Virus record (IMG/VR): IMGVR_UViG_3300037115_000244
Coordinates: 1 to 42,249 of that record
Length of the DNA: 42,249 nt
Origin: a virus
Direction: 5' to 3' (one strand)
Part shown: positions 1 through 42,249 of the stretch, piece by piece
How the letters are laid out: each line of letters starts with the position of its first letter
Position numbering within the stretch: the first letter of the stretch is position 1
Made by a program: the position numbers and the translations under genes
Notes under the pieces: model-generated
The model's database searches: none
What the model saw: only the letters and a program-made list of their open reading frames with translations
What the model was told of the DNA's origin: nothing

Positions 1-699
1 ATGCTCTCTGAATGGACCGCCGAGTGTTCCCACGATGCGCCGACGCTGATCGTCCCATGGTCCGCCAGCGAGTCCGAAAACTCGGCAGAGGACGACTCCA
101 ATCCTGACACCGGAGCGCGCTTCTTTGATCTCCGCGCCAACCCCTACGACATCGCCGAGATCCCCGAGACAGAACACAACCCCACCCTCGCCCGCGCCCT
201 CCGCTCGCTCAACGCCACCCGCTCCCCCTTTCTCACTGCCAAGTGCGACACATGGTCGCTCTCCTCGTCTGATCACGCCGAAGCACTCGAAGCTCTTCGC
301 CTCGAACTCATGCTTCCCGATGAGGATGCTCTTCACGGCTTCGCGAGCTACATCGACCTGCTCTGGCGTGAGCGCTCTGTCTTCGCCTCCGCCCACCAGC
401 AGCAGGATCGCCTCGACCGCATCGTGCGTCGAGCCCAGCGACTCCAGCACACCGAAGCCGCGCTTGAATGTGTCCTGCGGCCCGCCTTCCTCGACCTCAA
501 CGGGCCGCTCGAAGGCTTCGCGGTCACGTTGTACCTCACCGCCCTGGGCCCAGACCCGGAGATTGCCCGCCGCCGCTGGGAGTTAGCGATGGAGGACATC
601 ATCACCCTCCTGCGCAGTAAAGAGCTCGAAGCAGCCCGCGGCTCCGCTACAATCGATTCAACGGATGCTTACCCCCTGCGCGTCCGGCACCTGGGGTAA
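1..699 (+). CDS. Hypothetical host-flank protein (232 aa)
   Basis: I do not recognise this protein. It is acidic at the N-terminus (runs of D and E around residues 20-35), has no signal peptide or membrane segment, and has a helix-rich second half with many charged residues (roughly 90-220). It ends 37 bases before the tRNA-Arg gene and so lies outside the prophage, which makes it a chromosomal gene. Its ATG is the first base of the window, so an earlier start cannot be excluded. The codon pattern (C or G at most third positions) supports real coding. Confidence 0.7.
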   Translation: MLSEWTAECSHDAPTLIVPWSASESENSAEDDSNPDTGARFFDLRANPYDIAEIPETEHNPTLARALRSLNATRSPFLTAKCDTWSLSSSDHAEALEALRLELMLPDEDALHGFASYIDLLWRERSVFASAHQQQDRLDRIVRRAQRLQHTEAALECVLRPAFLDLNGPLEGFAVTLYLTALGPDPEIARRRWELAMEDIITLLRSKELEAARGSATIDSTDAYPLRVRHLG

Positions 700-736
700 C
701 GCACCGGGCCCAGCCCACGGGCCAGTCGTTGCATTG

Positions 737-813
737 GGGCGAGTAGCTCAATTGGATAGAGCACGGACCTTCTAAGTCCGGGGTTGCAGGTTCGATCCCT
801 GCCTCGCCTACCA
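737..813 (+). tRNA. tRNA-Arg (anticodon UCU)
   Basis: A full cloverleaf can be folded. The acceptor stem is GGGCGAG (737-743) with CTCGCCT (803-809), closed by a G-U pair at the end. The D stem is GCTC/GAGC (746-749/759-762). The anticodon stem is CGGAC/GTCCG (764-768/776-780) with loop CTTCTAA, giving anticodon TCT at 771-773, which reads AGA. The T stem is GCAGG/CCTGC (786-790/798-802) around TTCGATC. The discriminator base is A810 and CCA is encoded at 811-813. Phage genes start directly downstream, so this is the likely integration site. Confidence 0.95.
764..813 (+). other. Candidate attL core: 3' half of tRNA-Arg
   Basis: Tyrosine integrases often use the anticodon-to-3' part of a tRNA as attB. 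The boundary between a host-like gene plus tRNA and phage genes falls right after this tRNA, and a tyrosine integrase closes the window at the other end. No second copy of the tRNA 3' end is seen inside the window, so attR would lie beyond 42249. The exact core length cannot be set from here. Confidence 0.4.
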
Positions 814-823
814 TCTCGCCGGC

Positions 824-846
824 AAGTCTCAGAAAGATTGAGACTT
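824..846 (+). other. Perfect 8-bp inverted repeat just before first phage gene
   Basis: AAGTCTCA (824-831) and TGAGACTT (839-846) are exact reverse complements around a 7-base loop, and the next base starts the ATG at 847. There is no T-run, so it is not a standard terminator. It could be an operator, a hairpin limiting translation of the first gene, or a processing signal for the tRNA transcript. Confidence 0.4.
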
Positions 847-1368
847 ATGCTGGCACCATCAACGCCATCCGATATTCAAGCACCAACCGATTCGCCGGTT
901 AGTGCGAGTTCCAGCCACGCAAACTTAGACAACGCTGCTCAGCGTGATTCCCCCCTCACCTTCATCCTCTCCGAGCTGATCGAAGCCGCCAGCGCAGTGG
1001 CGCTCGAGAAGTTCCGCTTCGACCGCTGCGACCGCGATGGGGTGCCGATGTGCTCCCTGGTCTGCAAGGAATGCCTGCGCGGCACCGTGGACGAGGAGCT
1101 GCCGCACGCTGCGCCGTGCAGGACGGGCCGTCTGGTCCGTGCGATCGCGCTGGCGCAGTTTGCGTTCCTGAAGGCCGAGCGGGACCGGGAGTTGCCGGTG
1201 GAGCGCCGGGTGGTGTGCGGCGCCGTCGATACCATCTATGGGGTGCTGAACGACGAGGCCACCGTGACCTGTGACCTGACCATCGGGCATGGCGGGGAGT
1301 GCTTCAACCATCTTGCGCGCCACGCCTGGACAAGCTCCGAAGCAACCCGCCGGGAGGTGCTCCGGTGA
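847..1368 (+). CDS. Hypothetical early phage protein (173 aa)
   Basis: I do not recognise it. The ATG at 847 is chosen because the longer frame would start inside the tRNA. The first 35 residues are Ser/Pro/Ala rich and probably disordered. The middle has a cysteine group (C-x8-C-x3-C-x2-C spacing around residues 60-77), then more Cys around residue 90, which suggests a metal-binding module. The stop overlaps the GTG of the next gene, so it is the first gene of a translationally coupled early operon. The ribosome site is poor and is covered by the hairpin at 824-846. Confidence 0.6.
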   Translation: MLAPSTPSDIQAPTDSPVSASSSHANLDNAAQRDSPLTFILSELIEAASAVALEKFRFDRCDRDGVPMCSLVCKECLRGTVDEELPHAAPCRTGRLVRAIALAQFAFLKAERDRELPVERRVVCGAVDTIYGVLNDEATVTCDLTIGHGGECFNHLARHAWTSSEATRREVLR

Positions 1369-1601
1369 CCGCCGGCATGCAGTCGCTGGTGGCCGCGATC
1401 GACGAACGCGCGCGAGAGATTTATGCGGGCGAACGGGACGACGCGGCCGACCGGGCAGATGCCAAAGACCTGGTGCGAGCGTTGGCGCGGATGCTGGCCG
1501 GACAATCCATCCACTTGGCCTTGGGCTCGCCGGGCGATTGGGGTTATGACACTGCGATCGGCAAAGCGCTCGCGTTGCTCTATTCCGAGGCCGCGCGATG
1601 A
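1365..1601 (+). CDS. Hypothetical early phage protein (78 aa)
   Basis: Small unknown protein starting at GTG 1365, which overlaps the previous stop (GTGA), with a GGGAGG ribosome site about 8 bases upstream. An upstream ATG at 1299 would give a longer frame but lies inside the previous gene without a matching ribosome site. The sequence is mostly helical and rich in Ala, Arg and Asp, with no cysteines and no membrane segment. It ends in an ATGA overlap with the XRE gene. Confidence 0.6.
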   Translation: MTAGMQSLVAAIDERAREIYAGERDDAADRADAKDLVRALARMLAGQSIHLALGSPGDWGYDTAIGKALALLYSEAAR

Positions 1602-1840
1602 CGGAGCGATCCTTTGCGTGCGAGCTGGGAGAGTGGATGCGCACCGAGCGCAAGAAGCTGAAGCTGTCGAAGTCGGACGTGGCGCGGGTGCTGGGCGTCA
1701 GCGTCACCACGGTCTCCAGCTATGAGCGCGGCGAGACCGTGATGAGCGCCTTCCACCACCGCGTCCTCAAGGCCTACTTCCGCCGCGAACACGGAAACGG
1801 CGGCAATCTGGATGGCCCTTTGAAGGTGGCCGCGCGATGA
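1598..1840 (+). CDS. XRE-family helix-turn-helix regulator (80 aa)
   Basis: A single Cro/CI-type DNA-binding domain fills residues about 8-60. The pattern L-x-L-S-K-S-D-V-A-R-V-L-G-V-S-V-T-T-V-S-S-Y-E-R-G-E is the usual helix-turn-helix with the recognition helix TTVSSYERGE. No dimerisation or LexA-like peptidase domain follows, so it is closer to a Cro-sized regulator than to a full CI repressor. Starts by ATGA overlap with the previous gene and ends by ATGA overlap with the next. It is a candidate for lysogeny or early-gene control, though it sits inside the early operon and not divergent from it. Confidence 0.85.
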   Translation: MTERSFACELGEWMRTERKKLKLSKSDVARVLGVSVTTVSSYERGETVMSAFHHRVLKAYFRREHGNGGNLDGPLKVAAR

Positions 1841-2022
1841 GCAGAGGCATCTTCATTCGCGATTCGCGCTGGTCGGAGATCCGCGAGCAGTTCTCTGAGG
1901 AAGAGAAGGTAGAGTTGCGCGCGGCCGTCACCGGCGAAGTCATCTGCCCGCGCGGGTTCTATATCGATCCGCTGAAGCTGACCGGCTACGTTGCGGCGAA
2001 GATTGCGGAGGCCAATCGATGA
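1837..2022 (+). CDS. Small hypothetical phage protein (61 aa)
   Basis: Unknown protein in the overlapping early operon, with ATGA junctions at both ends. It is charged and helix-rich (residues 12-35 are alternating Glu/Lys/Arg), with one Cys near residue 37. Reading-frame continuity and overlap with both neighbours are the main evidence that it is translated. Confidence 0.6.
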   Translation: MSRGIFIRDSRWSEIREQFSEEEKVELRAAVTGEVICPRGFYIDPLKLTGYVAAKIAEANR

Positions 2023-2297
2023 CGCCCGTCTCTCCCGTGATTCCCGGTTCCGCGCCCATCGAAATTGTGCTCGGCAAAGGACAGCCGGAGTATGAGCCGT
2101 TGCCCGCCGTGTATCTCGATACGCGTGCGCGGAACATGATCACCCGCTGGCGCCTGGACGAGGACGAGCGCGAGGCTATCGCCAACGGCGCGGACATTAT
2201 TCTGCAGCAGCTCACCTTCCGGAAGGAGTTCCAGCCCGTGAACCTGCAGGTGGTCGGCCCGGACGACGCGCCGGTGTTTGTCGAGGAGCCGCGATGA
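2019..2297 (+). CDS. Hypothetical phage protein (92 aa)
   Basis: Unknown. It overlaps its neighbours by ATGA at both ends. It has no cysteines or hydrophobic stretch. The central part (residues 35-65) looks helical with acidic patches, and the C-terminal part is short beta-like segments. No family recognised. Confidence 0.6.
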   Translation: MTPVSPVIPGSAPIEIVLGKGQPEYEPLPAVYLDTRARNMITRWRLDEDEREAIANGADIILQQLTFRKEFQPVNLQVVGPDDAPVFVEEPR

Positions 2298-2578
2298 ATG
2301 CTGCCGCCCATCCCGCCGGGGTCTGCCAGATCTGCCGCTGCACCGAGGAGGACGCGTGCACGCTGCCGACCGGCGACAAGTGCAGCTGGTTCGACCGGCA
2401 ACGCACGCTGTGCAACGCGTCGGGCTGCATCCGCGAGTGGACCCGCCGCGAGCGCGAACGCCAGGCGGACGTGCGGCGGCAAAAGGCTTGGAATCCCTGG
2501 AAGGTGATCCAGCGCAATGAGGCTGGACGCGCCCTCCGCATTGTAAGGCGAAGGAAACCGAAAGGACGTGCGGCATGA
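2294..2578 (+). CDS. Cys-rich small phage protein, zinc-binding-like (94 aa)
   Basis: The N-terminal half carries C-x2-C-x3-E-x2-A-C with a further C-x-W and L-C-x4-G-C (residues about 11-47), a pattern I have met in small phage proteins of unknown function and which probably binds zinc. The C-terminal half is strongly basic (Arg/Lys rich, residues 50-94), suggesting nucleic-acid contact. ATGA overlaps on both sides place it in the early operon. Function unknown. Confidence 0.65.
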   Translation: MNAAAHPAGVCQICRCTEEDACTLPTGDKCSWFDRQRTLCNASGCIREWTRRERERQADVRRQKAWNPWKVIQRNEAGRALRIVRRRKPKGRAA

Positions 2579-2976
2579 ACGCTGTGAAGGAAACACTGAT
2601 GATGGATTGCGAAGGCGGCTGCGGGACACGGGTATTTTCCCTGCACCGGTTCTGCCTGCTGTGCGCTGAGCTAAACCGCCATTCGAACGCCGAGGAGAGG
2701 AACCGGTCGGCTGCCGCGGCGCGGCCTGAAGCGAAACAGGGAACGCACGATTGGCAGGACCAGCCGCGCGTCATGGTCGACCAGCCGGAGGGCGAGGATC
2801 CGCATGTCTTCGGGATGCTCGGAACGTTCCTCGGGATGGTGTCCGGCACCGCGCTGCTGCTGATCTGCTCTGCGCTGGGCGCGCTGCTGCTGGGCGCTGC
2901 GACCCACGCGGCCTTTGTCCACGGATTCTCGCTTGCGGAGCTCGGCCGCCAGTTGGTCGCGCGGCTGCGCCCGTAA
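2575..2976 (+). CDS. Small membrane protein with N-terminal Cys motif (133 aa)
   Basis: Residues 10-32 contain C-x3-C and C-x2-C, like a short zinc ribbon (final pair C-L-L-C). A polar linker follows to about residue 75, then one or two hydrophobic segments (about 82-118, GMLGTFLGMVSG and LLLICSALGALLLGA). No signal peptide at the start, so the N-terminus is probably cytoplasmic. Starts by ATGA overlap. No family recognised; an early membrane protein acting on the host (for example in exclusion) is possible but only a guess. Confidence 0.6.
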   Translation: MNAVKETLMMDCEGGCGTRVFSLHRFCLLCAELNRHSNAEERNRSAAAARPEAKQGTHDWQDQPRVMVDQPEGEDPHVFGMLGTFLGMVSGTALLLICSALGALLLGAATHAAFVHGFSLAELGRQLVARLRP

Positions 2977-3028
2977 CCCTTTCACCCAGGGCAACCTGGC
3001 CAGCACTACGCAGGAGAGGAAGTGCAGC

Positions 3029-3592
3029 ATGGCAAGAAACGATCCAGAGACGGCCATCATCACGATGTACAGCGGGACGCATATCGACCTGCTGCATCCC
3101 GACCCGGCGCTGATCGTGATCGACGATATCGCCGCCGGGCTGAGCAAGATCAACCGCTTCTCCGGCGCGACCTTTCGTCCCTACACCGTGGCCGAACACT
3201 CGCTGCTGGGTGTGGAGCAGATCGTCCCGGAGAACCGCTTCAAATGGTTTACCCACGACTTCTCCGAGGCCTACCTCAACGACGTCGTCGGGCCGCTGAA
3301 GAACGTGCTGGGCATGGCCTTCTATCGCGACCTCGAGGCGGCGTGGGAGCGCGTGATCGCGGAGCGGTTCGGCATTCCTTCGAAGGGTGCCAAGGAAGTG
3401 AGGTCCGTCGACGGCCGCATGCTGGTGACCGAGCGCCGCGACCTGATGGGACGCCGCCCGCTCTCCACCGACCGGCACAAGCCGTTCGCCCTGCACCTGG
3501 CGGCCGCGGCGCCGTCGCAGGACTGGCTGCAACAGAACTTCCTGGCCACGTTCTACGCGCTGGCCCGGGACACCGAGGGTGCGCTGATCTAG
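3029..3592 (+). CDS. HD-domain phosphohydrolase (187 aa)
   Basis: Looks like the phage HD-superfamily hydrolases related to YfbR-type 5'-nucleotidases. The key residues are visible: R50-P51-Y52-x3-E56-H57-S58, then H76-D77 in F-T-H-D-F-S-E-A-Y-L-N-D with a further Asp at 85. These are the usual metal ligands. The family dephosphorylates (deoxy)nucleoside monophosphates, and in phages may adjust nucleotide pools, which fits its early position. Start at ATG 3029 is set by a clear AGGAGAGGA ribosome site at 3012-3020; the longer frame begins inside the previous gene. The substrate is not shown by the sequence. Confidence 0.85.
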   Translation: MARNDPETAIITMYSGTHIDLLHPDPALIVIDDIAAGLSKINRFSGATFRPYTVAEHSLLGVEQIVPENRFKWFTHDFSEAYLNDVVGPLKNVLGMAFYRDLEAAWERVIAERFGIPSKGAKEVRSVDGRMLVTERRDLMGRRPLSTDRHKPFALHLAAAAPSQDWLQQNFLATFYALARDTEGALI

Positions 3593-3603
3593 GTCCTGCG
3601 CAG

Positions 3604-3632
3604 CCTGCCCTGAGCGCAGCCGAAGGGGCGGG
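3604..3632 (+). repeat. Dispersed-type intergenic repeat (CCTGAGCGCAGCCGAAGG core)
   Basis: The 81-base gap between two early genes contains CCCTGAGCGCAGCCGAAGGG. I recall near-identical short elements scattered between genes of many GC-rich bacterial genomes. Only one copy is seen here. It may be a host-derived insertion into the phage, or a hairpin-forming spacer. Confidence 0.45.
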
Positions 3633-3673
3633 AGTAGAAGCAAACGCAACAAGCAAGCAATGAGGAGAGTGCA

Positions 3674-4084
3674 GTGAGCGAAGAGACGCAGGACGATAAA
3701 AAGGGGCCGAAGGTTATCAGCGAGCCCATCACCATCAACATCGGCAACGTCTGCGATGGCGCGGCTGTCGACGCATTCGAACTGAAGCTGCGCGAGTGTC
3801 TGGAGAATATCTGCGACCTGAACACGCCGGCCACGGCGTCGCGCACGGTAACCCTGAAGGTCAAGCTGAAGCCGCGCGAGGACCGGGTGCAGATCATGAC
3901 GGAGTTCACCTGCGAGGCGTCGCTGGCTTCGTTCGTGCCCAGGGTGGCGCGCCTCTTCATCGGGAGGGACGAAGAGGGACATCTCTACGGGCTGAAAGAG
4001 GATCCTCGCCAGCTCACCTTCTTCACGCCGCCCAAGACGCGCGAGGCGGAAGTGGTCAAGTTCAAGGCCGCGAAATCGAAGTAA
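3674..4084 (+). CDS. Conserved phage protein, 'replication terminator'-like annotation family (136 aa)
   Basis: GTG start at 3674 with a GAGGAGA ribosome site. Residues about 18-100 (I-N-I-G-N-V-x-D-G-A-A-V-D-A-F-E-L-K-L, then E-N-I-x-D-x-N-T and an alternating beta pattern T-V-T-L-K-V-K-L-K-P) resemble, from memory, small phage proteins that databases often label 'replication terminator protein', a label with no firm basis for function. The neighbours (the 4130 protein and ParB-like protein) form a recurring trio in such phages. No catalytic residues are apparent. Confidence 0.65.
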   Translation: MSEETQDDKKGPKVISEPITINIGNVCDGAAVDAFELKLRECLENICDLNTPATASRTVTLKVKLKPREDRVQIMTEFTCEASLASFVPRVARLFIGRDEEGHLYGLKEDPRQLTFFTPPKTREAEVVKFKAAKSK

Positions 4085-4129
4085 CCACCCGCCACGGCGG
4101 TCAATCCAGCACCACGAAAGAGCATCCCC

Positions 4130-4867
4130 ATGATTGCAGAAGCACTCGCGTTCCTCGCCAGCCTGAAAGACAACCGCCCCATCATCCAGGTCGTGGGGGA
4201 CAACTCCTACGCGGTGAAGGCCGACCGTACCCTGGGCGACGTCATCCGGGACCCCGCGCCGACCGCCAAGCCCACCCTCGCGCTCTCCACGCTCACCGGC
4301 TTTGTGGATGCGTTCACTGCCAAGGTGGACGAATTCCCTGCGGAGGTTGCCGTCCAGATTGAGAGCTACGATTCGGTCGCGCTGGTCTCGCTGCGGGCCG
4401 ATGAGTTCGGCCGTCGCCATACCTGGCTGCGCGCCAAGTCGGCGGAGATCAACCCCTTCAAGTTCCAGACCTACTACGACCCGGAAGAGTTCGTGATCGC
4501 GTTGCAGGTGTCCTTTGCTCCGTCGGAGAACCTGACGACGTTGCTGAAGGTCTGCTCGAACCTGACGGCTGGCTGCTCGGTGCAGGTCTCTGACGACGGC
4601 TTCACGCAGACGGTGGTGATGACGGAGGGCGGCGTGACGCGAACAGGCGTTGCCATTCCGCCGCGCATGGCGCTGGCTCCATACCGCACCTTCCGCGAGA
4701 TCGAGCCGATTGAATCGGACTTCCTGCTGCGCATGCAGGGCAAGAGAGATGCGCTGCCGCAGATCGCGCTCTTCGCGGTGGACGGCGGCGGATGGAAGCA
4801 TGACACCGCGCTGGCAGTGAAGGCGTGGATGCAGGAACAGCTTCCGCAGGCAACCGTTATTGCGTAA
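4130..4867 (+). CDS. Conserved phage protein of unknown function (245 aa)
   Basis: Full-length conserved-looking protein. Residues about 55-230 follow a pattern I recall from phage proteins next to recombination or ParB-like genes: L-S-T-L-T-G, V-x-I-E-S-Y-D-x-V-A-L-V-S, Y-Y-D-x-E-E-F-V-I-A-L-Q, L-L-K-V-x-x-N-L, L-A-P-Y-R-T-F-x-E-I-E-x-I-E-S-x-F-L-L-R, A-L-F-x-V-D-G-G. No known enzymatic motif. It is followed by two hairpins, the second terminator-like, so transcription may end or be attenuated after it. Confidence 0.7.
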   Translation: MIAEALAFLASLKDNRPIIQVVGDNSYAVKADRTLGDVIRDPAPTAKPTLALSTLTGFVDAFTAKVDEFPAEVAVQIESYDSVALVSLRADEFGRRHTWLRAKSAEINPFKFQTYYDPEEFVIALQVSFAPSENLTTLLKVCSNLTAGCSVQVSDDGFTQTVVMTEGGVTRTGVAIPPRMALAPYRTFREIEPIESDFLLRMQGKRDALPQIALFAVDGGGWKHDTALAVKAWMQEQLPQATVIA

Positions 4868-4872
4868 AGGTC

Positions 4873-4906
4873 TCCGCCGGGTGCCTGTGACGGCGCACGC
4901 GGCGGA
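4873..4906 (+). other. Stem-loop upstream of the ParB-like gene
   Basis: TCCGCCG (4873-4879) pairs perfectly with CGGCGGA (4900-4906), and inside it GTGC (4881-4884) pairs with GCAC (4895-4898). No T-run follows. Together with the adjacent terminator-like hairpin it fills almost all the 117-base gap, which suggests a designed RNA leader or protein-binding site. Confidence 0.55.
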
Positions 4907-4908
4907 CG

Positions 4909-4959
4909 GGCGAGGGGACCACCGACTTACCAACGGTCCTCCCCTCGCCGAAATTTTGT
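4909..4959 (+). terminator. Terminator-like hairpin before the ParB-like gene
   Basis: Left arm 4909-4924 (GGCGAGGGGA, CC, ACCG) pairs with right arm 4934-4949 (CGGT, CC, TCCCCTCGCC) with a 2-base internal mismatch and a 9-base loop. AAATTTTGT follows at 4951-4959. It is a fair intrinsic terminator or attenuator between the early block and the ParB-like operon. Confidence 0.6.
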
Positions 4960-4984
4960 CACGCAGTAGGAAGGGCAATCCCTT

Positions 4985-6940
4985 ATGAGCAGCGCTGAAG
5001 CATTGTTGAAGAATCTGCCGATCGAAATCCTCCAGGCATCGAGCACCAACCCACGCCAGCACTTCGATCGTGCCGGCCTCGACGAGCTGAAGGCCTCGAT
5101 CGCCGAGAGCGGCATCCAGCAGCCGCTGCTGGTGCGGCCAGTGTTCCTTGAGGACTGGGACGGCGGCCACGGCGTTGACGTTTACGAGGTCGTAGCGGGC
5201 GAGCGGCGGTTGCGCGCGGCGCAGGAGCTGGGGCTCGCGGATCTGCCATGCCTGGTGCGCGAGATGACCGATGAGGAGGCGCGCGAGGTCCAAATCATCG
5301 AGAACCTGCAGCGCGCCGGCGTGGCCCCGCTGGAAGAGGCGCAGGCTTTTGGTGAGCTGCTCGATCGGCTGGGCTCGATTCCAGCGGTGGCCGCAAAGCT
5401 GGGCAAGGAACAGAGCTACGTGGCGAAGTGTCTGCGGCTACGCTCGCTGACGCTGTGCTCGGCCGACGCGCTGCGCGGGCGGCTGATCACCATCGAGCAT
5501 GCGCTGCTGCTGGCGCGGCTGGCGGAGGTGGAGCAGAATGCGGCGCTGAAGTGGACGCTCGATCGCAATGCTGGATCCACGGTGAAGGTGGAGAAGGTCG
5601 TTGACGAGCGGCTGGCGCAGTTGAGGCAGTACGCGGACGATGACAGTAAGCCTTGGCGGCACTGGGTATGGGAGCCGGAGTCGGTCGCCAAGCTGAAGTC
5701 GCACATCGAGAGCGAGGGCGGCGTGAAGCTGAGCCGCGCGCCCTGGTCGCTGACCGAGGAAGATTACCTGCTGCCGGATGTAGGCCCGTGCGCGGAGTGC
5801 CCGAGCAACACCACTGCCAACACGCCGCTCTTCGGCGACCTGGAGATGGGCGAGCCAACCTGCACCGACGGCGCCTGCTTTGCGGCCAAGACGCAGGGCT
5901 TCGTCCAGATCGAGCAGCGCAAGGCGGGGCACGATGAGCAGGCCAAGCCGAAGGCGCTGGTACCGCAGTTGAGTTGGAAGTCCTCCAGCGTGAAGCCGAG
6001 TATCGTGTCGAACTTAGAAGTGCCGCTCTCGCCGACGCAATGGGCCGAGATGGCCAACCCGGCGAAGCTGTTGAAGCAGGGCCAGTGGGTCGAAGCCAAG
6101 ACGGGCAGCTGCACGAATGTGCGCCCCGGCGTGACGGCCGATTGGAGCGACGCTGGCCAGCGCGGCTACATGGGCCGCGAGGAGAAGCTGCGCAAGCCCG
6201 GCGAGACGCTGCAGGTGTGCATCGCGGTGGGCTGCAAGGTGCACCGCAAGGATTGGGAGAAGCCGAAGAGCGCGAACGGCAACCAGGCCGAGCGCCGCGA
6301 TCCGGAGGAAGAGAAGCGCCAGCGCGAGCAGGGCGAGTATCTCGCAAAGGTGGAACCGAAGATCCGCGCGAAGGTATTGAACGCGATCCTTGGCCAACTG
6401 GATGCGGCGCGGGCCATTCGCCTGGTGTCCGACAACCAGGACGGCGCTGCGGCGGTGCGCAAAGAGATCCTCACAGCGTTCCCGGGGGTTGGCGGCGAGC
6501 ACCTTGAGGCTCTCACGCTCTTCTACTTCGAGTTTCGCCGCTATCTCCATGCGAGCGCATATCACCTGATGCAGGCGGGAGGCATCGCGCAAGCGCGGAA
6601 AGAGCTCTGGGCGCTGGCGAAGCAGGTTGGGGTGAACGCCGACCAGGTCGCGGCGAAGCACTTCCACGATGCCGGCTCGATCGCGCCAGCGGCCGACAAG
6701 CTGTATCCGAAGGGCGTGCCGTGGCCGAAAGACGCCGGCGCTGCAGCAGCGCCCGCAAAGGCGACGAAGAAGGCAGCGAAGAAGGTGCCCGCGAAGAAAG
6801 TGAACAAGCATGCAGTAAAGCCAGCGGCTAGGCCTGCGCGCAGGACGCTGACGGCGGAGGGCCGCAAGCGGATCACCGACGCGATGAAGAAGCTCTGGGC
6901 GGAGCGGCAGAAGGCAGCGAAGAAAGGGGCGAAGGCATGA
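4985..6940 (+). CDS. ParB-like DNA-binding protein (651 aa)
   Basis: ParB/Spo0J-type N-terminal domain: N22-P23-R24, then G72-E73-R74-R75-x-x-A-A (the CTP-binding ParB box) and E106-N107-L108-Q109-R110. A KorB-like helix-turn-helix follows at about 115-190 (E-E-A-x-A-F... S-Y-V-A-K-C-L-R-L). Beyond residue 260 there is a Cys-rich part (C-x2-C, C-x5-C and others) typical of long phage ParB-like proteins, and the last 70 residues are Lys/Ala repeats (KKAAKK type) likely to coat DNA. Start is set by AGGAAGG at 4968-4974. At 651 aa it is about twice the length of chromosomal ParB. No ParA is visible, so a role in DNA replication or transcription is more likely than partition. Confidence 0.85.
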   Translation: MSSAEALLKNLPIEILQASSTNPRQHFDRAGLDELKASIAESGIQQPLLVRPVFLEDWDGGHGVDVYEVVAGERRLRAAQELGLADLPCLVREMTDEEAREVQIIENLQRAGVAPLEEAQAFGELLDRLGSIPAVAAKLGKEQSYVAKCLRLRSLTLCSADALRGRLITIEHALLLARLAEVEQNAALKWTLDRNAGSTVKVEKVVDERLAQLRQYADDDSKPWRHWVWEPESVAKLKSHIESEGGVKLSRAPWSLTEEDYLLPDVGPCAECPSNTTANTPLFGDLEMGEPTCTDGACFAAKTQGFVQIEQRKAGHDEQAKPKALVPQLSWKSSSVKPSIVSNLEVPLSPTQWAEMANPAKLLKQGQWVEAKTGSCTNVRPGVTADWSDAGQRGYMGREEKLRKPGETLQVCIAVGCKVHRKDWEKPKSANGNQAERRDPEEEKRQREQGEYLAKVEPKIRAKVLNAILGQLDAARAIRLVSDNQDGAAAVRKEILTAFPGVGGEHLEALTLFYFEFRRYLHASAYHLMQAGGIAQARKELWALAKQVGVNADQVAAKHFHDAGSIAPAADKLYPKGVPWPKDAGAAAAPAKATKKAAKKVPAKKVNKHAVKPAARPARRTLTAEGRKRITDAMKKLWAERQKAAKKGAKA

Positions 6941-7404
6941 GGCCGAAGAAGCGGGTGCTGTTGTATTGCGCGGACGAGTTGCGGCTGAGCCAGACAGCAT
7001 TTGTGCTGATGACGCGCGGGTTTGCGGTGACGGCGTGCGACTCTCCCGAGCTGTTGGCGGAGGCGCTCGAGCAGAATCAGCCGCAGAGCTTCGATGCTGC
7101 GTTGCTGCTCGCGCGGGAGCAGCCGGGCCCCTTTGCGCCGGAGGCCGAGCGCGAGGCACTGATTACCAGGATCCACGCGAGCGCGCCCAGGCTGTCGGTT
7201 GCCCTGTGGCCCAACCGACCGGCCGTCTTCACGACGCTGGCGAAGGTGGTGGTGCCGTTCGACGCAGACATGGCGCGCGTGGTGGACTGCCTGCGTGTGT
7301 TGTGCCGTCCTACTTGGCAGCGTCCCAAGGGTCTGCCGATGCATGAGGCGAAACAGCTGCGCGCGAAAGCCCGCTGGCAGGCGCAGAAGGAGACGGCGGC
7401 ATGA
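6937..7404 (+). CDS. Degenerate receiver-domain (CheY-like) protein (155 aa)
   Basis: Residues 6-115 follow the receiver fold: R6-V-L-L-Y, helix, F-A-V-T-A-C beta strand 2, then F52-D-A-A-L-L-L. The acidic pocket is reduced to C-A-D-E at 11-14 and the phosphorylated Asp expected at about position 58 is Leu, so it should not be phosphorylated. No output domain follows, only a basic C-terminal tail (125-155). It overlaps the ParB-like gene by ATGA. It may be a regulator working by binding alone. The fold call is by pattern and moderately certain. Confidence 0.55.
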   Translation: MRPKKRVLLYCADELRLSQTAFVLMTRGFAVTACDSPELLAEALEQNQPQSFDAALLLAREQPGPFAPEAEREALITRIHASAPRLSVALWPNRPAVFTTLAKVVVPFDADMARVVDCLRVLCRPTWQRPKGLPMHEAKQLRAKARWQAQKETAA

Positions 7405-7697
7405 GCAAGGGCTGGGACCTGACGTCGCTGCGGTCGCTGGATGCGGCGGCGGAGTGGATTCGCAGCAACGCGGGTGCATGCCTGGTGCTGGTGGTGCGCG
7501 CGAATGCAGAGGCGGAAACCAGCGACATCGCCTTCGCCGTTGACCCAGCGATCGCTCCAAAGGATGCGGTGACCATGGTCGAAGTGGCGATGCCGGAGAT
7601 GCAGGACCGGCTGGTCGCTATCCGCGAGGCGGCGCGCTGCAAGGGCATTCGAGACAAGCAGCGGGAAGCCGCCGCTGCAGTGAAGGCGCGGCGATGA
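7401..7697 (+). CDS. Hypothetical phage protein (98 aa)
   Basis: Unknown. ATGA overlaps with both neighbours. Residues 10-75 look like a small alpha/beta domain (V-L-V-V-R-A near 30, F-A-V-D near 47), and the last 25 residues are basic and helical. No recognised family. Confidence 0.6.
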   Translation: MSKGWDLTSLRSLDAAAEWIRSNAGACLVLVVRANAEAETSDIAFAVDPAIAPKDAVTMVEVAMPEMQDRLVAIREAARCKGIRDKQREAAAAVKARR

Positions 7698-8374
7698 GGG
7701 GACACGCGTGGACGGACGATGATCGGCAGTTCATGCGCTGGCTGTATCCGCACGTGAAGACGGAGAAGATCGCCGCCCTGCTCGGCCGCAAGATCGGCGC
7801 AGTCTATCAATTGGCCGCGAAGATGGGCTTGACGAAGACGGCAGAGTTTAGGGCGAGCGCGGAGTCTGGGTATCTGCGCAAGGGCGAGTGGCGCGAAGGA
7901 ACAGTCGCAACCCGCTTCCAGAAGGGGCAGACGCCCGCGAACAAGGGTTTGCGGCGCCCGGGCTACGCGCCGGGACGGATGCGCGAGACGCAGTTCAAGG
8001 AAGGCTGCCGCACGGGCGTAGCAGCGGAGAACTGGTGCCCGATTGGGACGATTCGCGCGGACAGTGAAGGATACCTGCGCATCAAGGTGCGCGAGGGCGT
8101 GAAGGGTGAGGCTTACGGCTTCGGCAATACCAGGATATGGCCGCTCCAGCAGAGGCATGTGTGGGAACAGGAGAAGGGGCCGATCCCCCCGGGCCACGTG
8201 ATCTGTTTCAAGGATGAGGACAAGGTAAACATGGCGATCGAGAACCTCGAATGCATACCGCGTCGAGAGCTGATGCTGCGGAACAGTTCGCAGCGGTGGG
8301 GGCCGGAGGTTTTCGGATTGATTCAACTGCGCGGAGCGCTCAACAGGAAGATCAGGAGTCAACGTGAAAAATAA
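7694..8374 (+). CDS. HNH endonuclease with N-terminal HTH (226 aa)
   Basis: Residues 5-48 are a Myb/HTH-like module (W-T-D-D-D... I-A-A-L-L-G-R-K-I-G-A-V-Y-Q-L-A-x-K-M-G-L). A basic linker with K-G-Q-T-P-A-N-K-G is typical of phage HNH proteins. The nuclease part is at about 115-190: H155-V-W-E, G-P-I-P-P-G-H168-V, N179, I-E-N184-L-E. This ββα-metal arrangement belongs to the free-standing HNH homing-type group, which cut double-stranded DNA. It may be a selfish element or a processing nuclease. It overlaps the previous gene by ATGA and the next by 11 bases. Confidence 0.85.
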   Translation: MRGHAWTDDDRQFMRWLYPHVKTEKIAALLGRKIGAVYQLAAKMGLTKTAEFRASAESGYLRKGEWREGTVATRFQKGQTPANKGLRRPGYAPGRMRETQFKEGCRTGVAAENWCPIGTIRADSEGYLRIKVREGVKGEAYGFGNTRIWPLQQRHVWEQEKGPIPPGHVICFKDEDKVNMAIENLECIPRRELMLRNSSQRWGPEVFGLIQLRGALNRKIRSQREK

Positions 8375-8627
8375 GATGTCGGACTTGCGGAACCATCTCT
8401 TTGAGGCGATCGAGATGCTGAAGGATGAAAAGAAGCCCATGGAGATCGCCCGCGCCAAGGCGATCAGCGATCTCGCGCAGACCATCATCAACTCCGCCAA
8501 GGTGGAGATCGAGTTCGCCGAGGTCGTCGGCGCGAACATTGCGCAGCCGTTCTTCGACAATGCCGTGCTGGATGGCAAGGATCGGGAGCGGTTTGTATTG
8601 CCGGGTGAATCGCGCAAGAGCGCTTAG
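8364..8627 (+). CDS. Small helical phage protein (87 aa)
   Basis: GTG start at 8364 with AGGAG upstream. The pattern M-S-D-L-R-N-H-L-F-E-A-I-E-M-L ... A-K-A-I-S-D-L-A-Q-T-I-I-N-S-A-K-V-E-I-E-F is one I recall from small conserved phage proteins, often next to HNH genes. All helix, no cysteine, function unknown. The small overlap with the HNH gene suggests translational coupling. Confidence 0.7.
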   Translation: MKNKMSDLRNHLFEAIEMLKDEKKPMEIARAKAISDLAQTIINSAKVEIEFAEVVGANIAQPFFDNAVLDGKDRERFVLPGESRKSA

Positions 8628-8657
8628 CGTAGACGGAAGCAGAGAACGGGAGCAGTG

Positions 8658-9716
8658 ATGGCACAGAAGAGCAAGATCGAATGGACGGACGCGACGTGGA
8701 ACCCGATTCGCGGGTGCTCGCGCGTGAGCGAGGGTTGCCGCCACTGCTACGCCGAGACGGTGGCCAAGCGCTTCAGTGGAGCTGGGCTGCCCTACGAGGG
8801 GCTGACGACGCTCGGCAAGTGGAACGGCACCATCTCGTTTGTCGTAGAGCACATGCTCGATCCGCTGCGCTGGAAGCAGCCGCGCCGGATCTTCGTGAAC
8901 TCGATGTCCGACCTCTTCCACGAGAACGTCACGGACGAGATACTGGACCAGATCTTCGCGGTGATGGCGCTGTGCCCGCAGCATACCTTTCAGATCCTCA
9001 CGAAGCGGGCGGAGCGGATGCTGGCGTATCTGCGGATGGTCGAAGAAGAGAAGGACATGGAGCGGTGGAGACAGTATGCCGATATCTATGCCGGAGCGAT
9101 GCGGTGCACGGATTGGCCCGAGCCAGAGTGGCCGCTCCCGAACGTATGGCTGGGCGTCTCGGTCGAGAATCAGAAGGCTGCGGATGAGCGCATCCCGCTG
9201 CTGCTACAGACACCCGCTGCGGTGAGGTTCGTCTCTGCTGAGCCGCTGCTCGGTCCGGTTCAACTGGATGACATCGTTATCCAAGAAAAGCTGTGCGAAT
9301 GGCACTTCAGCGCGCTCGGGGATGATGGCAACGTGGAAGATGATGCGGACTTCCATGGTGCGCATCTCGACTGGGTGATCTGCGGCGGCGAGAGTGGCCC
9401 CGGCGCGCGTCCAATGCATCCGGACCGGGCTCGCAGCCTTCGCGATCAATGCGTTGCCGCCGGCGTGCCGTTCTTCTTCAAGCAATGGGGCGAGTGGGCA
9501 CCATTCTCCATGGCGAAGGTCCACGAGTTTCTCGAGGCCCATCCCGGATTGTCGATGAAAACGTCAACAACCCTCATCAAGCGCGACGGAACCCAAGTGC
9601 GGCCGTACTGCATGAAGGATGCTCCAGGTCATGAGATGGTTCGCGTGGGCAAGAGAGCCGCTGGCGATCTGCTGGACGGCGTGCAGTGGCATCAGTTTCC
9701 GGTGGTGCAACCGTGA
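8658..9716 (+). CDS. Phage Gp37/Gp68 family protein, radical-SAM-like (352 aa)
   Basis: N-terminus I-E-W-T-D-A-T-W-N-P-I-R-G-C20-x6-C27-x2-C30-Y-A-E is the diagnostic start of the Gp37/Gp68 family (Pfam PF07505, from memory). The three Cys could hold an iron-sulphur cluster as in radical-SAM enzymes. Later family blocks are visible: I-F-V-N-S-M-S-D-L-F-H, F-Q-I-L-T-K-R-A-E-R, W-L-G-V-S-V-E-N-Q, F-V-S-A-E-P-L-L-G-P, W-V-I-C-G-G-E-S-G-P-G-A-R-P, F-F-K-Q-W-G. The chemical reaction is not established. Start at ATG 8658; a GTG one codon earlier is possible. Confidence 0.9.
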   Translation: MAQKSKIEWTDATWNPIRGCSRVSEGCRHCYAETVAKRFSGAGLPYEGLTTLGKWNGTISFVVEHMLDPLRWKQPRRIFVNSMSDLFHENVTDEILDQIFAVMALCPQHTFQILTKRAERMLAYLRMVEEEKDMERWRQYADIYAGAMRCTDWPEPEWPLPNVWLGVSVENQKAADERIPLLLQTPAAVRFVSAEPLLGPVQLDDIVIQEKLCEWHFSALGDDGNVEDDADFHGAHLDWVICGGESGPGARPMHPDRARSLRDQCVAAGVPFFFKQWGEWAPFSMAKVHEFLEAHPGLSMKTSTTLIKRDGTQVRPYCMKDAPGHEMVRVGKRAAGDLLDGVQWHQFPVVQP

Positions 9717-9952
9717 CGGTGGGCGAAGACGGATTTACTTACTATGTGTGCGCGGAGTGCGGCAACCCGAAGCTGGCAGCGCTGTTTCTGCCCTCCGAGA
9801 TTGCGAAAGCTGCTCCGATGTGCCGCGCGTGCATGGGCGAAGTTGGGCTGCGAGTGATCAAGGTGAGGGAGTCCACGAAGACGATGCAGTGGCAGTGCCG
9901 CTATGCCGAGCGCCTGCGTGCGATCCGGGCGGAGAGGAGGGTGCAACGATGA
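9713..9952 (+). CDS. Small zinc-ribbon-like phage protein (79 aa)
   Basis: GTG 9713 overlaps the previous stop (GTGA). Contains C-A-E-C-G and, about 22 residues on, C-R-A-C, a CxxC...CxxC zinc-ribbon arrangement, followed by a basic helix to the C-terminus. First of three consecutive tiny CxxC proteins. Function unknown. Confidence 0.6.
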   Translation: MTVGEDGFTYYVCAECGNPKLAALFLPSEIAKAAPMCRACMGEVGLRVIKVRESTKTMQWQCRYAERLRAIRAERRVQR

Positions 9953-10143
9953 GCGACGTGAGGGTGTTCGTGGAATCGGGGCCGGCCGGCGCGATCGTCT
10001 ACCGGCTCAACGCGTGGTGCAGCGTCTGCCGGAGTCACACCATGCTGCGCGCGGATCTCCCAGGGCCGGTGTGTGCGGTCTGCGGCTTGTCGGCGAGTTA
10101 CACGCTGACCGACCCTAAGGCGCGGCCGCCGGTGACCCATTGA
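9949..10143 (+). CDS. Small zinc-ribbon-like phage protein (64 aa)
   Basis: ATG 9949 overlaps the previous stop by ATGA. The protein has C-S-V-C and C-A-V-C-G, spaced like a zinc ribbon, in a short beta-rich sequence. An overlapping longer frame starting at 9619 is out of register with the Gp37/Gp68 gene and is rejected. Function unknown. Confidence 0.55.
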   Translation: MSDVRVFVESGPAGAIVYRLNAWCSVCRSHTMLRADLPGPVCAVCGLSASYTLTDPKARPPVTH

Positions 10144-10322
10144 AGCCGCGCTGGTGGACGTGTGGGTGCGGCAAGCGGAACTGCGCGACGGAGCTGGGCA
10201 CGCCGGTGTGCGCGGCGTGCAGGAAGCCCGCGAAGTTTTCGATCGAGCCGCCTGCTGGCCAGGGCGGCTTTGCTTTTCAGGATTGGCCCTCCGGTGATGA
10301 TGGGCCGCCCGACCAAGGGTGA
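10140..10322 (+). CDS. Small zinc-ribbon-like phage protein (60 aa)
   Basis: TTG start at 10140 overlaps the previous stop. C-G-C-G-K at residues 8-11 and C-A-A-C-R-K at about 25-28 form a likely zinc ribbon; the C-terminal half is Gly/Pro rich and disordered. Third of three adjacent CxxC mini-genes. TTG start and short length keep confidence moderate. Confidence 0.5.
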   Translation: MKPRWWTCGCGKRNCATELGTPVCAACRKPAKFSIEPPAGQGGFAFQDWPSGDDGPPDQG

Positions 10323-10373
10323 CGCAGCAACGATTTGAACCGCGCCAAGCGGTCGAAGGATAGGACGAAAGAT

Positions 10374-11468
10374 ATGAGCGGAATTCTTACGGGAGCGGTG
10401 TTGCAGCGGGGTCCGGAAGTGCTGCGCCCGCGCATGGTGTTGGTGGCGATCACGGAGGCGGCGGACGATCACGGCTTCGCCTGCCTGTCCATGGAGACGA
10501 TCGCGATGAAGGCAGTGTGCGAGGCGCGGACCGCACGGCGCGTGGTGGCGCGGCTGGAGCGCGAGGGTTGGCTCCTGGTGGTGCGCAAGGCCACGTCGGA
10601 TGGCAAAGGGAACGTGTACTTCGTGGACATTGCGCGGCTGGGCGTCGAGCTGAACCCGAAGTCGCGCAAGAATGACTGGCACCTGGCCTTCGAGCGGAAG
10701 TACCCGAAAGCGCGCTCGGCGAGGGTGCATGAGTCAGAGGACATTCAGTCCCCTAATGGTGACGTAACTCCAATGTCTGCAACGCCGGTAGAACCTCCAG
10801 AGGACATTCTGTCCCTTGAGTTTGGGGACGTCGAAGAAAGTGATGGTTCAGAGGACATGTTGTCCCCTGAACCTGACGGCGGCGAAAGCGACTCAGAGGA
10901 CATTTCAGGGGGGTTCAGAGGACATTTCGGGGGGGGTTCAGAGGACATTTCGGCGATTCCAATATTGAAGAACCGTGTGAACCGTTCCCGTGTTCCTTCA
11001 CGCGGCAAGCGCTCGAAGGCGGCGGACCCGCGGCATGTGCTGTTCAAGCTGGCCTGCGAGACCTATGCAAAGTTCAAGGGCGTCCGGTTGGTGTGGGACG
11101 GCTCGGAGGCAGGGGCACTGGCGCTGCTGCTGCGGGCGTCTCCGGAGTTGACCCTGCGCGAGTTCCAAATCTGCCTCAACCATCGGGCGCAATCTTCGGG
11201 AACGCCGCACGGCGAGCGCCCGAGGACGTGGCTCGCGACCATCACGCGGTACCAGCATGGCCCGCTCAACCGCTTCAATCGCACGGAGGAAAGCAATGGA
11301 CGCAATCTCGGGAATCGCAAGGCGGACGCCGCAAACGAATCTCTCGCGAGAGCTCAAGCCAGCGTCGTCGCGGAGGATCACGCTGATGAGCAAGCTGGCT
11401 TCGATGTGCCTGGACCGGGGCGAGGCGATGGACGAGGTTCGCTTGCAGAGCTACTCGAAAGCGCTTGA
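10374..11468 (+). CDS. Winged-helix replication initiator-like protein (364 aa)
   Basis: Residues about 1-100 are a winged-helix domain as in phage replication (lambda O-like/RepA-like) proteins: V-L-R-P-R-M-V-L-V-A-I-T-E-A-A-D-D-H-G, then E-T-I-A-M-K-A-V-C-E-A-R-T-A-R-R-V-V-A-R-L-E-R-E-G-W-L. The centre (about 120-205) is an acidic low-complexity part with repeated S-E-D-I/M-L-S-P, encoded by six DNA repeats. A helical domain follows at 220-310 and a disordered tail. The ATG at 10374 is preferred over TTG 10335 because the family begins there. Its 3' end overlaps the next gene by up to 173 bases. It probably binds the repeats and opens the origin. Confidence 0.75.
   Translation: MSGILTGAVLQRGPEVLRPRMVLVAITEAADDHGFACLSMETIAMKAVCEARTARRVVARLEREGWLLVVRKATSDGKGNVYFVDIARLGVELNPKSRKNDWHLAFERKYPKARSARVHESEDIQSPNGDVTPMSATPVEPPEDILSLEFGDVEESDGSEDMLSPEPDGGESDSEDISGGFRGHFGGGSEDISAIPILKNRVNRSRVPSRGKRSKAADPRHVLFKLACETYAKFKGVRLVWDGSEAGALALLLRASPELTLREFQICLNHRAQSSGTPHGERPRTWLATITRYQHGPLNRFNRTEESNGRNLGNRKADAANESLARAQASVVAEDHADEQAGFDVPGPGRGDGRGSLAELLESA
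10735..10948 (+). repeat. Six iteron-like repeats, candidate replication origin
   Basis: CAGAGGACAT (9/10 or better) occurs at 10735, 10798, 10849, 10894, 10916 and 10939, all on the + strand, with spacings of 63, 51, 45, 22 and 23 bases. In copies 1-3 the repeat continues into GTCCCCT/GTCCCTT, making a dyad; copy 3 (10847-10871) has 11-base arms with one mismatch. An AT-richer stretch (10955-10972) follows. Iterons within the initiator gene are the arrangement of the lambda origin. Confidence 0.6.
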
Positions 11469-11709
11469 GGAGTTTCCGGACGCGGCTATCGACGCGGTGC
11501 TGGACGGCTTGGCGAGGGCGCGACGGGAGGAGTACGAACCGCGCGTGCCGGAGAAGGGCGAACTGCTCGACCGGGTGCGCAAGGAAGCAAGGCGCCGGGA
11601 CCGTCCGAAGGACTGCGGGATCTGTGAGAATCGCCGGATGATCATCATGGAGGAGGGCGGGATGGCTAAGCGATGCGAGTGCTGGCTGGAATGGAAGCGG
11701 GCGAAGTAA
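11296..11709 (+). CDS. Helicase-loader-like replication protein (137 aa)
   Basis: Residues about 45-95 (Y-S-K-A-L-E-E-F-P-D-A-A-I-D-A-V-L-D-G-L ... P-R-V-P-E-K-G-E-L-L-D-R-V) recall the SPP1 G39P-type helicase loader/inhibitor pattern, in which a helical repeat ends in P-x-x-x-E-L. The C-terminus has C-G-I-C and C-x-C (residues 112-131), a possible zinc site. Being right after an initiator-like gene supports a loader role. ATG 11296 has a strong GGAGG; a second ATG at 11386 also has GGAGG and would shorten the overlap with the upstream gene. No ATPase motif is present. Confidence 0.6.
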   Translation: MDAISGIARRTPQTNLSRELKPASSRRITLMSKLASMCLDRGEAMDEVRLQSYSKALEEFPDAAIDAVLDGLARARREEYEPRVPEKGELLDRVRKEARRRDRPKDCGICENRRMIIMEEGGMAKRCECWLEWKRAK

Positions 11710-11782
11710 GCCCTCTTTTTAGGAACCAGCGTAGTAACACGTGGCACACGAAATCCACAACAGAGAAAAATAAAACAAAAAT

Positions 11783-11794
11783 CATTGGCCAATG
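11783..11794. promoter_or_regulatory. Perfect 12-bp palindrome in AT-rich gap
   Basis: CATTGGCCAATG reads the same on both strands and follows an A-rich run (11763-11782). It lies in the 271-base gap between the replication genes and the next gene. It is a plausible operator or origin-related site, without direct proof. Confidence 0.4.
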
Positions 11795-11816
11795 TTCACG
11801 CGGGTTTTGGAGTAGG

Positions 11817-11837
11817 ACTCCAGAAAACTGGAGTTTT
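11817..11837 (+). terminator. Short intrinsic terminator after the replication genes
   Basis: ACTCCAG (11817-11823) and CTGGAGT (11828-11834) form a perfect 7-bp stem with an AAAA loop, followed by TTT. It is short but well formed, and lies about 110 bases after the stop of the helicase-loader-like gene. Confidence 0.5.
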
Positions 11838-11980
11838 GGAGCGGAGAGCGCTTGACTTGGAAAATGTTGGCGTGAGAGTTTCTCAAATGAAGCCTAACGC
11901 GACCTGAAAGTGAAGCCTCGGCGGGGTCGAGGCAGTATCGAGGTTGGCGGCGGCGTCTCTAAAACTTCAGGTTTCCAATT

Positions 11981-12511
11981 ATGGCAAAACAACTTCCAGT
12001 GGTACCGGCAGATCTCGGCATCGTGCGCTCTGCGGAAGAGTTACTCGCGATGGATTCGTTTCCGACGTTGCGCTGGGTGTGGCCGCAGTCGGCGAAGCGG
12101 CAGGAGAAAGCTGGCAAGCTCCGCGCCATTCTCGATCAGTTCGGGGGTCTTTGCGCGTGGCAGGAGGTTGGAACCCCTGCGTTGCTGCGCGGCCAGGCTG
12201 GACGGGTGGAATATCGCGCGCCGAGCCCGGAGAAGTCGACGGCGATGCCGATCTTCGATCGCTCCAGCTGCTCGATCTCGCCGAGCGAGATGAACGTGTA
12301 TGCGGGACGGCACTTCAAGAACGGCGGCAGCCGCACCGCAGGATTGAACGACGAGCGCCGTGCCCAGCGCAAGTACTCCGACAAGCCCCTGAGCGAGGCG
12401 GAGATCCTTGCGGGACGCAGACAGAAGTTCGGCACACCGCCGGCTGAAGATTTCGTGGAGCGCGTGGTGGCTAAGGTGAACGCGTTTGAGCCGTCCCGCG
12501 CGGCCGCCTGA
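11981..12511 (+). CDS. Hypothetical phage protein (176 aa)
   Basis: Unknown. Soluble-looking and rich in Arg, Ala and Ser with a few Trp near the N-terminus (L-R-W-V-W-P). No convincing ribosome site precedes ATG 11981; ATG 12050 is an alternative. It stands alone after the terminator at 11817-11837, so it probably has its own promoter in the gap, which I could not place confidently. Confidence 0.55.
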   Translation: MAKQLPVVPADLGIVRSAEELLAMDSFPTLRWVWPQSAKRQEKAGKLRAILDQFGGLCAWQEVGTPALLRGQAGRVEYRAPSPEKSTAMPIFDRSSCSISPSEMNVYAGRHFKNGGSRTAGLNDERRAQRKYSDKPLSEAEILAGRRQKFGTPPAEDFVERVVAKVNAFEPSRAAA

Positions 12512-12578
12512 AGTGAACCCAGGCGATGAAGGGACGGATGCGAGCGGAACGCAGAACGACAAGCGGAGGCGGGAAACG

Positions 12579-12911
12579 ATGACCATGCGCAGGCCGGAAT
12601 CGACGGCGGTCGCGGGCTGGCTGTTCGATGGGCTGAATGCCAAGAATGTCATCGTGATGGTTGTTCTGGTGGTCACAGCGCACTACGCGCAGGGGGCTCG
12701 CATCGGCGGCGCCGAGGATCATGTGCAGGAGCTGACTCACCGCATCGATGAAACCCAGACCCGGATCGATGTGCTGCGCGAGGACGTTTCGTCGAAGGTC
12801 GATCGGGACACCTATAACGCGGACCAGCTCAAGCTGGCGAATGAATTTACCGCGATTGAAGCCAGCCAGGGCCGCATTGAGACGATCCTGATGGAGCAAA
12901 AGGGACATTGA
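12579..12911 (+). CDS. Membrane-anchored coiled-coil protein, lysis-region (110 aa)
   Basis: One membrane segment at about residues 24-43 (V-I-V-M-V-V-L-V-V-T-A) followed by a heptad-like helix to the end (E-L-T-H-R-I-D-E-T-Q-T-R-I-D-V-L). This shape fits an inner-membrane spanin-like or holin-accessory protein, and it lies just before the lysis genes. No outer-membrane partner lipoprotein was found, so the spanin idea is tentative. ATG 12579 has a GGAGG ribosome site; an upstream GTG at 12513 has none. Confidence 0.55.
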   Translation: MTMRRPESTAVAGWLFDGLNAKNVIVMVVLVVTAHYAQGARIGGAEDHVQELTHRIDETQTRIDVLREDVSSKVDRDTYNADQLKLANEFTAIEASQGRIETILMEQKGH

Positions 12912-13244
12912 CGTTTGGAGATCAATCCGAGGTGGAAGGAGGTCGCGGAGAATCGCCAGAGCAGAGGCGGGTTCGGACTTACCTTCGAGCCCGTTTCTTT
13001 AGAGATTGTGTGGTCAGCGTAGCGGCAACGTTCGGGACGGCAGGTGATCTCAATGCTACGTGGCATCCGCCCGAAGACCACAGGAATTCACGACGTTTGA
13101 CCTGGCGCAAGAGATGCCAGGCAACAAAAGCTCTCCTTACCAGAGAGATCCAAGGCAGAGTGGCACTCGGGGTTGGATGCTGCCCCGAGTGCCGTTTTTT
13201 AGCACGCCGCGGCGACAGATAAGGGAAACACGTAGAGGCGCACG
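12912..13244 (+). other. Non-coding stretch, possible small RNA before the lysis genes
   Basis: This 333-base gap has no convincing gene. The one frame across it (TTG 12908 to 13222) reads through a perfect terminator and gives an unnatural protein. It contains a clear 6-bp hairpin, CCTGGC/GCCAGG (13101-13106/13116-13121), about 40 bases before the terminator. A small RNA ending at the terminator, or a long leader or trailer, would explain it. No promoter was placed. Confidence 0.4.
13162..13200 (+). terminator. Strong intrinsic terminator
   Basis: GGCACTCGGGG (13162-13172) and CCCCGAGTGCC (13183-13193) form a perfect 11-bp stem with a 10-base loop, followed by G and six T (13195-13200). It separates the replication side from the lysis genes. 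Confidence 0.9.
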
Positions 13245-13412
13245 ATGCGGAAGATTGAGAGTGACTGGACGGCGGGTCTGGCGATCGGCGTGATGAGTTT
13301 GCTGGCGTGGGTGTTCTTCAAGTACTTCGTGCTGAGTTGCTTGGCGCTGGGCGCTGCAGCGTCGGTGGTCTTCGGGTTTGTGGTGTGGCATGGGCTGCAC
13401 AGTCGGAGTTGA
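13245..13412 (+). CDS. Small two-helix membrane protein, holin-like (55 aa)
   Basis: The ORF translates to 55 residues with two hydrophobic stretches (about 10-24 and 28-48), a charged start (M-R-K-I-E-S-D) and a short polar end (H-S-R-S). Size, two membrane segments and position one base before the endolysin start fit a small class II holin. AGAGG lies about 8 bases before the ATG. It could also be a pinholin or an antiholin, since another holin-like gene follows the endolysin. Confidence 0.6.
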   Translation: MRKIESDWTAGLAIGVMSLLAWVFFKYFVLSCLALGAAASVVFGFVVWHGLHSRS

Positions 13413-13413
13413 G

Positions 13414-13965
13414 ATGGCTACGGTCACGGTCGATCAGTCGATTGCCAATATGCCTGCATTCCTTGACCTTGTGGCTTGGTCAGAAGGAACGAGCACGGAA
13501 GACATCACGCGGAACAGCGGGTACGACGTCATCGTTACGGGCGAAGAAGTCCTTGGCCAGCGGGTGCATGAGGAAGTCTTCACGGATTACGCAACCCATC
13601 CGTTCTGCGTGACGCCGGCGCGAGCGCCCATGATTGTGAGGGTTGGTCCTCCCGAGCTCGAAAGCACGGCGAGTGGACGCTACCAGCTGCTGGCGCGGTA
13701 CTTCCTGGACTACAAAGCCTCGCTGGGACTGAAGGATTTCAGCCCTCTCTCCCAGGACTTGATCGCGATCGAGCAGATCAAAGAGCGCAGGACCCCCTCC
13801 AGGGCGAGCGCCTTCTATCTCATCGGACAGGGAAACATCGCGGTGGCCATCGGATTATGTTCCGGCATCTGGGCCAGCTTCCCGGCGAATTCCTATGCGC
13901 AGGGCGGAAAGAGCCTGGCCGCGCTGATGCAGCAGTGGAGCTTGATGTCCAGCAAGGCCGCATGA
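13414..13965 (+). CDS. Endolysin, lambda gpR-type lytic transglycosylase (183 aa)
   Basis: Strong resemblance to lambda R: A-F-L-D-L-V-A-W-S-E24-G-T, N-x-G-Y-D-V-I-V-T-G, F-T-D-Y-x-x-H-P, S-T-A-S-G-R-Y-Q-L-L, L-G-L-K-D-F-S-P-x-S-Q-D, I-K-E-R, I-W-A-S-x-P. Glu24 matches the catalytic Glu of lambda R. The enzyme cleaves the MurNAc-GlcNAc bond of peptidoglycan with a 1,6-anhydro product. No signal peptide, so release needs a holin. Compared with lambda R there is an insertion between G-E-E and F-T-D-Y. Start at ATG 13414 is one base after the holin-like stop; upstream in-frame starts lie inside that gene. Confidence 0.92.
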   Translation: MATVTVDQSIANMPAFLDLVAWSEGTSTEDITRNSGYDVIVTGEEVLGQRVHEEVFTDYATHPFCVTPARAPMIVRVGPPELESTASGRYQLLARYFLDYKASLGLKDFSPLSQDLIAIEQIKERRTPSRASAFYLIGQGNIAVAIGLCSGIWASFPANSYAQGGKSLAALMQQWSLMSSKAA

Positions 13966-14165
13966 TCGACGTGCAGAAGGGGTTGGGGATTGCCATGACC
14001 ATTGACACCAGCAAGATTTCCAAGACGACGATCAGCGGATTCCTTTCGGCGGCCATTGCCGTAGCTGTCGCGATCAGCGTGTTGCCTCCGCACCTGGCGA
14101 CGGTGGTGTATGTGCTGGCCGCGCTGAAGGCGTTGAACGGATTTTTGCAGAAGGACGCACAGTGA
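13962..14165 (+). CDS. Small membrane protein, second holin-like gene (67 aa)
   Basis: ATG 13962 overlaps the endolysin stop by ATGA. Two short hydrophobic parts at about residues 25-41 and 44-58 (F-L-S-A-A-I-A-V-A-V-A-I-S-V-L and A-T-V-V-Y-V-L-A-A-L) are separated by P-P-H. An internal ATG at 13995 is also possible. A second holin, antiholin or pore accessory is likely. Confidence 0.55.
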   Translation: MIDVQKGLGIAMTIDTSKISKTTISGFLSAAIAVAVAISVLPPHLATVVYVLAALKALNGFLQKDAQ

Positions 14166-14668
14166 TTCTCCAACTGAATCCCGCGAAGTGGTTTGCAAAG
14201 AAGGCTGTTGCGCCCGCAGTTGGGACGCAACCCAGTACGTCGGCGAAAGCCGTGGAGATAATTATGAGCACTACTGCTGTGGTACCTGCTGTGAGTGGAT
14301 TCAAGCGGTTTATCGATGAGATCGGCAGCTTCTTCAAGAAGACTGCGCCTGTGGTTGAAGACGCTGCTGTGGCGGCCGAGCCGTTGCTGGCACTGACGCC
14401 GTATGGTCCTGAGTACGACCTGGTCGTGAATGCCATCGTCGGCGTGCAGAAGACGGCAACCGCGTCGCTGGCAACCAGTGCAACGCTGAGCGCCGAACAG
14501 AAGATGGCGCTGGTCATTCAGGCGATCACTCCTGGCGTGACGACTGTGCTGGCATCGAAGGGCATCACGGAATCGGCCACGGTCACTACCGCGATCGCTC
14601 AGTTCGCGCAGAACGTGTACAACTTCCAGACCGGTCCGGTGGCTGTGACTGCGCCTGCGCCTTCCTAA
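14162..14668 (+). CDS. Hypothetical phage protein in lysis region (168 aa)
   Basis: Unknown. Ala/Val/Thr-rich with a helical middle (K-R-F-I-D-E-I-G-S-F-F-K-K). GTG 14162 overlaps the previous stop, but ATG 14264 has a better ribosome site (GGAGA, about 6 bases before it) and would give 134 aa; I cannot decide between them. No cysteine and no clear signal peptide. It is followed by a hairpin terminator. Confidence 0.55.
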   Translation: MILQLNPAKWFAKKAVAPAVGTQPSTSAKAVEIIMSTTAVVPAVSGFKRFIDEIGSFFKKTAPVVEDAAVAAEPLLALTPYGPEYDLVVNAIVGVQKTATASLATSATLSAEQKMALVIQAITPGVTTVLASKGITESATVTTAIAQFAQNVYNFQTGPVAVTAPAPS

Positions 14669-14694
14669 GACCAAACCCTCAACGTAAAACGCTG

Positions 14695-14733
14695 GGCGAG
14701 CCGTGGGAAACAATCCGCGGCTCGCCATTTCTT
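14695..14733 (+). terminator. Hairpin terminator after lysis-region genes
   Basis: A 12-bp stem (GGCGAGCCGTGG at 14695-14706 with CCGCGGCTCGCC at 14715-14726, one G-U pair) with an 8-base loop is followed by ATTTCTT. The T-run is imperfect, so termination may be partial. Confidence 0.6.
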
Positions 14734-14745
14734 CGGAGACACGCG

Positions 14746-15294
14746 ATGGCATACATTGGCGGAAGATTTATCGATTCCCCTGGGCTGGTCAGCGAGATGA
14801 TCACGTGGGGAACGAACAGCCTCTGGGATCACTACGAGTTCTGGTTTGACGAGGAGCTGATCGCGGCGGCTATCGCCATCCTGAAGGCCCATGCGATGCC
14901 CTTCTGGGGCTTTCCCACCGAGGGCGGCTACCTGGGCGCGCATGCTGGGAAGGGCATCCAGTTCAGGCCGCTCAACTATTGCACCCCGACGCGAGAGAAG
15001 CGCTACAAGGTTCCCTGCACCGATGCGCAGTTCGAGGCGTTCGTGGTCAACGCGTTCGCGAAGATCGGGACGCCGTACAACTATGAAGACATCGCAGGTC
15101 TGCTTTTCCATAACCGCAAACTCACGCCGGAATCTCGGGAGATCTGTTCCGAGTTTGGCTTTGAGCAGTTTGCGCGCGCCGCCGTCTGGATGCTGAACAG
15201 CGAGATCGACTATGCTCCGCTGGTTACGCCCGAGATGCTGCACCTTAGCCCGCTATGGATGAGGCACTGTGAGTATTCGTTCCCATCAGTTTAG
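14746..15294 (+). CDS. Permuted papain-like (YiiX/NlpC-P60-type) hydrolase (182 aa)
   Basis: The pattern W-D-H-Y-E-F near residue 27 supplies a His-x-Glu pair, and I-C-S-E-F near residue 128 supplies the Cys. In between comes G-T-P-Y-N-Y-E-D-I-A-G-L-L-F. This order (His first, Cys late) is that of the circularly permuted NlpC/P60-like families such as YiiX. These usually cleave amide bonds in peptidoglycan or lipid/protein substrates. In a phage lysis region a peptidoglycan role is possible, but substrate is unknown. No signal peptide. Confidence 0.65.
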   Translation: MAYIGGRFIDSPGLVSEMITWGTNSLWDHYEFWFDEELIAAAIAILKAHAMPFWGFPTEGGYLGAHAGKGIQFRPLNYCTPTREKRYKVPCTDAQFEAFVVNAFAKIGTPYNYEDIAGLLFHNRKLTPESREICSEFGFEQFARAAVWMLNSEIDYAPLVTPEMLHLSPLWMRHCEYSFPSV

Positions 15295-15348
15295 GTTGGC
15301 GAATTCTCCATAGCAGGGCGATCGGTTGGGTGCGAATTGAGGTGGGGC

Positions 15349-15618
15349 ATGGTTCGAGGGCAAGGGACGGTGCTGGTGGCGTATGGGGAGTATGGACGGC
15401 GAGTGGGGGAGAGCCACCACCGCTCCACGATCAGCGACGCGACGGTGGAGAAGCTGCGGGACCTGCGGGAGTTCGAACACCTGACCTATTTGACGATCTC
15501 GAAGGTGACCGGCGTGGGGTTGCGCAGTGTGGCGATGATCTGCACGTACAAGCGCCGCAACGCCAGAGCCGTCTCGTATAAGCAGGTGGCTGTTGCGGGT
15601 GGTGATGACAATGGGTAG
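15349..15618 (+). CDS. Small HTH DNA-binding protein (89 aa)
   Basis: Residues 22-70 (G-E-S-H-H-R-S-T-I-S-D-A-T-V-E-K-L-R-D-L ... L-T-I-S-K-V-T-G-V-G-L-R-S-V-A-M-I-C) match the common phage HTH form in which a 'GE.HHRAKLTD'-like start precedes a resolvase-type helix-turn-helix. It sits directly before the terminase genes, as such proteins often do, and could bind pac/cos or control late genes. ATG 15349 has GAGGTGGGG upstream. Confidence 0.7.
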   Translation: MVRGQGTVLVAYGEYGRRVGESHHRSTISDATVEKLRDLREFEHLTYLTISKVTGVGLRSVAMICTYKRRNARAVSYKQVAVAGGDDNG

Positions 15619-16150
15619 GCCTTCCAAGCTCAACGACAAGCAACGCTCCGAGATTCAGCGTCGGCATGTCAGTGGGGAGACGACCCGGGCGCTGGCGAAG
15701 GCCTACAACGTGTCGCAGGCTACGATTGCGACGCTGGTTTCCGGTCGCACGGAAACGATGAAAGTCCTTGCTGCTTCGATAGTTAGAGACGAACGCATCC
15801 TTGAAAGCCTGCCTGTTTCCGATCAATTGACAGTCCAGAGTCTGGCTGACAGGCTGCGTGGGATCTCCGATGGCCTCGCCACTGCGGCAAATCACAACGC
15901 CAATGTGGCTGCAAGGCTGGCTGCGATGGCGGATCGCAAGGCGCTCCTCTTCGAAATCAACGACAAAGCAGCGGTACAAACCGAGCTCTTCAAGCCGAAA
16001 TCGAACCTGAAGATGATCACCACGCTGGTGGATACGGCGACACGCGCGAGCGCGATTGGCACTAACTTGTTGAATGCAAACAGGAATAAGACGCCTGAGG
16101 GTGAGATGACGCTGGAGCAGTTGGTGATGGGGGAGAGGTTGACCGGATGA
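15611..16150 (+). CDS. Terminase small subunit-like protein (179 aa)
   Basis: Begins M-G-R-P-S-K-L-N-D-K-Q, the typical opening of phage small-terminase or HTH packaging proteins, followed by an HTH (T-R-A-L-A-K-A-Y-N-V-S-Q-A-T-I-A-T-L-V). The rest is long helices (about 60-150) suited to the ring-forming oligomerisation domain. The large terminase lies downstream after three small genes. ATG 15611 is used; ATG 15605 and TTG 15593 are in-frame alternatives. Role: DNA recognition for packaging, inferred from pattern and position. Confidence 0.7.
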   Translation: MGRPSKLNDKQRSEIQRRHVSGETTRALAKAYNVSQATIATLVSGRTETMKVLAASIVRDERILESLPVSDQLTVQSLADRLRGISDGLATAANHNANVAARLAAMADRKALLFEINDKAAVQTELFKPKSNLKMITTLVDTATRASAIGTNLLNANRNKTPEGEMTLEQLVMGERLTG

Positions 16151-16293
16151 GTGCTGCGCGCACGGCGAGGGTGAAAACGAACGTAGATGATTACAGTCTC
16201 TATTCCCGCCCCACGCGTAGTGGCTCTGGCGCTGCCCTGATGAAGGGTTCCCACCCGGAGCGATGGGCTGAAAGTCCAAAAGCGCGTGATTAG
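16147..16293 (+). CDS. Very small hypothetical ORF (48 aa)
   Basis: ATG 16147 overlaps the stop of the terminase small-subunit gene (ATGA), in the same style as other gene pairs here. The protein is basic and polar with no recognised motif. The overlap is the only evidence for translation. A 119-base gap follows with no gene. Confidence 0.35.
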   Translation: MSAARTARVKTNVDDYSLYSRPTRSGSGAALMKGSHPERWAESPKARD

Positions 16294-16412
16294 AAACAGG
16301 GTCGCCTGCGGGTACGTGATGCACGCAAACGATAAGCACAGCAAGGGTTTTCGTCGTTTCCGCATGACTATAAACCCGAGTGGAAACCGTAGGAAGCAGC
16401 ACTGGAGGCAAC

Positions 16413-16745
16413 ATGCACGATGACAGATCGACAAGCTACCCGATGACAGACGAGCAAGCCAAAGAGCCCGAGCCTAAGATCTGCACCTACAAGCCGGGCG
16501 GGAAGAGCCTCAAGGCGCTCATCCTGAAGGCTGTCATCATCGGGCAACGCCGCCGGAAGACCCTTACGCTGCGAGCGCCGAACGGCAACGCCTTCCATGA
16601 GATGGGCGAGCAAGACATCCTCGAGCAGTTCGCACGCCAGCTCGAGCGTGACTACCCGCTCAAGTCGTTCCACATGGTGCAGGTCGGACGCGGTGCCTAC
16701 AACTTCGTCCAGTGCGCACCTACACAGCTGGTGGGCACCCTGTGA
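16413..16745 (+). CDS. Hypothetical phage protein (110 aa)
   Basis: Unknown soluble protein. Start at ATG 16413 has a GGAGG site 6 bases upstream; a GTG at 16380 has none. Contains a basic patch (K-A-V-I-I-G-Q-R-R-R-K-T) and a hydrophobic C-terminus. Located between the two terminase genes, so a packaging accessory role is possible. Confidence 0.55.
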   Translation: MHDDRSTSYPMTDEQAKEPEPKICTYKPGGKSLKALILKAVIIGQRRRKTLTLRAPNGNAFHEMGEQDILEQFARQLERDYPLKSFHMVQVGRGAYNFVQCAPTQLVGTL

Positions 16746-16906
16746 CCGATACGACGCCAACACCCGCAGCGATGAAGCCTGAGCCCCACGTAGGCCACGT
16801 GGATCATGCTGCGCGTCTTGCTGTTGCTGCTGATCGCAAGGCCCAACGCACGCAACCTCAGACACAACCGCAATGCTCGACGCGTCGGAAGGTCACCAAA
16901 CCGTGA
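16742..16906 (+). CDS. Very small hypothetical ORF (54 aa)
   Basis: GTG 16742 overlaps the previous stop and its own stop overlaps the GTG of the large terminase (both GTGA). The sequence is Thr/Pro/Gln rich and probably disordered. Kept because both junctions are overlapped in the phage's usual style. Confidence 0.4.
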   Translation: MTDTTPTPAAMKPEPHVGHVDHAARLAVAADRKAQRTQPQTQPQCSTRRKVTKP

Positions 16907-18390
16907 GTGGAGCGACGGGTAAGATCCGCGAGTGGAGAGCTGACCCGGTGCAGTTTGTGCGGGAATGCCTCCACGCTGAACCTGATCCGTGGCAGCTCGA
17001 CGTGCTGACCATGGCCGGCAAGCCTGGACGCAAGCGCATCGCCATGAAGGCCTGCGCGGGACCTGGTAAGACGGCTGTGCTCGCGTGGGTCGGCTGGCAC
17101 CGTCTGGCGTGCTTCGCGAGCAGGAATGAGCATCCCAAGGGCGCGGCGGTATCGACTACAGGGATCAACCTGCACGATAACCTGTGGGCGGAGATGTCGC
17201 GGTGGCAGAACGAGTCGCCGTTCCTGCTGAAGGCGTTTACGTGGTCGTCGCAGCGGATTGTGGCGAACGATCACCCGGAGACATGGTTTCTCTCCGCGAA
17301 GTCATGGGCCAAGGCTGCGAATGAGGAGACGATTGGACGCACGCTCAGCGGCATGCACTCCAAGTACCCGTTCTACCTGATCGATGAGAGCGGCGACATT
17401 CCGCCGAACATGGTGAAGAGCGCCGAGCAGGGATTGACGAGCTGCGAGGATGGCCTGATCATCACGGCTGGCAACACTACCAGCCAGACCGGGCTGCTTT
17501 ACGAGGTCACCACACGCGCCCGGGCAGAGTGGGACATCGTGTCCATCACCGCAGATCCCGACGATCCCAGGCGCACGCCACGCGTCGACATTGAATGGGC
17601 GCGCGCTCAGATCGCGTTGTATGGCCGCGAGAATCCCTGGGTGATGGCGTACATCCTCGGGCAGTTCCCGCCGGGCTCGATCAACGCGCTGCTGAGCGTG
17701 GAAGAGGTTGAGGCGGCGATGGAGCTCCACCCACGTCTCGAGGAGTTCACCTGGGCGCAGAAACGCCTGGGTGTGGACGTGGCGCGGTTCGGTGACGATA
17801 GGACGGTCATCTTCCCGCGGCAAGGCATCGTTTCCTTCAAGCCGACGATCATGCGTCATGTCCGCGACTCCGCAGCCAGCGTCGACATCGGCAACCGGGT
17901 GATGGCACGCCGCAACGAGTGGATGCGCGATGGATCACCGTACGAGATGGACGACGTCCTGAGCTTCTTCGATGACACGGTGGGATGGGCGCACGGCGCG
18001 ATCGACTTCATGCGTGCTTCTGGACTGAGCCCCTACGCCATCCGCTTCGACAATAAGCAGACCAGCGACGACCGGTACTACAACATGCGCTGCGAGATGT
18101 GGATGAAGATGGCGGACTGGGTCAAGGCTGGAGGCAGCCTGCCGCCGATCCCCGAGCTGGTTGCCGAGCTGACCAGCCCTACCTACGCGTTCAAAGAGGG
18201 CAAGTTCATCATCGAGAGCAAAGAGCAGATCAAGAAGCGCCTGGGCCGCAGCCCGGACCTTGCCGACGCACTGGCGTTGACCTTCTCGATCCCTGATGCA
18301 CCCGCAGGGATGCGCAAGAACGCCAATGGAACGATGGGTTGGGGCGCGCCGAAGAAAGTGCAGGAGTATGACCCGTACGCACAGGTCTGA
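16903..18390 (+). CDS. Terminase large subunit (495 aa)
   Basis: Packaging motor ATPase-nuclease. Walker A is A50-C-A-G-P-G-K56-T57. Walker B with catalytic Glu is Y-L-I-D-E-S at about 158-163. The nuclease domain begins G-V-D292-V-A-R-F-G-D-D-R-T and includes a later acidic residue in S-P-D-L-A-D-A-L-A. It couples ATP hydrolysis to DNA entry through the portal and cuts the concatemer. GTG 16903 is chosen: it has GGAAGG about 10 bases upstream and overlaps the preceding stop; ATG 16873 is in frame but has no ribosome site. Its stop codon forms the first bases of the repeated late element at 18388. Confidence 0.95.
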   Translation: MSGATGKIREWRADPVQFVRECLHAEPDPWQLDVLTMAGKPGRKRIAMKACAGPGKTAVLAWVGWHRLACFASRNEHPKGAAVSTTGINLHDNLWAEMSRWQNESPFLLKAFTWSSQRIVANDHPETWFLSAKSWAKAANEETIGRTLSGMHSKYPFYLIDESGDIPPNMVKSAEQGLTSCEDGLIITAGNTTSQTGLLYEVTTRARAEWDIVSITADPDDPRRTPRVDIEWARAQIALYGRENPWVMAYILGQFPPGSINALLSVEEVEAAMELHPRLEEFTWAQKRLGVDVARFGDDRTVIFPRQGIVSFKPTIMRHVRDSAASVDIGNRVMARRNEWMRDGSPYEMDDVLSFFDDTVGWAHGAIDFMRASGLSPYAIRFDNKQTSDDRYYNMRCEMWMKMADWVKAGGSLPPIPELVAELTSPTYAFKEGKFIIESKEQIKKRLGRSPDLADALALTFSIPDAPAGMRKNANGTMGWGAPKKVQEYDPYAQV

Positions 18391-18420
18391 TACACATAAC
18401 CCGCCGCATGGCTCCGTAAG
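18388..18420 (+). promoter_or_regulatory. Late repeated element, copy A
   Basis: TGATACACATAACCCGC (18388-18404) is identical over 17 bases to copy B at 22221, and its TACACATAACC core recurs at 38085 (copy C). The conserved part continues loosely to CCGTAAG. It lies 38 bases before the GTG at 18429. Extended -10-like TGATACACAT and an ATGACC at about -35 distance are present in this copy only, so a promoter is possible but not proved. Confidence 0.6.
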
Positions 18421-18428
18421 CTCAGAGC

Positions 18429-18893
18429 GTGATCAGCAGCGCGATAATCCGGCGTGTAAGCTACCGGGATGTTCTCGGCGATCGAGCCGCCATGCAGCTG
18501 GTCGAAGCCTACGCCGCCGAGTGCTCCGTCCCTTCGGTTGGCATGATCAACCCGGAAGTAGATATGTACTCCGCGCTGGAGCAAGCGGGCGTGTCGCGTT
18601 GCTTCGGCGTGTTTGCGGCTGACGTCATGGTGGGATTCTCCAACGTGCTGCACACCATCCTTCCTCACTACAGCCGAAAGGTTGCGGTGGTGGAGAGCAT
18701 CTTTTTGGGCAAGGATCAAAGACCTGGCGGCTCGGGTCTAGATCTCATGGAAGCCATTGAGAACGATGCGCGGGAATCCGGCTGCGTCGCCATCCTCTAC
18801 AGCGCGCCGGTGGAGAGCCGGTTTGCCCGTCTCCTGGCGGTTCGTCCTCAATACGTCGGCACAAGCATGGTCTATTGCAGGAGTTTGGCATGA
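18429..18893 (+). CDS. GNAT-family acetyltransferase (154 aa)
   Basis: Fold pattern of a GCN5-related N-acetyltransferase: F-G-V-F-A-A-D-V-M-V-G-F-S-N (beta4), V-A-V-V-E-S-I-F-L (beta4/5), then G-K-D-Q-R-P-G-G-S-G-L-D-L-M in the acetyl-CoA loop position, then A-I-L-Y-S-A-P. It would transfer an acetyl group to a small molecule or protein amine; the target is unknown. GTG start, directly after the repeated element at 18388. It lies between terminase and portal, where phage morons or virion-modifying enzymes sometimes sit. Confidence 0.75.
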   Translation: MISSAIIRRVSYRDVLGDRAAMQLVEAYAAECSVPSVGMINPEVDMYSALEQAGVSRCFGVFAADVMVGFSNVLHTILPHYSRKVAVVESIFLGKDQRPGGSGLDLMEAIENDARESGCVAILYSAPVESRFARLLAVRPQYVGTSMVYCRSLA

Positions 18894-19351
18894 GTGACGC
18901 TCTCGCGCCGGTCGCAACGATGGCACCGATCTCCACGGACATGCTCGCAAGGGTACGGGAGATCGAGGCCGTCTGGCTCAAGATGCCGCAAGAGACGATT
19001 ACGACGCAGCACGTCTTCCACGCCGGGCTCTATGCTCGCACGGTACGCATAAAGGGTGACCAGTTCATTTCCAGCGTGATGATCAAACGGCCCACCGTCG
19101 TGATCATTCACGGCAGCGTCCTGGCTCTTGTCAATGAGGGATGGATCCGTCTCGACGGCTACAACGTCGTTCCCGCCGCGGCGGGTCGCAAGACCATCTT
19201 CGCGGCGCTCAGCGATACCGAGTTCACGATGGTGTTTCCCAGCTCCGCCACCACGATCGGAGAGGCCGAGCGCGAGTTTACGGATGAGACCGACCTTCTC
19301 ATGTCGCATCAGCCCGTCAACCCCAACCTTGTGACAGCCACAGGAGAGTGA
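18890..19351 (+). CDS. Cupin-like phage protein (153 aa)
   Basis: ATGA overlap with the acetyltransferase. Residues about 40-125 show the cupin double-stranded beta-helix rhythm: H-V-F-H-A-G-L-Y-A-R-T-V, G-D-Q-F-I-S-S-V-M-I, V-V-I-I-H-G-S-V-L-A-L-V, P-A-A-A-G-R-K-T-I-F-A-A-L. Similar proteins occur in phages near portal genes. The conserved metal-binding His/Glu set is only partly visible, so binding or enzymatic function is open. Confidence 0.65.
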   Translation: MSDALAPVATMAPISTDMLARVREIEAVWLKMPQETITTQHVFHAGLYARTVRIKGDQFISSVMIKRPTVVIIHGSVLALVNEGWIRLDGYNVVPAAAGRKTIFAALSDTEFTMVFPSSATTIGEAEREFTDETDLLMSHQPVNPNLVTATGE

Positions 19352-19352
19352 C

Positions 19353-19610
19353 ATGAGCAACATGGCCAAGCTGGTCGTCTTCAAGTCGGAGTCCGAGCTG
19401 CATGACCGCGCCGGCAACTATCCGTGCCTGGTGACCTTTGACCCGTTCAAGCGCACCGGCGTCTATGACGATGGCTGCGGGCATACGTCCGATGTGACCT
19501 TCGCGGTTGCCGCGAACTCGGCCGAGCTCAAGAACCTTCCAGCTGGACCGTGGGACATCATCGAGCTGAGCGACGCGGCGACCCTCACTGATCTTTTCGC
19601 AAAGGAGTAA
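19353..19610 (+). CDS. Hypothetical phage protein (85 aa)
   Basis: Unknown small alpha/beta-looking protein with one C-G-H site. The ATG follows an AGGAGAG site and is one base after the previous stop. Tight packing with the cupin and next gene supports it. Confidence 0.6.
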   Translation: MSNMAKLVVFKSESELHDRAGNYPCLVTFDPFKRTGVYDDGCGHTSDVTFAVAANSAELKNLPAGPWDIIELSDAATLTDLFAKE

Positions 19611-19612
19611 CC

Positions 19613-19957
19613 ATGTCCGGAGCAGCCCTATTGATCTCGGGAATCGCGGCAGGAGTCGGTGCCCTCGGCGTCGGCGTAAGCGCGTACGACGGTTCAAAGT
19701 CCTCCGCGAACCAGAAGCAGTCCCTCATACAGCAAACGACGGCGACGCAGACGGCTGAAGGCAACGCTCTCTCCACGGAGCGCAAGAACGCCGTAGCCGC
19801 GAACATGGCGACACAGCAGACGCCCGATGTCTCCACGATCATGGCCCAGGCTGCGCAGGCGGCCAAGTCGGGCATTGGATCCACCATGCTCACGGGTCCA
19901 GGGGGTGTGGGTACCGGTACCCTCGGCGGCGGAAGCGGAACACTGCTCGGAAAGTAG
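19613..19957 (+). CDS. Small phage protein with N-terminal hydrophobic segment (114 aa)
   Basis: AGGAGTAACC precedes the ATG. Residues 4-24 (A-A-L-L-I-S-G-I-A-A-G-V-G-A-L-G-V-G-V) could cross a membrane; the rest is Gln/Ala/Thr then Gly-rich. The character resembles the small ejection or internal proteins of podoviruses. It lies directly before the portal gene. Function unknown. Confidence 0.55.
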   Translation: MSGAALLISGIAAGVGALGVGVSAYDGSKSSANQKQSLIQQTTATQTAEGNALSTERKNAVAANMATQQTPDVSTIMAQAAQAAKSGIGSTMLTGPGGVGTGTLGGGSGTLLGK

Positions 19958-19964
19958 GACAGCG

Positions 19965-21668
19965 ATGGCAACGAATCCGGATCTTCGCGAGAAACTGCTC
20001 CGCCGGTGGGGAGCACTCAAGACCGAGCGCTCCTCATTCTGGACTCACTGGCAGGAGATCACCACCTACGTCATGCCGTGGAATGGTCGCTACTTCCTTC
20101 AGGACCGCAACAAGGGACGGCGCAGGGCCAACGCGATCTATGACAACACCGGCATTCGTGCGCTGCGCACCCTCGGCGCCGGTCTGATGTCTGGCGCGAC
20201 CAGCCCAGCGCGTCCGTGGTTTCGTCTGGGCGTTCCTGATCCCGATCTCAACGCCTACCAGCCCGTTCGGGTATGGCTGGATGGCATTACCACGCGGATG
20301 CATCAAGTGTTTCAGAAGTCCAACACCTACCGCGCATTGCAGCAAGTCTATGAGGAGATGGGCGCGTTCGGCACCGGTGCGAGCATCATCCTTCCCGACT
20401 TCAACAGCGTGATCCATCACTACCCGCTGACCGTGGGTGAGTATGCGATTGCGACGGACGCGCAGGGGAAGGTCTGCACCCTCTATCGCGAGTTCGAAAT
20501 GACGGTCTCGAGCATGGTCAAAGAGTTTGGCAAGGACAACTGCTCGCCTACCGTTCAATCGCTCTACGACGGCGGCACTGGACTCGATCAGTGGATCCCC
20601 GTAATCCACGCCATCGAGCCACGCGCTGACCGCGACCCGAGCAAGGCTGACAGCAAGAACATGGCCTGGGGCTCGTACTACTTCGAGTCTGGTCAAGGTG
20701 ATGGGAGGATGCTGCGTGAGAGCGGCTTCAAGACGTTCCCCGCCATCTGCCCGCGCTGGTCGATTGCCGGCGGCGACATCTACGGTAACTCTCCGGGCAT
20801 GGAAGCGCTTGGAGACATCAAGCAGCTTCAGCATGAGCAGCTCCGTAAAGCTAACGCCATCGACTACCAGACCAACCCACCGCTGCAGGTACCGACAGCG
20901 ATGAAGAACAACGAGATCAACCGCCTTCCGGGTGGTGTTACCTATTACGACGGTACAGCGGCCGCTCCGATAAAGAACGCGTTCGAAGTGAACCTCAACC
21001 TGCAATACATGCTGTCCGACATTCAGGATTGCCGCAACCGCATCCAGCAGTCGTTCTTCTCGGACGTCTTCATGATGCTGGCGAACTCGACCAACCCTCA
21101 GATGACCGCAACCGAGGTCGCAGAGCGGCAGGAAGAGAAGATGCTGATGATGGGGCCGGTGCTCGAGCGCATCAACAATGAAGCGCTGCAGCCCCTTGTC
21201 GAGACCACGTTCAACCACATGATGGAAGCTGGCATGATTCCACCGCCTCCTCCTGAGATGCAAGGTCAGACGCTCAACATCGAATTTATCGGCATCCTCG
21301 CGCAAGCCCAGAAGGCCATCGCAACCAACAGCGTTGATCGATTCGTCCAGAGCATGGGAACGGTCGCGGCGCTGAAGCCCGAAGTGCTGGACAACTTCAA
21401 CCCTGATGCATGGGTGACGACCTACAGCGACATGATGGGCATTGACGCCAAGCTCATCGTTCCCATGGACCAGGTGCAGGCAATGCGCCAAGCGAAAGCC
21501 AAGGCGCAGGCGGCACAGGCGCAGGCCGCGGCAGCTCAGCAGCAGTCACAGACGGCCAAGAACCTCGCGCAGTCTCCTACAGGGCCCGGTAACCAGAACG
21601 CCCTCAACGATCTCATGAATCAATACAGCGGGTACGGGTCGCCGAGTCCGCAGGAGGTACCGCAATAA
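19965..21668 (+). CDS. Portal (head-to-tail connector) protein (567 aa)
   Basis: Matches the podovirus head-tail connector family (Pfam PF12236, from memory). Visible family blocks: L-R-R-W-G-A-L-K-T-E-R-S-S-F-W-T-H-W-Q-E-I, L-G-A-G-L-M-S-G-A-T-S-P-A-R-P-W-F, E-M-G-A-F-G-T-G-A, G-G-D-I-Y-G-N-S-P-G-M-E-A-L-G-D, A-T-E-V-A-E-R-Q-E-E-K. It forms the dodecameric ring through which DNA is packed and ejected. The C-terminal 80 residues are Ala/Gln-rich helix (the 'barrel') and then disordered. ATG 19965 begins the conserved part; earlier frame is inside the previous gene. Confidence 0.95.
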   Translation: MATNPDLREKLLRRWGALKTERSSFWTHWQEITTYVMPWNGRYFLQDRNKGRRRANAIYDNTGIRALRTLGAGLMSGATSPARPWFRLGVPDPDLNAYQPVRVWLDGITTRMHQVFQKSNTYRALQQVYEEMGAFGTGASIILPDFNSVIHHYPLTVGEYAIATDAQGKVCTLYREFEMTVSSMVKEFGKDNCSPTVQSLYDGGTGLDQWIPVIHAIEPRADRDPSKADSKNMAWGSYYFESGQGDGRMLRESGFKTFPAICPRWSIAGGDIYGNSPGMEALGDIKQLQHEQLRKANAIDYQTNPPLQVPTAMKNNEINRLPGGVTYYDGTAAAPIKNAFEVNLNLQYMLSDIQDCRNRIQQSFFSDVFMMLANSTNPQMTATEVAERQEEKMLMMGPVLERINNEALQPLVETTFNHMMEAGMIPPPPPEMQGQTLNIEFIGILAQAQKAIATNSVDRFVQSMGTVAALKPEVLDNFNPDAWVTTYSDMMGIDAKLIVPMDQVQAMRQAKAKAQAAQAQAAAAQQQSQTAKNLAQSPTGPGNQNALNDLMNQYSGYGSPSPQEVPQ

Positions 21669-21982
21669 TGGCACTCACCGACATGAAGATGAGCAAGAAA
21701 GAGGCGAAGGAGCAAACCGAACCCTCTCAAGACGATCTGCCCGCATACCCGTGGGGTTTGAGCCTGCACCTGGGCGATGACGAGCTCGAGAAGCTGGGCG
21801 TCGCAGACCTCAAGGCTGGCGAGGAAGTCTCGATTACCTGCAAGGCGACTGTAACCGGCTCCAACTCGCACAAAGCCCTGATCGGCGAGTCGCACAACAG
21901 CATCGACCTGCAGATCACCGAGATGTCGATCGATGGCGACGGTGGAACAGCCACCACAAAGACACTCTACGACAAGAAGTAG
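21668..21982 (+). CDS. Capsid staple-like protein (104 aa)
   Basis: Overlaps the portal stop by one base. The pattern M-A-L-T-D-M-K-M-S-K-K-E-A-K-E then P-W-G-L-S-L-H-L-G-D-D-E-L-E-K-L-G matches small phage proteins annotated as capsid staple/stabilising proteins, from memory. They are thought to bind the capsid exterior or link capsomers. The rest is beta-rich. Confidence 0.7.
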   Translation: MALTDMKMSKKEAKEQTEPSQDDLPAYPWGLSLHLGDDELEKLGVADLKAGEEVSITCKATVTGSNSHKALIGESHNSIDLQITEMSIDGDGGTATTKTLYDKK

Positions 21983-21990
21983 GAGACTCG

Positions 21991-22266
21991 ATGTTCCCTG
22001 TGTGGCGAAATACCCGCCTGCGCAAAGACCTGAAGCCTTGTGTTTTCTGTGCAGCATTTGGGCACAGTCAATCGCGCCTCACCGGCCTCATCGAAGAGTT
22101 CAGGGTCATCTGCACCAACGTGTACTGCCACGCGCAGATGGCGACACTCCCGCATGAAACAGCGGAACACGCAGAGCTGGTATGGAACGTAGCGACCAGG
22201 CAGCTCTATTCCGGGGAGTTTGATACACATAACCCGCGCAGTGACGGTCTAGCGTTGGGTCTGTGA
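21991..22266 (+). CDS. Lar-like zinc-ribbon protein (91 aa)
   Basis: L-K-P-C-V-F-C at the start and a C-x4-C (C-T-N-V-Y-C) 25 residues later, then A-E-L-V-W-N-V-A-T-R, match the shape of restriction-alleviation protein Lar and its relatives (L-x-P-C-P-F-C-G ... C ... W-N-x-R). True Lar moderates type I restriction. Here the gene is in the head operon rather than the early block, so function is uncertain. Its 3' end contains copy B of the late repeated element. Confidence 0.6.
   Translation: MFPVWRNTRLRKDLKPCVFCAAFGHSQSRLTGLIEEFRVICTNVYCHAQMATLPHETAEHAELVWNVATRQLYSGEFDTHNPRSDGLALGL
22221..22252 (+). promoter_or_regulatory. Late repeated element, copy B
   Basis: TGATACACATAACCCGC (22221-22237), identical to copy A, then GCAG and GACGGTCTAG, which resembles copy C (GCAGAGCGGTAG). 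It lies inside the 3' end of the Lar-like gene and 39 bases before the next GTG (22263), nearly the same distance as in copy A. A match of this length inside coding sequence argues for a selected signal. Confidence 0.6.
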
Positions 22267-22604
22267 GTGACGCTTACGATCCTACCGACGTCCACGCCAT
22301 TGAACTAGCGAAGGCGGATGCTGACCATCGCAAGCGCATGGCGAACGAGACCGAAGAGCTGGATCTGAAGTGGTTGATGAGCAGCAAACGTGGTCGCCGG
22401 ATCGTTTGGCGGCTCCTGGAGCAGGCTGGAGTCTTCCGGCTTTCGTTCAACACCAATGCGATGCAGATGGCGTTCAACGAAGGGAATCGGAACTTCGGCA
22501 ACCGCACCTTGAGCCAAATCCACGCGCATTGTCCTGAGTTCTACCCAGTCATGGTGAAGGAGTTTACAAATGGAACCGACGGAAACGGCCACAACCCTAA
22601 ATAG
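22263..22604 (+). CDS. Bbp19-like phage protein (113 aa)
   Basis: The block D-L-K-W-L-M-S-S-K-R-G-R-R-I-V-W-R-L-L-E-Q-A-G-V-F-R-L-S-F-N-T-N-A-M-x-M-A-F-N-E-G-N-R-N matches the Bordetella phage Bbp19 family. Position just before the scaffold and capsid genes is as in BPP-1-like phages. Function unknown, presumably head-related. GTG 22263 overlaps the previous stop. Confidence 0.8.
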   Translation: MSDAYDPTDVHAIELAKADADHRKRMANETEELDLKWLMSSKRGRRIVWRLLEQAGVFRLSFNTNAMQMAFNEGNRNFGNRTLSQIHAHCPEFYPVMVKEFTNGTDGNGHNPK

Positions 22605-23226
22605 CGCCGAGCCCACCACTCCAGTAGTGGCAGCTGCTCCTGTTGTCGTTGCTTCGCTCTTGGGCGAAACACCGGCTGCAGTAGCAACCACCGAAGCAGT
22701 CATCCCACCCGTGGCAGAAGCTCCAGCGACTCCAGCGTCCGCAGTGGCTAAACCCGAAGTGAAGGTAGAAGGCGCGCCCGAGGCGTACGCGTTCGTAGCT
22801 CCTGAAGGTAAGGTCTACGACCCGAACATCCTCTCCGCTTTCGAAGCCAGCGCCAAGGAAGCCAATCTGACGCAGGATGCGGCACAGAAGCTGCTCGACA
22901 CGATGTCTCCGAAGATTGCGGAGCGTCAGACCGAGCAAATTCTGGCAATCAACAAGGGATGGCTCGATAGCTCGACGTCCGACAAAGAGTTTGGCGGCGA
23001 CGCGCTCGATGCAAATCTGGGGATTGCGAAGAAGGCTCTCGACAAGTTCGGGTCGCCTGAACTGAGTAAGTTGCTGGGCACCACCGGTCTAGGGAACCAT
23101 CCGGAAGTTATCCGGGCGTTCTTCAGAATCGGCAAGACCATCAGCGAAGACACGTTCGTTTCCGGCGCGGCGCCGGCTGCCAGATCTACAAACGCAGCGT
23201 CCGTGCTCTACGACAACACGAAGTAA
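22570..23226 (+). CDS. Head scaffolding-like protein (218 aa)
   Basis: Ala/Pro/Val-rich disordered N-terminal third, then helical charged part (S-A-F-E-A-S-A-K-E-A-N-L-T-Q-D-A-A-Q-K-L-L-D). Acidic overall. Composition, length and position directly before the major capsid gene fit an internal scaffold that guides procapsid assembly. Overlaps the Bbp19-like gene by 35 bases, with GGAG before ATG 22570. Confidence 0.75.
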   Translation: MEPTETATTLNSAEPTTPVVAAAPVVVASLLGETPAAVATTEAVIPPVAEAPATPASAVAKPEVKVEGAPEAYAFVAPEGKVYDPNILSAFEASAKEANLTQDAAQKLLDTMSPKIAERQTEQILAINKGWLDSSTSDKEFGGDALDANLGIAKKALDKFGSPELSKLLGTTGLGNHPEVIRAFFRIGKTISEDTFVSGAAPAARSTNAASVLYDNTK

Positions 23227-23267
23227 TAACCCGCACCACGTTCTAAATCCACGAGGAGAGGTAATCC

Positions 23268-24332
23268 ATGCCTACGCTTCCGCTCAACGCAGGGCACAAC
23301 ACCCTGATTGATATCGCCAAGAGTTTCGGACCCGACGGCAAGGTTGCCGTTCTCGCCGAGCTGCTCAACCAGTCCAACGAAGTCATCTTCGACATGAACT
23401 TCATCGAGGGCAACCTTCCGACAGGCCACAAGTCCGTGGTTCGTACGAGCCTGCCCACGGTGAGTTTGCGCCAGTTCTACAAGGGCACCCCGACCAGCAA
23501 GTCTGGGCGCGCCACGATTGAGGATGTCTGCGCGATGCAGCAGGGTCGCAACGAGATCGACAAGGACCTGGCCGACCTGAACGGCAACAGCGCTGCTTTC
23601 CGTATGAGCGAGGCTCTGGGTTTCGTCGAATCCATGAATGAAACGTTCGCGCAGCAGGTCTTCTACGGCGATACGTCGCAGAACAAGGACGGCATCCTTG
23701 GCCTCACGCCACGGTATAACTCGCTCGAAGGTACCTCGGCTGGCAACATCATCAACGCCGGCGGCGCGGGAAACACCAACACGTCGGTCTGGCTGGTTGG
23801 CTGGGGCGAGAACACGGTCACCGGCTTTTATCCGAAGGGATCGAAGGCTGGGCTCACGCAGGAGGATCTGGGCGTCATCGATGCGTTCGATGCATCGAAC
23901 AACCGCTTCCGTGCCTACGGAGAATTGTGGGACTGGAAGTATGGTCTCTGCGTGAAGGATTGGCGTTACGCGGTTCGCATCGCCAACATCTCCGTGCCGG
24001 ACATGGTTGGGCAGTCCAACACTCAGGCGATCACCGCGTCCACCTGGCTCAACAAGCTGATGATTCGCGCACTCGCTCGCATCCCCTCGATGGGCATGAG
24101 CCGTTGCGCTTTCTATGCCAATCGCTCCGTTAAGGAGATGCTGAGCATCGGCGCTCTCGACAAGTCGCAAAACGCCCTCTCGTTCACCGAGGCGGTGAAT
24201 CAGTACGGATCGGTCAGCGCCGGGTCTGTGGCTGGTACCGGAACGGGCATCACTGGCGGCGTCCTGAAGTTCCTGGGCATCCCGGTGCGCACCGTCGATC
24301 AACTCCTGCTCACCGAGACCGCAGTATCGTAA
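23268..24332 (+). CDS. Major capsid protein, BPP-1-like (354 aa)
   Basis: Matches the BPP-1/Bbp17-type capsid family: T-L-I-D-I-A-K, E-L-L-N-Q-S-N-E-V-I-F-D-M-N-F-I-E-G-N-L-P-T-G-H, A-L-G-F-V-E-S-M-N-E-T-F-A-Q-Q-V-F-Y-G-D, G-I-L-G-L-T-P-R-Y-N-S, W-D-W-K-Y-G-L-x-V-K-D-W-R-Y. It should adopt the HK97 fold and form the icosahedral shell. GAGGAGAGG lies before ATG 23268. The 41-base leader starts ATAACCCGC, a partial match to the late repeated element. Confidence 0.95.
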   Translation: MPTLPLNAGHNTLIDIAKSFGPDGKVAVLAELLNQSNEVIFDMNFIEGNLPTGHKSVVRTSLPTVSLRQFYKGTPTSKSGRATIEDVCAMQQGRNEIDKDLADLNGNSAAFRMSEALGFVESMNETFAQQVFYGDTSQNKDGILGLTPRYNSLEGTSAGNIINAGGAGNTNTSVWLVGWGENTVTGFYPKGSKAGLTQEDLGVIDAFDASNNRFRAYGELWDWKYGLCVKDWRYAVRIANISVPDMVGQSNTQAITASTWLNKLMIRALARIPSMGMSRCAFYANRSVKEMLSIGALDKSQNALSFTEAVNQYGSVSAGSVAGTGTGITGGVLKFLGIPVRTVDQLLLTETAVS

Positions 24333-24357
24333 CGGACGGCAACGTAAACCTCTAACC

Positions 24358-24383
24358 GTGGGGGAGGCTAAAACCTCCTCCAC
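24358..24383 (+). other. Stem-loop after the major capsid gene
   Basis: GTGGGGGAGG (24358-24367) pairs with CCTCCTCCAC (24374-24383) with one G-U pair and a CTAAAA loop. No T-run follows, so it is more likely an mRNA end-protecting or partial-termination hairpin that keeps capsid mRNA abundant. Confidence 0.6.
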
Positions 24384-24400
24384 AGAAAAGCGAGATCAAC

Positions 24401-24835
24401 ATGGGAATGCTTGATTCTGAACTCGTACTCGCTGCCGCCCAGGTCCCCACGGCCATTGGCGACACCCCGAGTACCAACGTCTACGATACGGGCTCTGCTG
24501 CTGGCTCTGAGGAAGCGCAGACCGGCGAAAACCTCTGGATCAACGTCGTCTGCAAGACCGGGCCGACCTCTGGTGGAACCCTTCAGGCCGTGTTTCAGGA
24601 TTCCCCTGACAACGCGACATGGACGGATCGGCTGCTCGGTCCCGTGCTGGCGAGCGCTGCGGTTACGGTTGGCCTTCCGCTGTTGCAGGTGCAGCCTCCG
24701 GTCAACACGCAGCGTTATCAGCGCGTCGTGTTCCGCATCGCGACGACTGCCTTTGCGGCGGGCGCCTTCGATGCGTACATCTCCAACACCATCCAGCACA
24801 ACGTCCAGCGGCCGTCCGGATTCACGGTCAGCTAA
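24401..24835 (+). CDS. Bbp16-like capsid cement protein (144 aa)
   Basis: Beta-rich protein with the look of the Bbp16 capsid cement family of BPP-1-like podoviruses: M-G-M-L-D-S-E-L-V-L-A-A-A-Q, S-T-N-V-Y-D-T-G, Q-A-V-F-Q-D-S-P-D-N-A-T-W, L-L-Q-V-Q-P-P, Q-R-Y-Q-R-V-V-F. It would sit on the capsid surface and stabilise it. Position after the capsid gene agrees. Confidence 0.85.
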   Translation: MGMLDSELVLAAAQVPTAIGDTPSTNVYDTGSAAGSEEAQTGENLWINVVCKTGPTSGGTLQAVFQDSPDNATWTDRLLGPVLASAAVTVGLPLLQVQPPVNTQRYQRVVFRIATTAFAAGAFDAYISNTIQHNVQRPSGFTVS

Positions 24836-24849
24836 GAAAGTAGGCAGTG

Positions 24850-24999
24850 ATGCTCGTACGAGCGAAATGCACGCACTACCACGGTGTGCTGCGAGTCGAG
24901 AATGCCGAGTTCAATCACGAAGGCAAACTCTACGAGCACATCGAGCCGGTGAAGCAGAAGACACCGGTCGCCACAGCCAACGGCAAGAGCGAAGAGTAA
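24850..24999 (+). CDS. Small hypothetical structural-region protein (49 aa)
   Basis: The frame from ATG 24850 (or GTG 24847) gives 49 residues: an N-terminal beta-like part (M-L-V-R-A-K-C-T-H-Y-H-G-V-L-R-V-E) and a basic tail. It fills the space between cement protein and terminator. Similar mini-genes occur between cement and adaptor genes in related phages. Too short to assign. Confidence 0.5.
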   Translation: MLVRAKCTHYHGVLRVENAEFNHEGKLYEHIEPVKQKTPVATANGKSEE

Positions 25000-25023
25000 T
25001 CGTCGCCTAAGCCAATTACCAGA

Positions 25024-25060
25024 GGGGCCGAAGCCAACCATCTTCGGTCCCTTCGTTTTT
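25024..25060 (+). terminator. Intrinsic terminator between head and tail genes
   Basis: GGGGCCGAAG (25024-25033) pairs with CTTCGGTCCC (25042-25051) with one G-U pair and an 8-base loop, followed by TTCGTTTTT. It divides the head operon from the adaptor/tail operon. Confidence 0.8.
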
Positions 25061-25071
25061 ATGAGGCCTTT

Positions 25072-25752
25072 ATGCCGTCTGACGTGGACATCTGCAACCT
25101 GGCTCTCGCTCACATCGGCGATGTGGCCGACGTCCAATCGATCTCGCCGCCGGATGGTTCCGTGCAGGCTGGATTCTGCGCTACGTTCTATCCGATCGCG
25201 GTGAGCACCCTCCTGGAGCAGGCGTCTTGGGACTTTGCGACTCGCCGCGTAGGCCTCGCGGCGCTGGCGACGAACCCCAGCACCACCTGGCGACAGGCGT
25301 ACGCGGTGCCGGGTGAGATGCTCAGCGCGATCGCTGTGCTCCCTCCGTATGCGCACGACGACTACACCGAGCACATCGGGCACCGTTCGTGGTTTCACCC
25401 GATGCCTGATTATCCGAACCCAGCCAACAACATCTACACCCCGCAGCCGTTCTCCATCGAGTCCGACGACGACGGCAACCGGATCATTCTGACCAACGTC
25501 TGGGATGCGGTGCTGCGCTACACGGTCAACGCCGACAACCCCAACGCGTTCAGCGCGCTCTTCGTGATGGCTCTTTCCTATCAGCTCGCCTCGATGCTGG
25601 CGGGTCCCATCATCAAGGGCGATGTAGGTGCGTCGACGTCCGCCGCGATGCTGCAGAAGGCGCAGTCGTTCACCAGCCAGGCCAAGACGTCCGACGCGAA
25701 CCAGCGCCGCATCGAGCTGAAGCAGTGCGTTCCATGGATGGCGGGAAGGTAA
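25072..25752 (+). CDS. Tail tubular protein A / head-tail adaptor (226 aa)
   Basis: N-terminus D-I-C-N-L-A-L-A-H-I-G-D ... Y-P-x-A-x-x-x-L-L-E-Q-A-S-W-D-F-A-T-R-R is the classic start of podovirus gp11/gp4-type adaptors. It forms the ring joining portal to tail nozzle. The next gene encodes the nozzle. The ATG lies 12 bases after the terminator. Confidence 0.88.
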   Translation: MPSDVDICNLALAHIGDVADVQSISPPDGSVQAGFCATFYPIAVSTLLEQASWDFATRRVGLAALATNPSTTWRQAYAVPGEMLSAIAVLPPYAHDDYTEHIGHRSWFHPMPDYPNPANNIYTPQPFSIESDDDGNRIILTNVWDAVLRYTVNADNPNAFSALFVMALSYQLASMLAGPIIKGDVGASTSAAMLQKAQSFTSQAKTSDANQRRIELKQCVPWMAGR

Positions 25753-25755
25753 TCG

Positions 25756-28548
25756 ATGGCGAATACACGCACATTTCGCGGTTCTTTCGTGGGTGGAGAG
25801 ATGTCTCCAGAGATGGTTGGCCGCATCGACGACGCCAAGTATCAGAACGGTGCGGCTTCGATACAGAACATGATCGCGACCTCACTCGGCCCGGCGGAGA
25901 AACGCCCAGGCTTCGCGTTCGTCAAGACCACCAAGAACAATGGAACGGCGCGGTTGATCCCCTTCACTTACTCGACGACCCAGACCATGGTGATTGAAGT
26001 GGGGCCCGGTTACTTCCGCTTTCACACCCAGGGCGCGACGCTGCTCTACAGCGTTCCGGCTGCATGGATCACCGCAACAGCGTACGCCATGGGCTCTTTG
26101 GCGGCGCAGGGCGGCGTCAATTACTACTGCACGACGGCTCACGTCGCTGGAGTCTTCGCAACGGACCTGGCGGCTGGCAAGTGGTACGCTCTCCCCGCCG
26201 ATCTCACGTACGAGATCCCCAACACCTACGCCGCGGCTGACCTGTTTGACATCCACTTCGTGCAGTCTGCGGATGTGATGACCCTGGTCCACCCCAACTA
26301 TCCGCCTTCTGAGCTGGATCGCCTCGGGGCTACGGAGTGGACGTTCACCCCGATTGTGTTTGGACAGGCTCTGGCCGCGCCGACCGGCCTCGCCATCGTC
26401 CCAACGCTTGGATACATGGCCATCATCTCGAGCATCGGTGTCGGCTCGGTGAACCCGCTGATCATCACGGTGGCGAATCACTCGCTGGCCCTCGGAGATG
26501 GCGTCTACGTGAAAGGATTGACGGCGACCCTCACCGCCGGCGGCACAAAGGTTTATGACGGCTTCTGGATGGTGGCCCTGGTGCCCGCAGACTCCAGCGG
26601 CAACCTCATCACCACCGAGCTCTACCTTGAGGATTACAGCGGCAACCCCCTCGACACCACCACCTGGGCATCTTACACTGCCGGCGCGACCCTGCAATAC
26701 GGCACGCAGATCATCGACATCACCAACACGTACGTTGTGGCGGCCATCGCCTCGGACGGCATCCAGCAGAGTCCCATTTCCGCGCCGGTGAGCGTCCTCA
26801 ATAACCTCTACGTGACCGGAAGCTACAACACCATCACCTGGGACGCGGTTCCGAATGCCTACGTCTATTACATCTACAAGCTGAAGTTCGGGCTCTATGG
26901 CTTCATCGGCGAGACTTCAGCGACCACGCTCACCTTCTCGGACACGAACATCGCAACGGACATGAGCATTACCCCAGACATCTATGACCCGGTTTTCGCG
27001 GGCGACTACCCTGGCGCGGTGAGCTACTATCAGCAGCGCCGCTGCTTCGGTGCGACTCCCGACTACCCGCAAAACTTCTGGATGACCAAGACGGGCACCG
27101 AGAGCGATATGAGCTACTCGCTGCCGGTCGAGGACACCGACCGCATCGCCATTGCCATTGCGACCCGCGAGATGTCGACCATCCTCCACATCGTTCCGCT
27201 GCTCCAGCTCATCATGCTGACCAGCTCCTGCGAGATCTCCGCGAGCCCGACCACTTCCGACACCATCACCCCCTCGACCATCTGCGCACGGCCGCAGAGC
27301 TACATCGGCGCGACCAACGTGGCACCTGCGATCATCAACAACCAACTCCTGTTCTGCGCGGCTCGCGGCGGCCATGTGCGCGAGATGGGCTACCAGTGGC
27401 AGATCGGCGGGTATGTGACCGGCGATGTATCGCTCCGGGCCGCTCACCTGTTCGATGGGTTCTCTATCGTCGATCAGGCGTTCATGAAGGCCCCCTGGCA
27501 GGTGGTTTGGTTCGTCTCCTCGAGTGGCTACCTGCTCGGTTTCACCTATATCCCCGAGGAAGGGGTCGGAGCGTGGCACCACCACACCACCCCCGGCATC
27601 TTCCAGAGCATCGCAGTGGTCGCAGAAGGCCAAGAGGATCACCTGTACGCGATCATCACACGCCAGATCAATGGCCAGACGGTGAACTGCATCGAGCGCA
27701 TGGGATCGAGGATCTACGGGGAACCTAATCACTCCTGGTCTCCTGCGAGCGCGTTCTTTGTCGACTGTGGAGCGACCTCCAACGGAACAAACACTTCCGC
27801 CACCACGATGACGGTCAGCGGCGGGACAACCTGGGGCCCAGACGATACGCTCAACCTTGCGGCGTCCAATTCAATCTTCGCCGGCGACGGCACCGACCCC
27901 GGGAAAGTCGTTGTTCTCACCGGAGCCCCTATCTTCAACTCGATAGGGATTCAAACTGGCAACAGCCTCTACCGCTTTACGATCAAGATCTGTACGAGCG
28001 AGACCTACGCTACCGGTGTGATCGACCAGGTGCTCGAAGCCGATCTGCAGGGGGTTGCGACTGCGAACTGGGCATTAGCGTATCCGATCATCGCCGGACT
28101 GACATGGCTGGTCGGGCAAACCGTGAATGTACTGGTCGATGGCGCGGTTCAACCTCCGTGCGTCGTGAGCCCCACCGGTACGATCACCGTGCAACGGCCG
28201 GGGGTGGTGGTGCAGATCGGGCTTCCCTACACGGCGGAGATCGACACGCTCCCCATTGTGCTGCAAGTCGACGGCTCTGGGCAGGGACGCCAGAAGAACG
28301 TCAACAAGGTTTGGGTGAAGGTCTTCCAATCCGGCCAGATCTTCGCTGGCCCAACCGGTGGCACCCTCGTCGAATACAAGCAACGGACAACAGAAACATA
28401 CGGAACGCCGCCGGCACTTATGACCAAGGAAATCGAGATCGTTATCCAGCCCTCCTGGAGTCCGGATGGGCTGATCAGCATCAGCCAGTCGAACCCTCTC
28501 CCGCTGAATGTGGTGGGTCTGACCGCTGAAGTAAGTTTGGGAGGCTAA
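25756..28548 (+). CDS. Tail nozzle / tail tubular protein B-like (930 aa)
   Basis: N-terminus R-T-F-R-G-S-F-V-G-G-E-M-S-P-E-M-x-G-R-I-D ... Y-x-N-G-A-A-S-I-Q-N-M-I ... L-G-P-A-E-K-R-P-G-F-x-F-V matches the podovirus tail nozzle/gp12-type proteins, which often begin 'F..GE.SP...GR.D...Y..G......N'. Beta-rich throughout, with repeat-like Ig/FN3-looking parts near 330-390 and 700-800. It forms the distal tube through which DNA leaves. It is followed after 2 bases by the internal protein gene. Confidence 0.85.
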   Translation: MANTRTFRGSFVGGEMSPEMVGRIDDAKYQNGAASIQNMIATSLGPAEKRPGFAFVKTTKNNGTARLIPFTYSTTQTMVIEVGPGYFRFHTQGATLLYSVPAAWITATAYAMGSLAAQGGVNYYCTTAHVAGVFATDLAAGKWYALPADLTYEIPNTYAAADLFDIHFVQSADVMTLVHPNYPPSELDRLGATEWTFTPIVFGQALAAPTGLAIVPTLGYMAIISSIGVGSVNPLIITVANHSLALGDGVYVKGLTATLTAGGTKVYDGFWMVALVPADSSGNLITTELYLEDYSGNPLDTTTWASYTAGATLQYGTQIIDITNTYVVAAIASDGIQQSPISAPVSVLNNLYVTGSYNTITWDAVPNAYVYYIYKLKFGLYGFIGETSATTLTFSDTNIATDMSITPDIYDPVFAGDYPGAVSYYQQRRCFGATPDYPQNFWMTKTGTESDMSYSLPVEDTDRIAIAIATREMSTILHIVPLLQLIMLTSSCEISASPTTSDTITPSTICARPQSYIGATNVAPAIINNQLLFCAARGGHVREMGYQWQIGGYVTGDVSLRAAHLFDGFSIVDQAFMKAPWQVVWFVSSSGYLLGFTYIPEEGVGAWHHHTTPGIFQSIAVVAEGQEDHLYAIITRQINGQTVNCIERMGSRIYGEPNHSWSPASAFFVDCGATSNGTNTSATTMTVSGGTTWGPDDTLNLAASNSIFAGDGTDPGKVVVLTGAPIFNSIGIQTGNSLYRFTIKICTSETYATGVIDQVLEADLQGVATANWALAYPIIAGLTWLVGQTVNVLVDGAVQPPCVVSPTGTITVQRPGVVVQIGLPYTAEIDTLPIVLQVDGSGQGRQKNVNKVWVKVFQSGQIFAGPTGGTLVEYKQRTTETYGTPPALMTKEIEIVIQPSWSPDGLISISQSNPLPLNVVGLTAEVSLGG

Positions 28549-28550
28549 AC

Positions 28551-29267
28551 GTGGGCATGGACGGCACTCTTTTGACCGGGGATGTGAGCCTGGACAGCAC
28601 CATTCCCTATCAGACGGCGCCGCCGCTGAATCTGCCCGGCGGCTCCAGCAGCCCGACCTTCACCGCCGGCAACTTCGCTCTCATGTCGCAGGTGATGGGC
28701 GGCATCAACGCTTCCATCGGCGGCTACTATGCTGCGCAGGCCCAGCAGTACCAGATGAAGTCGCAGGCCGTGAACCTGGGCTACCAGTCCGACATGGCCG
28801 CGATCAATGCTCGGCAGTCCGAGTACCAGGCAGAGTCGGATATCAAGTCCGGTCAGAGCCAGATCTTCAATACCACTATGGCGGCGGGTCAACAGAAAGC
28901 GGCCGCGACGGTCAGCATGGCCGCCCGAGGGCTCCGAGGCGGTTCAGGTACGACGCAGGATGTAGCGGCGAGCATGGACCTGACCAAGGACATCAACACC
29001 TACAACATCAACTCCAACGCAGCGCAGGCGGCCGCGGCGGCACGGGTGCAGTCGACCAACTACGCCAACCAGTCAGACCTCGACCGCGTCTCGGCCGCGA
29101 ATGCGACCCGCTCCGCCAGCAGCGTCAGCCCGTTCGCTGCTGGGGTCTCCAGCCTGCTCACCAGCGCCAGCTCGATCGCCAGCAACTGGAACAACAGCCA
29201 ACGGCTCAAGATGTACCTCGCGCAAAGCGGTGGGTACACGCCCAGCATGATGGGAGGATTCAACTAA
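28551..29267 (+). CDS. Internal virion (ejection) protein, gp14-like (238 aa)
   Basis: Long helical Ala/Gln/Ser-rich protein (A-A-Q-A-Q-Q-Y-Q-M-K-S-Q-A ... A-A-T-V-S-M-A-A-R-G-L-R-G-G-S-G). This resembles the T7 gp14-type internal proteins that leave the head first and enter the outer membrane. Start is GTG 28551, set by GGGAGG about 8 bases upstream. Overlaps the next ATG by one base. Confidence 0.75.
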   Translation: MGMDGTLLTGDVSLDSTIPYQTAPPLNLPGGSSSPTFTAGNFALMSQVMGGINASIGGYYAAQAQQYQMKSQAVNLGYQSDMAAINARQSEYQAESDIKSGQSQIFNTTMAAGQQKAAATVSMAARGLRGGSGTTQDVAASMDLTKDINTYNINSNAAQAAAAARVQSTNYANQSDLDRVSAANATRSASSVSPFAAGVSSLLTSASSIASNWNNSQRLKMYLAQSGGYTPSMMGGFN

Positions 29268-31447
29268 TGCCCCAGATTCCTGATACGTTCGCGCCCAGCA
29301 CCACTCTGAGCCCCGACCCGCAGACCGCCCTCACCGCCGGCGGCGTGGATCCCATGAAGAACTTTGCTCCCCAGCAGCAGGAGCAGATGGGCGACGCGGT
29401 CAGCAAGGTCGGCAACACCATCGACAGCATTGGAGAGCGCATCCAGTGGCAGCAGGACGACGCCGCAACCAAGAATGCTGTGACCAATTTCATGCAGGGG
29501 GCGCAACAGGTCCTCAGCGGCAACGGCACGGCCCAGAATCCCGGCTACATGAACACTCGCGGACAGACGGCCATCGACGGCTACGACGGCGCCACCGCGG
29601 CCCTCGCGCAGATCAAGCAGCAGGGGCTGGATGGGCTCAGCAACAACTTCCAGAAGATGATGTACAACCGGGTGACCACGGCGCACCTTACGAACTTCGG
29701 CGCGCAGATGGCCGACCACCATTTTCAGCAGAACGCCCTCTTTTCCGCCCAGGCCTCCAGCGACAGCTCGGAGAGCTATGCGCAGGCAGCCATCGGTTCG
29801 TCCGACAGCATCGGGCAGACGGACGTGGATGGCAACAAAACAGGGAACTTCTACGCCGCCAGCGCGCAGGCCGTGCAAGAGAAGCAGCATGCCTTGTTTA
29901 TCGCCACCGGGGCCAGCCCGGACAGCCCGCAAGGCGTAGAAGCCGCCAAGCAAGTGACGACGTCCATTGCGCAGGGCGTCATCTCCAACATGCTGGACAA
30001 CCACAATTATCAGGGAGCGCAGTCGTTCTTCGATAGCGAGAACCAGCAGGGGCATCTCGACGAGCGCTCGGCCGAAGTGCTGGGCAACGCCATCAAGCGC
30101 AACACGGACACGGAGACGGTCAAGGACGTATCGAACCAGTTGATCTCCACCGCGCTGCGCACGGCGAACGGGCAGCCCACGGGCATCAATCCCCAGCTCC
30201 CCATCAAGGGCGGCTCGTACACCATGGACAAGAATGAGGATGGAAGCCAGACCTTCACCGTTCCCCAGGGCACCGCGGTCAACGCCGCGGCGGATGGCAA
30301 GGTGGACAGCGTCACCCAGGACGAGCCCGGCGGCCCGTACACGGTCGAGCTTACCCACTCGGACGGATCCACGACGCAGTACGGAAACCTCTCGGCCGTG
30401 AACTACAAGGTGGGCGATTCGGTGATGCAGGGCCAGCAGCCCATCGGTCTGACAGCCAAGGGCGGCCTGGATTTCTCCATGGCCAACGCGAAAGGCACTG
30501 CGGTCGATCCGGCAACGCAGGTGCTTCCGCCGGTGGACCTCACGAAGTTCTCCGACCCAACCATGGCGAAGACGGTCATCGACCAAATCAACAACTCCAG
30601 CTACTCGCCCGAGATGAAAGCGCAGATGGCGACGTATACCGACAGCCAGCAGAAGGTCAACTTTCGCCAGGACGCCGAGAACAAGCAGCTTACGATTCAG
30701 CCTTTGCAGGATGCCTATTACCAGTATGCCGACGCGCACAAGGGCTCGGACGGCTCGCCTACGTTCAGCACCAGCGCGCTGACCCCTTCGCAGTGGGCGA
30801 CGATCAACAGCGTCAACCCGGAACTGGCAGAGCGGCTCGAGGAGATGCCGACCACGCAAGCGAGGCAGCGGCTGGAGCAAGGGCGGCAAGATATTGAGTA
30901 CAGCCCGCAAGCAATCAATATAGAGGCTGGATTTGCGGCAGATCCCACCACCCTGACCGCTGCAGCAGTCAATGCTGCCCGACCGTATCTTCCGCCGCCC
31001 ACGTATGTGTCGCTTCTGAATCGAGCCACTGAGCTGCAGACGGCTGGCCCCAAAGGAGTACAGGACGCGACCGACCTTTCCACGCGGGTCAAGTACTTCG
31101 CCTCGAATAACGGCATCAACATTAACCCGAAGACGCCCGAGGACAAGCGCACGTACCTCGACCTGCAGTACCAGGTGCAGCGCAGCATCGACGCGATCAA
31201 GGCGCAGAATCACGGTAAAGCGACCGCCGCGCAGGTCGACCAGGCAATCCAGCAGGAGCTGATTCAGCACACGCTGACCGTCCCGCGCAGCCCGTGGAAC
31301 CCGCTGGCGATCACTGGAATCAGCCCCAACAGCAGCTCGCAGATGCGCACCTTCCAGATGCCCAGCGGTGCCACACACGTACAGGCGATGAGTGATGGCC
31401 AGATGCATTACACAGACGGAACGCATGACTTAGGACTGGTTCAATAA
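29267..31447 (+). CDS. Internal virion protein with degenerate M23-like domain (726 aa)
   Basis: Second ejection-type protein. Residues about 318-415 follow the LytM/M23 peptidase fold: V-P-Q-G-T-A-V-N-A-A-A-D-G-K-V, Y-T-V-E-L-T-H-S-D-G-S-T-T-Q-Y-G-N-L-S, K-V-G-D-S-V-M-Q-G-Q-Q-P-I-G-L-T, then G-L-D-F-S-M-A-N. The zinc ligands of active enzymes (H-x3-D and the final H-x-H in 'HLHFE') are missing, so it is probably a non-catalytic peptidoglycan-binding remnant. The rest is helical and repetitive. T7-type relatives form the channel through the cell wall for DNA entry. Confidence 0.75.
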   Translation: MPQIPDTFAPSTTLSPDPQTALTAGGVDPMKNFAPQQQEQMGDAVSKVGNTIDSIGERIQWQQDDAATKNAVTNFMQGAQQVLSGNGTAQNPGYMNTRGQTAIDGYDGATAALAQIKQQGLDGLSNNFQKMMYNRVTTAHLTNFGAQMADHHFQQNALFSAQASSDSSESYAQAAIGSSDSIGQTDVDGNKTGNFYAASAQAVQEKQHALFIATGASPDSPQGVEAAKQVTTSIAQGVISNMLDNHNYQGAQSFFDSENQQGHLDERSAEVLGNAIKRNTDTETVKDVSNQLISTALRTANGQPTGINPQLPIKGGSYTMDKNEDGSQTFTVPQGTAVNAAADGKVDSVTQDEPGGPYTVELTHSDGSTTQYGNLSAVNYKVGDSVMQGQQPIGLTAKGGLDFSMANAKGTAVDPATQVLPPVDLTKFSDPTMAKTVIDQINNSSYSPEMKAQMATYTDSQQKVNFRQDAENKQLTIQPLQDAYYQYADAHKGSDGSPTFSTSALTPSQWATINSVNPELAERLEEMPTTQARQRLEQGRQDIEYSPQAINIEAGFAADPTTLTAAAVNAARPYLPPPTYVSLLNRATELQTAGPKGVQDATDLSTRVKYFASNNGININPKTPEDKRTYLDLQYQVQRSIDAIKAQNHGKATAAQVDQAIQQELIQHTLTVPRSPWNPLAITGISPNSSSQMRTFQMPSGATHVQAMSDGQMHYTDGTHDLGLVQ

Positions 31448-34400
31448 TGGCAACGGCTCCCCTAACATTTGTCGGCGACGCGATTCCCATTGGCGATCCA
31501 GCACCATCCCCTACGGACCAGCAGGCCAGCGCGTTGCAGGGCGCGGTGGCGTATGGAGCCACGCAGAACCCGGACAAATACGCGAAGCTGCTGCAGCTCC
31601 AGCAGCGGACCGGCGTGGGTCCTGTCGTCAGTCAAGGGAACGAGGATCTGATCCAGCAGGCTGCCGACGCAAAGGCGATCAATTACCCGCAGTTTGCTAC
31701 GACGTCGCCGAGGACAACGGCGTGGGCTTCGGACCCGGGTAATGCGGCGGTCTCTGGCGTCTCTGAGATTCAACGGCTCGGCGGGATCGAGAACAACCGC
31801 AACCAGATGAGCGCGTGGAACCCCAGCACCTGGGAGACGATCAAGGACGCCGTTGCTCCGGTGCTGAGCACGGTGAAGCAAAATCTCTATGCGTACCCGC
31901 TCACGCGCATGGCGATCTCGGCGGCGGCCGGGACGATTGGAACGGCTGGCGATGTTGGCTCATTTCTTGGTTGGCACGGCAGCGGCCCGACGAAGCAGAA
32001 CCTGCTCCAGACCATTGAAAGCTCCCTGAAGCCGGAGAACGCCTTTGCGGGTGACCCCAACGTTGGGGTTGCAGACTATGCGAAGAGCACGGGGATGGAC
32101 CAGGTGGCTCCGCTGCTGGCTTCGATGGCGGTGGGCATGGGAGAAGCGAGCGCGGTGGGGTGGGCTGCGCGGACGTTCGGATGGACCGAGAACGCGGCCA
32201 AGGTGGCGACAGCGCTGTCGGTGGGCGTAACCTTCTCGGCCCAGCAGGGCGGCGCTGCCTACACCTCGGCGGCTGGAACGGGCGCGAGCGACGACGCGGC
32301 ACGGCTGGCGGCCAACCGGATCTTCGGCATCAACCTGCCCGGCAACACGCTGGCGGGATTCGCGGACATGATTCCGGGGCTCAATAAGTCTCCGCTCCTG
32401 GCGTCGGTCGGCACGGGTGCGCTCATGGGAGGCTCCGCCAAGGTTGGGAGCAACATCGTGACCGGCCAGCCATGGAGCCAGGGCGCTCTGCTGGCGGCTG
32501 GGCAAGCCGCGGCGATCCAGGGCGGCATGCACCTGGGCATGAGCACGTTTGGGGGGAACCTCAGCGAGGCGGTGGACGCTGCGGCGGATTCGCCGCTCAA
32601 GGCGCGCTCTCCAGAGAAGTTTCACGAGGCGTTGCAGGGCATCTTCGGGGATGATCCGAGCCTGCGTATCCCGGTCGACGCGTTCAACTCCTACTTCTCC
32701 GGACAGAAGATGGATCCGCAGGCCGTGGCATCCGATCTTGGATCCACCAACTATGCCGAGGCGCACATGGCCGGTGGCGACGTGGAAGTGCCGACGGCCA
32801 ACTTCCTCTCCAATCTCGACCCCGAGCATCAGAAGGCGCTGCTCCCGGACATCATCGACCCAGCGAGCAACTTGACTGGCCGCCAGTTTGAGCAGGGACG
32901 CCAGGAGCTTGCTGACTGGGAAGCCAACGGCGGGACGCAGAAGACGCAGGCGGATATGGTGGCGGCCGACGCGGAGACGGCATCCAGTCCTGAATACACC
33001 CAGGTGAAAGAGGACCTGAACCAGCGCTACGTGGCGGCCGGCGAGACTCCCGAGGTCGCGGAGACACTGGCGACAAAAGATGCCAACGTGTACACCAACA
33101 TGGCGCGCGAGGCTGGCATGAAGCCGAGCGAGCTGCTGAGCCTCTACAACCCCAAGGTGGTGCTGGGCGCACGGCCAGAGGAGATTGGAGCCGAGGGCAG
33201 CCCCGACCGGCGCACGGACACGCAGCAGCGCCAAAGCATCGATCAGATGACTCCGGAGCAGATGCGCGCAGCTCTTCTGACGAGCGAGAAGACGGGGCTG
33301 CCGAATAAGCGCGCCTTCGATGACGCCCAGCAGCAACAGCCAGCCTCAGCGGTGGCGATGAGCGACGCCGACGGGCTGAAGGCCCTGAACGACAAGTTTG
33401 GGTATGACGCGGGCGACGCCCTGCTGAAGGCGAAGGCCGATTCATTGCGCGAGGCAGGCGTGGAAGCCTACCATGACAAGGGCGATGAGTTTCTGTATCG
33501 CGGAGACTCCCCGGAGGATCTGAGCGGCAAGCTCGACCAGGCACGCGAGATCCTGCGCAAGCGCGTCATCGAAACCACCACAAAGGATGGGGTGGTACAC
33601 CAGTTCAAAGGAGCGGATTTCAGCTATGGCACAGGAAAAGACACCACCGAAGCCGAAGCCGGACTCAAGCAGCACAAGTCCGAAAGGGAAGCCAGCGGAG
33701 AAAGAGCCCGTGGGGAGCTTCGCGGAATTTCTCAAGTTGGATCCGAAGACGCTAACGAACATCAGGGTGTTGCCAGCGGAGAAGGAACCGGTCAAGTAGC
33801 TTCGGACGTCCTGCACCAGTCCTCCGAAGAGGGTACTCGTGGATGGTTCCGCACCCTCCCTGACGGTTCCTTCGAGATTGGCAAGACGAAGATCGGCGAT
33901 CTGTCGACGTTCGTCCATGAGCCTGCGCACTCCTACCTGTTCATGCTGCGCGACCTTGCGGGCCGTGAGGGCTCCAGCGACACACTGAAGGGCGATTACG
34001 CGAAGGTGCTCGACTTCCTCGGAGCCAAGGACGGCGAACCGCTCACCACCGAGCAGCATGAGAAGTGGGCGGAGGCCAACGAGCAGTATCTCCGCGACGG
34101 AAAAGCTCCCAGCCCAAGCCTCAAGGGAACGTTTCTGCGCTTCGCCGTCTGGCTGGGGCATGTCTACAACAAAGCCATCGCCGCCGGCGTGGAGCTATCG
34201 CCGGAGATCCGCGGCGTCTTCGACCGCATGTACGCCGCCGAGGATGGCGTGAACCGCGCAGCGACCGAAGCTGGCCCGCAACTCTTCAAGACGCCCGAGG
34301 AGGCTGGCTGGACGGAGGAGCAGTTCAAGAACTACGCCGAGATGAAGGGGATGAGCGTGGAGCAGGCGAAGTCCGATATCCTCGGCAAGCTGAACGAGGC

Positions 34401-37400
34401 CGCGGTGCGCGACCGCTCGGACGCGTGGCGGGAGGAAGAGAAGAACGTTCGCCAGGGTGTGACCGATACCGTCGACGCGCAGCCGGAGTACAGGGCGATC
34501 CGCAACCTGCGCAAGGGCGAGCTCGAGGACGGCACCCCGCTGACCCTGAATAAGGATGCGCTCGTGCAGCGGTTCGGAGAGGACCGCGTGAAGGCGCTGC
34601 AGGAGCAGCATCCCGGCCTGTATCGGACCGAGGGAGGCACGGACGCAGAGACGGCGGCCGAGATCCACGGCTTCGGCTCTGGCGAGGAGATGATGCGGGC
34701 GATGGAGGCTGCGCCGCGGCGCAGTGTGGCCATTGACACGGCCACGCGAGACTTTATGACGGCCACGCATGGCGACATCCGCTACGATGGCAGCCTGCAG
34801 GATGAGTCTGATGTCGCTCTCATGAACGATCAGCGCGCCGAGAGCCTGCACAAGGAACTTGACGCCCTCAACCGCAGGAACACGCCAGAGTTTGAACTAC
34901 GAAACGCCGAGCGGGAGCTGAAGAACTACCTCAGGGAGCAAACGGAGAACGGCAAGCAGGAGACACGGATCGAGAAGCGGGACCAGCGCATCGAGGATCT
35001 GAAGAGCAAGATCTCCACGCTACAGGAGGCGGCAAAGCAGCGGACGCGGGAAGAGAGGGCGGGCAAGCGCATCGCCCGCGATGTCGCTCCCATCGCAGCC
35101 TACCGCGAGGCCGCGCAGAATATGGTGCAGGCGAAGTCGATCGTTGACCTTCAGCCGACGCGCTACCTCGACGCCAGCCGGAAGTACTCCACCGAGGCGT
35201 TTGAGGCGCTGGCGAAGGGTGACTACGAGGGCGCGCAGCAGGCTAAGCACAAGGAGCTGCTGAACCACTTCCTGTTCCGCGAGGCGCAGACGGAGAAGAC
35301 GTTCGTCACCAAGCAATTCGAGCCCTTCGTGAAACGCGTGCAGAGCAAGCTGGCGCAGCAGAACCTGGGCAAGGCAGGCCTCGAGTACCGGGCGCAGTTC
35401 AACAAGCTGCTGGCGCGGTACGAGATTGCCTTCGTTCCCCGCAGCGAGGCTCCGGAGGGCACGTTGGCGCAATGGGCAAGCGACCAGTACGACATGGGCA
35501 AAGAGCCCGCCATCGACGCGGCGATCTACAACGAGATGCGGACGGCCAGCTATCGCACCATTCCGCTGAGCGAGCTGCACCAGGTGCACGATGCGCTGCA
35601 AAACATCCGGGCGCTGGCCAATCAAGAGCTGCACATGATGGTGAACGGGCGCAGGGTGGATTTCGCCGAAGCGACCGCCAGCATGATCAGCCGGGCGCAC
35701 GAATCGCTGAAGTCGGCTCCTACGCGGGTGCTGGAACGCAACGCGACCGTGGGCGAGAAGGCTTCCGACCTGGTCGACCGAGGGAACGCCCTGCTGATGC
35801 GGACGGAGTTCCTGATGAAGCGGCTGGACGGCGGCACGGCGGGGCCGTGGCATGACAACCTGTGGAACCTGGCCTCCGACGCTCAAGGCAAAGAGCACGC
35901 GCTGCAGGCCGACGTTACGCAGAGGCTCGCCGACTCCTTCCAGGCGATGACCAAAGAGCAGCGCTTGAGCATGCTCAAAAAGGTGACGATCGACGGGATT
36001 ACGGAGCCGATCACCCGGCATGACCTGGTGTCGATGGCCATGAACATGGGCAACGATGGCAACTTCGACCGGCTGACTAAGACCTTCGAGGCGCATGGAT
36101 GGAACCCGGAGGCGCTCGAGCAGGTGCATGGCGCGCTGACCCGCGAAGAGTGGCAGCACGTGCAGAACGTGTGGGACCTGCTGAAGCCGCTGGGTGCGCA
36201 CATGAACGAGATGGAGAAGCGCCTGACCGGAGTTCCACCAGCCATGGTGACGCCTACGCCATTCCGGGTGGAGTTCCCGGATGGAACCGGAATGGACCTG
36301 GACGGCGGCTACTACCCGATCATGATGGACCCGAAGTTCTCGAAGCTCGGAGCCACGGCAGACGCCGGCATGTCCGCGCAGAACCTGATGGAGAGTGGCT
36401 ACGGCCGCGCCGAGACCTCGAAGGGCTACACCAAGGGGCGCACCGGCTACGGCGGCCCGCTGCTGCTGGACTACGAGCAGGTGCTGACCCAGCACACCGC
36501 GAAGGTGATCAAGGACATCACCCACCGGGAGTTCATGCTGACGGCGAACAAGCTGCTGATGAATCAGGACGTCCGCAACACGCTGCGCTCCACGCTCGGC
36601 GCCGGCTACGAAGAAAAGATGATGCCCTGGCTGCGGACGATCATCAACGACCGCAACGGCAGCGCGGTGCAGGGCCTCGGCGACGTCTCGCGGGTGATGC
36701 GGACGCTGCGCACCAACATCGTGAAGGCGGCACTCAGCTTCAAGGCTTCCACGATCCTGCTCCAGACCACGCATGCCTCCAGCATGTTCACCTACACGTC
36801 GCCGAGCTCCTACGCGCAGTCGATGATCGACTTCATGGCGCATCCGCAGGCGATGTCGGAGCAGATTCGCGGCCTGTCGCCGAACGAGATGGCATTCCGC
36901 GGGGAGAATATCGACCGCGACCTCCGGACCCTGATCCAGACCGAGACGGGGCAGAAAGGAATTGGCCACGTCATTGCGAGGGCCGGGATGATGCCGGTGC
37001 AACTGATGGATCACATCATGAGCTTCCCACTCTGGCTGTCGGTCTACCGGGACGCGTTGACCTCGAACGTTGGGCTGGCGGAAGGTGAGGCGAAGTATGC
37101 GGCCATGCACAAGGCCGATGCCGCGGTGCGGATGGGCCTGGGCTCCAACGCCCCCAAGGATCTGCCGCCCATCATGCGCAACAACGACTTCACGAAGATC
37201 ATCACCACGCTGGGCGGCTTCGCGAACCTGAAGTTCAACCAGATGAGCGACCAGGTGAGCACCTACCGCAGCGGCGGAAGCGTCGCGAAGCTCACCTACG
37301 GCATGCTGATGGTGGCGATTATCCCGCCGATTCTGGGCCAGCTGGTGACCGGGCACGGCCCCAAGGATGGAGAGAATGTGGGCGAGTGGGCGGCCAAGAC

Positions 37401-37728
37401 GGCGCTGCTGTTCCCCGCGGAGACGATTCCGGTGCTCGGGAACATTATGCGGGGGATGGAGGGATCTGGCGACGTGAGCTTCTCCCCGCTGGAAGGGATG
37501 CTGGCGAGAGCAGGCAAGGCCGGAGCACGTGCAGCCTCGGACAGCGAGGAGAAGGATTGGCCGGGCATCGGACTCGACGCACTCCAGACCGGCATGGAGG
37601 CTTACGGAGTCACCGGAACGGACCAGGCATTCAAGACGATCCACTACGTGCGCAACGCGAGCGATGGCAAGATTGAGAACCCGAACGCGTTGAACGCGGT
37701 GGTGGGAGGACAGCCCAGCAAGCCCTAG
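31447..37728 (+). CDS. Giant internal virion protein with GGDEF-like and HExxH domains (2093 aa)
   Basis: Largest gene of the phage, last of the ejection set. Order: hydrophobic N-terminal segments (about 155-180, 215-300); GGDEF-like domain at about 600-720 (T-G-L-P-N-K-R-A-F, D-A-D-G-L-K-A-L-N-D-K-F-G-Y-D-A-G-D, D-K-G-D-E-F); a low-complexity linker (about 725-800); a metallopeptidase-like part from about 815 (S-T-F-V-H824-E-P-A-H828-S-Y-L, then K-A-P-S-P-S-L); a coiled coil at about 1135-1205; a long helical body; and a C-terminal L-G-G-F-A-N-L-K-F-N-Q-M with hydrophobic segments near 1950. This is the polyvalent-protein style of large phage virion proteins. It is probably ejected with DNA and could act in the host at once. 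Activity of either enzyme domain is unproven. Confidence 0.85.
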   Translation: MATAPLTFVGDAIPIGDPAPSPTDQQASALQGAVAYGATQNPDKYAKLLQLQQRTGVGPVVSQGNEDLIQQAADAKAINYPQFATTSPRTTAWASDPGNAAVSGVSEIQRLGGIENNRNQMSAWNPSTWETIKDAVAPVLSTVKQNLYAYPLTRMAISAAAGTIGTAGDVGSFLGWHGSGPTKQNLLQTIESSLKPENAFAGDPNVGVADYAKSTGMDQVAPLLASMAVGMGEASAVGWAARTFGWTENAAKVATALSVGVTFSAQQGGAAYTSAAGTGASDDAARLAANRIFGINLPGNTLAGFADMIPGLNKSPLLASVGTGALMGGSAKVGSNIVTGQPWSQGALLAAGQAAAIQGGMHLGMSTFGGNLSEAVDAAADSPLKARSPEKFHEALQGIFGDDPSLRIPVDAFNSYFSGQKMDPQAVASDLGSTNYAEAHMAGGDVEVPTANFLSNLDPEHQKALLPDIIDPASNLTGRQFEQGRQELADWEANGGTQKTQADMVAADAETASSPEYTQVKEDLNQRYVAAGETPEVAETLATKDANVYTNMAREAGMKPSELLSLYNPKVVLGARPEEIGAEGSPDRRTDTQQRQSIDQMTPEQMRAALLTSEKTGLPNKRAFDDAQQQQPASAVAMSDADGLKALNDKFGYDAGDALLKAKADSLREAGVEAYHDKGDEFLYRGDSPEDLSGKLDQAREILRKRVIETTTKDGVVHQFKGADFSYGTGKDTTEAEAGLKQHKSEREASGERARGELRGISQVGSEDANEHQGVASGEGTGQVASDVLHQSSEEGTRGWFRTLPDGSFEIGKTKIGDLSTFVHEPAHSYLFMLRDLAGREGSSDTLKGDYAKVLDFLGAKDGEPLTTEQHEKWAEANEQYLRDGKAPSPSLKGTFLRFAVWLGHVYNKAIAAGVELSPEIRGVFDRMYAAEDGVNRAATEAGPQLFKTPEEAGWTEEQFKNYAEMKGMSVEQAKSDILGKLNEAAVRDRSDAWREEEKNVRQGVTDTVDAQPEYRAIRNLRKGELEDGTPLTLNKDALVQRFGEDRVKALQEQHPGLYRTEGGTDAETAAEIHGFGSGEEMMRAMEAAPRRSVAIDTATRDFMTATHGDIRYDGSLQDESDVALMNDQRAESLHKELDALNRRNTPEFELRNAERELKNYLREQTENGKQETRIEKRDQRIEDLKSKISTLQEAAKQRTREERAGKRIARDVAPIAAYREAAQNMVQAKSIVDLQPTRYLDASRKYSTEAFEALAKGDYEGAQQAKHKELLNHFLFREAQTEKTFVTKQFEPFVKRVQSKLAQQNLGKAGLEYRAQFNKLLARYEIAFVPRSEAPEGTLAQWASDQYDMGKEPAIDAAIYNEMRTASYRTIPLSELHQVHDALQNIRALANQELHMMVNGRRVDFAEATASMISRAHESLKSAPTRVLERNATVGEKASDLVDRGNALLMRTEFLMKRLDGGTAGPWHDNLWNLASDAQGKEHALQADVTQRLADSFQAMTKEQRLSMLKKVTIDGITEPITRHDLVSMAMNMGNDGNFDRLTKTFEAHGWNPEALEQVHGALTREEWQHVQNVWDLLKPLGAHMNEMEKRLTGVPPAMVTPTPFRVEFPDGTGMDLDGGYYPIMMDPKFSKLGATADAGMSAQNLMESGYGRAETSKGYTKGRTGYGGPLLLDYEQVLTQHTAKVIKDITHREFMLTANKLLMNQDVRNTLRSTLGAGYEEKMMPWLRTIINDRNGSAVQGLGDVSRVMRTLRTNIVKAALSFKASTILLQTTHASSMFTYTSPSSYAQSMIDFMAHPQAMSEQIRGLSPNEMAFRGENIDRDLRTLIQTETGQKGIGHVIARAGMMPVQLMDHIMSFPLWLSVYRDALTSNVGLAEGEAKYAAMHKADAAVRMGLGSNAPKDLPPIMRNNDFTKIITTLGGFANLKFNQMSDQVSTYRSGGSVAKLTYGMLMVAIIPPILGQLVTGHGPKDGENVGEWAAKTALLFPAETIPVLGNIMRGMEGSGDVSFSPLEGMLARAGKAGARAASDSEEKDWPGIGLDALQTGMEAYGVTGTDQAFKTIHYVRNASDGKIENPNALNAVVGGQPSKP
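33626..33799 (+). CDS. Embedded 57-aa ORF in +1 frame of the giant gene
   Basis: Lies fully inside the giant gene, over its linker. It encodes a Lys/Pro/Glu-rich small protein (M-A-Q-E-K-T-P-P-K-P-K-P ... F-A-E-F-L-K-L-D-P). By my count 40 of 56 codons end in G or C (about 71 %), against 26 of 58 (about 45 %) in the giant gene's own frame here, while most of the giant gene is clearly GC-rich at third positions. An AAGGAG lies 12 bases before the ATG, which is rather far. It may be a real overlapping gene or a trace of an older reading frame. Confidence 0.3.
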   Translation: MAQEKTPPKPKPDSSSTSPKGKPAEKEPVGSFAEFLKLDPKTLTNIRVLPAEKEPVK

Positions 37729-37731
37729 CTG

Positions 37732-38034
37732 TTAGTTGTACCAGCCGGGATGCCGGAGCATGCTGACCGCCAATAGCAGGCAGTAAAGCGCGGCGATGGA
37801 AACGACGCCCAGCCCGACTTTCCTCCAGTGACAACCAAACCATCTCAGGATGAGTACCCTCTGCCAGACGAGCAGAGAGAGGACCGCGGCCGCGATGGCT
37901 AAGTTCACCAAGAGATCGGGGTTATTTTCGTAGAGGTTGTCACCCGTCTTGATGAGCAGATGGGCCAGCACGAATCCGGATGCGATGGCGACGGCTAAGC
38001 CGATCAGTGGATATTGCTTGAGTCTTTCGAGCAT
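37732..38034 (-). CDS. Three-helix membrane protein, antisense moron candidate (100 aa)
   Basis: Only convincing minus-strand gene in the structural half. Three hydrophobic segments at about residues 11-29, 42-64 and 74-92, short loops and positive inside residues. It ends 3 bases from the giant gene stop (convergent) and starts divergently from the fibre gene. Independent transcription and membrane location suggest a lysogenic-conversion or superinfection-exclusion gene; no family recognised. Confidence 0.6.
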   Translation of the reverse strand: MLERLKQYPLIGLAVAIASGFVLAHLLIKTGDNLYENNPDLLVNLAIAAAVLSLLVWQRVLILRWFGCHWRKVGLGVVSIAALYCLLLAVSMLRHPGWYN

Positions 38035-38084
38035 CGCTCACCGCTTTCTGAAAAACCTTCGATGTAACAGTACACCCTTCAGGG

Positions 38085-38113
38085 TACACATAACCAGCCG
38101 CGCAGAGCGGTAG
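38085..38113 (+). promoter_or_regulatory. Late repeated element, copy C
   Basis: TACACATAACCAGC (13 of 14 match to copies A and B) then CCGC-GCAGA-GCGG (38098-38110), a 4-bp hairpin, and TAG. It lies in the 100-base gap between the divergent membrane-protein gene and the tail-fibre gene, 50 bases before ATG 38135. ACCCT-TC-AGGGT just upstream (38074-38085) is a small inverted repeat. Confidence 0.55.
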
Positions 38114-38134
38114 TTTCAAATGGAGGAACCGGGC

Positions 38135-38866
38135 ATGTCTGTATCGTCAACAGTACGAAGAGTCGGGCCATTCACCGGAACCGGCGCGGTTGCAGTATTT
38201 CCCTTCCCTTTCACGGTGTTCCAGCCTTCCGATGTGCTCGTTGTCACACTGAACCTGCTGCTCGGCGTTCAGTCGACGCTGGTCCTGAATACCGACTACA
38301 CCGTAAGCCTGAACGCTAACCAGAACGCCAGCCCCGGTGGATCGATCACTCTGTCTGCGGGGACTTTAGCGACTGGATACTCTCTCGTCATCTCGTCAAG
38401 AATTGGGCAGTTGCAGGGAACCATTCTCACGAATCAGGGTGGCTTCTACCCGGAAATGATCACCAACTCGCTCGATCTGCTGACTATTCTGGTTCAGCAG
38501 ATTCAGGAACAGCTTGAACGCACGATGAGCTTTCCGATGTCGGACCCATCCGGCATCAACAATCAGCTCCCCCCGGTAGCACAAAGGGCCGGAATGTATC
38601 TCACCTTCGATGAGAACGGAGCGCCGCTGGCGAATGTCACCGCGCCCGAACCCGGCTCCGTTCGCTACAGTGAGTCCCTATCGATGGCTGCGCAGACCGT
38701 CTTCGCGACCCCCCTCTATATCCCAGGTACGAACAACCTCTTCGTCATTTGCGGCGGGTTGATGCTGACCAACGGTATCGACTACACCGAAACGACTGTC
38801 GACTCCATCACGCTTACGCAGCCTTCTCCGGCGGGCGAGCTCTACACTTTCCGCTCGATTGTATGA
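38135..38866 (+). CDS. Tail-fibre adaptor, T7 gp17 N-terminal-like (243 aa)
   Basis: Residues 3-150 match the T7-type fibre attachment domain: Y/F-P-F-P-F-T-V-F-Q-P-S-D-V-L-V-V, Y-T-V-S-L-N-A-N-Q-N-A-S-P-G-G-S-I-T-L, Y-S-L-V-I-S-S-R-I-G-Q-L-Q-G-T-I-L-T-N-Q-G-G-F-Y-P-E-M-I, L-D-L-L-T-I-L-V-Q-Q-I-Q-E-Q-L-E-R. This domain joins a fibre or spike to the tail. The protein lacks a shaft or receptor-binding part, so it probably anchors the next gene's tailspike. ATG 38135 is set by GGAGG 8 bases upstream. Confidence 0.85.
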   Translation: MSVSSTVRRVGPFTGTGAVAVFPFPFTVFQPSDVLVVTLNLLLGVQSTLVLNTDYTVSLNANQNASPGGSITLSAGTLATGYSLVISSRIGQLQGTILTNQGGFYPEMITNSLDLLTILVQQIQEQLERTMSFPMSDPSGINNQLPPVAQRAGMYLTFDENGAPLANVTAPEPGSVRYSESLSMAAQTVFATPLYIPGTNNLFVICGGLMLTNGIDYTETTVDSITLTQPSPAGELYTFRSIV

Positions 38867-40713
38867 GGTGGTCCTTGAAAAAGTATTTCGTTGCCTTCGT
38901 TCTCCTTTTCTCCGCAGCTCTAGCTGGCGCACAACAGACGCAGATTGATCCGGCTCGCATCGGCTGGGGCGTGAACCCTGCTGGCACGGCGGCAGCACCA
39001 TTTATCTCACCCACGAAAACAGCTGCGCAGACAATGGCAGGGCCGCTGGATGGTATTTGGCCTAGCTCTGCGTTTGGCGTGAAATGTGACGGGGCAACAG
39101 ATGACACTACCGCGCTCAATTCCATCGGAACCTTTGCCTCGACCCTCCTCGCAGGAAATACAATCACGGTCAACTTTCCATCAAATGCCGTTTGCGTTCA
39201 TGCCAGCAGTATCACAACGTGGTTCGAACCGAATCTGCATATCCAAGGGCACGGCTCGCGCCTAAAGTTTACCGGGAGCGGGAAGCAGATTTACCTTCAC
39301 AACGCTACTCTCGGGGAAATTGATAACTTCTGGCTTGAGGGTTTCGTTTTGCAAGGAAATTCCGCATCGACCGATGGAGTTTATCAGGACACGGGTACAT
39401 GGGCAAGAGGTCGTCTTGATCTCATCAATGTGCAAGATCATAGTAATTCCTGTTATACGCTAGGCGATTATCAGTTGAACGAGAGAACTAATCTTATATG
39501 TTCTGCTATCAAAGCATCCACTATGGGGGTGATACAAACAACGGAACCGTCGTACGGCGTTGTCGCGGGAGGTACAGGGTACTTCGCAAACAATCGCGTC
39601 GTCAATCTTACGATAGAAAGTACCCTTTTGATCGGCTTAGAATGTGTCGTCTGCACTAACAGCAATCATTTCTACGGTACCGTAGAACATGGCGCTGGTG
39701 TGGGAATCACCGATGTTGGCGGTGTCTCAAATATATTTACTCTTGATCTGGAGAGCAATGCTGTTGCAGATGCAAATATCAGCGGTCAAAAGGAAATGTT
39801 TGAAGGGACCTACTCGCTTGGCACCTTCAATATTTTAGGGGGCGGTTCCTTCTCAACCGGCACACTCGATGGGGGAATCTATCAGTCCATCGTCATGCAG
39901 AGTGGGCATAATGCCTGGAACTTGAAGGGATTATTCTATAACAATAGTCAAACGAGCGGAACGGTGACTGGATACACGCCTCTTGATTGCCTTATCAATG
40001 TGCAGAATAGATCGCCGGGTTTTGCGAACATTACGAGCTGCCTGGGAGTTACAAATTCCGGTGCCGTCATCGGTTCCAGTGCTACGGGGGGAACGCTCAG
40101 AGTGGTTGGATTATCGGGTGCATCCTATGATTACACTTTGAGCACTGCTGTAGGCGGTGAGCTACAAATACTATCCAGTAAGTCGGGGGCAATACCGCTT
40201 ATTATGGATTCTCTCGGAGATATTGGAGTGGGGACTAATATAGTTTTTCCGAACACTGTAGGTGCCTACTTCGGAAGTGCTTCCGGTTCGCCCGTATTGG
40301 TTTCCGGCACTCCAGGGCCAGGCAAAACAATTGACGGAGGAGCGGGGGTGTGGACAGCATATTCGACCGTACCCGGCGCATGGACGCAGACAACTCCAAC
40401 CGCGACATGTCAGACTGGTGCGCTCACATCTTCCTCAACGACATTGCGTGTTAGTCAACAAGGAAAAACAGCTTCCTTTACAGCAAACATTACGCTTGTC
40501 CCTGGTACATGCGCCACAGGGCTTGTTGTTCCTCTCCCATTTACACCAGAACTTCACGGAGTGGCAGCTTGTACAAATTTCACGGCGGGAGCAGTCGCTA
40601 GTGGACAAGTTCAAGGCACTAGCCTTTATATTTACAACGCCACAGGCTACGCCCCCATCGTTGGCACTTCATCCCAAGAGATTGATTGCACCGGAACGGT
40701 GGAAACGCAGTAG
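38863..40713 (+). CDS. Beta-helix tailspike with N-terminal signal peptide (616 aa)
   Basis: ATGA overlap with the adaptor gene. Residues 1-23 form a textbook Sec signal peptide: M-R-W-S-L-K-K, then Y-F-V-A-F-V-L-L-F-S-A-A-L, then A-G-A|Q. Near residue 69, F-G-V-K-C-D-G-A-T-D-D-T-T-A-L-N is the pectate-lyase-type start of many tailspikes, followed by Gly/Asn/Ser-rich beta-helix turns to about 480 and a C-terminal beta domain with several Cys. It probably binds or cuts host surface sugar. Base composition is AT-rich (23 of 60 G+C in 39481-39540), unlike neighbouring genes, indicating recent acquisition. Confidence 0.85.
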   Translation: MRWSLKKYFVAFVLLFSAALAGAQQTQIDPARIGWGVNPAGTAAAPFISPTKTAAQTMAGPLDGIWPSSAFGVKCDGATDDTTALNSIGTFASTLLAGNTITVNFPSNAVCVHASSITTWFEPNLHIQGHGSRLKFTGSGKQIYLHNATLGEIDNFWLEGFVLQGNSASTDGVYQDTGTWARGRLDLINVQDHSNSCYTLGDYQLNERTNLICSAIKASTMGVIQTTEPSYGVVAGGTGYFANNRVVNLTIESTLLIGLECVVCTNSNHFYGTVEHGAGVGITDVGGVSNIFTLDLESNAVADANISGQKEMFEGTYSLGTFNILGGGSFSTGTLDGGIYQSIVMQSGHNAWNLKGLFYNNSQTSGTVTGYTPLDCLINVQNRSPGFANITSCLGVTNSGAVIGSSATGGTLRVVGLSGASYDYTLSTAVGGELQILSSKSGAIPLIMDSLGDIGVGTNIVFPNTVGAYFGSASGSPVLVSGTPGPGKTIDGGAGVWTAYSTVPGAWTQTTPTATCQTGALTSSSTTLRVSQQGKTASFTANITLVPGTCATGLVVPLPFTPELHGVAACTNFTAGAVASGQVQGTSLYIYNATGYAPIVGTSSQEIDCTGTVETQ

Positions 40714-40762
40714 ACGGCAAGCCCGAGATGGTGGGGTTAGTAGCAAAGGAAGGGAGTACAAA

Positions 40763-40885
40763 TTGGCAGACATCCACAACGCAGCTCTCGCAGCAGACTC
40801 CTCCGCGCGGATGTCAGAACCAACGCGGCGCATCCCTGAGCAAAAAATCTTCGCCGTCGGCGCATTACTCTCGCGGTCCGCGTAG
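40763..40885 (+). CDS. Very small ORF after the tailspike (40 aa)
   Basis: TTG 40763 is preceded by AGGAAGGGAG (40747-40756) at good spacing and opens 40 codons. No motif. The stop lies within the 3' end of the convergent RHH gene (21-base overlap). Real translation is uncertain; the strong ribosome site is the main support. The rest of the 40714-40864 gap shows nothing else. Confidence 0.3.
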   Translation: MADIHNAALAADSSARMSEPTRRIPEQKIFAVGALLSRSA

Positions 40886-41056
40886 ACCTTCGAACTTGAT
40901 TCGACGGAGTTCCTCTTCTTCCCATAGCTTCTCAAGAAGCGTCATCCGTATGTAAGCGGACCGGCTCAAGCCTTTCGGGGTCCTCGCCGCGTCCAGACGC
41001 TTCTGCTCGCCTGCACTCAACCGGACCGGGACCACCATATCTCGATTTTCCGACAT
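40865..41056 (-). CDS. Ribbon-helix-helix (CopG/Arc-like) regulator (63 aa)
   Basis: Residues 7-45 (M-V-V-P-V-R-L-S-A-G-E-Q-K-R-L-D-A-A ... G-L-S-R-S-A-Y-I-R-M-T-L-L) follow the RHH pattern: a beta strand that contacts DNA, then two helices with the conserved G-x-S turn. Such proteins bind short inverted or direct repeats as dimers. It is transcribed away from the integrase; the 83-base gap between their starts holds the integrase promoter and a perfect inverted repeat. Most likely a regulator of integrase. Start codon at 41056 has AGGT just upstream; longer frame would run into the integrase gene. Confidence 0.75.
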   Translation of the reverse strand: MSENRDMVVPVRLSAGEQKRLDAARTPKGLSRSAYIRMTLLEKLWEEEELRRIKFEGLRGPRE

Positions 41057-41082
41057 TCTACCTATTGTGCAGTTGGTAACGA

Positions 41083-41111
41083 TTGTATGCGTTTGTCGTC
41101 TAATGTATAAA
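41083..41111 (+). promoter_or_regulatory. Candidate integrase promoter
   Basis: TTGTAT (41083-41088), 17-base spacer, TATAAA (41106-41111): good -10, fair -35, in an AT-rich gap. Transcription would start just inside the inverted repeat at 41111-41144. On the other strand TACAAT is a possible -10 for the RHH gene, overlapping the same region. Confidence 0.5.
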
Positions 41112-41144
41112 TCATCGGTGGTCCCGGGAGGAACCACCGATGAT
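41111..41144. promoter_or_regulatory. Perfect 12-bp inverted repeat over integrase start
   Basis: ATCATCGGTGGT (41111-41122) and ACCACCGATGAT (41133-41144) are exact reverse complements with a 10-base loop CCCGGGAGGA that holds the ribosome site. The integrase ATG (41140-41142) is in the right arm. As DNA it is a likely operator; as RNA it is a hairpin that could block translation initiation. Confidence 0.75.
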
Positions 41145-42249
41145 AAGTGAATACGCCCAACCCCCCTCAACCAGAGCTTCTGTGAGGAAACGGAAGATAT
41201 GGAGTCCTTCTCGTCAGCACACCCTGGATCACCGGGATTGTCCAGCGTGTGAATCTGCAAACGAGAGGTTACTCAGTATCGACAGCGCGATTTCTACCAT
41301 GACCATCCGATCCGCCGGGCTGCGGTTCGTCGAATGGCGCAGACCCTACGTCCGGCCAAGCACCATCGAGGCGTTCCAAACTCAATTCATCGCGCTCGAC
41401 CGATTTTTCGGCGACTTGCACCTGGGCGAGATGACCGCTGGGCATCTACGCGAATATCAGCGCACACGGGCGACGAATGCGGACGCCATGTGGAAGCGCA
41501 CCGCAGGTGCCGGAACCATCAATCATGAGATCAATTCGCTCTCTCAGGTGCTCGAATACGCGGGCCTGTGGCAGAAGCTCAAGCCCTACTATCAGCCCAT
41601 GCGCATACCTCGCTGGACGCCTCCGCGCGTGATGGAGCCCGAGGAAGAGCGCAGGCTCTTTGAGGTGGCCGCAGGAGATCCGGATCTGGAGTTGGCCTAC
41701 CTGGTTGCATCGATCACGAACAATACAAGCGCCTGCGGATGTGAGCTGCGTGCGTTGCAGATCAAACATGTCGACCTACTGTCGAGGCCGCCAGAGGTGC
41801 TCATCCCGTCCGATAGAGTGAAGAACGAGTTTCGTGGCCGGCGTATTCCGCTCAATGAGACAGCTGCAGCGATGTTTGCGAAGTGCCTGGCGCGGGCGGC
41901 GAAGCGCGGCTCCGTGGATCGGGAGCATTACCTCTTCCCTTTCCGCGTGAAGCGCAATACCTTCGATCCGACCCGGCCGGCCTCGCGCTACTGGATACGC
42001 GCCAACTTCAACAAGCTGCGCCTTGCGGCCGGGCTTCCATGGCTGCGTCCTCACGATCTGCGCCACCAGGTGATCACCCGCATGCTTGAATGTGGTGCAC
42101 CTGAGCCAACCGTGATGGCGATAGTTGGGCACGTCTCCAGGCAGATGCTGGATCATTATTCGCACATTCGCATGGAGGCAAAGATGTCTGTCGTCAATGC
42201 GATTGAGCCGCGCCACTGGCGCGTTGCGGAGGTGCGCCGAACGGCTTAG
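41140..42249 (+). CDS. int: Tyrosine integrase (369 aa)
   Basis: Catalytic set visible: R204 in C-E-L-R-A-L, probable K228, H305-x-x-R308 in R-P-H-D-L-R-H, H331 in V-G-H-V-S, and nucleophile Y340 in M-L-D-H-Y-S-H. A core-binding domain covers about 55-150. The N-terminal 50 residues include C34-P-A-C37, perhaps a small zinc knuckle that binds arm sites. It would recombine phage attP with the tRNA-Arg attB. ATG 41140 is set by GGGAGGA; a later ATG (residue 54) would lose the CxxC part. The gene ends at the last base of the window, so attR should follow directly. Confidence 0.92.
   Translation: MISEYAQPPSTRASVRKRKIWSPSRQHTLDHRDCPACESANERLLSIDSAISTMTIRSAGLRFVEWRRPYVRPSTIEAFQTQFIALDRFFGDLHLGEMTAGHLREYQRTRATNADAMWKRTAGAGTINHEINSLSQVLEYAGLWQKLKPYYQPMRIPRWTPPRVMEPEEERRLFEVAAGDPDLELAYLVASITNNTSACGCELRALQIKHVDLLSRPPEVLIPSDRVKNEFRGRRIPLNETAAAMFAKCLARAAKRGSVDREHYLFPFRVKRNTFDPTRPASRYWIRANFNKLRLAAGLPWLRPHDLRHQVITRMLECGAPEPTVMAIVGHVSRQMLDHYSHIRMEAKMSVVNAIEPRHWRVAEVRRTA

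Follow-up and report, generated by a model that had tools for sequence, protein, structure and literature searches.

Our analysis indicates that the replication origin of a temperate soil phage very probably lies inside the phage's own initiator gene and works like ori-lambda and the O protein. The window, that is, the whole 42,249-bp stretch of DNA analysed here (virus record IMGVR_UViG_3300037115_000244), encodes phage head, terminase, portal-type and integrase genes, and its initiator gene contains six exact copies of CAGAGGACAT starting at 10735, 10798, 10849, 10894, 10916 and 10939 (whole span 10735-10948), with spacings between successive copies of 63, 51, 45, 22 and 23 bp (Table 1). An earlier note, made from the letters alone, had described six direct copies inside an initiator gene, the last three 22-23 bases apart and copies 1-3 extending to near-palindromes, and all of this holds: copies 1-3 are 19-bp dyads (8-3-8) of the form AGAGGACA-N3-TGTCC(C/T)(C/T)T, fitting AGAGGACA-N3-TGTCCYCT with 0-1 mismatch, and copies 4-6 are half-sites. 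No further mismatch-free CAGAGGACAT was found elsewhere in the 42,249-bp window, nor any other AGAGGACA-N3-TGTCCYCT dyad with fewer than four mismatches, nor a second cluster.

Table 1. Coordinates, in the window, of the initiator gene, its iteron array and the neighbouring elements.
Feature	Positions	Strand	Description
Initiator gene	10374-11468	+	364 aa from ATG; alternative TTG start at 10335 possible
Winged-helix (wHTH) DNA-binding domain, coding region	10377-10643	+	residues 2-90, AlphaFold2 model
Predicted recognition helix, coding region	10524-10562	+	helix residues 51-63 in the model; R55 codon 10536-10538
Iteron 1	10736-10754	+	dyad AGAGGACA-TTC-AGTCCCCT
Iteron 2	10799-10817	+	dyad AGAGGACA-TTC-TGTCCCTT
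Iteron 3	10850-10868	+	dyad AGAGGACA-TGT-TGTCCCCT
Iteron 4	10894-10903	+	half-site CAGAGGACAT, 45 bp past iteron 3
Iteron 5	10916-10925	+	half-site CAGAGGACAT, different codon phase, peptide FRGHF
Iteron 6	10939-10948	+	half-site CAGAGGACAT
G6 run (10908-10913) and G8 run (10929-10936)	10908-10936	+	flank iteron 5
Candidate unwinding/loading segment	10949-10986	+	ATTCCAATATTGAAGAACCGTGTGAACCGTT, tandem GAACCG; putative function
Overlapping downstream gene	11257-11709	+	150 aa, candidate helicase loader; overlaps the end of the initiator gene

We confirmed that the array is real, far beyond codon-preserving chance and confined to the initiator gene. Specifically, none of the 5,000 synonymous-codon shuffles of the gene (two codon models) had six copies of an 8-mer or a 10-mer within 260 bp, and 168 pairs of 7-mers repeated within 250 bp were observed whereas 2,000 shuffles averaged 56 and never exceeded 101. 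The local-repeat z of the gene relative to synonymous shuffles was 10.7, and a dyad-spacing periodicity test gave a broad peak near 11-12 bp.

The assignment of the gene as a winged-helix initiator, also made in the earlier note, is backed by both sequence and structure. Its N-terminus (residues 1-118 only) matches PHROG 391 'replication initiation O-like' (E=6.8e-9) and also PHROG 270 (E=7e-7), and the AlphaFold2 model has a confident winged helix and a helical C-terminal part (residues 219-272). Viral fold matches of the model are phage HTH proteins, a replication protein O among them, and many wHTH proteins of the PDB align at Z 8-10 (VIA-align), including 4pt7 'Structure of initiator' (Z 8.4, residues 6-90). 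The protein at the array was said to be a low-complexity acidic linker, and this linker is indeed acidic and predicted to be disordered (pLDDT <50 nearly throughout residues 119-215). Several searches returned nothing: neither tblastn with the initiator nor distant blastn with the region matched any of 50,697 phage records, a scan of viral contigs with the initiator peptides alone found no relatives, and a PDB sequence search with the wHTH gave nothing convincing. A Pfam scan of the initiator found no plasmid Rep domain (Rep_3, RepA_N), only a sub-threshold HTH_36.

Repeats in a coding sequence could reflect the peptide rather than the DNA, that is, an acidic low-complexity SEDI repeat selected in the linker. 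Such protein repeats exist elsewhere, and five of the six copies share one codon phase; however, the codons are identical in all copies and the copy at 10916 is in another phase, being read as FRGHF instead of SEDI. Because one copy is read in another frame, it is the DNA, not the peptide, that is kept. Recent duplication could also yield near-identical neighbours, and the DNA-level argument therefore rests mainly on relatives, in which the same DNA is read as QRTF or SQVTK, the linker peptides are unrelated (L003 and L282), and genes with GGACA dyads use all frames. A peptide-level origin of the repeats, in the main refuted by these frame data, is thus very unlikely, and we favor selection on the DNA. 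Compensating length changes (a slippage pair) in the G6 and G8 runs would explain the frame of iteron 5 with the gene left undisturbed, judging from the sequence. G runs similar to this pair separate iterons in L194, L088 and L187 as well, and slippage at G runs may be how frames shift without altering the DNA array. A true peptide-level repeat, contrasting with the iteron arrays, was encountered in L004 (4384-5286), where an 18-bp unit (GGWIKA/GDGIEA) is repeated in frame 17 times within one ORF.

The comparison that the earlier note had proposed, in which the repeats should persist in relatives while the linker varies, has been run, and its claim that DNA rather than protein is selected is borne out by the out-of-frame copy here together with the frame differences in L371 and L347, which keep the layout but differ in frames and peptides. 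These relatives were chosen by wHTH sequence only (L347 was initially found via its AGAGGACAT repeats and again by its wHTH). L371, whose wHTH is 51% identical to that of the window, has AGGTGACA sites arranged as dyad, +45, +23, +22, compared to dyad, +45, +22, +23 in the window, and the third element is out of frame in both (SQVTK in L371, FRGHF in the window). L347 (wHTH 42% identical; L302 and L374 do not differ from it in sequence) has AGAGGACA sites at 0, +21, +44, +22, one of them out of frame (peptide QRTF), and another C-terminus; a 35-nt stretch spanning two copies aligns between L347 and the window with one 1-nt gap, yet the peptides differ. The mix of dyads and half-sites, which had been noted as unlike the lambda array, is real and recurs in relatives. 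GTGACA dyads were found in L372 and L375.

Relatives that share the terminase were partly found via their repeats and hence serve as illustrations, not as statistics. The terminase of L003 is 92% identical to that of the window, and the C-terminal domain of its initiator is well conserved relative to the window's, but the wHTH and linker differ and the iterons are GGTCTGTGAGACC. L282 combines a window-type C-terminus with an L003-type wHTH and GTCTCAGAGAC iterons, and L024 and L179 have the wHTH and site of this L003/L282 group but another C-terminus. In these combinations the wHTH and the iterons travel together and the C-terminus separately; with site and binding domain in one gene, both would be able to move jointly by recombination. 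In L016, L019, L022, L025, L032 and L055, too, the corresponding part of the initiator carries an array, a different one in each.

To assess how broadly such arrays occur, we went through several hundred bacterial genomes and picked initiators solely by PHROG 391/270, regardless of repeats. Local repeats at z>4 vs. synonymous shuffles were present in 15 of the 28 initiators so picked, compared to 3 of 137 other ORFs of the relatives. Lambda O, the positive control, gave z=7.6, with iterons in codon phases 0, 2, 2 and 1, and TP901-1 rep, a further control, showed no array excess (z=1). Paired GGACA-N3-TGTCC dyads were found at a minimum of 120 viral loci, and 94 of the 120 loci listed sit in an ORF of at least 150 aa. 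Among 58 non-redundant genes of initiator-like geometry, GGACA dyads fall in the three frames 67, 33 and 66 times, and 35 of these genes use at least two frames. The 59 aligned proteins (window included) match PHROG 270 in 36 cases, 428 in 30, 678 in 29 and 391 in 25, all of which are replication-initiation families. A fixed 3-nt dyad spacer was considered for all initiators but is not universal, since the PHROG-picked set is enriched for spacers of 3 to 6; the N3 spacer is claimed only for the window subfamily and the GGACA/TGACA groups. The remaining 26 of the 120 listed dyad loci (L059-L178) have no overlying ORF of at least 150 aa and may be second origins, operators or chance occurrences. 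One further locus, L073 (1-600), is a very long GGGACAYAAYGWCC array that opens a 48-kb contig and is not obviously within an initiator gene.

The link between protein and site is most evident at a single residue of the predicted recognition helix. We placed genes with GGACA sites (G set) and genes with TGACA-N3-TGTCA arrays (T set) in a common wHTH alignment and, for the mutual-information test, formed clusters with the recognition helix masked. At three clustering levels, no column was more informative about site type than that of R55 (mutual information 0.68, 0.65 and 0.74 vs. 95% null maxima of 0.43, 0.46 and 0.58, respectively); the coarsest clustering, with 14 clusters, had no power. Among 62 dereplicated proteins, residue 55 was hydrophobic in 0 of 35 of the G set vs. 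19 of 27 of the T set (Fisher p=5e-10), and it was Arg in 11 of 35 and 0 of 27, respectively; the R52 column was Lys in 18 of 35 of the G set and in 0 of 27 of the T set. One alignment column with z=20 turned out to be an artefact of low null variance, and raw mutual information and Fisher tests were used instead. Beyond both sets, the window, L347 and L318 have Arg with GGACA, and L371, L372, L375, L016 and L032 have Met/Ile/Val with GTGACA, although seven of these eight cases preceded the wording of the rule and hence serve as illustrations, not as a test.

Part of this signal could stem from shared ancestry. However, a concentration of the signal in the DNA-contacting helix is what direct recognition would predict, and residue 55 appears to explain site choice better than overall wHTH similarity does. 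The idea that overall similarity dictates the site proved too simple: L371 (51%) is nearer to the window than L347 (42%), yet it has the other site, and a Mantel test of wHTH vs. site similarity gave a positive yet weak correlation (r=0.21, p=0.001, n=26). The covariation between residue 55 and the bases links the protein with the sites of the gene that encodes it, and it supports the view that the initiator probably binds the array; it indicates that the protein reads the sites, not that replication starts there. In the open literature, which is what the search covered (subscription journals lay outside its scope), we found neither the residue 55 code nor a frame-free survey described before.

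Two readings that place the origin elsewhere, or assign the array to another protein, need to be weighed. In the first, the initiator binds the array as an operator or a copy-number/titration site (autoregulation, handcuffing). Autorepressors too bind their own gene, dyads are typical of operators, and the AT bias after the array is weak; nevertheless, we consider this reading unlikely, given that the array is found 360-570 bp from the start of the gene, that no promoter-like site was found in 10000-12000 (the scan covers the sigma-70 type only), that the copies are phased, with a conserved tandem element behind them, that a second cluster is absent from the window, and that known origins occupy the same position in lambda (PMC7466680) and SPP1 oriL (PMC6316719). 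In the second, the array would serve as a centromere-like site to which a ParB-like protein of the phage binds, the 651-aa product of window 4985-6940 with ParB_N and HTH_ParB (the phage encodes an integrase too). Some replicons use repeats as parS-like sites, but sites of this gene class covary with the recognition helix of the initiator itself, and many unrelated initiator genes share the architecture, including that of lambda, which is not known to have a ParB. A centromere is hence extremely improbable, and we retain the origin as the preferred reading. The GC skew of the window was uninformative on the replication start.

The segment that follows the array gives a mixed picture. The earlier note had mentioned an AT-richer stretch after the repeats, and this stands for the first 50 bp past the array, with 48-50% GC (lowest 5-7% of the window), but the bias is weak and short, as GC reaches 58-64% by 100-200 bp past the array; the array itself has 53% GC (lowest 5% of 250-bp windows). 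A strong A-tract like that of lambda was not found in the window's post-array segment, although in all three sets the coding strand is richer in A past the array than over the remainder of the gene. L371 carries CCTATATTGAAGAACCATAAGGAACC at the place of the candidate unwinding/loading segment, and a tandem GAACC-type element lies at most 100 nt past the array in 10 of 27 initiators, compared to a shuffle mean of 2.1 and maximum of 7. Separately, a C-tract pair right after the array was observed in 13 of 27 initiators vs. 2.6 expected; such pairs (CCCCCACACCCCC-like, often followed by a TATAGG-like sequence) occur in L003, L016, L024, L179, L199, L282 and L371, from high-GC phages.

Under the model proposed here, the initiator would bind the sites in its own gene via its N-terminal winged helix, as dimers on the dyads and, on the half-sites, which are two helical turns apart, as monomers or as subunits that cooperate, and would wrap the array into a nucleoprotein complex on phased sites. 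The adjacent ATTCCAATATTGAAGAACC segment would be destabilised or opened by the initiator, whose C-terminal domain would recruit the product of the downstream gene, which in turn would load the host DnaB-type helicase. We infer these opening, loading and initiation steps by analogy with known systems. L003 and L282 encode homologues of the downstream product, 28-31% identical, in the corresponding position, and the structure that this product matches best is the lambda loader P in complex with DnaB (82 residues aligned at Z 7.6, which is below the tool's caution level of Z 8); one G39P-like phage protein is among the weak viral fold matches of the downstream product. No sequence family was matched by the downstream protein, and a PDB sequence search with it gave nothing convincing. 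Based on these structural models, the gene possibly encodes a P/G39P-like loader, and the arrangement of the two genes is suggestive of an O-P type pair.

Elements of this architecture are known from model systems. In lambda, iterons and an AT-rich tract lie in the middle of O, and O binds the iterons as well as AT-rich single strands (PMC7466680). In SPP1, gp38 binds repeats within gene 38 and gp39 then loads the helicase (PMC6316719). The window resembles lambda in that the iterons lie midway through the initiator gene (at 39034-39118 of the lambda record) and are read in several codon phases, in a spacing of 20-24 bp, in an N-terminal DNA-binding domain and in an overlapping downstream gene (the loader gene P in lambda, a candidate loader here). 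It differs in having 19-bp 8-3-8 dyads plus half-sites where lambda has four 18-bp iterons, in its upstream spacings of 45-63 bp, and in a tandem GAACCG/AATATT element instead of a long A-rich tract. Orthology to lambda O is not claimed, as phmmer of lambda O against the window protein gave no hit at E<=100. SPP1 gp38/oriL likewise has direct repeats in the initiator gene, which gp38 binds, along with an AT-rich unwinding element and the ensuing loader gp39 (PMC6316719), the corresponding segment and loader of the window being candidates, but SPP1, compared here from the literature, also has oriR outside the gene, whereas the window is without a second array. The O-like (pro)phage initiators of PHROG 391/270 resemble that of the window in the N-terminal match and in the arrays found in about half of them (see above); they differ in that each subgroup has its own iteron, the window subfamily having dyads upstream and half-sites beside the putative unwinding segment. 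In iteron plasmids, repeats about two helical turns apart are bound by winged-helix initiators and mixed inverted/direct sites are known, but the iterons are normally outside the rep coding region, and Pfam detected no plasmid Rep domain in the window initiator.

While the lambda-type architecture was already known, and the mixed array with its readable code is a variant of it, what is distinctive here is the recurrent layout of dyads followed by half-sites, the frame independence across relatives and the residue 55 code. More broadly, we consider it somewhat better than an even chance that a large class of phage initiators consists of self-contained protein-DNA pairs, with linker iterons in any frame, a fixed subfamily layout (i.e., dyads, half-sites at +45/+22/+23, then the GAACC tandem) and a residue 55 code (i.e., Arg with GGACA; Ile/Leu/Met/Val with TGACA). 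Initiator-embedded origins are known from few model phages, and many uncultured phages show this design. Since the layout survives changes of site, peptide and C-terminal domain, origin specificity could, if the hypothesis is true, be predicted from protein sequence alone, and since each gene supplies one protein together with its site, the pairs need no guessing. Such pairs could be used to read how initiator specificity changes, to find the origin of an unknown phage by its sequence alone, and to see how coding sequence tolerates fixed DNA sites.

Finally, a few other genes of the window matched known families. A 136-aa protein (3674-4084) matches PHROG 997 'replication terminator' (E=7e-17), the product of 8655-9716 is a DUF5131/PHROG 2045 protein (E=1e-116) with a weak GP88 match, and 3029-3592 encodes an HD-type deoxyribonucleoside 5' monophosphatase (PHROG 318, E=3e-48).

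Follow-up and report, generated by a model that had tools for sequence, protein, structure and literature searches.

The stretch of DNA analysed here (the window) is a virus record of 42,249 bases carrying podovirus virion genes, with an integrase gene at its right end (41140-42249) and a tRNA-Arg (tct) gene near its left end (737-813), which may be the attachment site. An O-like replication initiator ORF (10335-11468) contains about six TCAGAGGACATTT-like direct repeats at 10729-10958 that look like origin iterons of the lambda-O type. No phage RNA polymerase was recognised among the scanned window proteins. The gene of a small helix-turn-helix (HTH) protein immediately precedes a probable small-terminase ORF (ATG 15611), and a short repeated sequence occurs at three sites, designated A, B and C, each ahead of a start codon (Table 1).

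Table 1. Predicted promoters A, B and C, the genes that follow them and the candidate activator gene (window coordinates).
Feature	Coordinates	Strand	Remarks
Candidate activator, small helix-turn-helix protein, Bbp27 family	15349..15618	+	Modelled tri-helical HTH core
Predicted promoter A, -35-position box TACACATAACC	18391..18401	+	Orthologous box at the same site in L004, L006, L012, L019 and BPP-1
Predicted promoter A, -10 hexamer TAAGCT (TANNNT at +26)	18417..18422	+	
First gene of block A, weakly acetyltransferase-like	18429..18893	+	phrog_1249, E 1.2e-4; predicted leaderless GTG start
Predicted promoter B, box TACACATAACC	22224..22234	+	Orthologous boxes in many relatives
Predicted promoter B, -10 hexamer TAGCGT	22250..22255	+	
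phrog_528 gene, homologue of bbp19 (BPP-1)	22263..22604	+	phrog_528, E 5.5e-29; predicted leaderless
Predicted promoter C, box TACACATAACC	38085..38095	+	Same site in L059 (contig of L004), L071 (contig of L019) and BPP-1 bbp9
Predicted promoter C, -10 hexamer TAGTTT	38111..38116	+	
Tail fibre N-terminal gene	38135..38866	+	ATG 38135 after GGAGG; short leader

The 17-mer TGATACACATAACCCGC is identical at 18388 and 22221, and GGGTACACATAACCAGC stands at 38082, giving three matches in the window at up to 3 mismatches against 0.03 expected from shuffled sequences. Its core, TACACATAACC, is present in exactly three copies (18391, 22224 and 38085) and nowhere else in the window, even with up to 2 mismatches allowed; a bare count at 2 mismatches is unremarkable, since three is reached in 44 of 100 shuffles, yet every copy here is exact. 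A preliminary description had reported the 17-base repeat and its core at these positions, together with distances of 38, 39 and 50 bases to the start codons at 18429, 22263 and 38135, and both observations proved right. The leading TGA of the 17-mer, absent in copy C and in the relatives, lies outside the element; the box of copy A starts at the base after the terminase stop codon TGA (18388-18390).

Counted from the first base of the box, each copy has a hexamer of the form TANNNT at exactly +26 (TAAGCT, TAGCGT and TAGTTT), leaving 15 bases between box and hexamer, and no TANNNT was found at any other offset from +12 to +40 of the three window boxes. TANNNT occurs at a rate of 0.0029 per window position, which rules out chance as the cause of its threefold appearance at a single offset. 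The TAG/TAAG that the preliminary description had noted after each copy is thus present, and corresponds to this hexamer. The arrangement is best explained if the repeat unit comprises a box at the -35 position plus a -10 hexamer: with the start of the hexamer placed at -12, the box covers approximately -38 to -30, the usual site of sigma region 4. The earlier proposal of an extended -10 element (TGATACACAT) is not supported, and the remark that -35 boxes are not conserved is reversed, in that the repeat itself would take the place of the -35 and the -10 would lie 15 nucleotides downstream; the suggestion of a phage-specific late promoter is strongly supported. An ordinary host sigma70 promoter, with a TTGACA-like -35 spaced 16-18 nucleotides from the -10, was not recognised: the box words are unlike TTGACA, and no consensus promoter was reported at sites A or B.

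At sites A and B, a GTG codon follows the -10 hexamer by 6 and 7 nucleotides, respectively, without a clear Shine-Dalgarno sequence, and transcription is predicted to start at or next to GTG 18429 and GTG 22263. The start codon region of the first gene of block A is kept in L006 and L004. The box at B falls within the 3' end of ORF 21991-22266, and the gene downstream is the first of the protease/capsid/tail block; the N-terminus of its product, M(S)xYDPxD, is kept in eight relatives, supporting the start codon. Copy C is located in an intergenic gap ahead of the tail fibre gene and beside a divergent gene, as the preliminary description had stated, and the PHROG tail fibre/spike profiles start at residue 6 of ORF 38120-38866, which corresponds to 38135. 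A small minus-strand gene (37732-38034) occupies the gap upstream of the predicted promoter C; in the contig of L004 the same slot (L059, beside 2099, minus strand) holds an apparently unrelated sequence, which suggests that this position beside the fibre promoter serves as a cargo slot.

Relatives, close and distant, were gathered by portal-protein searches; elements orthologous to those of the window were found at the corresponding sites (A, B and C) in L004, L006 and L019, in Bordetella phage BPP-1, DC33, ctEw122, ctQRb9 and zth2-2, and in many other IMG/VR relatives. Site A carries TACACATAACC in L006 and TATACATAAC in L004 and L012, and site B elements are also present in L006 and L004. 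On the contig of L004 a separate copy precedes the fibre gene, and because the gene across the gap appears unrelated to that of the window, it is the element, not the neighbourhood, that was kept. In L019, sites A and B share another word, GTACCCGTAACTTTT, of which site C shows a close variant, TACCCGTATCT; in the wider set, sites A and B display TGCCCGTA, TACCCGTA or TACCCATA. Clade-specific boxes across BPP-1, Limnohabitans phage DC33 and many IMG/VR relatives include TGCCCGTG, TGCCCGTA, TACCCGTA and TATACATA, with TACACATAAC as a further word among the variants, and these words change together at all sites of a genome. The exact 16-mer was found in only four stretches across viral contigs, two of them pieces of the closest relatives of the window, and the exact word is therefore clade-specific.

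In BPP-1, GGGTGCCCGTGCC lies ahead of bbp24 (A), bbp19 (B) and bbp9 (C), and TANNNT follows at +25 from the T of TGC in all three; among the seven BPP-1 boxes matching a looser pattern, these three are the only ones with TANNNT at any offset from 15 to 35. The -10 hexamer of the predicted bbp9 promoter is TAGCCT, and the BPP-1 record carries no annotation of the element. On the minus strand of BPP-1 (L147, approximately 6120-6185), copy C overlaps a hairpin resembling an intrinsic terminator (CCCCTGGGGAAG...CTTCCCCAGGGGTTTTT), so that terminator and promoter would share the gap ahead of bbp9. Phages DC33, ctEw122, ctQRb9 and zth2-2 have four sites each, all with the hexamer at +25, the fourth being located in some of them ahead of an internal-virion-protein gene. 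Caulobacter phage Jess A (L153), in which the HTH protein is present, carries GGTGCGCATGATC on the minus strand at 38559, 22485 and 2267, preceding the B and C genes and lying upstream of the small-terminase gene; this repeated variant box lacks a TANNNT at the fixed distance. The element was not found in epsilon15, Pseudomonas phage AF or phiV10.

A search of all viral contigs for the exact box followed by TANNNT and a start codon returned 41 stretches, mostly before very short ORFs; those outside the clade of the window are probably due to chance and were not retained. Three contigs of another kind (L021, L027 and L043) display TACACATAACC-N15-TAATAT and a Shine-Dalgarno sequence before a 354-aa ORF, matches that are possibly fortuitous as well.

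The offset was fixed on a first set of contigs, in which TANNNT occurs at that distance in 72 of 131 boxes, and was then assessed on contigs gathered by the HTH protein alone. Among the 143 GTRCCCGT boxes of the latter, 75 have TANNNT at +25 and one has it across the 24 other offsets from 15 to 39; many contigs are near-duplicates and the genomes are related, so these counts, like the p value given below, do not represent independent events. The hexamer stands at +26 at all sites of the window clade and at +25 in the other clades. The consensus of 102 distinct sites is [AG]GTRCCCGTA-N16-TA[CG]A[GT]T, most often then N6-[AG]TG, and every B site that has TANNNT has 6 or 7 nucleotides between the -10 and the start codon. 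Within each of the 47 contigs with two or more boxes, the variable base of the box is common to all (47/47), compared with a mean of 24 and a maximum of 38 after shuffling, a uniformity pointing to a trans-acting reader. At site A of L100 and L112-L116, the start codon lies 1-2 nucleotides after the -10 and an SD-like AGAGGA is found upstream; so short a gap is at odds with leaderless initiation from this promoter.

That a dedicated factor would be needed had been anticipated in the preliminary description; this expectation is strongly supported as well, and a candidate was found in the phage HTH protein listed in Table 1. It is the sole non-structural family in all element-bearing genomes compared, with the exception of one truncated contig. 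Among the genomes classified, the element is present in 42 of 45 HTH carriers and in 3 of 19 non-carriers (Fisher p 1.6e-9), a co-occurrence tallied by hand over related genomes, in which carriers with a box but no TANNNT, such as L072-L074 and L093, were counted as element-bearing. L118, L129 and L132, some of them fragments, have a B element with no HTH protein found; L135 has the HTH protein and no recognised element. In a whole-contig search the protein was not found in 16 records, and L011 and L014 were withdrawn as carriers: ORF clustering had linked them through a fused N-terminal region in the L019 frame, and both lack the HTH protein. Among 50,697 phage records it is encoded in only 13, all from the BPP-1/Caulobacter/DC33 group: Bordetella and Caulobacter phages, DC33, zth2-2 and two uncultured phages.

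No specific curated family matched the HTH protein; weak matches included HTH_SB, HTH_38, Sigma70_r4_2 and PHROG families of late activators and sigma factors, those to Sigma70_r4_2 being found in 7 of 22 members (best E 8.8e-4). A first, low-confidence structural model listed many region-4 structures (E of at least 0.4), which a better model did not favour, and the sigma-region-4 fold suggested by the first was not upheld by the second. A simple rule pairing an arginine of the recognition helix with guanine in the box had looked perfect by eye but does not hold throughout: KICRYQRR proteins pair with TACCC boxes, and at cluster level arginine goes with G in 5 of 6 cases and with A in 1 of 6. 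The protein is named '54S ribosomal protein' in ctQRb9 (L151 36495-36830) and 'endonuclease' in BPP-1 (NC_005357 26349-26561), names that are probably misleading; elsewhere in public records the family is labelled hypothetical.

Taken together, the repeats are probably three activator-dependent late promoters of the sigma70 type, with a box read by the HTH protein. Considered separately, it is very likely that the elements are promoters, and reasonably likely that the HTH protein is what reads the box. Host RNA polymerase with sigma70 would recognise the -10 (TANNNT), while the phage protein would read the box in place of a -35 hexamer, since the box is unlike TTGACA, and would either contact sigma region 4 or replace it. 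The polymerase would thereby be directed to three targets, namely the portal block at A, the protease/capsid/tail block at B and the tail fibre at C. At A and B the transcript would begin on the start codon or one or two bases from it at most, yielding leaderless mRNAs, and at C transcription would produce a very short leader with a Shine-Dalgarno sequence. We infer transcription, start sites, binding and activation alike from sequence comparison. A bolder and rather doubtful version is that the Bbp27-family protein is a free-standing -35 reader replacing sigma region 4 on a host RNA polymerase whose sigma70 stays at the -10, a phage 'split sigma' that launches leaderless late mRNAs and in which recognition helix and box diversified jointly among BPP-1-like phages.

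The same promoters might instead be served by another reader, such as a host alternative sigma factor or activator or a different phage protein, the HTH protein being linked to them by descent; we consider this unlikely, even though three genomes have a B element with no HTH protein detected and phages of different hosts have different box words, a pattern that a host factor might also produce. The co-occurrence described above argues against it, as does the 5.9-Mb assembly of L019, in which the element is limited to the phage contig save for one site with 2 mismatches. The box might alternatively be an operator through which the phage repressor silences late promoters in the lysogen, as annotated for the related podovirus epsilon15 (GenBank AY150271). 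The repeated sites of epsilon15 precede its terminase gene, portal block and tailspike gene, which correspond roughly to the blocks served here, and a repressor could act at the present box, since it overlaps the promoter. However, the epsilon15 sites are palindromes of 16-17 bp (ATTACC-N5-GGTAAT) also found around the repressor gene in the immunity region, whereas the present box is asymmetric, with no clear palindrome, and in BPP-1 the element occurs at three late sites only, none near cI/cro; moreover, repressor sites need no fixed phase with a -10. An operator, also raised in the preliminary description, is thus very improbable.

Two further readings appear hardly tenable. The repeat might be an RNA signal in the leader of late mRNAs (a hairpin, a processing site or a translational element), and the spacer of copy C does fold better than shuffled sequences (z -2.25). 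The GC-rich hairpin formerly ascribed to every copy is nevertheless not shared: neither copy A nor copy B surpasses shuffled sequences in folding (z +0.86 and +0.11; their spacers +0.71 and +1.06), no Rfam family other than a tRNA was found in the window, and, in contrast to the fixed distance between box and TANNNT, the spacer sequences show little conservation. Alternatively, a functionless word could have been kept by relatedness or coding constraint, as might be argued from the position of copy B within a reading frame and from the closeness of many relatives to one another; against this stand the exact offset in independently retrieved contigs, the concerted change of clade-specific words within a genome, and the persistence of the element at C despite exchange of the gene beside it.

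With regard to known systems, the predicted activator-dependent promoters resemble the T4 middle promoters, in which a MotA box near -30 replaces the -35 and the -10 is that of sigma70 (PMC6755090): as in the MotA/AsiA system, a sigma70 -10 is combined with a phage-specific box in place of the -35, the scheme needs no phage RNA polymerase, and the predicted reader is a small phage DNA-binding protein. Unlike T4, the genes are late virion genes, the box covers approximately -38 to -30 and is not centred at -30, box word and protein are unrelated as far as family scans go, some starts are predicted to be leaderless, and no AsiA-like partner was identified. The simplest reading is that the HTH protein would work like MotA, by functional analogy. 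In leaderless mRNAs, for instance those of mycobacteria, the -10 is so placed that transcription begins at an ATG or GTG start codon or right beside it, with no Shine-Dalgarno sequence (PMC4633059), and the B sites as well as A and B of the window likewise have a start codon 6-7 nucleotides after the -10 without a Shine-Dalgarno sequence; here, in contrast, a phage-specific box occupies the -35 position and the starts are predicted. A further counterpart is BPP-1 (Rauchvirus), with three orthologous elements and the HTH protein Bbp27, which differs in its box, GGGTGCCCGTGCC at offset 25 compared with TACACATAACC at offset 26 in the window.

BPP-1 is the founding phage for diversity-generating retroelements, and no description of late gene control in this phage and its relatives was found in the open-licence literature. 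Promoters with predicted starts can now be named, including one before BPP-1 bbp9, just upstream of mtd, and bbp27 and its homologues are the likely late switch. The natural variants of box and HTH protein constitute a ready-made test of protein-DNA co-evolution and possible orthogonal promoter/activator pairs, and late gene control in BPP-1-like phages becomes directly testable.
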